From contig CANXME010002307.1 in the NCBI GenBank assembly GCA_948144175.1, positions 1,447,001-1,511,000 on the forward strand: a stretch of DNA of 64,000 nt. The letters run 5' to 3'. Each line of letters begins with the position of its first letter. Position 1 is the first letter of the stretch. This document shows, piece after piece, positions 1 through 64,000 of this stretch. This DNA comes from Closterium sp. NIES-65 (lineage: Eukaryota > Streptophyta > Zygnematophyceae > Desmidiales > Closteriaceae). The notes beneath the pieces are model-generated. The model did no database searches, had not been told where the DNA came from, and worked only from the letters and a program-made list of their open reading frames with translations. The position numbers and the translations under genes were made by a program.

Positions 1-3000
1 CACTCAAGCAAAGCACTCAAGCAAAGCACTCAAGCAAAGCACTCAAGCAAAGCACTCAAGCAAAGCACTCAAGCAAAGCACTCAAGCAAAGCACTCAAGC
101 AAAGCACTCAAGCAAAGCACTCAAGAAAAGCACTCAAGAAAAGCACTCAAGCAAAGCACTCAAGCAAAGCACTCAAGCAAAGCACTCAAGCAAAGCACTC
201 AAGCAAAGCACTCAAGCAAAGCACTCAAGCAAAGCACTCAAGCAAAGCACTCAAGCAAAGCACTCAAGCAAAGCACTCAAGCAAAGCACTCAAGAAAAGC
301 ACTCAAGCAAAGCACTCAAGCAAAGCACTCAAGCAAAGCACTCAAGCAAAGCACTCAAGAAAAGCACTCAAGCAAAGCACTCAAGCAAAGCACTCAAGCA
401 AAGCACTCAAGCAAAGCACTCAAGAAAAGCACTCAAGCAAAGCACTCAAGCAAAGCACTCAAGAAAAGCACTCAAGCAAAGCACTCAAGCAAAGCACTCA
501 AGCAAAGCACTCAAGAAAAGCACTCAAGAAAAGCACTCAAGCAAAGCACTCAAGCAAAGCACTCAAGCAAAGCACTCAAGCAAAGCACTCAAGAAAAGCA
601 CTCAAGAAAAGCACTCAAGCAAAGCACTCAAGCAAAGCACTCAAGCAAAGCACTCAAGCAAAGCACTCAAGCAAAGCACTCAAGCAAAGCACTCAAGCAA
701 AGCACTCAAGCAAAGCACTCAAGCAAAGCACTCAAGCAAAGCACTCAAGAAAAGCACTCAAGCAAAGCACTCAAGCAAAGCACTCAAGAAAAGCACTCAA
801 GCAAAGCACTCAAGCAAAGCACTCAAGCAAAGCACTCAAGAAAAGCACTCAAGCAAAGCACTCAAGCAAAGCACTCAAGCAAAGCACTCAAGCAAAGCAC
901 TCAAGCAAAGCACTCAAGCAAAGCACTCAAGAAAAGCACTCAAGAAAGCACTCAAGCAAAGCACTCAAGCAAAGCACTCAAGCAAAGCACTCAAGAAAAG
1001 CACTCAAGCAAAGCACTCAAGCAAAGCACTCAAGCAAAGCACTCAAGCAAAGCACTCAAGCAAAGCACTCAAGCAAAGCACTCAAGAAAAGCACTCAAGA
1101 AAAGCACTCAAGCAAAGCACTCAAGCAAAGCACTCAAGCAAAGCACTCAAGCAAAGCACTCAAGCAAAGCACTCAAGAAAAGCACTCAAGCAAAGCACTC
1201 AAGCAAAGCACTCAAGCAAAGCACTCAAGAAAAGCACTCAAGAAAAGCACTCAAGCAAAGCACTCAAGCAAAGCACTCAAGCAAAGCACTCAAGCAAAGC
1301 ACTCAAGAAAAGCACTCAAGCAAAGCACTCAAGAAAAGCACTCAAGAAAAGCACTCAAGCAAAGCACTCAAGCAAAGCACTCAAGCAAAGCACTCAAGAA
1401 AAGCACTCAAGAAAAGCACTCAAGCAAAGCACTCAAGCAAAGCACTCAAGAAAAGCACTCAAGCAAAGCACTCAAGCAAAGCACTCAAGCAAAGCACTCA
1501 AGCAAAGCACTCAAGCAAAGCACTCAAGCAAAGCACTCAAGCAAAGCACTCAAGAAAAGCACTCAAGAAAGCACTCAAGCAAAGCACTCAAGCAAAGCAC
1601 TCAAGCAAAGCACTCAAGCAAAGCACTCAAGCAAAGCACTCAAGCAAAGCACTCAAGAAAAGCACTCAAGAAAGCACTCAAGCAAAGCACTCAAGCAAAG
1701 CACTCAAGCAAAGCACTCAAGAAAAGCACTCAAGCAAAGCACTCAAGAAAAGCACTCAAGAAAAGCACTCAAGCAAAGCACTCAAGCAAAGCACTCAAGC
1801 AAAGCACTCAAGCAAAGCACTCAAGCAAAGCACTCAAGCAAAGCACTCAAGCAAAGCACTCAAGAAAAGCACTCAAGAAAAGCACTCAAGCAAAGCACTC
1901 AAGCAAAGCACTCAAGCAAAGCACTCAAGCAAAGCACTCAAGCAAAGCACTCAAGAAAAGCACTCAAGCAAAGCACTCAAGCAAAGCACTCAAGCAAAGC
2001 ACTCAAGCAAAGCACTCAAGCAAAGCACTCAAGCAAAGCACTCAAGCAAAGCACTCAAGCAAAGCACTCAAGCAAAGCACTCAAGCAAAGCACTCAAGAA
2101 AAGCACTCAAGAAAAGCACTCAAGCAAAGCACTCAAGCAAAGCACTCAAGCAAAGCACTCAAGCAAAGCACTCAAGCAAAGCACTCAAGCAAAGCACTCA
2201 AGCAAAGCACTCAAGAAAAGCACTCAAGCAAAGCACTCAAGCAAAGCACTCAAGCAAAGCACTCAAGAAAAGCACTCAAGAAAAGCACTCAAGCAAAGCA
2301 CTCAAGCAAAGCACTCAAGCAAAGCACTCAAGCAAAGCACTCAAGCAAAGCACTCAAGCAAAGCACTCAAGCAAAGCACTCAAGAAAAGCACTCAAGAAA
2401 AGCACTCAAGCAAAGCACTCAAGCAAAGCACTCAAGCAAAGCACTCAAGCAAAGCACTCAAGCAAAGCACTCAAGCAAAGCACTCAAGCAAAGCACTCAA
2501 GCAAAGCACTCAAGCAAAGCACTCAAGCAAAGCACTCAAGCAAAGCACTCAAGCAAAGCACTCAAGCAAAGCACTCAAGCAAAGCACTCAAGCAAAGCAC
2601 TCAAGCAAAGCACTCAAGCAAAGCACTCAAGCAAAGCACTCAAGCAAAGCACTCAAGAAAAGCACTCAAGCAAAGCACTCAAGCAAAGCACTCAAGCAAA
2701 GCACTCAAGAAAAGCACTCAAGCAAAGCACTCAAGAAAAGCACTCAAGAAAAGCACTCAAGCAAAGCACTCAAGCAAAGCACTCAAGCAAAGCACTCAAG
2801 CAAAGCACTCAAGCAAAGCACTCAAGCAAAGCACTCAAGCAAAGCACTCAAGAAAAGCACTCAAGAAAAGCACTCAAGCAAAGCACTCAAGCAAAGCACT
2901 CAAGCAAAGCACTCAAGCAAAGCACTCAAGCAAAGCACTCAAGAAAAGCACTCAAGCAAAGCACTCAAGCAAAGCACTCAAGCAAAGCACTCAAGCAAAG

Positions 3001-6000
3001 CACTCAAGCAAAGCACTCAAGCAAAGCACTCAAGCAAAGCACTCAAGCAAAGCACTCAAGCAAAGCACTCAAGCAAAGCACTCAAGAAAAGCACTCAAGA
3101 AAAGCACTCAAGCAAAGCACTCAAGCAAAGCACTCAAGCAAAGCACTCAAGCAAAGCACTCAAGCAAAGCACTCAAGCAAAGCACTCAAGCAAAGCACTC
3201 AAGAAAAGCACTCAAGCAAAGCACTCAAGCAAAGCACTCAAGCAAAGCACTCAAGAAAAGCACTCAAGAAAAGCACTCAAGCAAAGCACTCAAGCAAAGC
3301 ACTCAAGCAAAGCACTCAAGCAAAGCACTCAAGCAAAGCACTCAAGCAAAGCACTCAAGCAAAGCACTCAAGAAAAGCACTCAAGAAAGCACTCAAGCAA
3401 AGCACTCAAGCAAAGCACTCAAGCAAAGCACTCAAGCAAAGCACTCAAGCAAAGCACTCAAGCAAAGCACTCAAGCAAAGCACTCAAGAAAAGCACTCAA
3501 GCAAAGCACTCAAGCAAAGCACTCAAGCAAAGCACTCAAGCAAAGCACTCAAGCAAAGCACTCAAGCAAAGCACTCAAGCAAAGCACTCAAGCAAAGCAC
3601 TCAAGAAAAGCACTCAAGAAAGCACTCAAGCAAAGCACTCAAGCAAAGCACTCAAGCAAAGCACTCAAGCAAAGCACTCAAGCAAAGCACTCAAGCAAAG
3701 CACTCAAGAAAAGCACTCAAGAAAAGCACTCAAGCAAAGCACTCAAGCAAAGCACTCAAGCAAAGCACTCAAGCAAAGCACTCAAGCAAAGCACTCAAGC
3801 AAAGCACTCAAGCAAAGCACTCAAGCAAAGCACTCAAGCAAAGCACTCAAGCAAAGCACTCAAGCAAAGCACTCAAGAAAAGCACTCAAGCAAAGCACTC
3901 AAGCAAAGCACTCAAGCAAAGCACTCAAGCAAAGCACTCAAGCAAAGCACTCAAGCAAAGCACTCAAGCAAAGCACTCAAGCAAAGCACTCAAGAAAAGC
4001 ACTCAAGCAAAGCACTCAAGAAAAGCACTCAAGAAAAGCACTCAAGCAAAGCACTCAAGCAAAGCACTCAAGCAAAGCACTCAAGCAAAGCACTCAAGCA
4101 AAGCACTCAAGAAAAGCACTCAAGCAAAGCACTCAAGCAAAGCACTCAAGCAAAGCACTCAAGCAAAGCACTCAAGCAAAGCACTCAAGAAAAGCACTCA
4201 AGCAAAGCACTCAAGCAAAGCACTCAAGCAAAGCACTCAAGCAAAGCACTCAAGAAAAGCACTCAAGCAAAGCACTCAAGCAAAGCACTCAAGCAAAGCA
4301 CTCAAGAAAAGCACTCAAGCAAAGCACTCAAGCAAAGCACTCAAGAAAAGCACTCAAGAAAAGCACTCAAGCAAAGCACTCAAGCAAAGCACTCAAGCAA
4401 AGCACTCAAGAAAAGCACTCAAGCAAAGCACTCAAGCAAAGCACTCAAGAAAAGCACTCAAGAAAAGCACTCAAGCAAAGCACTCAAGCAAAGCACTCAA
4501 GCAAAGCACTCAAGAAAAGCACTCAAGCAAAGCACTCAAGCAAAGCACTCAAGCAAAGCACTCAAGCAAAGCACTCAAGCAAAGCACTCAAGAAAAGCAC
4601 TCAAGCAAAGCACTCAAGCAAAGCACTCAAGCAAAGCACTCAAGCAAAGCACTCAAGAAAAGCACTCAAGCAAAGCACTCAAGCAAAGCACTCAAGCAAA
4701 GCACTCAAGCAAAGCACTCAAGCAAAGCACTCAAGCAAAGCACTCAAGCAAAGCACTCAAGAAAAGCACTCAAGCAAAGCACTCAAGCAAAGCACTCAAG
4801 CAAAGCACTCAAGAAAAGCACTCAAGCAAAGCACTCAAGCAAAGCACTCAAGAAAAGCACTCAAGCAAAGCACTCAAGCAAAGCACTCAAGCAAAGCACT
4901 CAAGCAAAGCACTCAAGAAAAGCACTCAAGCAAAGCACTCAAGCAAAGCACTCAAGCAAAGCACTCAAGCAAAGCACTCAAGAAAAGCACTCAAGAAAAG
5001 CACTCAAGCAAAGCACTCAAGCAAAGCACTCAAGCAAAGCACTCAAGAAAAGCACTCAAGCAAAGCACTCAAGCAAAGCACTCAAGCAAAGCACTCAAGC
5101 AAAGCACTCAAGCAAAGCACTCAAGCAAAGCACTCAAGAAAAGCACTCAAGCAAAGCACTCAAGCAAAGCACTCAAGCAAAGCACTCAAGCAAAGCACTC
5201 AAGCAAAGCACTCAAGCAAAGCACTCAAGCAAAGCACTCAAGCAAAGCACTCAAGCAAAGCACTCAAGCAAAGCACTCAAGAAAAGCACTCAAGAAAAGC
5301 ACTCAAGCAAAGCACTCAAGCAAAGCACTCAAGCAAAGCACTCAAGCAAAGCACTCAAGCAAAGCACTCAAGCAAAGCACTCAAGCAAAGCACTCAAGAA
5401 AAGCACTCAAGCAAAGCACTCAAGCAAAGCACTCAAGCAAAGCACTCAAGAAAAGCACTCAAGAAAAGCACTCAAGCAAAGCACTCAAGCAAAGCACTCA
5501 AGCAAAGCACTCAAGCAAAGCACTCAAGCAAAGCACTCAAGCAAAGCACTCAAGCAAAGCACTCAAGAAAAGCACTCAAGCAAAGCACTCAAGCAAAGCA
5601 CTCAAGCAAAGCACTCAAGAAAAGCACTCAAGAAAAGCACTCAAGCAAAGCACTCAAGCAAAGCACTCAAGCAAAGCACTCAAGCAAAGCACTCAAGCAA
5701 AGCACTCAAGCAAAGCACTCAAGCAAAGCACTCAAGAAAAGCACTCAAGAAAGCACTCAAGCAAAGCACTCAAGCAAAGCACTCAAGCAAAGCACTCAAG
5801 CAAAGCACTCAAGCAAAGCACTCAAGCAAAGCACTCAAGCAAAGCACTCAAGCAAAGCACTCAAGCAAAGCACTCAAGCAAAGCACTCAAGCAAAGCACT
5901 CAAGCAAAGCACTCAAGCAAAGCACTCAAGCAAAGCACTCAAGCAAAGCACTCAAGCAAAGCACTCAAGAAAGCACTCAAGAAAGCACTCAAGCAAAGCA

Positions 6001-9000
6001 CTCAAGCAAAGCACTCAAGCAAAGCACTCAAGCAAAGCACTCAAGCAAAGCACTCAAGCAAAGCACTCAAGAAAAGCACTCAAGAAAAGCACTCAAGCAA
6101 AGCACTCAAGCAAAGCACTCAAGCAAAGCACTCAAGCAAAGCACTCAAGCAAAGCACTCAAGCAAAGCACTCAAGCAAAGCACTCAAGCAAAGCACTCAA
6201 GAAAAGCACTCAAGCAAAGCACTCAAGCAAAGCACTCAAGAAAAGCACTCAAGAAAAGCACTCAAGAAAGCACTCAAGCAAAGCACTCAAGCAAAGCACT
6301 CAAGCAAAGCACTCAAGCAAAGCACTCAAGCAAAGCACTCAAGCAAAGCACTCAAGAAAAGCACTCAAGCAAAGCACTCAAGAAAAGCACTCAAGAAAAG
6401 CACTCAAGCAAAGCACTCAAGCAAAGCACTCAAGCAAAGCACTCAAGCAAAGCACTCAAGCAAAGCACTCAAGAAAAGCACTCAAGCAAAGCACTCAAGC
6501 AAAGCACTCAAGCAAAGCACTCAAGCAAAGCACTCAAGCAAAGCACTCAAGAAAGCACTCAAGCAAAGCACTCAAGCAAAGCACTCAAGCAAAGCACTCA
6601 AGCAAAGCACTCAAGAAAAGCACTCAAGCAAAGCACTCAAGCAAAGCACTCAAGCAAAGCACTCAAGCAAAGCACTCAAGCAAAGCACTCAAGCAAAGCA
6701 CTCAAGCAAAGCACTCAAGCAAAGCACTCAAGCAAAGCACTCAAGCAAAGCACTCAAGCAAAGCACTCAAGAAAAGCACTCAAGAAAAGCACTCAAGCAA
6801 AGCACTCAAGCAAAGCACTCAAGCAAAGCACTCAAGAAAAGCACTCAAGCAAAGCACTCAAGCAAAGCACTCAAGCAAAGCACTCAAGCAAAGCACTCAA
6901 GCAAAGCACTCAAGCAAAGCACTCAAGCAAAGCACTCAAGCAAAGCACTCAAGAAAGCACTCAAGCAAAGCACTCAAGCAAAGCACTCAAGCAAAGCACT
7001 CAAGCAAAGCACTCAAGAAAAGCACTCAAGCAAAGCACTCAAGCAAAGCACTCAAGCAAAGCACTCAAGCAAAGCACTCAAGCAAAGCACTCAAGCAAAG
7101 CACTCAAGAAAAGCACTCAAGAAAAGCACTCAAGCAAAGCACTCAAGCAAAGCACTCAAGCAAAGCACTCAAGAAAAGCACTCAAGAAAAGCACTCAAGC
7201 AAAGCACTCAAGCAAAGCACTCAAGCAAAGCACTCAAGAAAAGCACTCAAGCAAAGCACTCAAGCAAAGCACTCAAGCAAAGCACTCAAGCAAAGCACTC
7301 AAGCAAAGCACTCAAGCAAAGCACTCAAGCAAAGCACTCAAGAAAAGCACTCAAGCAAAGCACTCAAGCAAAGCACTCAAGCAAAGCACTCAAGCAAAGC
7401 ACTCAAGCAAAGCACTCAAGAAAAGCACTCAAGCAAAGCACTCAAGCAAAGCACTCAAGCAAAGCACTCAAGAAAAGCACTCAAGAAAAGCACTCAAGCA
7501 AAGCACTCAAGCAAAGCACTCAAGCAAAGCACTCAAGCAAAGCACTCAAGAAAAGCACTCAAGCAAAGCACTCAAGAAAAGCACTCAAGAAAAGCACTCA
7601 AGCAAAGCACTCAAGCAAAGCACTCAAGCAAAGCACTCAAGCAAAGCACTCAAGAAAAGCACTCAAGCAAAGCACTCAAGCAAAGCACTCAAGCAAAGCA
7701 CTCAAGCAAAGCACTCAAGCAAAGCACTCAAGCAAAGCACTCAAGCAAAGCACTCAAGCAAAGCACTCAAGCAAAGCACTCAAGCAAAGCACTCAAGAAA
7801 AGCACTCAAGAAAGCACTCAAGCAAAGCACTCAAGCAAAGCACTCAAGCAAAGCACTCAAGCAAAGCACTCAAGCAAAGCACTCAAGCAAAGCACTCAAG
7901 CAAAGCACTCAAGCAAAGCACTCAAGCAAAGCACTCAAGCAAAGCACTCAAGCAAAGCACTCAAGCAAAGCACTCAAGCAAAGCACTCAAGAAAAGCACT
8001 CAAGCAAAGCACTCAAGCAAAGCACTCAAGCAAAGCACTCAAGCAAAGCACTCAAGCAAAGCACTCAAGCAAAGCACTCAAGCAAAGCACTCAAGAAAGC
8101 ACTCAAGAAAAGCACTCAAGCAAAGCACTCAAGCAAAGCACTCAAGCAAAGCACTCAAGCAAAGCACTCAAGCAAAGCACTCAAGAAAAGCACTCAAGCA
8201 AAGCACTCAAGCAAAGCACTCAAGCAAAGCACTCAAGCAAAGCACTCAAGCAAAGCACTCAAGCAAAGCACTCAAGCAAAGCACTCAAGCAAAGCACTCA
8301 AGCAAAGCACTCAAGCAAAGCACTCAAGAAAAGCACTCAAGAAAAGCACTCAAGCAAAGCACTCAAGCAAAGCACTCAAGCAAAGCACTCAAGCAAAGCA
8401 CTCAAGCAAAGCACTCAAGCAAAGCACTCAAGCAAAGCACTCAAGAAAAGCACTCAAGCAAAGCACTCAAGCAAAGCACTCAAGCAAAGCACTCAAGCAA
8501 AGCACTCAAGAAAAGCACTCAAGCAAAGCACTCAAGCAAAGCACTCAAGCAAAGCACTCAAGCAAAGCACTCAAGCAAAGCACTCAAGCAAAGCACTCAA
8601 GCAAAGCACTCAAGAAAAGCACTCAAGCAAAGCACTCAAGCAAAGCACTCAAGCAAAGCACTCAAGCAAAGCACTCAAGCAAAGCACTCAAGCAAAGCAC
8701 TCAAGAAAGCACTCAAGAAAAGCACTCAAGCAAAGCACTCAAGCAAAGCACTCAAGCAAAGCACTCAAGAAAAGCACTCAAGAAAAGCACTCAAGCAAAG
8801 CACTCAAGCAAAGCACTCAAGCAAAGCACTCAAGCAAAGCACTCAAGAAAAGCACTCAAGCAAAGCACTCAAGAAAGCACTCAAGAAAAGCACTCAAGCA
8901 AAGCACTCAAGCAAAGCACTCAAGCAAAGCACTCAAGAAAAGCACTCAAGAAAAGCACTCAAGCAAAGCACTCAAGCAAAGCACTCAAGCAAAGCACTCA

Positions 9001-11978
9001 AGCAAAGCACTCAAGCAAAGCACTCAAGCAAAGCACTCAAGCAAAGCACTCAAGCAAAGCACTCAAGAAAAGCACTCAAGCAAAGCACTCAAGCAAAGCA
9101 CTCAAGCAAAGCACTCAAGCAAAGCACTCAAGCAAAGCACTCAAGCAAAGCACTCAAGCAAAGCACTCAAGCAAAGCACTCAAGCAAAGCACTCAAGCAA
9201 AGCACTCAAGCAAAGCACTCAAGCAAAGCACTCAAGAAAAGCACTCAAGCAAAGCACTCAAGAAAAGCACTCAAGAAAAGCACTCAAGCAAAGCACTCAA
9301 GCAAAGCACTCAAGCAAAGCACTCAAGAAAAGCACTCAAGAAAAGCACTCAAGCAAAGCACTCAAGCAAAGCACTCAAGCAAAGCACTCAAGCAAAGCAC
9401 TCAAGCAAAGCACTCAAGAAAAGCACTCAAGAAAAGCACTCAAGCAAAGCACTCAAGCAAAGCACTCAAGCAAAGCACTCAAGAAAAGCACTCAAGAAAA
9501 GCACTCAAGCAAAGCACTCAAGCAAAGCACTCAAGCAAAGCACTCAAGCAAAGCACTCAAGAAAAGCACTCAAGCAAAGCACTCAAGAAAAGCACTCAAG
9601 AAAAGCACTCAAGCAAAGCACTCAAGCAAAGCACTCAAGCAAAGCACTCAAGAAAAGCACTCAAGAAAAGCACTCAAGCAAAGCACTCAAGCAAAGCACT
9701 CAAGCAAAGCACTCAAGCAAAGCACTCAAGCAAAGCACTCAAGCAAAGCACTCAAGCAAAGCACTCAAGCAAAGCACTCAAGCAAAGCACTCAAGCAAAG
9801 CACTCAAGAAAAGCACTCAAGCAAAGCACTCAAGCAAAGCACTCAAGCAAAGCACTCAAGCAAAGCACTCAAGCAAAGCACTCAAGAAAGCACTCAAGAA
9901 AAGCACTCAAGCAAAGCACTCAAGCAAAGCACTCAAGCAAAGCACTCAAGAAAAGCACTCAAGAAAAGCACTCAAGCAAAGCACTCAAGCAAAGCACTCA
10001 AGCAAAGCACTCAAGCAAAGCACTCAAGAAAAGCACTCAAGCAAAGCACTCAAGAAAAGCACTCAAGCAAAGCACTCAAGCAAAGCACTCAAGCAAAGCA
10101 CTCAAGCAAAGCACTCAAGAAAGCACTCAAGAAAAGCACTCAAGCAAAGCACTCAAGCAAAGCACTCAAGCAAAGCACTCAAGCAAAGCACTCAAGCAAA
10201 GCACTCAAGAAAGCACTCAAGAAAAGCACTCAAGCAAAGCACTCAAGCAAAGCACTCAAGCAAAGCACTCAAGCAAAGCACTCAAGCAAAGCACTCAAGC
10301 AAAGCACTCAAGCAAAGCACTCAAGCAAAGCACTCAAGCAAAGCACTCAAGCAAAGCACTCAAGCAAAGCACTCAAGCAAAGCACTCAAGAAAAGCACTC
10401 AAGAAAAGCACTCAAGCAAAGCACTCAAGCAAAGCACTCAAGCAAAGCACTCAAGCAAAGCACTCAAGCAAAGCACTCAAGAAAGCACTCAAGCAAAGCA
10501 CTCAAGCAAAGCACTCAAGCAAAGCACTCAAGAAAAGCACTCAAGAAAAGCACTCAAGCAAAGCACTCAAGCAAAGCACTCAAGCAAAGCACTCAAGCAA
10601 AGCACTCAAGCAAAGCACTCAAGCAAAGCACTCAAGCAAAGCACTCAAGAAAAGCACTCAAGCAAAGCACTCAAGCAAAGCACTCAAGCAAAGCACTCAA
10701 GAAAAGCACTCAAGAAAAGCACTCAAGCAAAGCACTCAAGCAAAGCACTCAAGCAAAGCACTCAAGCAAAGCACTCAAGCAAAGCACTCAAGCAAAGCAC
10801 TCAAGCAAAGCACTCAAGCAAAGCACTCAAGCAAAGCACTCAAGCAAAGCACTCAAGCAAAGCACTCAAGCAAAGCACTCAAGAAAAGCACTCAAGCAAA
10901 GCACTCAAGCAAAGCACTCAAGCAAAGCACTCAAGCAAAGCACTCAAGCAAAGCACTCAAGCAAAGCACTCAAGCAAAGCACTCAAGAAAGCACTCAAGC
11001 AAAGCACTCAAGCAAAGCACTCAAGCAAAGCACTCAAGCAAAGCACTCAAGCAAAGCACTCAAGCAAAGCACTCAAGAAAAGCACTCAAGCAAAGCACTC
11101 AAGCAAAGCACTCAAGCAAAGCACTCAAGCAAAGCACTCAAGCAAAGCACTCAAGCAAAGCACTCAAGCAAAGCACTCAAGCAAAGCACTCAAGCAAAGC
11201 ACTCAAGCAAAGCACTCAAGCAAAGCACTCAAGAAAAGCACTCAAGCAAAGCACTCAAGCAAAGCACTCAAGCAAAGCACTCAAGCAAAGCACTCAAGCA
11301 AAGCACTCAAGCAAAGCACTCAAGCAAAGCACTCAAGAAAAGCACTCAAGAAAAGCACTCAAGCAAAGCACTCAAGCAAAGCACTCAAGCAAAGCACTCA
11401 AGAAAAGCACTCAAGCAAAGCACTCAAGCAAAGCACTCAAGCAAAGCACTCAAGCAAAGCACTCAAGCAAAGCACTCAAGCAAAGCACTCAAGCAAAGCA
11501 CTCAAGCAAAGCACTCAAGCAAAGCACTCAAGCAAAGCACTCAAGAAAAGCACTCAAGCAAAGCACTCAAGCAAAGCACTCAAGCAAAGCACTCAAGCAA
11601 AGCACTCAAGCAAAGCACTCAAGCAAAGCACTCAAGCAAAGCACTCAAGAAAAGCACTCAAGCAAAGCACTCAAGCAAAGCACTCAAGCAAAGCACTCAA
11701 GCAAAGCACTCAAGAAAAGCACTCAAGCAAAGCACTCAAGCAAAGCACTCAAGCAAAGCACTCAAGCAAAGCACTCAAGCAAAGCACTCAAGCAAAGCAC
11801 TCAAGCAAAGCACTCAAGAAAAGCACTCAAGCAAAGCACTCAAGCAAAGCACTCAAGCAAAGCACTCAAGAAAAGCACTCAAGCAAAGCACTCAAGCAAA
11901 GCACTCAAGCAAAGCACTCAAGCAAAGCACTCAAGCAAAGCACTCAAGCAAAGCACTCAAGCAAAGCACTCAAGAAAG
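1..11978 (+). repeat. Variant-rich zone 1 of the satellite
   Basis: In this zone A units (CACTCAAGAAAAG) are scattered singly and in pairs among C units; in the first kilobase about one unit in five is A. Twenty-one 12-bp units lie here. Up to about 6 kb most follow an A unit (A then d: 937, 1560, 1663, 3378, 3611, 5742), whereas from 8 to 10.2 kb most precede one (d then A: 8088, 8698, 8866, 9879, 10112, 10202). A back-to-back pair of 12-bp units sits at 5962-5985. Exact copies of the 234-bp module occur at 1183 and 9437, and the first half of the 572-bp module at 2871-3273. No gene or other element is present. Confidence 0.85.
5962..5985 (+). repeat. Back-to-back 12-bp monomers
   Basis: Two CACTCAAGAAAG units in succession, the only dd pair among the 67 d units counted. 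They occupy what is usually an AA pair elsewhere. Confidence 0.92.
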
Positions 11979-14900
11979 CACTCAAGCAAAGCACTCAAGC
12001 AAAGCACTCAAGCAAAGCACTCAAGCAAAGCACTCAAGCAAAGCACTCAAGCAAAGCACTCAAGCAAAGCACTCAAGCAAAGCACTCAAGCAAAGCACTC
12101 AAGCAAAGCACTCAAGCAAAGCACTCAAGCAAAGCACTCAAGCAAAGCACTCAAGCAAAGCACTCAAGCAAAGCACTCAAGCAAAGCACTCAAGCAAAGC
12201 ACTCAAGCAAAGCACTCAAGCAAAGCACTCAAGCAAAGCACTCAAGCAAAGCACTCAAGCAAAGCACTCAAGCAAAGCACTCAAGCAAAGCACTCAAGCA
12301 AAGCACTCAAGCAAAGCACTCAAGCAAAGCACTCAAGCAAAGCACTCAAGCAAAGCACTCAAGCAAAGCACTCAAGCAAAGCACTCAAGCAAAGCACTCA
12401 AGCAAAGCACTCAAGCAAAGCACTCAAGCAAAGCACTCAAGCAAAGCACTCAAGCAAAGCACTCAAGCAAAGCACTCAAGCAAAGCACTCAAGCAAAGCA
12501 CTCAAGCAAAGCACTCAAGCAAAGCACTCAAGCAAAGCACTCAAGCAAAGCACTCAAGCAAAGCACTCAAGCAAAGCACTCAAGCAAAGCACTCAAGCAA
12601 AGCACTCAAGCAAAGCACTCAAGCAAAGCACTCAAGCAAAGCACTCAAGCAAAGCACTCAAGCAAAGCACTCAAGCAAAGCACTCAAGCAAAGCACTCAA
12701 GCAAAGCACTCAAGAAAAGCACTCAAGCAAAGCACTCAAGCAAAGCACTCAAGCAAAGCACTCAAGCAAAGCACTCAAGCAAAGCACTCAAGCAAAGCAC
12801 TCAAGCAAAGCACTCAAGAAAAGCACTCAAGCAAAGCACTCAAGCAAAGCACTCAAGCAAAGCACTCAAGCAAAGCACTCAAGCAAAGCACTCAAGCAAA
12901 GCACTCAAGCAAAGCACTCAAGCAAAGCACTCAAGCAAAGCACTCAAGCAAAGCACTCAAGCAAAGCACTCAAGCAAAGCACTCAAGCAAAGCACTCAAG
13001 CAAAGCACTCAAGCAAAGCACTCAAGCAAAGCACTCAAGCAAAGCACTCAAGCAAAGCACTCAAGCAAAGCACTCAAGCAAAGCACTCAAGCAAAGCACT
13101 CAAGCAAAGCACTCAAGCAAAGCACTCAAGCAAAGCACTCAAGCAAAGCACTCAAGCAAAGCACTCAAGCAAAGCACTCAAGCAAAGCACTCAAGCAAAG
13201 CACTCAAGCAAAGCACTCAAGCAAAGCACTCAAGCAAAGCACTCAAGCAAAGCACTCAAGCAAAGCACTCAAGCAAAGCACTCAAGCAAAGCACTCAAGC
13301 AAAGCACTCAAGCAAAGCACTCAAGCAAAGCACTCAAGCAAAGCACTCAAGCAAAGCACTCAAGCAAAGCACTCAAGCAAAGCACTCAAGCAAAGCACTC
13401 AAGCAAAGCACTCAAGCAAAGCACTCAAGCAAAGCACTCAAGCAAAGCACTCAAGCAAAGCACTCAAGCAAAGCACTCAAGCAAAGCACTCAAGCAAAGC
13501 ACTCAAGCAAAGCACTCAAGCAAAGCACTCAAGCAAAGCACTCAAGAAAAGCACTCAAGCAAAGCACTCAAGCAAAGCACTCAAGCAAAGCACTCAAGCA
13601 AAGCACTCAAGCAAAGCACTCAAGCAAAGCACTCAAGCAAAGCACTCAAGCAAAGCACTCAAGCAAAGCACTCAAGCAAAGCACTCAAGCAAAGCACTCA
13701 AGCAAAGCACTCAAGCAAAGCACTCAAGCAAAGCACTCAAGCAAAGCACTCAAGCAAAGCACTCAAGCAAAGCACTCAAGCAAAGCACTCAAGCAAAGCA
13801 CTCAAGCAAAGCACTCAAGCAAAGCACTCAAGCAAAGCACTCAAGCAAAGCACTCAAGAAAAGCACTCAAGCAAAGCACTCAAGCAAAGCACTCAAGCAA
13901 AGCACTCAAGCAAAGCACTCAAGCAAAGCACTCAAGCAAAGCACTCAAGCAAAGCACTCAAGCAAAGCACTCAAGCAAAGCACTCAAGCAAAGCACTCAA
14001 GCAAAGCACTCAAGCAAAGCACTCAAGCAAAGCACTCAAGAAAAGCACTCAAGCAAAGCACTCAAGCAAAGCACTCAAGCAAAGCACTCAAGCAAAGCAC
14101 TCAAGCAAAGCACTCAAGCAAAGCACTCAAGCAAAGCACTCAAGCAAAGCACTCAAGAAAAGCACTCAAGCAAAGCACTCAAGCAAAGCACTCAAGCAAA
14201 GCACTCAAGCAAAGCACTCAAGCAAAGCACTCAAGCAAAGCACTCAAGCAAAGCACTCAAGCAAAGCACTCAAGCAAAGCACTCAAGCAAAGCACTCAAG
14301 CAAAGCACTCAAGCAAAGCACTCAAGCAAAGCACTCAAGAAAAGCACTCAAGCAAAGCACTCAAGCAAAGCACTCAAGCAAAGCACTCAAGCAAAGCACT
14401 CAAGCAAAGCACTCAAGCAAAGCACTCAAGCAAAGCACTCAAGCAAAGCACTCAAGCAAAGCACTCAAGCAAAGCACTCAAGCAAAGCACTCAAGAAAAG
14501 CACTCAAGCAAAGCACTCAAGCAAAGCACTCAAGCAAAGCACTCAAGCAAAGCACTCAAGAAAAGCACTCAAGCAAAGCACTCAAGCAAAGCACTCAAGC
14601 AAAGCACTCAAGCAAAGCACTCAAGCAAAGCACTCAAGCAAAGCACTCAAGCAAAGCACTCAAGCAAAGCACTCAAGCAAAGCACTCAAGCAAAGCACTC
14701 AAGCAAAGCACTCAAGCAAAGCACTCAAGCAAAGCACTCAAGCAAAGCACTCAAGCAAAGCACTCAAGCAAAGCACTCAAGCAAAGCACTCAAGCAAAGC
14801 ACTCAAGCAAAGCACTCAAGCAAAGCACTCAAGCAAAGCACTCAAGCAAAGCACTCAAGCAAAGCACTCAAGCAAAGCACTCAAGCAAAGCACTCAAGCA

Positions 14901-17900
14901 AAGCACTCAAGCAAAGCACTCAAGCAAAGCACTCAAGCAAAGCACTCAAGCAAAGCACTCAAGCAAAGCACTCAAGCAAAGCACTCAAGCAAAGCACTCA
15001 AGCAAAGCACTCAAGCAAAGCACTCAAGCAAAGCACTCAAGAAAAGCACTCAAGCAAAGCACTCAAGCAAAGCACTCAAGCAAAGCACTCAAGCAAAGCA
15101 CTCAAGCAAAGCACTCAAGCAAAGCACTCAAGCAAAGCACTCAAGCAAAGCACTCAAGCAAAGCACTCAAGCAAAGCACTCAAGCAAAGCACTCAAGAAA
15201 AGCACTCAAGCAAAGCACTCAAGCAAAGCACTCAAGCAAAGCACTCAAGCAAAGCACTCAAGCAAAGCACTCAAGCAAAGCACTCAAGCAAAGCACTCAA
15301 GCAAAGCACTCAAGAAAAGCACTCAAGCAAAGCACTCAAGCAAAGCACTCAAGCAAAGCACTCAAGCAAAGCACTCAAGCAAAGCACTCAAGCAAAGCAC
15401 TCAAGAAAAGCACTCAAGCAAAGCACTCAAGCAAAGCACTCAAGCAAAGCACTCAAGCAAAGCACTCAAGCAAAGCACTCAAGCAAAGCACTCAAGCAAA
15501 GCACTCAAGAAAAGCACTCAAGCAAAGCACTCAAGCAAAGCACTCAAGCAAAGCACTCAAGCAAAGCACTCAAGCAAAGCACTCAAGCAAAGCACTCAAG
15601 CAAAGCACTCAAGCAAAGCACTCAAGAAAAGCACTCAAGCAAAGCACTCAAGCAAAGCACTCAAGCAAAGCACTCAAGCAAAGCACTCAAGAAAAGCACT
15701 CAAGCAAAGCACTCAAGCAAAGCACTCAAGCAAAGCACTCAAGCAAAGCACTCAAGCAAAGCACTCAAGCAAAGCACTCAAGCAAAGCACTCAAGCAAAG
15801 CACTCAAGCAAAGCACTCAAGCAAAGCACTCAAGCAAAGCACTCAAGCAAAGCACTCAAGCAAAGCACTCAAGCAAAGCACTCAAGCAAAGCACTCAAGC
15901 AAAGCACTCAAGCAAAGCACTCAAGCAAAGCACTCAAGCAAAGCACTCAAGCAAAGCACTCAAGCAAAGCACTCAAGCAAAGCACTCAAGCAAAGCACTC
16001 AAGCAAAGCACTCAAGCAAAGCACTCAAGCAAAGCACTCAAGCAAAGCACTCAAGAAAAGCACTCAAGAAAAGCACTCAAGCAAAGCACTCAAGCAAAGC
16101 ACTCAAGCAAAGCACTCAAGCAAAGCACTCAAGAAAAGCACTCAAGCAAAGCACTCAAGAAAAGCACTCAAGAAAAGCACTCAAGCAAAGCACTCAAGCA
16201 AAGCACTCAAGCAAAGCACTCAAGCAAAGCACTCAAGAAAAGCACTCAAGCAAAGCACTCAAGCAAAGCACTCAAGCAAAGCACTCAAGCAAAGCACTCA
16301 AGCAAAGCACTCAAGCAAAGCACTCAAGCAAAGCACTCAAGCAAAGCACTCAAGCAAAGCACTCAAGCAAAGCACTCAAGCAAAGCACTCAAGCAAAGCA
16401 CTCAAGCAAAGCACTCAAGCAAAGCACTCAAGCAAAGCACTCAAGCAAAGCACTCAAGCAAAGCACTCAAGCAAAGCACTCAAGCAAAGCACTCAAGCAA
16501 AGCACTCAAGCAAAGCACTCAAGCAAAGCACTCAAGCAAAGCACTCAAGCAAAGCACTCAAGCAAAGCACTCAAGCAAAGCACTCAAGCAAAGCACTCAA
16601 GCAAAGCACTCAAGCAAAGCACTCAAGAAAAGCACTCAAGCAAAGCACTCAAGCAAAGCACTCAAGCAAAGCACTCAAGCAAAGCACTCAAGCAAAGCAC
16701 TCAAGCAAAGCACTCAAGCAAAGCACTCAAGCAAAGCACTCAAGCAAAGCACTCAAGCAAAGCACTCAAGCAAAGCACTCAAGCAAAGCACTCAAGAAAA
16801 GCACTCAAGCAAAGCACTCAAGCAAAGCACTCAAGCAAAGCACTCAAGCAAAGCACTCAAGCAAAGCACTCAAGCAAAGCACTCAAGCAAAGCACTCAAG
16901 CAAAGCACTCAAGCAAAGCACTCAAGCAAAGCACTCAAGCAAAGCACTCAAGAAAAGCACTCAAGAAAAGCACTCAAGCAAAGCACTCAAGCAAAGCACT
17001 CAAGCAAAGCACTCAAGCAAAGCACTCAAGCAAAGCACTCAAGCAAAGCACTCAAGCAAAGCACTCAAGCAAAGCACTCAAGCAAAGCACTCAAGCAAAG
17101 CACTCAAGCAAAGCACTCAAGCAAAGCACTCAAGCAAAGCACTCAAGCAAAGCACTCAAGCAAAGCACTCAAGCAAAGCACTCAAGCAAAGCACTCAAGC
17201 AAAGCACTCAAGCAAAGCACTCAAGCAAAGCACTCAAGCAAAGCACTCAAGCAAAGCACTCAAGCAAAGCACTCAAGCAAAGCACTCAAGCAAAGCACTC
17301 AAGCAAAGCACTCAAGCAAAGCACTCAAGCAAAGCACTCAAGAAAAGCACTCAAGCAAAGCACTCAAGCAAAGCACTCAAGCAAAGCACTCAAGCAAAGC
17401 ACTCAAGCAAAGCACTCAAGCAAAGCACTCAAGCAAAGCACTCAAGCAAAGCACTCAAGCAAAGCACTCAAGCAAAGCACTCAAGCAAAGCACTCAAGCA
17501 AAGCACTCAAGAAAAGCACTCAAGCAAAGCACTCAAGCAAAGCACTCAAGCAAAGCACTCAAGCAAAGCACTCAAGCAAAGCACTCAAGCAAAGCACTCA
17601 AGCAAAGCACTCAAGCAAAGCACTCAAGCAAAGCACTCAAGCAAAGCACTCAAGCAAAGCACTCAAGCAAAGCACTCAAGCAAAGCACTCAAGCAAAGCA
17701 CTCAAGCAAAGCACTCAAGCAAAGCACTCAAGCAAAGCACTCAAGCAAAGCACTCAAGCAAAGCACTCAAGAAAAGCACTCAAGCAAAGCACTCAAGCAA
17801 AGCACTCAAGCAAAGCACTCAAGCAAAGCACTCAAGCAAAGCACTCAAGCAAAGCACTCAAGAAAAGCACTCAAGCAAAGCACTCAAGCAAAGCACTCAA

Positions 17901-20900
17901 GCAAAGCACTCAAGCAAAGCACTCAAGCAAAGCACTCAAGCAAAGCACTCAAGCAAAGCACTCAAGAAAAGCACTCAAGAAAGCACTCAAGCAAAGCACT
18001 CAAGCAAAGCACTCAAGCAAAGCACTCAAGCAAAGCACTCAAGCAAAGCACTCAAGCAAAGCACTCAAGCAAAGCACTCAAGCAAAGCACTCAAGCAAAG
18101 CACTCAAGCAAAGCACTCAAGCAAAGCACTCAAGCAAAGCACTCAAGCAAAGCACTCAAGCAAAGCACTCAAGCAAAGCACTCAAGCAAAGCACTCAAGC
18201 AAAGCACTCAAGCAAAGCACTCAAGCAAAGCACTCAAGCAAAGCACTCAAGCAAAGCACTCAAGCAAAGCACTCAAGCAAAGCACTCAAGCAAAGCACTC
18301 AAGCAAAGCACTCAAGCAAAGCACTCAAGCAAAGCACTCAAGCAAAGCACTCAAGCAAAGCACTCAAGCAAAGCACTCAAGCAAAGCACTCAAGCAAAGC
18401 ACTCAAGAAAGCACTCAAGCAAAGCACTCAAGCAAAGCACTCAAGCAAAGCACTCAAGCAAAGCACTCAAGCAAAGCACTCAAGCAAAGCACTCAAGCAA
18501 AGCACTCAAGAAAAGCACTCAAGAAAAGCACTCAAGCAAAGCACTCAAGCAAAGCACTCAAGCAAAGCACTCAAGCAAAGCACTCAAGCAAAGCACTCAA
18601 GCAAAGCACTCAAGCAAAGCACTCAAGCAAAGCACTCAAGCAAAGCACTCAAGCAAAGCACTCAAGCAAAGCACTCAAGCAAAGCACTCAAGCAAAGCAC
18701 TCAAGCAAAGCACTCAAGCAAAGCACTCAAGCAAAGCACTCAAGCAAAGCACTCAAGCAAAGCACTCAAGCAAAGCACTCAAGCAAAGCACTCAAGCAAA
18801 GCACTCAAGCAAAGCACTCAAGCAAAGCACTCAAGCAAAGCACTCAAGCAAAGCACTCAAGCAAAGCACTCAAGCAAAGCACTCAAGCAAAGCACTCAAG
18901 CAAAGCACTCAAGCAAAGCACTCAAGCAAAGCACTCAAGCAAAGCACTCAAGCAAAGCACTCAAGAAAGCACTCAAGCAAAGCACTCAAGCAAAGCACTC
19001 AAGCAAAGCACTCAAGCAAAGCACTCAAGCAAAGCACTCAAGCAAAGCACTCAAGCAAAGCACTCAAGCAAAGCACTCAAGCAAAGCACTCAAGCAAAGC
19101 ACTCAAGCAAAGCACTCAAGCAAAGCACTCAAGCAAAGCACTCAAGAAAAGCACTCAAGAAAAGCACTCAAGCAAAGCACTCAAGCAAAGCACTCAAGCA
19201 AAGCACTCAAGAAAAGCACTCAAGCAAAGCACTCAAGCAAAGCACTCAAGCAAAGCACTCAAGCAAAGCACTCAAGCAAAGCACTCAAGCAAAGCACTCA
19301 AGCAAAGCACTCAAGAAAAGCACTCAAGAAAAGCACTCAAGCAAAGCACTCAAGCAAAGCACTCAAGCAAAGCACTCAAGAAAAGCACTCAAGAAAAGCA
19401 CTCAAGCAAAGCACTCAAGCAAAGCACTCAAGCAAAGCACTCAAGCAAAGCACTCAAGCAAAGCACTCAAGCAAAGCACTCAAGCAAAGCACTCAAGCAA
19501 AGCACTCAAGCAAAGCACTCAAGCAAAGCACTCAAGCAAAGCACTCAAGCAAAGCACTCAAGCAAAGCACTCAAGCAAAGCACTCAAGCAAAGCACTCAA
19601 GCAAAGCACTCAAGCAAAGCACTCAAGCAAAGCACTCAAGAAAAGCACTCAAGCAAAGCACTCAAGCAAAGCACTCAAGCAAAGCACTCAAGAAAAGCAC
19701 TCAAGAAAAGCACTCAAGCAAAGCACTCAAGCAAAGCACTCAAGCAAAGCACTCAAGCAAAGCACTCAAGCAAAGCACTCAAGCAAAGCACTCAAGCAAA
19801 GCACTCAAGCAAAGCACTCAAGCAAAGCACTCAAGCAAAGCACTCAAGCAAAGCACTCAAGAAAAGCACTCAAGAAAAGCACTCAAGCAAAGCACTCAAG
19901 CAAAGCACTCAAGCAAAGCACTCAAGCAAAGCACTCAAGCAAAGCACTCAAGAAAAGCACTCAAGCAAAGCACTCAAGCAAAGCACTCAAGCAAAGCACT
20001 CAAGCAAAGCACTCAAGCAAAGCACTCAAGCAAAGCACTCAAGCAAAGCACTCAAGCAAAGCACTCAAGCAAAGCACTCAAGCAAAGCACTCAAGCAAAG
20101 CACTCAAGAAAAGCACTCAAGAAAAGCACTCAAGCAAAGCACTCAAGCAAAGCACTCAAGCAAAGCACTCAAGCAAAGCACTCAAGCAAAGCACTCAAGC
20201 AAAGCACTCAAGAAAAGCACTCAAGCAAAGCACTCAAGCAAAGCACTCAAGCAAAGCACTCAAGCAAAGCACTCAAGCAAAGCACTCAAGCAAAGCACTC
20301 AAGCAAAGCACTCAAGCAAAGCACTCAAGCAAAGCACTCAAGCAAAGCACTCAAGCAAAGCACTCAAGCAAAGCACTCAAGCAAAGCACTCAAGCAAAGC
20401 ACTCAAGCAAAGCACTCAAGCAAAGCACTCAAGCAAAGCACTCAAGCAAAGCACTCAAGAAAGCACTCAAGCAAAGCACTCAAGCAAAGCACTCAAGCAA
20501 AGCACTCAAGCAAAGCACTCAAGCAAAGCACTCAAGCAAAGCACTCAAGCAAAGCACTCAAGCAAAGCACTCAAGCAAAGCACTCAAGCAAAGCACTCAA
20601 GAAAAGCACTCAAGCAAAGCACTCAAGCAAAGCACTCAAGCAAAGCACTCAAGCAAAGCACTCAAGCAAAGCACTCAAGAAAAGCACTCAAGAAAAGCAC
20701 TCAAGCAAAGCACTCAAGCAAAGCACTCAAGCAAAGCACTCAAGCAAAGCACTCAAGCAAAGCACTCAAGCAAAGCACTCAAGCAAAGCACTCAAGCAAA
20801 GCACTCAAGCAAAGCACTCAAGCAAAGCACTCAAGCAAAGCACTCAAGCAAAGCACTCAAGCAAAGCACTCAAGCAAAGCACTCAAGCAAAGCACTCAAG

Positions 20901-22374
20901 CAAAGCACTCAAGCAAAGCACTCAAGCAAAGCACTCAAGCAAAGCACTCAAGAAAAGCACTCAAGCAAAGCACTCAAGCAAAGCACTCAAGCAAAGCACT
21001 CAAGCAAAGCACTCAAGCAAAGCACTCAAGCAAAGCACTCAAGCAAAGCACTCAAGCAAAGCACTCAAGCAAAGCACTCAAGCAAAGCACTCAAGCAAAG
21101 CACTCAAGCAAAGCACTCAAGCAAAGCACTCAAGCAAAGCACTCAAGCAAAGCACTCAAGCAAAGCACTCAAGCAAAGCACTCAAGCAAAGCACTCAAGC
21201 AAAGCACTCAAGCAAAGCACTCAAGCAAAGCACTCAAGCAAAGCACTCAAGCAAAGCACTCAAGCAAAGCACTCAAGCAAAGCACTCAAGCAAAGCACTC
21301 AAGCAAAGCACTCAAGCAAAGCACTCAAGCAAAGCACTCAAGCAAAGCACTCAAGCAAAGCACTCAAGCAAAGCACTCAAGCAAAGCACTCAAGCAAAGC
21401 ACTCAAGCAAAGCACTCAAGCAAAGCACTCAAGCAAAGCACTCAAGCAAAGCACTCAAGCAAAGCACTCAAGCAAAGCACTCAAGCAAAGCACTCAAGCA
21501 AAGCACTCAAGCAAAGCACTCAAGCAAAGCACTCAAGCAAAGCACTCAAGCAAAGCACTCAAGCAAAGCACTCAAGCAAAGCACTCAAGCAAAGCACTCA
21601 AGCAAAGCACTCAAGCAAAGCACTCAAGCAAAGCACTCAAGCAAAGCACTCAAGAAAAGCACTCAAGCAAAGCACTCAAGCAAAGCACTCAAGCAAAGCA
21701 CTCAAGCAAAGCACTCAAGCAAAGCACTCAAGCAAAGCACTCAAGCAAAGCACTCAAGAAAAGCACTCAAGCAAAGCACTCAAGCAAAGCACTCAAGCAA
21801 AGCACTCAAGCAAAGCACTCAAGCAAAGCACTCAAGCAAAGCACTCAAGCAAAGCACTCAAGCAAAGCACTCAAGCAAAGCACTCAAGCAAAGCACTCAA
21901 GCAAAGCACTCAAGCAAAGCACTCAAGCAAAGCACTCAAGCAAAGCACTCAAGCAAAGCACTCAAGCAAAGCACTCAAGCAAAGCACTCAAGCAAAGCAC
22001 TCAAGCAAAGCACTCAAGCAAAGCACTCAAGCAAAGCACTCAAGCAAAGCACTCAAGCAAAGCACTCAAGCAAAGCACTCAAGCAAAGCACTCAAGCAAA
22101 GCACTCAAGCAAAGCACTCAAGAAAAGCACTCAAGCAAAGCACTCAAGCAAAGCACTCAAGCAAAGCACTCAAGCAAAGCACTCAAGCAAAGCACTCAAG
22201 CAAAGCACTCAAGCAAAGCACTCAAGCAAAGCACTCAAGCAAAGCACTCAAGCAAAGCACTCAAGCAAAGCACTCAAGCAAAGCACTCAAGCAAAGCACT
22301 CAAGCAAAGCACTCAAGCAAAGCACTCAAGCAAAGCACTCAAGCAAAGCACTCAAGCAAAGCACTCAAGCAAAG
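11979..22374 (+). repeat. Variant-poor, nearly homogeneous satellite zone
   Basis: Almost every unit is the plain C form. From 11979 to 15033 I count 9 A units among 235, about 4%, against roughly 20-29% in sampled neighbouring stretches. The longest uninterrupted C runs are 11979-12706 (56 units), 12824-13538 (55) and 20958-21646 (53); runs of 32 and 33 occur at 17984-18399 and 18529-18957. Only four 12-bp units occur (17972, 18400, 18958, 20452). No complete copy of the recurring modules was seen, only fragments such as AA C4 A C AA near 16048-16177. Two A units separated by exactly seven C units and flanked by very long C runs occur at both 12707-12823 and 21647-21763, perhaps related copies. 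The simplest reading is recent expansion from a small C-only seed. Confidence 0.8.
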
Positions 22375-23752
22375 CACTCAAGAAAAGCACTCAAGAAAAG
22401 CACTCAAGCAAAGCACTCAAGCAAAGCACTCAAGCAAAGCACTCAAGCAAAGCACTCAAGAAAAGCACTCAAGCAAAGCACTCAAGCAAAGCACTCAAGA
22501 AAAGCACTCAAGCAAAGCACTCAAGCAAAGCACTCAAGAAAAGCACTCAAGCAAAGCACTCAAGCAAAGCACTCAAGCAAAGCACTCAAGCAAAGCACTC
22601 AAGCAAAGCACTCAAGCAAAGCACTCAAGAAAAGCACTCAAGAAAAGCACTCAAGCAAAGCACTCAAGCAAAGCACTCAAGCAAAGCACTCAAGCAAAGC
22701 ACTCAAGCAAAGCACTCAAGCAAAGCACTCAAGCAAAGCACTCAAGCAAAGCACTCAAGCAAAGCACTCAAGCAAAGCACTCAAGAAAAGCACTCAAGAA
22801 AAGCACTCAAGCAAAGCACTCAAGCAAAGCACTCAAGCAAAGCACTCAAGCAAAGCACTCAAGCAAAGCACTCAAGAAAAGCACTCAAGAAAAGCACTCA
22901 AGCAAAGCACTCAAGCAAAGCACTCAAGCAAAGCACTCAAGAAAAGCACTCAAGAAAAGCACTCAAGCAAAGCACTCAAGCAAAGCACTCAAGCAAAGCA
23001 CTCAAGCAAAGCACTCAAGAAAAGCACTCAAGCAAAGCACTCAAGAAAAGCACTCAAGAAAAGCACTCAAGCAAAGCACTCAAGCAAAGCACTCAAGCAA
23101 AGCACTCAAGAAAAGCACTCAAGAAAAGCACTCAAGCAAAGCACTCAAGCAAAGCACTCAAGCAAAGCACTCAAGCAAAGCACTCAAGCAAAGCACTCAA
23201 GCAAAGCACTCAAGCAAAGCACTCAAGAAAAGCACTCAAGCAAAGCACTCAAGCAAAGCACTCAAGCAAAGCACTCAAGAAAAGCACTCAAGAAAAGCAC
23301 TCAAGCAAAGCACTCAAGCAAAGCACTCAAGCAAAGCACTCAAGCAAAGCACTCAAGAAAAGCACTCAAGCAAAGCACTCAAGCAAAGCACTCAAGCAAA
23401 GCACTCAAGAAAAGCACTCAAGAAAAGCACTCAAGCAAAGCACTCAAGCAAAGCACTCAAGCAAAGCACTCAAGCAAAGCACTCAAGAAAAGCACTCAAG
23501 CAAAGCACTCAAGAAAAGCACTCAAGAAAAGCACTCAAGCAAAGCACTCAAGCAAAGCACTCAAGCAAAGCACTCAAGAAAAGCACTCAAGAAAAGCACT
23601 CAAGCAAAGCACTCAAGCAAAGCACTCAAGCAAAGCACTCAAGCAAAGCACTCAAGCAAAGCACTCAAGCAAAGCACTCAAGCAAAGCACTCAAGAAAAG
23701 CACTCAAGAAAAGCACTCAAGCAAAGCACTCAAGCAAAGCACTCAAGCAAAG

Positions 23753-23765
23753 CACTCAAAAAAAG
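23753..23765 (+). repeat. Monomer variant with G8 to A
   Basis: CACTCAAAAAAAG: an A unit that also has G to A at base 8, giving a run of seven A. The same 13-bp form occurs at 50957-50969 and 57438-57450, and a 12-bp form with six A at 38059-38070 and 63886-63897. Neighbouring run lengths differ between these sites, so several may be independent changes. Confidence 0.92.
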
Positions 23766-24583
23766 CACTCAAGCAAAGCACTCAAGCAAAGCACTCAAGC
23801 AAAGCACTCAAGCAAAGCACTCAAGCAAAGCACTCAAGCAAAGCACTCAAGCAAAGCACTCAAGAAAAGCACTCAAGAAAAGCACTCAAGCAAAGCACTC
23901 AAGCAAAGCACTCAAGCAAAGCACTCAAGCAAAGCACTCAAGCAAAGCACTCAAGAAAAGCACTCAAGCAAAGCACTCAAGCAAAGCACTCAAGCAAAGC
24001 ACTCAAGCAAAGCACTCAAGCAAAGCACTCAAGCAAAGCACTCAAGCAAAGCACTCAAGCAAAGCACTCAAGCAAAGCACTCAAGCAAAGCACTCAAGCA
24101 AAGCACTCAAGCAAAGCACTCAAGCAAAGCACTCAAGCAAAGCACTCAAGCAAAGCACTCAAGCAAAGCACTCAAGCAAAGCACTCAAGCAAAGCACTCA
24201 AGAAAAGCACTCAAGCAAAGCACTCAAGCAAAGCACTCAAGCAAAGCACTCAAGCAAAGCACTCAAGCAAAGCACTCAAGCAAAGCACTCAAGCAAAGCA
24301 CTCAAGCAAAGCACTCAAGCAAAGCACTCAAGCAAAGCACTCAAGCAAAGCACTCAAGCAAAGCACTCAAGCAAAGCACTCAAGCAAAGCACTCAAGAAA
24401 AGCACTCAAGCAAAGCACTCAAGCAAAGCACTCAAGCAAAGCACTCAAGCAAAGCACTCAAGCAAAGCACTCAAGCAAAGCACTCAAGCAAAGCACTCAA
24501 GCAAAGCACTCAAGAAAAGCACTCAAGCAAAGCACTCAAGCAAAGCACTCAAGCAAAGCACTCAAGAAAGCACTCAAGAAAAG

Positions 24584-25753
24584 CACTCAAGCAAAGCACT
24601 CAAGCAAAGCACTCAAGCAAAGCACTCAAGCAAAGCACTCAAGCAAAGCACTCAAGCAAAGCACTCAAGCAAAGCACTCAAGAAAAGCACTCAAGAAAAG
24701 CACTCAAGCAAAGCACTCAAGCAAAGCACTCAAGCAAAGCACTCAAGCAAAGCACTCAAGCAAAGCACTCAAGAAAAGCACTCAAGCAAAGCACTCAAGC
24801 AAAGCACTCAAGCAAAGCACTCAAGCAAAGCACTCAAGCAAAGCACTCAAGCAAAGCACTCAAGCAAAGCACTCAAGCAAAGCACTCAAGCAAAGCACTC
24901 AAGCAAAGCACTCAAGAAAAGCACTCAAGAAAAGCACTCAAGCAAAGCACTCAAGCAAAGCACTCAAGCAAAGCACTCAAGCAAAGCACTCAAGCAAAGC
25001 ACTCAAGCAAAGCACTCAAGCAAAGCACTCAAGAAAAGCACTCAAGCAAAGCACTCAAGCAAAGCACTCAAGCAAAGCACTCAAGAAAAGCACTCAAGAA
25101 AAGCACTCAAGCAAAGCACTCAAGCAAAGCACTCAAGCAAAGCACTCAAGCAAAGCACTCAAGAAAAGCACTCAAGCAAAGCACTCAAGAAAAGCACTCA
25201 AGAAAAGCACTCAAGCAAAGCACTCAAGCAAAGCACTCAAGCAAAGCACTCAAGAAAAGCACTCAAGAAAAGCACTCAAGCAAAGCACTCAAGCAAAGCA
25301 CTCAAGCAAAGCACTCAAGCAAAGCACTCAAGCAAAGCACTCAAGCAAAGCACTCAAGCAAAGCACTCAAGAAAAGCACTCAAGCAAAGCACTCAAGCAA
25401 AGCACTCAAGCAAAGCACTCAAGCAAAGCACTCAAGAAAAGCACTCAAGCAAAGCACTCAAGCAAAGCACTCAAGCAAAGCACTCAAGCAAAGCACTCAA
25501 GCAAAGCACTCAAGCAAAGCACTCAAGAAAAGCACTCAAGCAAAGCACTCAAGCAAAGCACTCAAGCAAAGCACTCAAGAAAAGCACTCAAGAAAAGCAC
25601 TCAAGCAAAGCACTCAAGCAAAGCACTCAAGCAAAGCACTCAAGCAAAGCACTCAAGCAAAGCACTCAAGCAAAGCACTCAAGCAAAGCACTCAAGCAAA
25701 GCACTCAAGCAAAGCACTCAAGCAAAGCACTCAAGAAAAGCACTCAAGAAAAG
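24584..25753 (+). repeat. Long duplicated block Q, copy 1
   Basis: Unit code: C7 AA C5 A C10 AA C7 A C3 AA C4 A C AA C3 AA C7 A C4 A C6 A C3 AA C10 AA, 90 units and 1,170 bp. It matches 29484-30653 at a distance of 4,900 bp with two differing units (C at 25533 and A at 25572 here, swapped in the other copy). It contains the 572-bp module at 24701-25272. Confidence 0.85.
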
Positions 25754-26169
25754 CACTCAAGCAAAGCACTCAAGCAAAGCACTCAAGCAAAGCACTCAAG
25801 AAAAGCACTCAAGAAAAGCACTCAAGCAAAGCACTCAAGCAAAGCACTCAAGCAAAGCACTCAAGCAAAGCACTCAAGCAAAGCACTCAAGAAAAGCACT
25901 CAAGCAAAGCACTCAAGCAAAGCACTCAAGCAAAGCACTCAAGCAAAGCACTCAAGCAAAGCACTCAAGCAAAGCACTCAAGCAAAGCACTCAAGCAAAG
26001 CACTCAAGCAAAGCACTCAAGCAAAGCACTCAAGCAAAGCACTCAAGAAAAGCACTCAAGCAAAGCACTCAAGCAAAGCACTCAAGCAAAGCACTCAAGC
26101 AAAGCACTCAAGCAAAGCACTCAAGCAAAGCACTCAAGCAAAGCACTCAAGCAAAGCACTCAAGAAAAG

Positions 26170-27677
26170 CACTCAAGCAAAGCACTCAAGCAAAGCACTC
26201 AAGCAAAGCACTCAAGAAAAGCACTCAAGAAAAGCACTCAAGCAAAGCACTCAAGCAAAGCACTCAAGCAAAGCACTCAAGCAAAGCACTCAAGAAAAGC
26301 ACTCAAGCAAAGCACTCAAGAAAAGCACTCAAGAAAAGCACTCAAGCAAAGCACTCAAGCAAAGCACTCAAGCAAAGCACTCAAGAAAAGCACTCAAGAA
26401 AAGCACTCAAGCAAAGCACTCAAGCAAAGCACTCAAGCAAAGCACTCAAGCAAAGCACTCAAGCAAAGCACTCAAGCAAAGCACTCAAGCAAAGCACTCA
26501 AGAAAAGCACTCAAGCAAAGCACTCAAGCAAAGCACTCAAGCAAAGCACTCAAGCAAAGCACTCAAGAAAAGCACTCAAGCAAAGCACTCAAGCAAAGCA
26601 CTCAAGCAAAGCACTCAAGCAAAGCACTCAAGCAAAGCACTCAAGCAAAGCACTCAAGAAAAGCACTCAAGAAAAGCACTCAAGCAAAGCACTCAAGCAA
26701 AGCACTCAAGAAAAGCACTCAAGAAAAGCACTCAAGCAAAGCACTCAAGCAAAGCACTCAAGCAAAGCACTCAAGCAAAGCACTCAAGCAAAGCACTCAA
26801 GCAAAGCACTCAAGCAAAGCACTCAAGCAAAGCACTCAAGCAAAGCACTCAAGCAAAGCACTCAAGAAAAGCACTCAAGAAAAGCACTCAAGCAAAGCAC
26901 TCAAGCAAAGCACTCAAGCAAAGCACTCAAGCAAAGCACTCAAGCAAAGCACTCAAGAAAAGCACTCAAGAAAAGCACTCAAGCAAAGCACTCAAGCAAA
27001 GCACTCAAGCAAAGCACTCAAGCAAAGCACTCAAGAAAAGCACTCAAGCAAAGCACTCAAGCAAAGCACTCAAGCAAAGCACTCAAGCAAAGCACTCAAG
27101 CAAAGCACTCAAGAAAAGCACTCAAGCAAAGCACTCAAGCAAAGCACTCAAGCAAAGCACTCAAGCAAAGCACTCAAGCAAAGCACTCAAGCAAAGCACT
27201 CAAGCAAAGCACTCAAGCAAAGCACTCAAGCAAAGCACTCAAGCAAAGCACTCAAGAAAAGCACTCAAGAAAAGCACTCAAGCAAAGCACTCAAGCAAAG
27301 CACTCAAGCAAAGCACTCAAGCAAAGCACTCAAGCAAAGCACTCAAGAAAAGCACTCAAGCAAAGCACTCAAGCAAAGCACTCAAGCAAAGCACTCAAGC
27401 AAAGCACTCAAGCAAAGCACTCAAGCAAAGCACTCAAGCAAAGCACTCAAGCAAAGCACTCAAGCAAAGCACTCAAGCAAAGCACTCAAGAAAAGCACTC
27501 AAGAAAAGCACTCAAGCAAAGCACTCAAGCAAAGCACTCAAGCAAAGCACTCAAGCAAAGCACTCAAGCAAAGCACTCAAGCAAAGCACTCAAGCAAAGC
27601 ACTCAAGAAAAGCACTCAAGCAAAGCACTCAAGCAAAGCACTCAAGCAAAGCACTCAAGAAAAGCACTCAAGAAAAG
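26170..27677 (+). repeat. Long duplicated block P, copy 1
   Basis: Unit code from the left: C3 AA C4 A C AA C3 AA C7 A C4 A C6 AA C2 AA C10 AA C5 AA C4 A C5 A C10 AA C5 A C10 AA C7 A C3 AA, which is 116 units and 1,508 bp. The same order of run lengths occurs at 28497-30003. The two copies differ only at the unit pair 26690-26728 (C A A here, A d A there): one C-to-A change and one missing base. So many run lengths in the same order cannot be chance in such an array, so this is a segmental duplication within the satellite. Copy starts are 2,327 bp apart, leaving 819 bp between the copies. Confidence 0.85.
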
Positions 27678-28496
27678 CACTCAAGCAAAGCACTCAAGCA
27701 AAGCACTCAAGCAAAGCACTCAAGCAAAGCACTCAAGCAAAGCACTCAAGCAAAGCACTCAAGCAAAGCACTCAAGAAAAGCACTCAAGCAAAGCACTCA
27801 AGCAAAGCACTCAAGCAAAGCACTCAAGCAAAGCACTCAAGAAAAGCACTCAAGAAAAGCACTCAAGCAAAGCACTCAAGCAAAGCACTCAAGCAAAGCA
27901 CTCAAGCAAAGCACTCAAGCAAAGCACTCAAGCAAAGCACTCAAGCAAAGCACTCAAGAAAAGCACTCAAGCAAAGCACTCAAGCAAAGCACTCAAGCAA
28001 AGCACTCAAGCAAAGCACTCAAGCAAAGCACTCAAGCAAAGCACTCAAGCAAAGCACTCAAGAAAAGCACTCAAGAAAAGCACTCAAGCAAAGCACTCAA
28101 GCAAAGCACTCAAGCAAAGCACTCAAGAAAAGCACTCAAGAAAAGCACTCAAGCAAAGCACTCAAGCAAAGCACTCAAGCAAAGCACTCAAGCAAAGCAC
28201 TCAAGCAAAGCACTCAAGAAAAGCACTCAAGCAAAGCACTCAAGCAAAGCACTCAAGCAAAGCACTCAAGCAAAGCACTCAAGCAAAGCACTCAAGCAAA
28301 GCACTCAAGCAAAGCACTCAAGCAAAGCACTCAAGCAAAGCACTCAAGCAAAGCACTCAAGAAAAGCACTCAAGAAAAGCACTCAAGCAAAGCACTCAAG
28401 CAAAGCACTCAAGCAAAGCACTCAAGCAAAGCACTCAAGCAAAGCACTCAAGCAAAGCACTCAAGCAAAGCACTCAAGCAAAGCACTCAAGCAAAG

Positions 28497-30003
28497 CACT
28501 CAAGCAAAGCACTCAAGCAAAGCACTCAAGCAAAGCACTCAAGAAAAGCACTCAAGAAAAGCACTCAAGCAAAGCACTCAAGCAAAGCACTCAAGCAAAG
28601 CACTCAAGCAAAGCACTCAAGAAAAGCACTCAAGCAAAGCACTCAAGAAAAGCACTCAAGAAAAGCACTCAAGCAAAGCACTCAAGCAAAGCACTCAAGC
28701 AAAGCACTCAAGAAAAGCACTCAAGAAAAGCACTCAAGCAAAGCACTCAAGCAAAGCACTCAAGCAAAGCACTCAAGCAAAGCACTCAAGCAAAGCACTC
28801 AAGCAAAGCACTCAAGCAAAGCACTCAAGAAAAGCACTCAAGCAAAGCACTCAAGCAAAGCACTCAAGCAAAGCACTCAAGCAAAGCACTCAAGAAAAGC
28901 ACTCAAGCAAAGCACTCAAGCAAAGCACTCAAGCAAAGCACTCAAGCAAAGCACTCAAGCAAAGCACTCAAGCAAAGCACTCAAGAAAAGCACTCAAGAA
29001 AAGCACTCAAGCAAAGCACTCAAGAAAAGCACTCAAGAAAGCACTCAAGAAAAGCACTCAAGCAAAGCACTCAAGCAAAGCACTCAAGCAAAGCACTCAA
29101 GCAAAGCACTCAAGCAAAGCACTCAAGCAAAGCACTCAAGCAAAGCACTCAAGCAAAGCACTCAAGCAAAGCACTCAAGCAAAGCACTCAAGAAAAGCAC
29201 TCAAGAAAAGCACTCAAGCAAAGCACTCAAGCAAAGCACTCAAGCAAAGCACTCAAGCAAAGCACTCAAGCAAAGCACTCAAGAAAAGCACTCAAGAAAA
29301 GCACTCAAGCAAAGCACTCAAGCAAAGCACTCAAGCAAAGCACTCAAGCAAAGCACTCAAGAAAAGCACTCAAGCAAAGCACTCAAGCAAAGCACTCAAG
29401 CAAAGCACTCAAGCAAAGCACTCAAGCAAAGCACTCAAGAAAAGCACTCAAGCAAAGCACTCAAGCAAAGCACTCAAGCAAAGCACTCAAGCAAAGCACT
29501 CAAGCAAAGCACTCAAGCAAAGCACTCAAGCAAAGCACTCAAGCAAAGCACTCAAGCAAAGCACTCAAGCAAAGCACTCAAGAAAAGCACTCAAGAAAAG
29601 CACTCAAGCAAAGCACTCAAGCAAAGCACTCAAGCAAAGCACTCAAGCAAAGCACTCAAGCAAAGCACTCAAGAAAAGCACTCAAGCAAAGCACTCAAGC
29701 AAAGCACTCAAGCAAAGCACTCAAGCAAAGCACTCAAGCAAAGCACTCAAGCAAAGCACTCAAGCAAAGCACTCAAGCAAAGCACTCAAGCAAAGCACTC
29801 AAGCAAAGCACTCAAGAAAAGCACTCAAGAAAAGCACTCAAGCAAAGCACTCAAGCAAAGCACTCAAGCAAAGCACTCAAGCAAAGCACTCAAGCAAAGC
29901 ACTCAAGCAAAGCACTCAAGCAAAGCACTCAAGAAAAGCACTCAAGCAAAGCACTCAAGCAAAGCACTCAAGCAAAGCACTCAAGAAAAGCACTCAAGAA
30001 AAG
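28497..30003 (+). repeat. Long duplicated block P, copy 2
   Basis: Same unit order as 26170-27677 except for an A unit at 29017 where copy 1 has C, and a 12-bp unit at 29030-29041 where copy 1 has A. That makes this copy one base shorter (1,507 bp). To the left, the last three units of a 12-unit C run match copy 1; the next unit out differs, which sets the block edge. Its right end overlaps block Q copy 2 (29484-30653), so duplications are nested. Confidence 0.85.
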
Positions 30004-30653
30004 CACTCAAGCAAAGCACTCAAGCAAAGCACTCAAGCAAAGCACTCAAGCAAAGCACTCAAGAAAAGCACTCAAGCAAAGCACTCAAGAAAAGCACTCA
30101 AGAAAAGCACTCAAGCAAAGCACTCAAGCAAAGCACTCAAGCAAAGCACTCAAGAAAAGCACTCAAGAAAAGCACTCAAGCAAAGCACTCAAGCAAAGCA
30201 CTCAAGCAAAGCACTCAAGCAAAGCACTCAAGCAAAGCACTCAAGCAAAGCACTCAAGCAAAGCACTCAAGAAAAGCACTCAAGCAAAGCACTCAAGCAA
30301 AGCACTCAAGCAAAGCACTCAAGCAAAGCACTCAAGAAAAGCACTCAAGCAAAGCACTCAAGCAAAGCACTCAAGCAAAGCACTCAAGCAAAGCACTCAA
30401 GCAAAGCACTCAAGCAAAGCACTCAAGAAAAGCACTCAAGAAAAGCACTCAAGCAAAGCACTCAAGCAAAGCACTCAAGCAAAGCACTCAAGAAAAGCAC
30501 TCAAGCAAAGCACTCAAGCAAAGCACTCAAGCAAAGCACTCAAGCAAAGCACTCAAGCAAAGCACTCAAGCAAAGCACTCAAGCAAAGCACTCAAGCAAA
30601 GCACTCAAGCAAAGCACTCAAGCAAAGCACTCAAGAAAAGCACTCAAGAAAAG
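29484..30653 (+). repeat. Long duplicated block Q, copy 2
   Basis: Same unit order as 24584-25753 apart from the C/A state of two units (A at 30433 and C at 30472). Both copies are 1,170 bp with no length change. The left part coincides with the right part of block P copy 2. The order of events is therefore layered, with one duplication having copied material already shared by another. Confidence 0.85.
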
Positions 30654-31510
30654 CACTCAAGCAAAGCACTCAAGCAAAGCACTCAAGCAAAGCACTCAAG
30701 CAAAGCACTCAAGCAAAGCACTCAAGAAAAGCACTCAAGAAAAGCACTCAAGCAAAGCACTCAAGCAAAGCACTCAAGCAAAGCACTCAAGCAAAGCACT
30801 CAAGCAAAGCACTCAAGCAAAGCACTCAAGCAAAGCACTCAAGCAAAGCACTCAAGCAAAGCACTCAAGCAAAGCACTCAAGAAAAGCACTCAAGAAAAG
30901 CACTCAAGCAAAGCACTCAAGCAAAGCACTCAAGCAAAGCACTCAAGCAAAGCACTCAAGCAAAGCACTCAAGAAAAGCACTCAAGAAAAGCACTCAAGC
31001 AAAGCACTCAAGCAAAGCACTCAAGCAAAGCACTCAAGAAAAGCACTCAAGAAAAGCACTCAAGCAAAGCACTCAAGCAAAGCACTCAAGCAAAGCACTC
31101 AAGCAAAGCACTCAAGAAAAGCACTCAAGCAAAGCACTCAAGAAAAGCACTCAAGAAAAGCACTCAAGCAAAGCACTCAAGCAAAGCACTCAAGCAAAGC
31201 ACTCAAGAAAAGCACTCAAGAAAAGCACTCAAGCAAAGCACTCAAGCAAAGCACTCAAGCAAAGCACTCAAGCAAAGCACTCAAGCAAAGCACTCAAGCA
31301 AAGCACTCAAGCAAAGCACTCAAGAAAAGCACTCAAGAAAGCACTCAAGCAAAGCACTCAAGCAAAGCACTCAAGAAAAGCACTCAAGAAAAGCACTCAA
31401 GCAAAGCACTCAAGCAAAGCACTCAAGCAAAGCACTCAAGCAAAGCACTCAAGCAAAGCACTCAAGCAAAGCACTCAAGCAAAGCACTCAAGAAAAGCAC
31501 TCAAGAAAAG

Positions 31511-32081
31511 CACTCAAGCAAAGCACTCAAGCAAAGCACTCAAGCAAAGCACTCAAGCAAAGCACTCAAGCAAAGCACTCAAGAAAAGCACTCAAGCAAA
31601 GCACTCAAGCAAAGCACTCAAGCAAAGCACTCAAGCAAAGCACTCAAGCAAAGCACTCAAGCAAAGCACTCAAGCAAAGCACTCAAGCAAAGCACTCAAG
31701 CAAAGCACTCAAGCAAAGCACTCAAGAAAAGCACTCAAGAAAAGCACTCAAGCAAAGCACTCAAGCAAAGCACTCAAGCAAAGCACTCAAGCAAAGCACT
31801 CAAGCAAAGCACTCAAGCAAAGCACTCAAGCAAAGCACTCAAGAAAAGCACTCAAGCAAAGCACTCAAGCAAAGCACTCAAGCAAAGCACTCAAGAAAGC
31901 ACTCAAGAAAAGCACTCAAGCAAAGCACTCAAGCAAAGCACTCAAGCAAAGCACTCAAGCAAAGCACTCAAGAAAAGCACTCAAGCAAAGCACTCAAGAA
32001 AAGCACTCAAGAAAAGCACTCAAGCAAAGCACTCAAGCAAAGCACTCAAGCAAAGCACTCAAGAAAAGCACTCAAGAAAAG
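31511..32081 (+). repeat. 572-bp module copy with a one-base deletion
   Basis: Same unit order as 34081-34652, but the pair at 31888-31912 is d then A instead of A A, so the copy is 571 bp. This shows a 12-bp unit occupying an A slot, supporting loss of one base from the four-A run of an A unit as the origin of this d. Loss of C from the plain unit would give the same sequence, but the neighbouring copies have A here. Confidence 0.8.
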
Positions 32082-33638
32082 CACTCAAGCAAAGCACTCA
32101 AGCAAAGCACTCAAGCAAAGCACTCAAGAAAAGCACTCAAGCAAAGCACTCAAGCAAAGCACTCAAGCAAAGCACTCAAGAAAAGCACTCAAGCAAAGCA
32201 CTCAAGCAAAGCACTCAAGCAAAGCACTCAAGCAAAGCACTCAAGAAAAGCACTCAAGCAAAGCACTCAAGCAAAGCACTCAAGCAAAGCACTCAAGCAA
32301 AGCACTCAAGCAAAGCACTCAAGCAAAGCACTCAAGAAAAGCACTCAAGCAAAGCACTCAAGCAAAGCACTCAAGAAAAGCACTCAAGAAAGCACTCAAG
32401 AAAAGCACTCAAGCAAAGCACTCAAGCAAAGCACTCAAGAAAGCACTCAAGCAAAGCACTCAAGCAAAGCACTCAAGCAAAGCACTCAAGCAAAGCACTC
32501 AAGCAAAGCACTCAAGCAAAGCACTCAAGAAAAGCACTCAAGAAAAGCACTCAAGAAAAGCACTCAAGCAAAGCACTCAAGCAAAGCACTCAAGCAAAGC
32601 ACTCAAGAAAAGCACTCAAGAAAGCACTCAAGCAAAGCACTCAAGCAAAGCACTCAAGCAAAGCACTCAAGCAAAGCACTCAAGCAAAGCACTCAAGCAA
32701 AGCACTCAAGCAAAGCACTCAAGCAAAGCACTCAAGCAAAGCACTCAAGCAAAGCACTCAAGAAAAGCACTCAAGAAAAGCACTCAAGCAAAGCACTCAA
32801 GCAAAGCACTCAAGCAAAGCACTCAAGCAAAGCACTCAAGCAAAGCACTCAAGAAAAGCACTCAAGAAAAGCACTCAAGCAAAGCACTCAAGCAAAGCAC
32901 TCAAGCAAAGCACTCAAGAAAAGCACTCAAGAAAAGCACTCAAGCAAAGCACTCAAGCAAAGCACTCAAGCAAAGCACTCAAGCAAAGCACTCAAGAAAA
33001 GCACTCAAGCAAAGCACTCAAGCAAAGCACTCAAGCAAAGCACTCAAGCAAAGCACTCAAGCAAAGCACTCAAGCAAAGCACTCAAGAAAAGCACTCAAG
33101 AAAAGCACTCAAGCAAAGCACTCAAGCAAAGCACTCAAGAAAAGCACTCAAGAAAAGCACTCAAGCAAAGCACTCAAGCAAAGCACTCAAGCAAAGCACT
33201 CAAGCAAAGCACTCAAGCAAAGCACTCAAGCAAAGCACTCAAGCAAAGCACTCAAGAAAAGCACTCAAGAAAAGCACTCAAGCAAAGCACTCAAGCAAAG
33301 CACTCAAGCAAAGCACTCAAGCAAAGCACTCAAGCAAAGCACTCAAGAAAAGCACTCAAGCAAAGCACTCAAGCAAAGCACTCAAGCAAAGCACTCAAGC
33401 AAAGCACTCAAGCAAAGCACTCAAGCAAAGCACTCAAGCAAAGCACTCAAGAAAAGCACTCAAGCAAAGCACTCAAGCAAAGCACTCAAGCAAAGCACTC
33501 AAGCAAAGCACTCAAGCAAAGCACTCAAGCAAAGCACTCAAGCAAAGCACTCAAGAAAAGCACTCAAGCAAAGCACTCAAGAAAAGCACTCAAGAAAAGC
33601 ACTCAAGAAAAGCACTCAAGCAAAGCACTCAAGCAAAG

Positions 33639-33651
33639 CACTCAAGAAACG
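33639..33651 (+). repeat. Rare e-type monomer
   Basis: CACTCAAGAAACG, an A unit with A to C at base 12. It creates a CpG with the last base, and is otherwise seen only at 42600-42612 and 55037-55049. All three sit in the same slot of the A C AAA C2 module, so they descend from one mutation that was later copied. Confidence 0.93.
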
Positions 33652-34080
33652 CACTCAAGCAAAGCACTCAAGCAAAGCACTCAAGCAAAGCACTCAAGCA
33701 AAGCACTCAAGCAAAGCACTCAAGCAAAGCACTCAAGAAAAGCACTCAAGAAAAGCACTCAAGAAAAGCACTCAAGCAAAGCACTCAAGCAAAGCACTCA
33801 AGCAAAGCACTCAAGCAAAGCACTCAAGAAAAGCACTCAAGAAAAGCACTCAAGCAAAGCACTCAAGCAAAGCACTCAAGCAAAGCACTCAAGAAAAGCA
33901 CTCAAGCAAAGCACTCAAGCAAAGCACTCAAGCAAAGCACTCAAGCAAAGCACTCAAGCAAAGCACTCAAGAAAAGCACTCAAGCAAAGCACTCAAGAAA
34001 AGCACTCAAGAAAAGCACTCAAGCAAAGCACTCAAGCAAAGCACTCAAGCAAAGCACTCAAGAAAAGCACTCAAGAAAAG

Positions 34081-34652
34081 CACTCAAGCAAAGCACTCAA
34101 GCAAAGCACTCAAGCAAAGCACTCAAGCAAAGCACTCAAGCAAAGCACTCAAGAAAAGCACTCAAGCAAAGCACTCAAGCAAAGCACTCAAGCAAAGCAC
34201 TCAAGCAAAGCACTCAAGCAAAGCACTCAAGCAAAGCACTCAAGCAAAGCACTCAAGCAAAGCACTCAAGCAAAGCACTCAAGCAAAGCACTCAAGAAAA
34301 GCACTCAAGAAAAGCACTCAAGCAAAGCACTCAAGCAAAGCACTCAAGCAAAGCACTCAAGCAAAGCACTCAAGCAAAGCACTCAAGCAAAGCACTCAAG
34401 CAAAGCACTCAAGAAAAGCACTCAAGCAAAGCACTCAAGCAAAGCACTCAAGCAAAGCACTCAAGAAAAGCACTCAAGAAAAGCACTCAAGCAAAGCACT
34501 CAAGCAAAGCACTCAAGCAAAGCACTCAAGCAAAGCACTCAAGAAAAGCACTCAAGCAAAGCACTCAAGAAAAGCACTCAAGAAAAGCACTCAAGCAAAG
34601 CACTCAAGCAAAGCACTCAAGCAAAGCACTCAAGAAAAGCACTCAAGAAAAG
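34081..34652 (+). repeat. 572-bp, 44-unit recurring module (reference copy)
   Basis: The module, following an AA pair, is C5 A C10 AA C7 A C3 AA C4 A C AA C3 AA. Exact copies start at 24701, 29601, 34081 and 43042. A fifth, at 31511-32081, is one base shorter because one A of a pair (31888-31899) is a 12-bp unit. Partial copies that share only C5 A C10 AA C7 A C3 AA and then continue differently lie at 2871-3273 and 27275-27677. It is the nearest thing here to a higher-order repeat unit, but copies are never adjacent: successive starts are 4,900, 1,910, 2,570 and 8,961 bp apart. Confidence 0.82.
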
Positions 34653-34990
34653 CACTCAAGCAAAGCACTCAAGCAAAGCACTCAAGCAAAGCACTCAAGC
34701 AAAGCACTCAAGCAAAGCACTCAAGCAAAGCACTCAAGAAAAGCACTCAAGAAAAGCACTCAAGCAAAGCACTCAAGCAAAGCACTCAAGCAAAGCACTC
34801 AAGCAAAGCACTCAAGCAAAGCACTCAAGCAAAGCACTCAAGAAAAGCACTCAAGCAAAGCACTCAAGCAAAGCACTCAAGCAAAGCACTCAAGCAAAGC
34901 ACTCAAGCAAAGCACTCAAGCAAAGCACTCAAGCAAAGCACTCAAGCAAAGCACTCAAGCAAAGCACTCAAGAAAAGCACTCAAGAAAAG

Positions 34991-35006
34991 CACTCAAGCA
35001 CTCAAG
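34991..35006 (+). repeat. Two consecutive 8-bp truncated monomers
   Basis: Two CACTCAAG units in a row, each lacking five bases, directly after an AA pair (34965-34990). The plain unit carries the 5-mer AAGCA twice in tandem across its end and the start of the next unit; loss of one copy gives this form. This is the only place with two in succession. Confidence 0.93.
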
Positions 35007-38000
35007 CACTCAAGCAAAGCACTCAAGCAAAGCACTCAAGAAAGCACTCAAGCAAAGCACTCAAGCAAAGCACTCAAGCAAAGCACTCAAGCAAAGCACT
35101 CAAGCAAAGCACTCAAGCAAAGCACTCAAGAAAAGCACTCAAGAAAAGCACTCAAGCAAAGCACTCAAGCAAAGCACTCAAGCAAAGCACTCAAGCAAAG
35201 CACTCAAGCAAAGCACTCAAGAAAAGCACTCAAGAAAAGCACTCAAGCAAAGCACTCAAGCAAAGCACTCAAGCAAAGCACTCAAGAAAAGCACTCAAGA
35301 AAAGCACTCAAGCAAAGCACTCAAGCAAAGCACTCAAGCAAAGCACTCAAGCAAAGCACTCAAGAAAAGCACTCAAGCAAAGCACTCAAGAAAAGCACTC
35401 AAGAAAAGCACTCAAGCAAAGCACTCAAGCAAAGCACTCAAGCAAAGCACTCAAGAAAAGCACTCAAGAAAAGCACTCAAGCAAAGCACTCAAGCAAAGC
35501 ACTCAAGCAAAGCACTCAAGCAAAGCACTCAAGCAAAGCACTCAAGCAAAGCACTCAAGCAAAGCACTCAAGCAAAGCACTCAAGAAAAGCACTCAAGAA
35601 AAGCACTCAAGCAAAGCACTCAAGCAAAGCACTCAAGCAAAGCACTCAAGCAAAGCACTCAAGCAAAGCACTCAAGAAAAGCACTCAAGAAAAGCACTCA
35701 AGCAAAGCACTCAAGCAAAGCACTCAAGCAAAGCACTCAAGAAAAGCACTCAAGAAAAGCACTCAAGCAAAGCACTCAAGCAAAGCACTCAAGCAAAGCA
35801 CTCAAGCAAAGCACTCAAGAAAAGCACTCAAGCAAAGCACTCAAGAAAAGCACTCAAGAAAAGCACTCAAGCAAAGCACTCAAGCAAAGCACTCAAGCAA
35901 AGCACTCAAGAAAAGCACTCAAGAAAAGCACTCAAGCAAAGCACTCAAGCAAAGCACTCAAGCAAAGCACTCAAGAAAAGCACTCAAGAAAAGCACTCAA
36001 GCAAAGCACTCAAGCAAAGCACTCAAGCAAAGCACTCAAGCAAAGCACTCAAGCAAAGCACTCAAGCAAAGCACTCAAGCAAAGCACTCAAGAAAAGCAC
36101 TCAAGCAAAGCACTCAAGCAAAGCACTCAAGCAAAGCACTCAAGCAAAGCACTCAAGAAAAGCACTCAAGCAAAGCACTCAAGCAAAGCACTCAAGCAAA
36201 GCACTCAAGCAAAGCACTCAAGCAAAGCACTCAAGCAAAGCACTCAAGCAAAGCACTCAAGAAAAGCACTCAAGCAAAGCACTCAAGAAAAGCACTCAAG
36301 AAAAGCACTCAAGAAAAGCACTCAAGCAAAGCACTCAAGCAAAGCACTCAAGAAAGCACTCAAGCAAAGCACTCAAGCAAAGCACTCAAGCAAAGCACTC
36401 AAGCAAAGCACTCAAGCAAAGCACTCAAGCAAAGCACTCAAGAAAAGCACTCAAGAAAAGCACTCAAGAAAAGCACTCAAGCAAAGCACTCAAGCAAAGC
36501 ACTCAAGCAAAGCACTCAAGCAAAGCACTCAAGAAAAGCACTCAAGAAAAGCACTCAAGCAAAGCACTCAAGCAAAGCACTCAAGCAAAGCACTCAAGAA
36601 AAGCACTCAAGCAAAGCACTCAAGCAAAGCACTCAAGCAAAGCACTCAAGCAAAGCACTCAAGCAAAGCACTCAAGCAAAGCACTCAAGCAAAGCACTCA
36701 AGAAAAGCACTCAAGAAAAGCACTCAAGCAAAGCACTCAAGCAAAGCACTCAAGCAAAGCACTCAAGCAAAGCACTCAAGCAAAGCACTCAAGCAAAGCA
36801 CTCAAGCAAAGCACTCAAGAAAAGCACTCAAGAAAAGCACTCAAGCAAAGCACTCAAGCAAAGCACTCAAGCAAAGCACTCAAGCAAAGCACTCAAGCAA
36901 AGCACTCAAGAAAAGCACTCAAGCAAAGCACTCAAGCAAAGCACTCAAGCAAAGCACTCAAGCAAAGCACTCAAGCAAAGCACTCAAGCAAAGCACTCAA
37001 GCAAAGCACTCAAGCAAAGCACTCAAGCAAAGCACTCAAGCAAAGCACTCAAGAAAAGCACTCAAGAAAAGCACTCAAGCAAAGCACTCAAGCAAAGCAC
37101 TCAAGCAAAGCACTCAAGCAAAGCACTCAAGCAAAGCACTCAAGCAAAGCACTCAAGCAAAGCACTCAAGAAAAGCACTCAAGCAAAGCACTCAAGCAAA
37201 GCACTCAAGCAAAGCACTCAAGAAAAGCACTCAAGAAAAGCACTCAAGCAAAGCACTCAAGCAAAGCACTCAAGCAAAGCACTCAAGCAAAGCACTCAAG
37301 AAAAGCACTCAAGCAAAGCACTCAAGAAAAGCACTCAAGAAAAGCACTCAAGCAAAGCACTCAAGCAAAGCACTCAAGCAAAGCACTCAAGAAAAGCACT
37401 CAAGCAAAGCACTCAAGCAAAGCACTCAAGCAAAGCACTCAAGCAAAGCACTCAAGCAAAGCACTCAAGAAAAGCACTCAAGCAAAGCACTCAAGAAAAG
37501 CACTCAAGAAAAGCACTCAAGCAAAGCACTCAAGCAAAGCACTCAAGCAAAGCACTCAAGAAAAGCACTCAAGAAAAGCACTCAAGCAAAGCACTCAAGC
37601 AAAGCACTCAAGCAAAGCACTCAAGCAAAGCACTCAAGCAAAGCACTCAAGCAAAGCACTCAAGCAAAGCACTCAAGCAAAGCACTCAAGCAAAGCACTC
37701 AAGCAAAGCACTCAAGCAAAGCACTCAAGCAAAGCACTCAAGAAAAGCACTCAAGCAAAGCACTCAAGCAAAGCACTCAAGCAAAGCACTCAAGCAAAGC
37801 ACTCAAGCAAAGCACTCAAGCAAAGCACTCAAGCAAAGCACTCAAGAAAAGCACTCAAGCAAAGCACTCAAGCAAAGCACTCAAGAAAAGCACTCAAGAA
37901 AAGCACTCAAGCAAAGCACTCAAGCAAAGCACTCAAGAAAGCACTCAAGCAAAGCACTCAAGCAAAGCACTCAAGCAAAGCACTCAAGCAAAGCACTCAA

Positions 38001-38058
38001 GCAAAGCACTCAAGCAAAGCACTCAAGAAAAGCACTCAAGAAAAGCACTCAAGCAAAG

Positions 38059-38070
38059 CACTCAAAAAAG
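38059..38070 (+). repeat. 12-bp monomer with G8 to A
   Basis: CACTCAAAAAAG: the seven-A variant less one A, or a d unit with G8 to A. It lies one plain unit after an AA pair and 65 bases before the unique CG variant at 38136. Confidence 0.92.
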
Positions 38071-38135
38071 CACTCAAGCAAAGCACTCAAGCAAAGCACT
38101 CAAGCAAAGCACTCAAGCAAAGCACTCAAGAAAAG

Positions 38136-38148
38136 CACTCAACGAAAG
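38136..38148 (+). repeat. Single monomer with bases 8-9 swapped
   Basis: CACTCAACGAAAG: GC at bases 8-9 is replaced by CG. I found it once. It carries the only CpG in the window outside the three e units. A two-base swap is unusual as a point change; it could be a double substitution or a read or assembly error. Confidence 0.9.
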
Positions 38149-39005
38149 CACTCAAGCAAAGCACTCAAGCAAAGCACTCAAGCAAAGCACTCAAGAAAAG
38201 CACTCAAGCAAAGCACTCAAGCAAAGCACTCAAGCAAAGCACTCAAGCAAAGCACTCAAGCAAAGCACTCAAGAAAAGCACTCAAGCAAAGCACTCAAGA
38301 AAAGCACTCAAGAAAAGCACTCAAGCAAAGCACTCAAGCAAAGCACTCAAGCAAAGCACTCAAGAAAAGCACTCAAGAAAAGCACTCAAGCAAAGCACTC
38401 AAGCAAAGCACTCAAGCAAAGCACTCAAGCAAAGCACTCAAGCAAAGCACTCAAGAAAAGCACTCAAGCAAAGCACTCAAGCAAAGCACTCAAGCAAAGC
38501 ACTCAAGCAAAGCACTCAAGCAAAGCACTCAAGCAAAGCACTCAAGCAAAGCACTCAAGCAAAGCACTCAAGCAAAGCACTCAAGCAAAGCACTCAAGAA
38601 AAGCACTCAAGAAAAGCACTCAAGCAAAGCACTCAAGCAAAGCACTCAAGCAAAGCACTCAAGCAAAGCACTCAAGCAAAGCACTCAAGCAAAGCACTCA
38701 AGCAAAGCACTCAAGAAAGCACTCAAGCAAAGCACTCAAGCAAAGCACTCAAGCAAAGCACTCAAGAAAAGCACTCAAGAAAAGCACTCAAGCAAAGCAC
38801 TCAAGCAAAGCACTCAAGCAAAGCACTCAAGCAAAGCACTCAAGAAAAGCACTCAAGCAAAGCACTCAAGAAAAGCACTCAAGAAAAGCACTCAAGCAAA
38901 GCACTCAAGCAAAGCACTCAAGCAAAGCACTCAAGAAAAGCACTCAAGAAAAGCACTCAAGCAAAGCACTCAAGCAAAGCACTCAAGCAAAGCACTCAAG
39001 CAAAG

Positions 39006-39013
39006 CACTCAAG
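39006..39013 (+). repeat. 8-bp truncated monomer
   Basis: A single CACTCAAG unit between two runs of four plain C units, just right of a 234-bp module (38720-38953). It is explained by loss of one AAGCA of the internal tandem pair. Confidence 0.93.
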
Positions 39014-42000
39014 CACTCAAGCAAAGCACTCAAGCAAAGCACTCAAGCAAAGCACTCAAGCAAAGCACTCAAGAAAGCACTCAAGAAAAGCACTCAAGCA
39101 AAGCACTCAAGCAAAGCACTCAAGCAAAGCACTCAAGCAAAGCACTCAAGCAAAGCACTCAAGAAAAGCACTCAAGAAAAGCACTCAAGCAAAGCACTCA
39201 AGCAAAGCACTCAAGCAAAGCACTCAAGAAAAGCACTCAAGAAAAGCACTCAAGCAAAGCACTCAAGCAAAGCACTCAAGCAAAGCACTCAAGCAAAGCA
39301 CTCAAGAAAAGCACTCAAGCAAAGCACTCAAGAAAAGCACTCAAGAAAAGCACTCAAGCAAAGCACTCAAGCAAAGCACTCAAGCAAAGCACTCAAGAAA
39401 AGCACTCAAGAAAAGCACTCAAGCAAAGCACTCAAGCAAAGCACTCAAGCAAAGCACTCAAGAAAAGCACTCAAGAAAAGCACTCAAGCAAAGCACTCAA
39501 GCAAAGCACTCAAGCAAAGCACTCAAGCAAAGCACTCAAGCAAAGCACTCAAGCAAAGCACTCAAGCAAAGCACTCAAGAAAAGCACTCAAGCAAAGCAC
39601 TCAAGCAAAGCACTCAAGCAAAGCACTCAAGCAAAGCACTCAAGAAAAGCACTCAAGCAAAGCACTCAAGCAAAGCACTCAAGCAAAGCACTCAAGCAAA
39701 GCACTCAAGCAAAGCACTCAAGCAAAGCACTCAAGCAAAGCACTCAAGAAAAGCACTCAAGCAAAGCACTCAAGAAAAGCACTCAAGAAAAGCACTCAAG
39801 CAAAGCACTCAAGCAAAGCACTCAAGCAAAGCACTCAAGAAAGCACTCAAGCAAAGCACTCAAGCAAAGCACTCAAGCAAAGCACTCAAGCAAAGCACTC
39901 AAGCAAAGCACTCAAGCAAAGCACTCAAGAAAAGCACTCAAGAAAAGCACTCAAGCAAAGCACTCAAGCAAAGCACTCAAGCAAAGCACTCAAGCAAAGC
40001 ACTCAAGCAAAGCACTCAAGAAAAGCACTCAAGAAAAGCACTCAAGCAAAGCACTCAAGCAAAGCACTCAAGCAAAGCACTCAAGAAAAGCACTCAAGCA
40101 AAGCACTCAAGCAAAGCACTCAAGCAAAGCACTCAAGCAAAGCACTCAAGCAAAGCACTCAAGCAAAGCACTCAAGCAAAGCACTCAAGAAAAGCACTCA
40201 AGAAAAGCACTCAAGCAAAGCACTCAAGCAAAGCACTCAAGCAAAGCACTCAAGAAAAGCACTCAAGAAAAGCACTCAAGCAAAGCACTCAAGCAAAGCA
40301 CTCAAGCAAAGCACTCAAGCAAAGCACTCAAGCAAAGCACTCAAGAAAAGCACTCAAGCAAAGCACTCAAGCAAAGCACTCAAGCAAAGCACTCAAGCAA
40401 AGCACTCAAGCAAAGCACTCAAGCAAAGCACTCAAGCAAAGCACTCAAGCAAAGCACTCAAGCAAAGCACTCAAGCAAAGCACTCAAGAAAAGCACTCAA
40501 GAAAAGCACTCAAGCAAAGCACTCAAGCAAAGCACTCAAGCAAAGCACTCAAGCAAAGCACTCAAGCAAAGCACTCAAGCAAAGCACTCAAGCAAAGCAC
40601 TCAAGAAAAGCACTCAAGCAAAGCACTCAAGCAAAGCACTCAAGCAAAGCACTCAAGAAAAGCACTCAAGAAAAGCACTCAAGCAAAGCACTCAAGCAAA
40701 GCACTCAAGCAAAGCACTCAAGCAAAGCACTCAAGAAAAGCACTCAAGCAAAGCACTCAAGAAAAGCACTCAAGAAAAGCACTCAAGCAAAGCACTCAAG
40801 CAAAGCACTCAAGCAAAGCACTCAAGAAAAGCACTCAAGAAAAGCACTCAAGCAAAGCACTCAAGCAAAGCACTCAAGCAAAGCACTCAAGCAAAGCACT
40901 CAAGCAAAGCACTCAAGCAAAGCACTCAAGAAAAGCACTCAAGAAAAGCACTCAAGCAAAGCACTCAAGCAAAGCACTCAAGCAAAGCACTCAAGCAAAG
41001 CACTCAAGCAAAGCACTCAAGCAAAGCACTCAAGCAAAGCACTCAAGCAAAGCACTCAAGCAAAGCACTCAAGCAAAGCACTCAAGCAAAGCACTCAAGC
41101 AAAGCACTCAAGCAAAGCACTCAAGCAAAGCACTCAAGCAAAGCACTCAAGCAAAGCACTCAAGCAAAGCACTCAAGCAAAGCACTCAAGCAAAGCACTC
41201 AAGCAAAGCACTCAAGCAAAGCACTCAAGCAAAGCACTCAAGCAAAGCACTCAAGCAAAGCACTCAAGCAAAGCACTCAAGCAAAGCACTCAAGCAAAGC
41301 ACTCAAGCAAAGCACTCAAGAAAAGCACTCAAGCAAAGCACTCAAGCAAAGCACTCAAGCAAAGCACTCAAGCAAAGCACTCAAGCAAAGCACTCAAGCA
41401 AAGCACTCAAGCAAAGCACTCAAGAAAAGCACTCAAGCAAAGCACTCAAGAAAAGCACTCAAGAAAAGCACTCAAGAAAAGCACTCAAGCAAAGCACTCA
41501 AGCAAAGCACTCAAGAAAAGCACTCAAGCAAAGCACTCAAGCAAAGCACTCAAGCAAAGCACTCAAGCAAAGCACTCAAGCAAAGCACTCAAGCAAAGCA
41601 CTCAAGAAAAGCACTCAAGAAAAGCACTCAAGCAAAGCACTCAAGCAAAGCACTCAAGCAAAGCACTCAAGCAAAGCACTCAAGCAAAGCACTCAAGAAA
41701 AGCACTCAAGAAAAGCACTCAAGCAAAGCACTCAAGCAAAGCACTCAAGCAAAGCACTCAAGAAAAGCACTCAAGCAAAGCACTCAAGCAAAGCACTCAA
41801 GCAAAGCACTCAAGCAAAGCACTCAAGCAAAGCACTCAAGAAAAGCACTCAAGCAAAGCACTCAAGAAAAGCACTCAAGAAAAGCACTCAAGCAAAGCAC
41901 TCAAGCAAAGCACTCAAGCAAAGCACTCAAGAAAAGCACTCAAGAAAAGCACTCAAGCAAAGCACTCAAGCAAAGCACTCAAGCAAAGCACTCAAGCAAA

Positions 42001-42508
42001 GCACTCAAGCAAAGCACTCAAGCAAAGCACTCAAGAAAAGCACTCAAGAAAAGCACTCAAGCAAAGCACTCAAGCAAAGCACTCAAGCAAAGCACTCAAG
42101 CAAAGCACTCAAGCAAAGCACTCAAGCAAAGCACTCAAGCAAAGCACTCAAGCAAAGCACTCAAGCAAAGCACTCAAGCAAAGCACTCAAGCAAAGCACT
42201 CAAGCAAAGCACTCAAGCAAAGCACTCAAGCAAAGCACTCAAGAAAAGCACTCAAGCAAAGCACTCAAGCAAAGCACTCAAGCAAAGCACTCAAGCAAAG
42301 CACTCAAGCAAAGCACTCAAGCAAAGCACTCAAGCAAAGCACTCAAGAAAAGCACTCAAGCAAAGCACTCAAGCAAAGCACTCAAGCAAAGCACTCAAGC
42401 AAAGCACTCAAGAAAAGCACTCAAGCAAAGCACTCAAGCAAAGCACTCAAGCAAAGCACTCAAGCAAAGCACTCAAGCAAAGCACTCAAGCAAAGCACTC
42501 AAGCAAAG

Positions 42509-42729
42509 CACTCAAGAAAAGCACTCAAGCAAAGCACTCAAGAAAAGCACTCAAGAAAAGCACTCAAGAAAAGCACTCAAGCAAAGCACTCAAGCAAAGC
42601 ACTCAAGAAACGCACTCAAGCAAAGCACTCAAGCAAAGCACTCAAGCAAAGCACTCAAGCAAAGCACTCAAGCAAAGCACTCAAGCAAAGCACTCAAGAA
42701 AAGCACTCAAGAAAAGCACTCAAGAAAAG
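42509..42729 (+). repeat. Recurring module A C AAA C2 y C6 AA(A) (reference copy)
   Basis: The pattern A C AAA C2, one variable unit y, then C6 and two or three A units recurs with y starting at 36345 (d), 41508 (A), 42600 (e), 33639 (e), 44484 (A), 45862 (d) and 55037 (e). Degenerate relatives have y at 32432 (d), 39832 (d) and 48300 (d). At 62786 the y slot holds the 8-bp unit and the following C6 is lost. Most copies are preceded by exactly seven C units. The y slot is a hotspot for rare variants in an otherwise conserved framework. Spacing between copies is irregular, about 1.1 to 6.7 kb. Confidence 0.8.
42600..42612 (+). repeat. Rare e-type monomer
   Basis: Same CACTCAAGAAACG unit as at 33639, inside block R copy 2. 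It contains one of only four CpG dinucleotides in the window. Confidence 0.93.
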
Positions 42730-43379
42730 CACTCAAGCAAAGCACTCAAGCAAAGCACTCAAGCAAAGCACTCAAGCAAAGCACTCAAGAAAAGCACTCA
42801 AGAAAAGCACTCAAGCAAAGCACTCAAGCAAAGCACTCAAGCAAAGCACTCAAGAAAAGCACTCAAGCAAAGCACTCAAGCAAAGCACTCAAGCAAAGCA
42901 CTCAAGCAAAGCACTCAAGCAAAGCACTCAAGAAAAGCACTCAAGCAAAGCACTCAAGAAAAGCACTCAAGAAAAGCACTCAAGCAAAGCACTCAAGCAA
43001 AGCACTCAAGCAAAGCACTCAAGAAAAGCACTCAAGAAAAGCACTCAAGCAAAGCACTCAAGCAAAGCACTCAAGCAAAGCACTCAAGCAAAGCACTCAA
43101 GCAAAGCACTCAAGAAAAGCACTCAAGCAAAGCACTCAAGCAAAGCACTCAAGCAAAGCACTCAAGCAAAGCACTCAAGCAAAGCACTCAAGCAAAGCAC
43201 TCAAGCAAAGCACTCAAGCAAAGCACTCAAGCAAAGCACTCAAGCAAAGCACTCAAGAAAAGCACTCAAGAAAAGCACTCAAGCAAAGCACTCAAGCAAA
43301 GCACTCAAGCAAAGCACTCAAGCAAAGCACTCAAGCAAAGCACTCAAGCAAAGCACTCAAGCAAAGCACTCAAGAAAAG

Positions 43380-43613
43380 CACTCAAGCAAAGCACTCAAG
43401 CAAAGCACTCAAGCAAAGCACTCAAGAAAAGCACTCAAGAAAAGCACTCAAGCAAAGCACTCAAGCAAAGCACTCAAGCAAAGCACTCAAGCAAAGCACT
43501 CAAGAAAAGCACTCAAGCAAAGCACTCAAGAAAAGCACTCAAGAAAAGCACTCAAGCAAAGCACTCAAGCAAAGCACTCAAGCAAAGCACTCAAGAAAAG
43601 CACTCAAGAAAAG
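43380..43613 (+). repeat. 234-bp, 18-unit recurring module (reference copy)
   Basis: The module is C3 AA C4 A C AA C3 AA. I verified exact 234-bp copies starting at 1183, 9437, 22895, 23363, 25039, 26170, 29939, 30992, 34419, 35240, 35695, 38720, 39182, 43380, 43835, 46550, 51815 and 61747. Near copies with a 12-bp unit in the last or inner pair start at 31849 and 48507. The search was by eye, so more are likely. It spans nearly the whole window but no complete copy was seen in the homogeneous zone 11979-22374. The wide spread makes it the oldest or most mobile of the modules seen. Confidence 0.82.
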
Positions 43614-45224
43614 CACTCAAGCAAAGCACTCAAGCAAAGCACTCAAGCAAAGCACTCAAGCAAAGCACTCAAGCAAAGCACTCAAGCAAAGCACTCAAGC
43701 AAAGCACTCAAGCAAAGCACTCAAGAAAAGCACTCAAGAAAAGCACTCAAGCAAAGCACTCAAGCAAAGCACTCAAGCAAAGCACTCAAGCAAAGCACTC
43801 AAGCAAAGCACTCAAGAAAAGCACTCAAGAAAAGCACTCAAGCAAAGCACTCAAGCAAAGCACTCAAGCAAAGCACTCAAGAAAAGCACTCAAGAAAAGC
43901 ACTCAAGCAAAGCACTCAAGCAAAGCACTCAAGCAAAGCACTCAAGCAAAGCACTCAAGAAAAGCACTCAAGCAAAGCACTCAAGAAAAGCACTCAAGAA
44001 AAGCACTCAAGCAAAGCACTCAAGCAAAGCACTCAAGCAAAGCACTCAAGAAAAGCACTCAAGAAAAGCACTCAAGCAAAGCACTCAAGCAAAGCACTCA
44101 AGCAAAGCACTCAAGAAAAGCACTCAAGAAAGCACTCAAGCAAAGCACTCAAGCAAAGCACTCAAGCAAAGCACTCAAGCAAAGCACTCAAGCAAAGCAC
44201 TCAAGCAAAGCACTCAAGCAAAGCACTCAAGAAAAGCACTCAAGCAAAGCACTCAAGCAAAGCACTCAAGCAAAGCACTCAAGCAAAGCACTCAAGAAAA
44301 GCACTCAAGCAAAGCACTCAAGCAAAGCACTCAAGCAAAGCACTCAAGCAAAGCACTCAAGCAAAGCACTCAAGCAAAGCACTCAAGCAAAGCACTCAAG
44401 AAAAGCACTCAAGCAAAGCACTCAAGAAAAGCACTCAAGAAAAGCACTCAAGAAAAGCACTCAAGCAAAGCACTCAAGCAAAGCACTCAAGAAAAGCACT
44501 CAAGCAAAGCACTCAAGCAAAGCACTCAAGCAAAGCACTCAAGCAAAGCACTCAAGCAAAGCACTCAAGCAAAGCACTCAAGAAAAGCACTCAAGAAAAG
44601 CACTCAAGAAAAGCACTCAAGCAAAGCACTCAAGCAAAGCACTCAAGCAAAGCACTCAAGCAAAGCACTCAAGAAAAGCACTCAAGAAAAGCACTCAAGC
44701 AAAGCACTCAAGCAAAGCACTCAAGCAAAGCACTCAAGAAAAGCACTCAAGCAAAGCACTCAAGCAAAGCACTCAAGCAAAGCACTCAAGCAAAGCACTC
44801 AAGCAAAGCACTCAAGAAAAGCACTCAAGCAAAGCACTCAAGAAAAGCACTCAAGAAAAGCACTCAAGCAAAGCACTCAAGCAAAGCACTCAAGCAAAGC
44901 ACTCAAGAAAAGCACTCAAGAAAAGCACTCAAGCAAAGCACTCAAGCAAAGCACTCAAGCAAAGCACTCAAGCAAAGCACTCAAGCAAAGCACTCAAGAA
45001 AAGCACTCAAGCAAAGCACTCAAGCAAAGCACTCAAGCAAAGCACTCAAGCAAAGCACTCAAGCAAAGCACTCAAGCAAAGCACTCAAGCAAAGCACTCA
45101 AGCAAAGCACTCAAGCAAAGCACTCAAGCAAAGCACTCAAGAAAAGCACTCAAGAAAAGCACTCAAGCAAAGCACTCAAGCAAAGCACTCAAGCAAAGCA
45201 CTCAAGCAAAGCACTCAAGCAAAG

Positions 45225-45458
45225 CACTCAGGCAAAGCACTCAAGCAAAGCACTCAAGAAAAGCACTCAAGCAAAGCACTCAGGCAAAGCACTCAAGCAA
45301 AGCACTCAAGAAAAGCACTCAAGAAAAGCACTCAAGCAAAGCACTCAAGCAAAGCACTCAAGCAAAGCACTCAAGCAAAGCACTCAAGAAAAGCACTCAA
45401 GCAAAGCACTCAAGAAAAGCACTCAAGAAAAGCACTCAAGCAAAGCACTCAGGCAAAG
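45225..45458 (+). repeat. Local cluster of three GG-type monomers
   Basis: CACTCAGGCAAAG (A7 to G) occurs at 45225-45237, 45277-45289 and 45446-45458 and nowhere else seen. The spacing is 52 and 169 bp, that is 4 and 13 whole units. These supply the only GG dinucleotides and the only CAG (CHG) sites I found in the window. Such close grouping implies recent local copying of one mutation over a range of a few units. Confidence 0.92.
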
Positions 45459-48400
45459 CACTCAAGCAAAGCACTCAAGAAAAGCACTCAAGAAAAGCAC
45501 TCAAGCAAAGCACTCAAGCAAAGCACTCAAGCAAAGCACTCAAGCAAAGCACTCAAGCAAAGCACTCAAGCAAAGCACTCAAGAAAAGCACTCAAGCAAA
45601 GCACTCAAGCAAAGCACTCAAGCAAAGCACTCAAGCAAAGCACTCAAGCAAAGCACTCAAGCAAAGCACTCAAGCAAAGCACTCAAGAAAAGCACTCAAG
45701 CAAAGCACTCAAGCAAAGCACTCAAGCAAAGCACTCAAGCAAAGCACTCAAGCAAAGCACTCAAGCAAAGCACTCAAGAAAAGCACTCAAGCAAAGCACT
45801 CAAGAAAAGCACTCAAGAAAAGCACTCAAGAAAAGCACTCAAGCAAAGCACTCAAGCAAAGCACTCAAGAAAGCACTCAAGCAAAGCACTCAAGCAAAGC
45901 ACTCAAGCAAAGCACTCAAGCAAAGCACTCAAGCAAAGCACTCAAGCAAAGCACTCAAGAAAAGCACTCAAGAAAAGCACTCAAGCAAAGCACTCAAGCA
46001 AAGCACTCAAGCAAAGCACTCAAGCAAAGCACTCAAGCAAAGCACTCAAGAAAAGCACTCAAGAAAAGCACTCAAGCAAAGCACTCAAGCAAAGCACTCA
46101 AGCAAAGCACTCAAGAAAAGCACTCAAGAAAAGCACTCAAGCAAAGCACTCAAGCAAAGCACTCAAGCAAAGCACTCAAGCAAAGCACTCAAGAAAAGCA
46201 CTCAAGCAAAGCACTCAAGAAAAGCACTCAAGAAAAGCACTCAAGCAAAGCACTCAAGCAAAGCACTCAAGCAAAGCACTCAAGAAAAGCACTCAAGAAA
46301 AGCACTCAAGCAAAGCACTCAAGCAAAGCACTCAAGCAAAGCACTCAAGCAAAGCACTCAAGCAAAGCACTCAAGCAAAGCACTCAAGCAAAGCACTCAA
46401 GCAAAGCACTCAAGCAAAGCACTCAAGCAAAGCACTCAAGAAAAGCACTCAAGAAAAGCACTCAAGCAAAGCACTCAAGCAAAGCACTCAAGCAAAGCAC
46501 TCAAGCAAAGCACTCAAGCAAAGCACTCAAGAAAAGCACTCAAGAAAAGCACTCAAGCAAAGCACTCAAGCAAAGCACTCAAGCAAAGCACTCAAGAAAA
46601 GCACTCAAGAAAAGCACTCAAGCAAAGCACTCAAGCAAAGCACTCAAGCAAAGCACTCAAGCAAAGCACTCAAGAAAAGCACTCAAGCAAAGCACTCAAG
46701 AAAAGCACTCAAGAAAAGCACTCAAGCAAAGCACTCAAGCAAAGCACTCAAGCAAAGCACTCAAGAAAAGCACTCAAGAAAAGCACTCAAGCAAAGCACT
46801 CAAGCAAAGCACTCAAGCAAAGCACTCAAGCAAAGCACTCAAGCAAAGCACTCAAGCAAAGCACTCAAGCAAAGCACTCAAGAAAAGCACTCAAGCAAAG
46901 CACTCAAGCAAAGCACTCAAGCAAAGCACTCAAGAAAAGCACTCAAGAAAAGCACTCAAGCAAAGCACTCAAGCAAAGCACTCAAGCAAAGCACTCAAGC
47001 AAAGCACTCAAGCAAAGCACTCAAGAAAAGCACTCAAGCAAAGCACTCAAGCAAAGCACTCAAGCAAAGCACTCAAGCAAAGCACTCAAGCAAAGCACTC
47101 AAGCAAAGCACTCAAGCAAAGCACTCAAGCAAAGCACTCAAGCAAAGCACTCAAGCAAAGCACTCAAGCAAAGCACTCAAGAAAGCACTCAAGAAAAGCA
47201 CTCAAGCAAAGCACTCAAGAAAGCACTCAAGCAAAGCACTCAAGCAAAGCACTCAAGCAAAGCACTCAAGCAAAGCACTCAAGCAAAGCACTCAAGAAAA
47301 GCACTCAAGCAAAGCACTCAAGCAAAGCACTCAAGCAAAGCACTCAAGAAAAGCACTCAAGAAAAGCACTCAAGCAAAGCACTCAAGCAAAGCACTCAAG
47401 CAAAGCACTCAAGCAAAGCACTCAAGAAAAGCACTCAAGCAAAGCACTCAAGAAAAGCACTCAAGAAAAGCACTCAAGCAAAGCACTCAAGCAAAGCACT
47501 CAAGCAAAGCACTCAAGAAAGCACTCAAGAAAAGCACTCAAGCAAAGCACTCAAGCAAAGCACTCAAGCAAAGCACTCAAGCAAAGCACTCAAGCAAAGC
47601 ACTCAAGCAAAGCACTCAAGAAAAGCACTCAAGCAAAGCACTCAAGCAAAGCACTCAAGCAAAGCACTCAAGCAAAGCACTCAAGCAAAGCACTCAAGCA
47701 AAGCACTCAAGCAAAGCACTCAAGAAAAGCACTCAAGCAAAGCACTCAAGCAAAGCACTCAAGCAAAGCACTCAAGCAAAGCACTCAAGCAAAGCACTCA
47801 AGCAAAGCACTCAAGCAAAGCACTCAAGCAAAGCACTCAAGCAAAGCACTCAAGCAAAGCACTCAAGAAAAGCACTCAAGAAAGCACTCAAGCAAAGCAC
47901 TCAAGCAAAGCACTCAAGAAAGCACTCAAGCAAAGCACTCAAGCAAAGCACTCAAGCAAAGCACTCAAGCAAAGCACTCAAGCAAAGCACTCAAGCAAAG
48001 CACTCAAGCAAAGCACTCAAGAAAAGCACTCAAGCAAAGCACTCAAGCAAAGCACTCAAGCAAAGCACTCAAGCAAAGCACTCAAGCAAAGCACTCAAGC
48101 AAAGCACTCAAGAAAAGCACTCAAGCAAAGCACTCAAGCAAAGCACTCAAGCAAAGCACTCAAGCAAAGCACTCAAGCAAAGCACTCAAGCAAAGCACTC
48201 AAGCAAAGCACTCAAGCAAAGCACTCAAGCAAAGCACTCAAGAAAAGCACTCAAGAAAAGCACTCAAGAAAAGCACTCAAGCAAAGCACTCAAGCAAAGC
48301 ACTCAAGAAAGCACTCAAGCAAAGCACTCAAGCAAAGCACTCAAGCAAAGCACTCAAGCAAAGCACTCAAGCAAAGCACTCAAGCAAAGCACTCAAGAAA

Positions 48401-50956
48401 AGCACTCAAGAAAAGCACTCAAGCAAAGCACTCAAGCAAAGCACTCAAGCAAAGCACTCAAGCAAAGCACTCAAGCAAAGCACTCAAGAAAAGCACTCAA
48501 GAAAAGCACTCAAGCAAAGCACTCAAGCAAAGCACTCAAGCAAAGCACTCAAGAAAAGCACTCAAGAAAAGCACTCAAGCAAAGCACTCAAGCAAAGCAC
48601 TCAAGCAAAGCACTCAAGCAAAGCACTCAAGAAAAGCACTCAAGCAAAGCACTCAAGAAAAGCACTCAAGAAAAGCACTCAAGCAAAGCACTCAAGCAAA
48701 GCACTCAAGCAAAGCACTCAAGAAAGCACTCAAGAAAAGCACTCAAGAAAAGCACTCAAGCAAAGCACTCAAGCAAAGCACTCAAGCAAAGCACTCAAGC
48801 AAAGCACTCAAGCAAAGCACTCAAGCAAAGCACTCAAGCAAAGCACTCAAGCAAAGCACTCAAGCAAAGCACTCAAGCAAAGCACTCAAGAAAAGCACTC
48901 AAGAAAAGCACTCAAGCAAAGCACTCAAGCAAAGCACTCAAGCAAAGCACTCAAGCAAAGCACTCAAGCAAAGCACTCAAGAAAAGCACTCAAGCAAAGC
49001 ACTCAAGCAAAGCACTCAAGCAAAGCACTCAAGCAAAGCACTCAAGAAAGCACTCAAGAAAAGCACTCAAGCAAAGCACTCAAGCAAAGCACTCAAGCAA
49101 AGCACTCAAGCAAAGCACTCAAGAAAAGCACTCAAGCAAAGCACTCAAGAAAAGCACTCAAGAAAAGCACTCAAGCAAAGCACTCAAGCAAAGCACTCAA
49201 GCAAAGCACTCAAGAAAAGCACTCAAGAAAAGCACTCAAGCAAAGCACTCAAGCAAAGCACTCAAGCAAAGCACTCAAGCAAAGCACTCAAGCAAAGCAC
49301 TCAAGCAAAGCACTCAAGCAAAGCACTCAAGAAAAGCACTCAAGCAAAGCACTCAAGCAAAGCACTCAAGCAAAGCACTCAAGAAAAGCACTCAAGAAAA
49401 GCACTCAAGCAAAGCACTCAAGCAAAGCACTCAAGCAAAGCACTCAAGCAAAGCACTCAAGCAAAGCACTCAAGAAAAGCACTCAAGCAAAGCACTCAAG
49501 CAAAGCACTCAAGCAAAGCACTCAAGCAAAGCACTCAAGCAAAGCACTCAAGCAAAGCACTCAAGCAAAGCACTCAAGCAAAGCACTCAAGCAAAGCACT
49601 CAAGCAAAGCACTCAAGAAAAGCACTCAAGAAAAGCACTCAAGCAAAGCACTCAAGAAAGCACTCAAGCAAAGCACTCAAGCAAAGCACTCAAGCAAAGC
49701 ACTCAAGCAAAGCACTCAAGCAAAGCACTCAAGAAAAGCACTCAAGCAAAGCACTCAAGCAAAGCACTCAAGCAAAGCACTCAAGCAAAGCACTCAAGAA
49801 AAGCACTCAAGCAAAGCACTCAAGCAAAGCACTCAAGCAAAGCACTCAAGCAAAGCACTCAAGAAAAGCACTCAAGCAAAGCACTCAAGAAAAGCACTCA
49901 AGAAAAGCACTCAAGCAAAGCACTCAAGCAAAGCACTCAAGCAAAGCACTCAAGAAAGCACTCAAGAAAAGCACTCAAGCAAAGCACTCAAGCAAAGCAC
50001 TCAAGCAAAGCACTCAAGCAAAGCACTCAAGCAAAGCACTCAAGCAAAGCACTCAAGAAAAGCACTCAAGAAAAGCACTCAAGCAAAGCACTCAAGCAAA
50101 GCACTCAAGCAAAGCACTCAAGCAAAGCACTCAAGCAAAGCACTCAAGCAAAGCACTCAAGAAAAGCACTCAAGCAAAGCACTCAAGCAAAGCACTCAAG
50201 CAAAGCACTCAAGCAAAGCACTCAAGCAAAGCACTCAAGCAAAGCACTCAAGCAAAGCACTCAAGAAAAGCACTCAAGCAAAGCACTCAAGAAAAGCACT
50301 CAAGCAAAGCACTCAAGAAAAGCACTCAAGCAAAGCACTCAAGCAAAGCACTCAAGAAAGCACTCAAGCAAAGCACTCAAGCAAAGCACTCAAGCAAAGC
50401 ACTCAAGCAAAGCACTCAAGCAAAGCACTCAAGCAAAGCACTCAAGAAAAGCACTCAAGAAAAGCACTCAAGCAAAGCACTCAAGCAAAGCACTCAAGCA
50501 AAGCACTCAAGCAAAGCACTCAAGCAAAGCACTCAAGAAAAGCACTCAAGAAAAGCACTCAAGCAAAGCACTCAAGCAAAGCACTCAAGCAAAGCACTCA
50601 AGAAAAGCACTCAAGCAAAGCACTCAAGCAAAGCACTCAAGAAAGCACTCAAGCAAAGCACTCAAGCAAAGCACTCAAGCAAAGCACTCAAGCAAAGCAC
50701 TCAAGCAAAGCACTCAAGCAAAGCACTCAAGAAAAGCACTCAAGAAAAGCACTCAAGCAAAGCACTCAAGCAAAGCACTCAAGCAAAGCACTCAAGCAAA
50801 GCACTCAAGCAAAGCACTCAAGAAAGCACTCAAGCAAAGCACTCAAGCAAAGCACTCAAGCAAAGCACTCAAGCAAAGCACTCAAGAAAAGCACTCAAGA
50901 AAAGCACTCAAGCAAAGCACTCAAGCAAAGCACTCAAGCAAAGCACTCAAGCAAAG

Positions 50957-50969
50957 CACTCAAAAAAAG
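50957..50969 (+). repeat. Monomer variant with G8 to A
   Basis: CACTCAAAAAAAG, as at 23753, standing in an A slot between runs of plain C units. Confidence 0.92.
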
Positions 50970-53900
50970 CACTCAAGCAAAGCACTCAAGCAAAGCACTC
51001 AAGCAAAGCACTCAAGCAAAGCACTCAAGCAAAGCACTCAAGCAAAGCACTCAAGAAAAGCACTCAAGCAAAGCACTCAAGCAAAGCACTCAAGAAAAGC
51101 ACTCAAGCAAAGCACTCAAGCAAAGCACTCAAGCAAAGCACTCAAGCAAAGCACTCAAGCAAAGCACTCAAGCAAAGCACTCAAGAAAAGCACTCAAGAA
51201 AAGCACTCAAGCAAAGCACTCAAGCAAAGCACTCAAGCAAAGCACTCAAGAAAAGCACTCAAGAAAAGCACTCAAGCAAAGCACTCAAGCAAAGCACTCA
51301 AGCAAAGCACTCAAGCAAAGCACTCAAGCAAAGCACTCAAGCAAAGCACTCAAGAAAAGCACTCAAGAAAAGCACTCAAGCAAAGCACTCAAGCAAAGCA
51401 CTCAAGCAAAGCACTCAAGCAAAGCACTCAAGCAAAGCACTCAAGAAAAGCACTCAAGAAAAGCACTCAAGCAAAGCACTCAAGCAAAGCACTCAAGCAA
51501 AGCACTCAAGCAAAGCACTCAAGCAAAGCACTCAAGAAAAGCACTCAAGAAAAGCACTCAAGCAAAGCACTCAAGCAAAGCACTCAAGCAAAGCACTCAA
51601 GCAAAGCACTCAAGAAAAGCACTCAAGCAAAGCACTCAAGCAAAGCACTCAAGCAAAGCACTCAAGCAAAGCACTCAAGCAAAGCACTCAAGCAAAGCAC
51701 TCAAGAAAAGCACTCAAGCAAAGCACTCAAGCAAAGCACTCAAGCAAAGCACTCAAGCAAAGCACTCAAGCAAAGCACTCAAGCAAAGCACTCAAGAAAA
51801 GCACTCAAGAAAAGCACTCAAGCAAAGCACTCAAGCAAAGCACTCAAGCAAAGCACTCAAGAAAAGCACTCAAGAAAAGCACTCAAGCAAAGCACTCAAG
51901 CAAAGCACTCAAGCAAAGCACTCAAGCAAAGCACTCAAGAAAAGCACTCAAGCAAAGCACTCAAGAAAAGCACTCAAGAAAAGCACTCAAGCAAAGCACT
52001 CAAGCAAAGCACTCAAGCAAAGCACTCAAGAAAAGCACTCAAGAAAAGCACTCAAGCAAAGCACTCAAGCAAAGCACTCAAGCAAAGCACTCAAGCAAAG
52101 CACTCAAGCAAAGCACTCAAGCAAAGCACTCAAGCAAAGCACTCAAGCAAAGCACTCAAGCAAAGCACTCAAGCAAAGCACTCAAGCAAAGCACTCAAGA
52201 AAAGCACTCAAGAAAAGCACTCAAGCAAAGCACTCAAGCAAAGCACTCAAGCAAAGCACTCAAGCAAAGCACTCAAGCAAAGCACTCAAGCAAAGCACTC
52301 AAGCAAAGCACTCAAGAAAAGCACTCAAGAAAAGCACTCAAGCAAAGCACTCAAGCAAAGCACTCAAGCAAAGCACTCAAGCAAAGCACTCAAGCAAAGC
52401 ACTCAAGAAAAGCACTCAAGCAAAGCACTCAAGCAAAGCACTCAAGCAAAGCACTCAAGCAAAGCACTCAAGCAAAGCACTCAAGCAAAGCACTCAAGCA
52501 AAGCACTCAAGCAAAGCACTCAAGCAAAGCACTCAAGCAAAGCACTCAAGCAAAGCACTCAAGCAAAGCACTCAAGAAAAGCACTCAAGCAAAGCACTCA
52601 AGCAAAGCACTCAAGCAAAGCACTCAAGCAAAGCACTCAAGAAAGCACTCAAGAAAAGCACTCAAGCAAAGCACTCAAGCAAAGCACTCAAGCAAAGCAC
52701 TCAAGCAAAGCACTCAAGCAAAGCACTCAAGAAAAGCACTCAAGCAAAGCACTCAAGCAAAGCACTCAAGCAAAGCACTCAAGCAAAGCACTCAAGAAAA
52801 GCACTCAAGCAAAGCACTCAAGCAAAGCACTCAAGCAAAGCACTCAAGCAAAGCACTCAAGCAAAGCACTCAAGCAAAGCACTCAAGCAAAGCACTCAAG
52901 AAAAGCACTCAAGCAAAGCACTCAAGCAAAGCACTCAAGAAAAGCACTCAAGCAAAGCACTCAAGCAAAGCACTCAAGCAAAGCACTCAAGAAAGCACTC
53001 AAGCAAAGCACTCAAGCAAAGCACTCAAGCAAAGCACTCAAGCAAAGCACTCAAGCAAAGCACTCAAGCAAAGCACTCAAGCAAAGCACTCAAGAAAAGC
53101 ACTCAAGCAAAGCACTCAAGCAAAGCACTCAAGCAAAGCACTCAAGCAAAGCACTCAAGCAAAGCACTCAAGCAAAGCACTCAAGCAAAGCACTCAAGCA
53201 AAGCACTCAAGCAAAGCACTCAAGCAAAGCACTCAAGCAAAGCACTCAAGCAAAGCACTCAAGCAAAGCACTCAAGCAAAGCACTCAAGCAAAGCACTCA
53301 AGCAAAGCACTCAAGCAAAGCACTCAAGCAAAGCACTCAAGCAAAGCACTCAAGAAAAGCACTCAAGAAAAGCACTCAAGCAAAGCACTCAAGCAAAGCA
53401 CTCAAGCAAAGCACTCAAGAAAAGCACTCAAGAAAAGCACTCAAGCAAAGCACTCAAGCAAAGCACTCAAGCAAAGCACTCAAGCAAAGCACTCAAGAAA
53501 AGCACTCAAGCAAAGCACTCAAGAAAAGCACTCAAGAAAAGCACTCAAGCAAAGCACTCAAGCAAAGCACTCAAGCAAAGCACTCAAGAAAAGCACTCAA
53601 GCAAAGCACTCAAGCAAAGCACTCAAGCAAAGCACTCAAGCAAAGCACTCAAGCAAAGCACTCAAGCAAAGCACTCAAGCAAAGCACTCAAGCAAAGCAC
53701 TCAAGCAAAGCACTCAAGCAAAGCACTCAAGCAAAGCACTCAAGAAAAGCACTCAAGCAAAGCACTCAAGCAAAGCACTCAAGCAAAGCACTCAAGCAAA
53801 GCACTCAAGCAAAGCACTCAAGCAAAGCACTCAAGAAAAGCACTCAAGAAAAGCACTCAAGCAAAGCACTCAAGCAAAGCACTCAAGCAAAGCACTCAAG

Positions 53901-55036
53901 AAAAGCACTCAAGAAAAGCACTCAAGCAAAGCACTCAAGCAAAGCACTCAAGCAAAGCACTCAAGCAAAGCACTCAAGCAAAGCACTCAAGCAAAGCACT
54001 CAAGAAAAGCACTCAAGAAAAGCACTCAAGCAAAGCACTCAAGCAAAGCACTCAAGCAAAGCACTCAAGAAAAGCACTCAAGAAAAGCACTCAAGCAAAG
54101 CACTCAAGCAAAGCACTCAAGCAAAGCACTCAAGCAAAGCACTCAAGCAAAGCACTCAAGCAAAGCACTCAAGCAAAGCACTCAAGAAAAGCACTCAAGC
54201 AAAGCACTCAAGCAAAGCACTCAAGCAAAGCACTCAAGAAAAGCACTCAAGAAAAGCACTCAAGCAAAGCACTCAAGCAAAGCACTCAAGCAAAGCACTC
54301 AAGCAAAGCACTCAAGCAAAGCACTCAAGCAAAGCACTCAAGCAAAGCACTCAAGAAAAGCACTCAAGAAAAGCACTCAAGCAAAGCACTCAAGCAAAGC
54401 ACTCAAGCAAAGCACTCAAGCAAAGCACTCAAGCAAAGCACTCAAGAAAAGCACTCAAGCAAAGCACTCAAGCAAAGCACTCAAGCAAAGCACTCAAGCA
54501 AAGCACTCAAGCAAAGCACTCAAGCAAAGCACTCAAGCAAAGCACTCAAGCAAAGCACTCAAGCAAAGCACTCAAGCAAAGCACTCAAGCAAAGCACTCA
54601 AGCAAAGCACTCAAGCAAAGCACTCAAGAAAAGCACTCAAGCAAAGCACTCAAGCAAAGCACTCAAGCAAAGCACTCAAGCAAAGCACTCAAGAAAAGCA
54701 CTCAAGAAAAGCACTCAAGCAAAGCACTCAAGCAAAGCACTCAAGCAAAGCACTCAAGCAAAGCACTCAAGCAAAGCACTCAAGAAAAGCACTCAAGCAA
54801 AGCACTCAAGCAAAGCACTCAAGCAAAGCACTCAAGCAAAGCACTCAAGAAAAGCACTCAAGCAAAGCACTCAAGCAAAGCACTCAAGCAAAGCACTCAA
54901 GCAAAGCACTCAAGCAAAGCACTCAAGCAAAGCACTCAAGCAAAGCACTCAAGAAAAGCACTCAAGCAAAGCACTCAAGAAAAGCACTCAAGAAAAGCAC
55001 TCAAGAAAAGCACTCAAGCAAAGCACTCAAGCAAAG

Positions 55037-55049
55037 CACTCAAGAAACG
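55037..55049 (+). repeat. Rare e-type monomer
   Basis: Third CACTCAAGAAACG unit. Left context is C7 A C AAA C2 as in the other two. To the right it continues C6 AA C5 A, resembling the copy at 41417-41598 (C6 AA C5) rather than block R (C6 AAA C4). This suggests an older shared origin or recombination between module lineages. Confidence 0.93.
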
Positions 55050-57437
55050 CACTCAAGCAAAGCACTCAAGCAAAGCACTCAAGCAAAGCACTCAAGCAAA
55101 GCACTCAAGCAAAGCACTCAAGCAAAGCACTCAAGAAAAGCACTCAAGAAAAGCACTCAAGCAAAGCACTCAAGCAAAGCACTCAAGCAAAGCACTCAAG
55201 CAAAGCACTCAAGCAAAGCACTCAAGAAAAGCACTCAAGCAAAGCACTCAAGCAAAGCACTCAAGCAAAGCACTCAAGCAAAGCACTCAAGCAAAGCACT
55301 CAAGCAAAGCACTCAAGCAAAGCACTCAAGCAAAGCACTCAAGCAAAGCACTCAAGCAAAGCACTCAAGCAAAGCACTCAAGCAAAGCACTCAAGAAAAG
55401 CACTCAAGAAAGCACTCAAGCAAAGCACTCAAGCAAAGCACTCAAGCAAAGCACTCAAGCAAAGCACTCAAGAAAAGCACTCAAGCAAAGCACTCAAGCA
55501 AAGCACTCAAGCAAAGCACTCAAGCAAAGCACTCAAGAAAAGCACTCAAGCAAAGCACTCAAGCAAAGCACTCAAGAAAGCACTCAAGCAAAGCACTCAA
55601 GCAAAGCACTCAAGCAAAGCACTCAAGAAAAGCACTCAAGAAAAGCACTCAAGCAAAGCACTCAAGCAAAGCACTCAAGCAAAGCACTCAAGCAAAGCAC
55701 TCAAGCAAAGCACTCAAGCAAAGCACTCAAGCAAAGCACTCAAGCAAAGCACTCAAGCAAAGCACTCAAGCAAAGCACTCAAGCAAAGCACTCAAGAAAG
55801 CACTCAAGCAAAGCACTCAAGCAAAGCACTCAAGCAAAGCACTCAAGCAAAGCACTCAAGCAAAGCACTCAAGAAAAGCACTCAAGAAAAGCACTCAAGC
55901 AAAGCACTCAAGCAAAGCACTCAAGCAAAGCACTCAAGCAAAGCACTCAAGAAAAGCACTCAAGCAAAGCACTCAAGCAAAGCACTCAAGCAAAGCACTC
56001 AAGCAAAGCACTCAAGAAAAGCACTCAAGCAAAGCACTCAAGAAAAGCACTCAAGAAAAGCACTCAAGCAAAGCACTCAAGCAAAGCACTCAAGCAAAGC
56101 ACTCAAGAAAAGCACTCAAGAAAAGCACTCAAGCAAAGCACTCAAGCAAAGCACTCAAGCAAAGCACTCAAGCAAAGCACTCAAGCAAAGCACTCAAGCA
56201 AAGCACTCAAGCAAAGCACTCAAGCAAAGCACTCAAGAAAAGCACTCAAGCAAAGCACTCAAGCAAAGCACTCAAGAAAAGCACTCAAGAAAGCACTCAA
56301 GCAAAGCACTCAAGCAAAGCACTCAAGCAAAGCACTCAAGCAAAGCACTCAAGCAAAGCACTCAAGCAAAGCACTCAAGCAAAGCACTCAAGCAAAGCAC
56401 TCAAGCAAAGCACTCAAGAAAAGCACTCAAGCAAAGCACTCAAGCAAAGCACTCAAGCAAAGCACTCAAGAAAAGCACTCAAGCAAAGCACTCAAGCAAA
56501 GCACTCAAGCAAAGCACTCAAGCAAAGCACTCAAGCAAAGCACTCAAGCAAAGCACTCAAGCAAAGCACTCAAGAAAAGCACTCAAGCAAAGCACTCAAG
56601 CAAAGCACTCAAGCAAAGCACTCAAGCAAAGCACTCAAGCAAAGCACTCAAGCAAAGCACTCAAGAAAAGCACTCAAGAAAAGCACTCAAGCAAAGCACT
56701 CAAGCAAAGCACTCAAGCAAAGCACTCAAGCAAAGCACTCAAGAAAAGCACTCAAGCAAAGCACTCAAGCAAAGCACTCAAGAAAAGCACTCAAGCAAAG
56801 CACTCAAGCAAAGCACTCAAGCAAAGCACTCAAGCAAAGCACTCAAGCAAAGCACTCAAGCAAAGCACTCAAGCAAAGCACTCAAGCAAAGCACTCAAGC
56901 AAAGCACTCAAGAAAAGCACTCAAGAAAAGCACTCAAGCAAAGCACTCAAGCAAAGCACTCAAGCAAAGCACTCAAGCAAAGCACTCAAGCAAAGCACTC
57001 AAGCAAAGCACTCAAGAAAAGCACTCAAGCAAAGCACTCAAGCAAAGCACTCAAGCAAAGCACTCAAGCAAAGCACTCAAGCAAAGCACTCAAGCAAAGC
57101 ACTCAAGCAAAGCACTCAAGCAAAGCACTCAAGAAAAGCACTCAAGCAAAGCACTCAAGCAAAGCACTCAAGAAAAGCACTCAAGCAAAGCACTCAAGCA
57201 AAGCACTCAAGCAAAGCACTCAAGCAAAGCACTCAAGCAAAGCACTCAAGCAAAGCACTCAAGCAAAGCACTCAAGCAAAGCACTCAAGCAAAGCACTCA
57301 AGAAAAGCACTCAAGCAAAGCACTCAAGCAAAGCACTCAAGCAAAGCACTCAAGCAAAGCACTCAAGCAAAGCACTCAAGCAAAGCACTCAAGCAAAGCA
57401 CTCAAGCAAAGCACTCAAGCAAAGCACTCAAGCAAAG

Positions 57438-57450
57438 CACTCAAAAAAAG
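57438..57450 (+). repeat. Monomer variant with G8 to A
   Basis: CACTCAAAAAAAG within a long stretch of plain C units, at the approximate start of the intermediate-density zone. Confidence 0.92.
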
Positions 57451-60400
57451 CACTCAAGCAAAGCACTCAAGCAAAGCACTCAAGCAAAGCACTCAAGCAA
57501 AGCACTCAAGCAAAGCACTCAAGAAAAGCACTCAAGCAAAGCACTCAAGCAAAGCACTCAAGCAAAGCACTCAAGCAAAGCACTCAAGCAAAGCACTCAA
57601 GCAAAGCACTCAAGCAAAGCACTCAAGCAAAGCACTCAAGCAAAGCACTCAAGCAAAGCACTCAAGCAAAGCACTCAAGAAAAGCACTCAAGAAAAGCAC
57701 TCAAGCAAAGCACTCAAGCAAAGCACTCAAGCAAAGCACTCAAGCAAAGCACTCAAGCAAAGCACTCAAGCAAAGCACTCAAGCAAAGCACTCAAGCAAA
57801 GCACTCAAGCAAAGCACTCAAGCAAAGCACTCAAGCAAAGCACTCAAGCAAAGCACTCAAGAAAAGCACTCAAGCAAAGCACTCAAGCAAAGCACTCAAG
57901 CAAAGCACTCAAGCAAAGCACTCAAGAAAAGCACTCAAGCAAAGCACTCAAGCAAAGCACTCAAGAAAAGCACTCAAGCAAAGCACTCAAGCAAAGCACT
58001 CAAGCAAAGCACTCAAGCAAAGCACTCAAGCAAAGCACTCAAGCAAAGCACTCAAGAAAAGCACTCAAGAAAAGCACTCAAGCAAAGCACTCAAGCAAAG
58101 CACTCAAGCAAAGCACTCAAGCAAAGCACTCAAGCAAAGCACTCAAGCAAAGCACTCAAGCAAAGCACTCAAGAAAGCACTCAAGCAAAGCACTCAAGCA
58201 AAGCACTCAAGCAAAGCACTCAAGCAAAGCACTCAAGCAAAGCACTCAAGCAAAGCACTCAAGCAAAGCACTCAAGCAAAGCACTCAAGCAAAGCACTCA
58301 AGAAAAGCACTCAAGCAAAGCACTCAAGCAAAGCACTCAAGCAAAGCACTCAAGCAAAGCACTCAAGCAAAGCACTCAAGCAAAGCACTCAAGCAAAGCA
58401 CTCAAGCAAAGCACTCAAGCAAAGCACTCAAGCAAAGCACTCAAGCAAAGCACTCAAGCAAAGCACTCAAGCAAAGCACTCAAGCAAAGCACTCAAGCAA
58501 AGCACTCAAGCAAAGCACTCAAGCAAAGCACTCAAGCAAAGCACTCAAGCAAAGCACTCAAGCAAAGCACTCAAGCAAAGCACTCAAGAAAAGCACTCAA
58601 GCAAAGCACTCAAGCAAAGCACTCAAGCAAAGCACTCAAGCAAAGCACTCAAGAAAAGCACTCAAGCAAAGCACTCAAGCAAAGCACTCAAGCAAAGCAC
58701 TCAAGCAAAGCACTCAAGCAAAGCACTCAAGCAAAGCACTCAAGAAAGCACTCAAGAAAAGCACTCAAGCAAAGCACTCAAGCAAAGCACTCAAGCAAAG
58801 CACTCAAGCAAAGCACTCAAGAAAAGCACTCAAGCAAAGCACTCAAGCAAAGCACTCAAGCAAAGCACTCAAGCAAAGCACTCAAGCAAAGCACTCAAGC
58901 AAAGCACTCAAGCAAAGCACTCAAGCAAAGCACTCAAGAAAAGCACTCAAGCAAAGCACTCAAGCAAAGCACTCAAGCAAAGCACTCAAGCAAAGCACTC
59001 AAGCAAAGCACTCAAGCAAAGCACTCAAGAAAAGCACTCAAGCAAAGCACTCAAGCAAAGCACTCAAGCAAAGCACTCAAGCAAAGCACTCAAGAAAAGC
59101 ACTCAAGAAAAGCACTCAAGCAAAGCACTCAAGCAAAGCACTCAAGCAAAGCACTCAAGCAAAGCACTCAAGAAAAGCACTCAAGCAAAGCACTCAAGCA
59201 AAGCACTCAAGCAAAGCACTCAAGCAAAGCACTCAAGCAAAGCACTCAAGCAAAGCACTCAAGAAAAGCACTCAAGAAAAGCACTCAAGCAAAGCACTCA
59301 AGCAAAGCACTCAAGCAAAGCACTCAAGCAAAGCACTCAAGCAAAGCACTCAAGCAAAGCACTCAAGCAAAGCACTCAAGCAAAGCACTCAAGCAAAGCA
59401 CTCAAGCAAAGCACTCAAGCAAAGCACTCAAGCAAAGCACTCAAGCAAAGCACTCAAGCAAAGCACTCAAGCAAAGCACTCAAGCAAAGCACTCAAGCAA
59501 AGCACTCAAGCAAAGCACTCAAGCAAAGCACTCAAGCAAAGCACTCAAGCAAAGCACTCAAGCAAAGCACTCAAGCAAAGCACTCAAGCAAAGCACTCAA
59601 GCAAAGCACTCAAGCAAAGCACTCAAGAAAAGCACTCAAGCAAAGCACTCAAGCAAAGCACTCAAGAAAAGCACTCAAGCAAAGCACTCAAGCAAAGCAC
59701 TCAAGCAAAGCACTCAAGCAAAGCACTCAAGCAAAGCACTCAAGCAAAGCACTCAAGCAAAGCACTCAAGCAAAGCACTCAAGCAAAGCACTCAAGCAAA
59801 GCACTCAAGCAAAGCACTCAAGCAAAGCACTCAAGAAAAGCACTCAAGCAAAGCACTCAAGCAAAGCACTCAAGAAAAGCACTCAAGCAAAGCACTCAAG
59901 CAAAGCACTCAAGCAAAGCACTCAAGCAAAGCACTCAAGCAAAGCACTCAAGCAAAGCACTCAAGCAAAGCACTCAAGCAAAGCACTCAAGCAAAGCACT
60001 CAAGCAAAGCACTCAAGCAAAGCACTCAAGCAAAGCACTCAAGCAAAGCACTCAAGCAAAGCACTCAAGCAAAGCACTCAAGCAAAGCACTCAAGCAAAG
60101 CACTCAAGCAAAGCACTCAAGCAAAGCACTCAAGAAAAGCACTCAAGCAAAGCACTCAAGCAAAGCACTCAAGCAAAGCACTCAAGCAAAGCACTCAAGC
60201 AAAGCACTCAAGCAAAGCACTCAAGAAAAGCACTCAAGCAAAGCACTCAAGCAAAGCACTCAAGCAAAGCACTCAAGCAAAGCACTCAAGCAAAGCACTC
60301 AAGCAAAGCACTCAAGCAAAGCACTCAAGCAAAGCACTCAAGCAAAGCACTCAAGCAAAGCACTCAAGCAAAGCACTCAAGCAAAGCACTCAAGAAAAGC

Positions 60401-60480
60401 ACTCAAGCAAAGCACTCAAGCAAAGCACTCAAGCAAAGCACTCAAGCAAAGCACTCAAGCAAAGCACTCAAGCAAAGCAC
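57451..60480 (+). repeat. Intermediate-density satellite zone
   Basis: A units are sparser than on either side, about 31 variant units among roughly 233 by a quick count, and C runs are longer, for example 26 units at 59282-59619. The recurring modules were not recognised here. Boundaries are approximate. It may be a second, partly invaded homogenised tract like 11979-22374. Confidence 0.55.
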
Positions 60481-62785
60481 TCAAGCAAAGCACTCAAGAA
60501 AAGCACTCAAGAAAAGCACTCAAGCAAAGCACTCAAGCAAAGCACTCAAGCAAAGCACTCAAGCAAAGCACTCAAGCAAAGCACTCAAGAAAGCACTCAA
60601 GCAAAGCACTCAAGCAAAGCACTCAAGAAAAGCACTCAAGCAAAGCACTCAAGCAAAGCACTCAAGAAAAGCACTCAAGCAAAGCACTCAAGCAAAGCAC
60701 TCAAGCAAAGCACTCAAGCAAAGCACTCAAGCAAAGCACTCAAGCAAAGCACTCAAGAAAAGCACTCAAGAAAAGCACTCAAGCAAAGCACTCAAGCAAA
60801 GCACTCAAGCAAAGCACTCAAGCAAAGCACTCAAGAAAAGCACTCAAGCAAAGCACTCAAGCAAAGCACTCAAGAAAAGCACTCAAGCAAAGCACTCAAG
60901 CAAAGCACTCAAGAAAGCACTCAAGCAAAGCACTCAAGCAAAGCACTCAAGCAAAGCACTCAAGCAAAGCACTCAAGCAAAGCACTCAAGCAAAGCACTC
61001 AAGAAAAGCACTCAAGAAAAGCACTCAAGCAAAGCACTCAAGAAAAGCACTCAAGAAAGCACTCAAGCAAAGCACTCAAGCAAAGCACTCAAGCAAAGCA
61101 CTCAAGAAAAGCACTCAAGAAAAGCACTCAAGCAAAGCACTCAAGAAAAGCACTCAAGCAAAGCACTCAAGCAAAGCACTCAAGCAAAGCACTCAAGCAA
61201 AGCACTCAAGCAAAGCACTCAAGAAAAGCACTCAAGCAAAGCACTCAAGCAAAGCACTCAAGCAAAGCACTCAAGCAAAGCACTCAAGAAAAGCACTCAA
61301 GCAAAGCACTCAAGCAAAGCACTCAAGCAAAGCACTCAAGCAAAGCACTCAAGAAAGCACTCAAGCAAAGCACTCAAGCAAAGCACTCAAGAAAAGCACT
61401 CAAGCAAAGCACTCAAGCAAAGCACTCAAGCAAAGCACTCAAGAAAGCACTCAAGAAAAGCACTCAAGCAAAGCACTCAAGCAAAGCACTCAAGCAAAGC
61501 ACTCAAGCAAAGCACTCAAGAAAAGCACTCAAGCAAAGCACTCAAGCAAAGCACTCAAGCAAAGCACTCAAGCAAAGCACTCAAGCAAAGCACTCAAGCA
61601 AAGCACTCAAGCAAAGCACTCAAGCAAAGCACTCAAGAAAAGCACTCAAGAAAAGCACTCAAGCAAAGCACTCAAGCAAAGCACTCAAGCAAAGCACTCA
61701 AGCAAAGCACTCAAGCAAAGCACTCAAGAAAAGCACTCAAGAAAAGCACTCAAGCAAAGCACTCAAGCAAAGCACTCAAGCAAAGCACTCAAGAAAAGCA
61801 CTCAAGAAAAGCACTCAAGCAAAGCACTCAAGCAAAGCACTCAAGCAAAGCACTCAAGCAAAGCACTCAAGAAAAGCACTCAAGCAAAGCACTCAAGAAA
61901 AGCACTCAAGAAAAGCACTCAAGCAAAGCACTCAAGCAAAGCACTCAAGCAAAGCACTCAAGAAAAGCACTCAAGAAAAGCACTCAAGCAAAGCACTCAA
62001 GCAAAGCACTCAAGCAAAGCACTCAAGCAAAGCACTCAAGCAAAGCACTCAAGCAAAGCACTCAAGCAAAGCACTCAAGCAAAGCACTCAAGCAAAGCAC
62101 TCAAGAAAAGCACTCAAGAAAAGCACTCAAGCAAAGCACTCAAGCAAAGCACTCAAGCAAAGCACTCAAGCAAAGCACTCAAGCAAAGCACTCAAGAAAA
62201 GCACTCAAGAAAAGCACTCAAGCAAAGCACTCAAGCAAAGCACTCAAGCAAAGCACTCAAGCAAAGCACTCAAGCAAAGCACTCAAGCAAAGCACTCAAG
62301 CAAAGCACTCAAGAAAAGCACTCAAGAAAAGCACTCAAGCAAAGCACTCAAGCAAAGCACTCAAGAAAAGCACTCAAGAAAAGCACTCAAGCAAAGCACT
62401 CAAGCAAAGCACTCAAGCAAAGCACTCAAGCAAAGCACTCAAGCAAAGCACTCAAGCAAAGCACTCAAGCAAAGCACTCAAGAAAAGCACTCAAGAAAAG
62501 CACTCAAGCAAAGCACTCAAGCAAAGCACTCAAGAAAAGCACTCAAGCAAAGCACTCAAGCAAAGCACTCAAGAAAAGCACTCAAGCAAAGCACTCAAGC
62601 AAAGCACTCAAGCAAAGCACTCAAGCAAAGCACTCAAGAAAGCACTCAAGCAAAGCACTCAAGCAAAGCACTCAAGCAAAGCACTCAAGCAAAGCACTCA
62701 AGAAAAGCACTCAAGCAAAGCACTCAAGAAAAGCACTCAAGAAAAGCACTCAAGAAAAGCACTCAAGCAAAGCACTCAAGCAAAG

Positions 62786-62793
62786 CACTCAAG
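62786..62793 (+). repeat. 8-bp truncated monomer
   Basis: A single CACTCAAG unit after A C AAA C2, in the slot that holds A, d or e in other copies of that module. It is followed by two C units and an A. Confidence 0.93.
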
Positions 62794-63885
62794 CACTCAA
62801 GCAAAGCACTCAAGCAAAGCACTCAAGAAAAGCACTCAAGCAAAGCACTCAAGCAAAGCACTCAAGCAAAGCACTCAAGCAAAGCACTCAAGAAAAGCAC
62901 TCAAGAAAAGCACTCAAGCAAAGCACTCAAGCAAAGCACTCAAGCAAAGCACTCAAGCAAAGCACTCAAGCAAAGCACTCAAGAAAAGCACTCAAGAAAA
63001 GCACTCAAGCAAAGCACTCAAGCAAAGCACTCAAGCAAAGCACTCAAGCAAAGCACTCAAGCAAAGCACTCAAGCAAAGCACTCAAGCAAAGCACTCAAG
63101 CAAAGCACTCAAGAAAAGCACTCAAGCAAAGCACTCAAGCAAAGCACTCAAGCAAAGCACTCAAGCAAAGCACTCAAGCAAAGCACTCAAGAAAAGCACT
63201 CAAGAAAAGCACTCAAGCAAAGCACTCAAGCAAAGCACTCAAGCAAAGCACTCAAGCAAAGCACTCAAGCAAAGCACTCAAGCAAAGCACTCAAGCAAAG
63301 CACTCAAGCAAAGCACTCAAGAAAAGCACTCAAGCAAAGCACTCAAGAAAAGCACTCAAGAAAAGCACTCAAGCAAAGCACTCAAGCAAAGCACTCAAGC
63401 AAAGCACTCAAGCAAAGCACTCAAGCAAAGCACTCAAGAAAAGCACTCAAGCAAAGCACTCAAGCAAAGCACTCAAGCAAAGCACTCAAGCAAAGCACTC
63501 AAGAAAAGCACTCAAGAAAAGCACTCAAGCAAAGCACTCAAGCAAAGCACTCAAGCAAAGCACTCAAGCAAAGCACTCAAGCAAAGCACTCAAGAAAAGC
63601 ACTCAAGAAAAGCACTCAAGCAAAGCACTCAAGCAAAGCACTCAAGCAAAGCACTCAAGCAAAGCACTCAAGCAAAGCACTCAAGCAAAGCACTCAAGCA
63701 AAGCACTCAAGCAAAGCACTCAAGAAAAGCACTCAAGCAAAGCACTCAAGCAAAGCACTCAAGCAAAGCACTCAAGCAAAGCACTCAAGCAAAGCACTCA
63801 AGAAAAGCACTCAAGAAAAGCACTCAAGCAAAGCACTCAAGCAAAGCACTCAAGCAAAGCACTCAAGCAAAGCACTCAAGCAAAG

Positions 63886-63897
63886 CACTCAAAAAAG
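63886..63897 (+). repeat. 12-bp monomer with G8 to A
   Basis: CACTCAAAAAAG, the same form as at 38059, near the right edge of the window. Confidence 0.92.
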
Positions 63898-64000
63898 CAC
63901 TCAAGCAAAGCACTCAAGCAAAGCACTCAAGCAAAGCACTCAAGAAAAGCACTCAAGCAAAGCACTCAAGCAAAGCACTCAAGCAAAGCACTCAAGAAAA

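Follow-up and report, generated by a model that had tools for sequence, protein, structure and literature searches.

Block copying as the probable origin of higher-order structure in a 13-bp satellite array of Closterium sp. NIES-65

Alpha-satellite monomers are about 171 bp long and differ from one another at many sites, and human satellites 2 and 3 are built on a CATTC-related basic unit that is likewise variable at many sites. Higher-order organisation has been described for tandem repeats with short units. The monomers of HSat1A, HSat2 and HSat3 are given as 5 to 42 bp (PMC10199239); HSat2A2 is described as having a repeat unit of 1.77 kb, compared by those who described it to a higher-order repeat (PMC4022460), and at the chromosome ends of Arabidopsis thaliana variant 7-bp telomeric units are reported to form higher-order repeats (PMC11406999). 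For minisatellites it is already established practice to read an array as a string of variant units: the MSY1 array is presented as a string of 77 units of different types in three homogeneous blocks, and its small gains and losses, together with length-neutral switches of single units, are attributed to repair synthesis on misaligned sister chromatids (PMC2599865). The original prediction for the DNA analysed here held that layered blocks are less expected for short monomers, and in the light of the HSat2 unit (PMC4022460) and the Arabidopsis telomeric variants (PMC11406999), as these are described in the respective reports, this was an overstatement.

The window, by which we mean the whole stretch of 64,000 bases that was analysed, is a single 13-bp array (one TRF row, 1..64000, period 13, 4928.9 copies, 97% matches). 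Cutting it into units yields 4,930 of them with the consensus CACTCAAGCAAAG, in which base 9 is C or A; all coordinates refer to the forward strand. The C unit is nowhere present in the window as its reverse complement, so that the array has one orientation, and with its units following head-to-tail over 64 kb it has the layout of satellite DNA. Positions 22375 and 57450, between which the structure had been predicted, are inside the array and are not its limits, as are both window ends, and 22375–57450 is just the most structured portion of the array. The C unit CACTCAAGCAAAG accounts for 3,900 of the 4,930 units and the A unit CACTCAAGAAAAG, with A at base 9, for 946; 67 are 12-bp units CACTCAAGAAAG, equal to the A unit minus one A, four are 8-bp units, and six rarer types comprise 13 units altogether, including the last one, which is truncated by the window end. 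If the C/A state of base 9 is set apart, substitutions are found in 12 of the 4,930 units (the 8-bp units and the truncated last unit left out) versus 946 A units, and nearly all common variation in the array sits at base 9. In the binary string every unit is represented as C or A, with the 12-bp units scored as A and, from the null-model comparison onward, the four 8-bp units too. None of the three forward frames contains a stop across the window, but the unit lacks a stop triplet in every frame of this strand, which makes a coding reading uninformative.

Searches of the open-licence literature with 24 of the 26 combinations of rotation and strand of the C unit found no paper that is on a satellite by its title, and this satellite was not found either among the papers listed for a 13-bp repeat, monomer or satellite. 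The 13-bp repeat of Senna tora is described as a short array in the ribosomal spacer (PMC7902697; compared by description only), and the 13-bp repeat of yeast as a half-sized telomeric repeat (PMC3486848). Exact 34- and 26-base patterns of the array had no match in viral_contigs or genome_contigs. The 2,000-base piece 22375–24374 had no BLAST match in plasmids or phages, in a search with the low-complexity filter on, which is weak for a short-unit array.

In the binary string the C-runs of 3, 4, 5, 7 and 10 units, which the original prediction had named as preferred, number 128, 99, 79, 84 and 34, each above the 80.6, 66.6, 55.0, 37.5 and 21.2 expected under a geometric law. Runs of 6 are over-represented as well (60 vs 45.4), and runs of 8 and 9 are under-represented (19 vs 31.0 and 8 vs 25.6). 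AA pairs are frequent, as predicted, the A-runs being single in 352 cases, double in 308, triple in 18 and quadruple in one. The preferred C-run lengths would require no separate cause and are probably inherited from a few amplified founder strings. The A-type units are scarce between 11681 and 22323 (7.8% of the units), a zone with C-runs of 53, 55 and 56 units.

The recurrence of whole strings held in a self-alignment in unit space, with matches above the permutation, run-shuffle and Markov nulls. Exact C/A matches of at least 40 units, counted only when containing at least 3 A, number 100 in the whole window, while the means were 0.15 (maximum 1) in 20 permutations, 1.8 (maximum 5) in 20 run-length shuffles and 21 (maximum 34) in 8 strings of an order-12 Markov model. 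For matches of at least 60 units the observed number was 14 and the corresponding means were 0, 0.15 and 0.62. The self-matches also exceed windowed nulls. An initial gapped scoring, under which the alignments ran across most of the array, was discarded; with the scoring retained, the best gapped score was 187.6; none of 30 permutations exceeded 29.4, none of 30 run shuffles exceeded 41.4, and the string scored 34.0 against its own reverse. The top-scoring gapped copy joins 37683–40935 with 42353–45588 (249 columns, about 3.2 kb, 5 mismatches, 2 gap units). The longest exact C/A match, of 112 units (42236/44121), is broken in the full unit sequences, in which the longest identical repeat has 103 units (33392/42353; 103 × 13 = 1,339 bp). 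Between 22336 and 57113, 2,244 of 2,680 units are covered by at least one of 38 alignments scoring at least 50, and shared strings extend beyond 22375–57450, at 1.7–3.5 kb, 9.3–10.2 kb and 61.4–62.3 kb. The array therefore contains blocks of variant units that recur in the same unit order, as in a higher-order repeat. The rare unit CACTCAAGAAACG occurs three times, always in the context ACAAACC[.]CCCCCC, as expected for copies by descent.

At 33–46 kb a core block of 145 units (1,885 bp) recurs head-to-tail. With the units at 42236–44120 as reference, 0.7 copy lies at 33392–34730, without C/A mismatch and unit-for-unit identical to 42353–43691, and 1.1 copies at 35227–37396 (163 columns, 1 mismatch, 4 gap units). 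A further 1.7 copies stand head-to-tail at 37683–40922 (248 columns, 5 mismatches, 2 gap units) and 1.8 copies, again head-to-tail, at 42236–45575, where the first 145 units are the reference itself and the next 112 follow without C/A mismatch, so that the 145-unit period spans 257 units. The last two segments carry the evidence for a fixed period, and recurrence of this kind was found in the core only. Across the window there are 24 non-overlapping matches to the 145-unit block; 17 of them, one of which holds the reference, score above 34.6, the best value in 200 run-shuffled arrays, one is about equal to it (35), and the remaining 6, with scores of at most 32, do not exceed the null. Block positions 57–112 are found alone near 24.6, 29.5 and 31.4 kb, and the core thus seems to be composed of modules that occur separately too.

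Outside the core the near-adjacent copies have lags ranging from 76 to 188 units. Among 71 gapped alignments, nine are nearly adjacent, with columns amounting to at least 0.75 of the lag and in two cases exceeding it, and their lags are 76, 85, 86, 112, 145, 147 (twice), 179 and 188 units. The pair 25637–27729/27964–30055 (lag 179 units, 161 columns, 3 mismatches) contains 26170/28497, for which a shared string of 116 units had been claimed; the block stands and the length does not, the exact match covering 40 units there and, later, 79 units from 26703/29030. Similarly, the block claimed at 24584/29484 is present (24584–25792/29484–30692, lag 377 units, 93 columns, 2 mismatches) with 73 exact units instead of 90, and the 92 units at 33457/42418 are a true repeat that belongs to the 103-unit exact match starting at 33392/42353. 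Adjacent copies are found at 24636–25792/25754–26923 (lag 86 units, 89 columns, 2 mismatches, 1 gap unit), and overlapping head-to-tail copies at 40598–42014/41703–43106 (lag 85 units, 108 columns, 4 mismatches, 1 gap unit). The pair 1663–2493/2650–3480 (lag 76 units, 64 columns, no C/A mismatch), found by exact and gapped matching, lies outside 22375–57450. Long-lag autocorrelation reaches 0.809 at 22–32 kb, above the permutation maximum of 0.622; it is not above the permutations at 32–46 kb (0.233 vs a maximum of 0.236 in 200 permutations), at 1–11.7 kb (0.268 vs 0.314) and at 46–57 kb (0.283 vs 0.427).

Below the level of the blocks, the A units are correlated at a lag of 13 units, that is 169 bp (0.223, where 300 run shuffles average 0.023; z 13.7), and this lag has the highest z among lags 1–60 over the whole window. 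By region it ranks first in three of six, second in one, third in one and tenth (z 1.7) in the A-poor zone. The signal persists once the repeated 20-, 25- and 31-unit words are removed, and the correlation is 0.192 after masking of 13 copies of the commonest core string. At 5235–5741 a 13-unit C/A string (AA C7 A C3) stands three times head-to-tail, 39 units in full. The array therefore has three layers. The lowest is the 13-bp unit itself, the middle one is a weak periodicity of 13 units that extends through most of the window, and the highest consists of blocks whose lags are about 76–190 units. The irregular spacing that had been predicted does not apply to the core, with its 145-unit head-to-tail period, or to the array-wide 13-unit sub-period, while elsewhere the lags do vary (76–188). 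In simulations of block copying a z of 13.7 at any small lag was reached by 2 of 60 tandem runs and by none of 59 mixed ones (that computation gave 13.3 for the observed string), and such rarity indicates that the block-copying model misses something, perhaps a very short founder. The length of 169 bp is close to that of nucleosome-sized satellites. This may be a coincidence, and a short founder string could be the source of the 13-unit layer. We consider it improbable that the layer arose because exchange favours shifts of roughly one nucleosome length; if this were true, a 13-bp satellite would have made a nucleosome-sized repeat via a single variable base, with the larger blocks atop.

It is not the case that the copies differ almost only in C/A states. 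The 38 alignments, which share units and hence are not independent, contain 147 differing columns among 3,916, namely 69 C/A differences, 36 of 13-bp versus 12-bp A units and 42 others, together with 46 unit positions in gaps; 26 of the 32 gap runs consist of one unit. In nine alignments of core copies to the 145-unit reference the differing columns are C/A in 5 of 145, involve the 12-bp unit in 5 and another variant in 6. Both sets are biased to few mismatches, as the alignments end where mismatches are dense. That the C/A columns in the core are no commoner than those of other rare variants (5 against 6) is a counter-point to block copying, in a comparison where C/A is one among many possible changes. 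Single-unit slippage and conversion, of the kind described for MSY1 (PMC2599865), would yield differences such as these.

Duplication of blocks followed by edits of single units very probably explains most of the structure. Simulations with uniform rates and a power law for block sizes, the fits of which are only approximate, were run 12,000 times, and 11,978 runs were kept (3,997 with slippage, 3,983 with tandem block copying and 3,998 mixed, i.e., tandem plus dispersed). The 100 closest included 54 tandem-block and 46 mixed runs, or 60 and 40 when the lag statistics were left out. Slippage-only runs, in which the events involved 1–5 units, did not appear among the closest 100, and as the sole process such slippage fails. 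Small slippage does happen, as seen from the gap runs that separate aligned copies of a block, 26 of 32 being one unit long, and in the simulations it can attain long exact matches through coarsening. It also produces an excess of long A-runs, however: runs of at least three make up 0.098–0.929 of A-runs on average vs 0.028 observed, and the mean longest A-run is 9 or more units vs 4 observed. The proposal that unit-by-unit slippage alone produced the strings is in our opinion scarcely tenable, and the original prediction was right in looking beyond it. A mutation hot spot at base 9, or selection that keeps the two states and makes their order functional, might be invoked because nearly all common variation is found at this base and 69 of the 147 inter-copy differing columns are C/A. 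Recurrent mutation, however, would not give common orders over 100 units, for which copying is needed, and we regard this explanation as highly improbable.

No simulated model matched every statistic, and exact head-to-tail matches are scarcer than either block-copying model would lead one to expect. In the five closest tandem runs the longest match was 144–294 units (112 observed) and the share of exact head-to-tail matches 0.062–0.106 (0.01 of 98 matches observed), a share as low as the observed one arising in 2 of 117 re-runs of the tandem model and 20 of 118 of the mixed one. This scarcity, the dispersed copying in 46 of the closest 100 simulations and the lack of a significant distance decay in ungapped extension (rho −0.05; 1,047 of 5,000 permutations as low) favour the view that a large fraction of the copies was placed far from the source by template switching, distant gene conversion or reinsertion of excised circles. 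Against this, similarity in gapped alignments declines with distance (rho −0.26; 11 of 3,000 permutations as low), nine of the 71 alignments are nearly adjacent, the core has its head-to-tail period, and adjacent copies can also be scattered by later deletions. Re-runs with rho at or above −0.26 comprised 27 of 75 tandem and 39 of 49 mixed ones. We hold distant placement of a large fraction of the copies to be possible though less likely than not. Arrays of such kind are difficult to assemble, and some of the variants resemble local consensus faults, as the 12-bp units are shared between copies only in part and odd units are bunched at 38059/38136 and 45225–45446. The longest unit-for-unit identical repeat (1,339 bp), however, is below the usual length of long reads and the larger copies carry differences, while a duplicated read or contig would be expected to leave longer identical repeats. 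That the block structure is wholly or partly an artefact of assembly or consensus is accordingly quite unlikely.

Under block duplication with later editing, blocks of between one and a few hundred units would be copied and lost over and over, and this turnover would outpace the accumulation of point mutations. The simplest reading of one old variant at intermediate frequency with the others rare (substitutions outside base 9 in 12 of 4,930 units) is indeed that turnover is fast relative to mutation. One old change of base 9 from C to A may have become common and now serve as a neutral marker, the order of which is copied with each block. Sister chromatids or homologues that exchange unequally could bring about the copying, as could repair synthesis on a misaligned template, and the single-unit differences among the copies might stem from small events of slippage or conversion. 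With almost all common variation confined to a single base, block copying is recorded here in clean binary form and is little obscured by mutations at other sites. The record shows how large the copying events were and where they took place, and these could be compared among individuals, a task that is more difficult in arrays with many variable sites. The three layers upon so short a unit also bear on how higher-order repeats begin.

Like human satellites 2 and 3, this satellite combines a short basic unit with long arrays and a repeat of similar size (1.885 kb here vs 1.77 kb reported for HSat2A2; PMC4022460). The likeness is one of architecture and not of sequence: all its units are forms of CACTCAAGCAAAG and not of the CATTC-related unit, and common variation is nearly all at one base of 13 here, whereas many sites are variable there. 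The core resembles the higher-order repeats of alpha satellite in that a multi-unit block is repeated head-to-tail with few inter-block differences; in contrast to alpha satellite, where the monomers differ at many sites, the units within a block differ mostly by one base. The blocks of Arabidopsis telomeric repeats, as reported, comprise two to about five units (PMC11406999), whereas those found here comprise from tens to nearly two hundred. As with MSY1, the array is legible as a string of unit types, but in place of the 77 units in three homogeneous blocks described there (PMC2599865) it has 4,930 units and mixed strings that are copied whole. The array is thus of the same kind as the published short-unit higher-order repeats, and what distinguishes it is the purity of its record, which is made of one base with two states over thousands of units.

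A 12-bp form of the unit, CACTCAAGAAAG, occurs 67 times among all the typed units and is spread over the window; at 45446–51931, for example, it accounts for 14 of the 130 A-type units (those with A at base 9, among which the 12-bp form is counted). Typing of all units of the window revealed neither C units (C at base 9) with an equivalent one-base loss nor units with an additional A. In the aligned block copies, which are stretches of units repeated in the same C/A order elsewhere in the array, the 12-bp unit is common to both copies in 9 columns of aligned units, while it stands opposite a 13-bp A unit in 36 columns and opposite a C unit in 7. This partial sharing leaves two readings of the 12-bp unit: frequent loss of one base from the A4 run, or an error in the consensus.

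Unit typing of the window placed CACTCAGGCAAAG at starts 45225, 45277 and 45446, all within 221 bases and nowhere else in the window, and the aligned copies carry a plain C unit opposite it. Alignment of the core (the 33–46 kb part, where a 145-unit, 1,885-bp block is repeated head to tail) yielded the odd units CACTCAAAAAAG and CACTCAACGAAAG, whose starts, 38059 and 38136, are 77 bases apart. Opposite 38059 the aligned core copies show plain A or plain C units, and opposite 38136 they show plain A units; the pair is perhaps a poor-consensus patch.

All three forward frames of the + strand lack stop codons over 1–64000. The unit sequence itself accounts for the missing stops, which give no evidence of a gene.

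Unit typing and run lengths delimit an A-poor zone at 11681–22323, with 7.8% A-type units and uninterrupted runs of 53, 55 and 56 C units; the pattern resembles local expansion of a stretch made up of C units alone.
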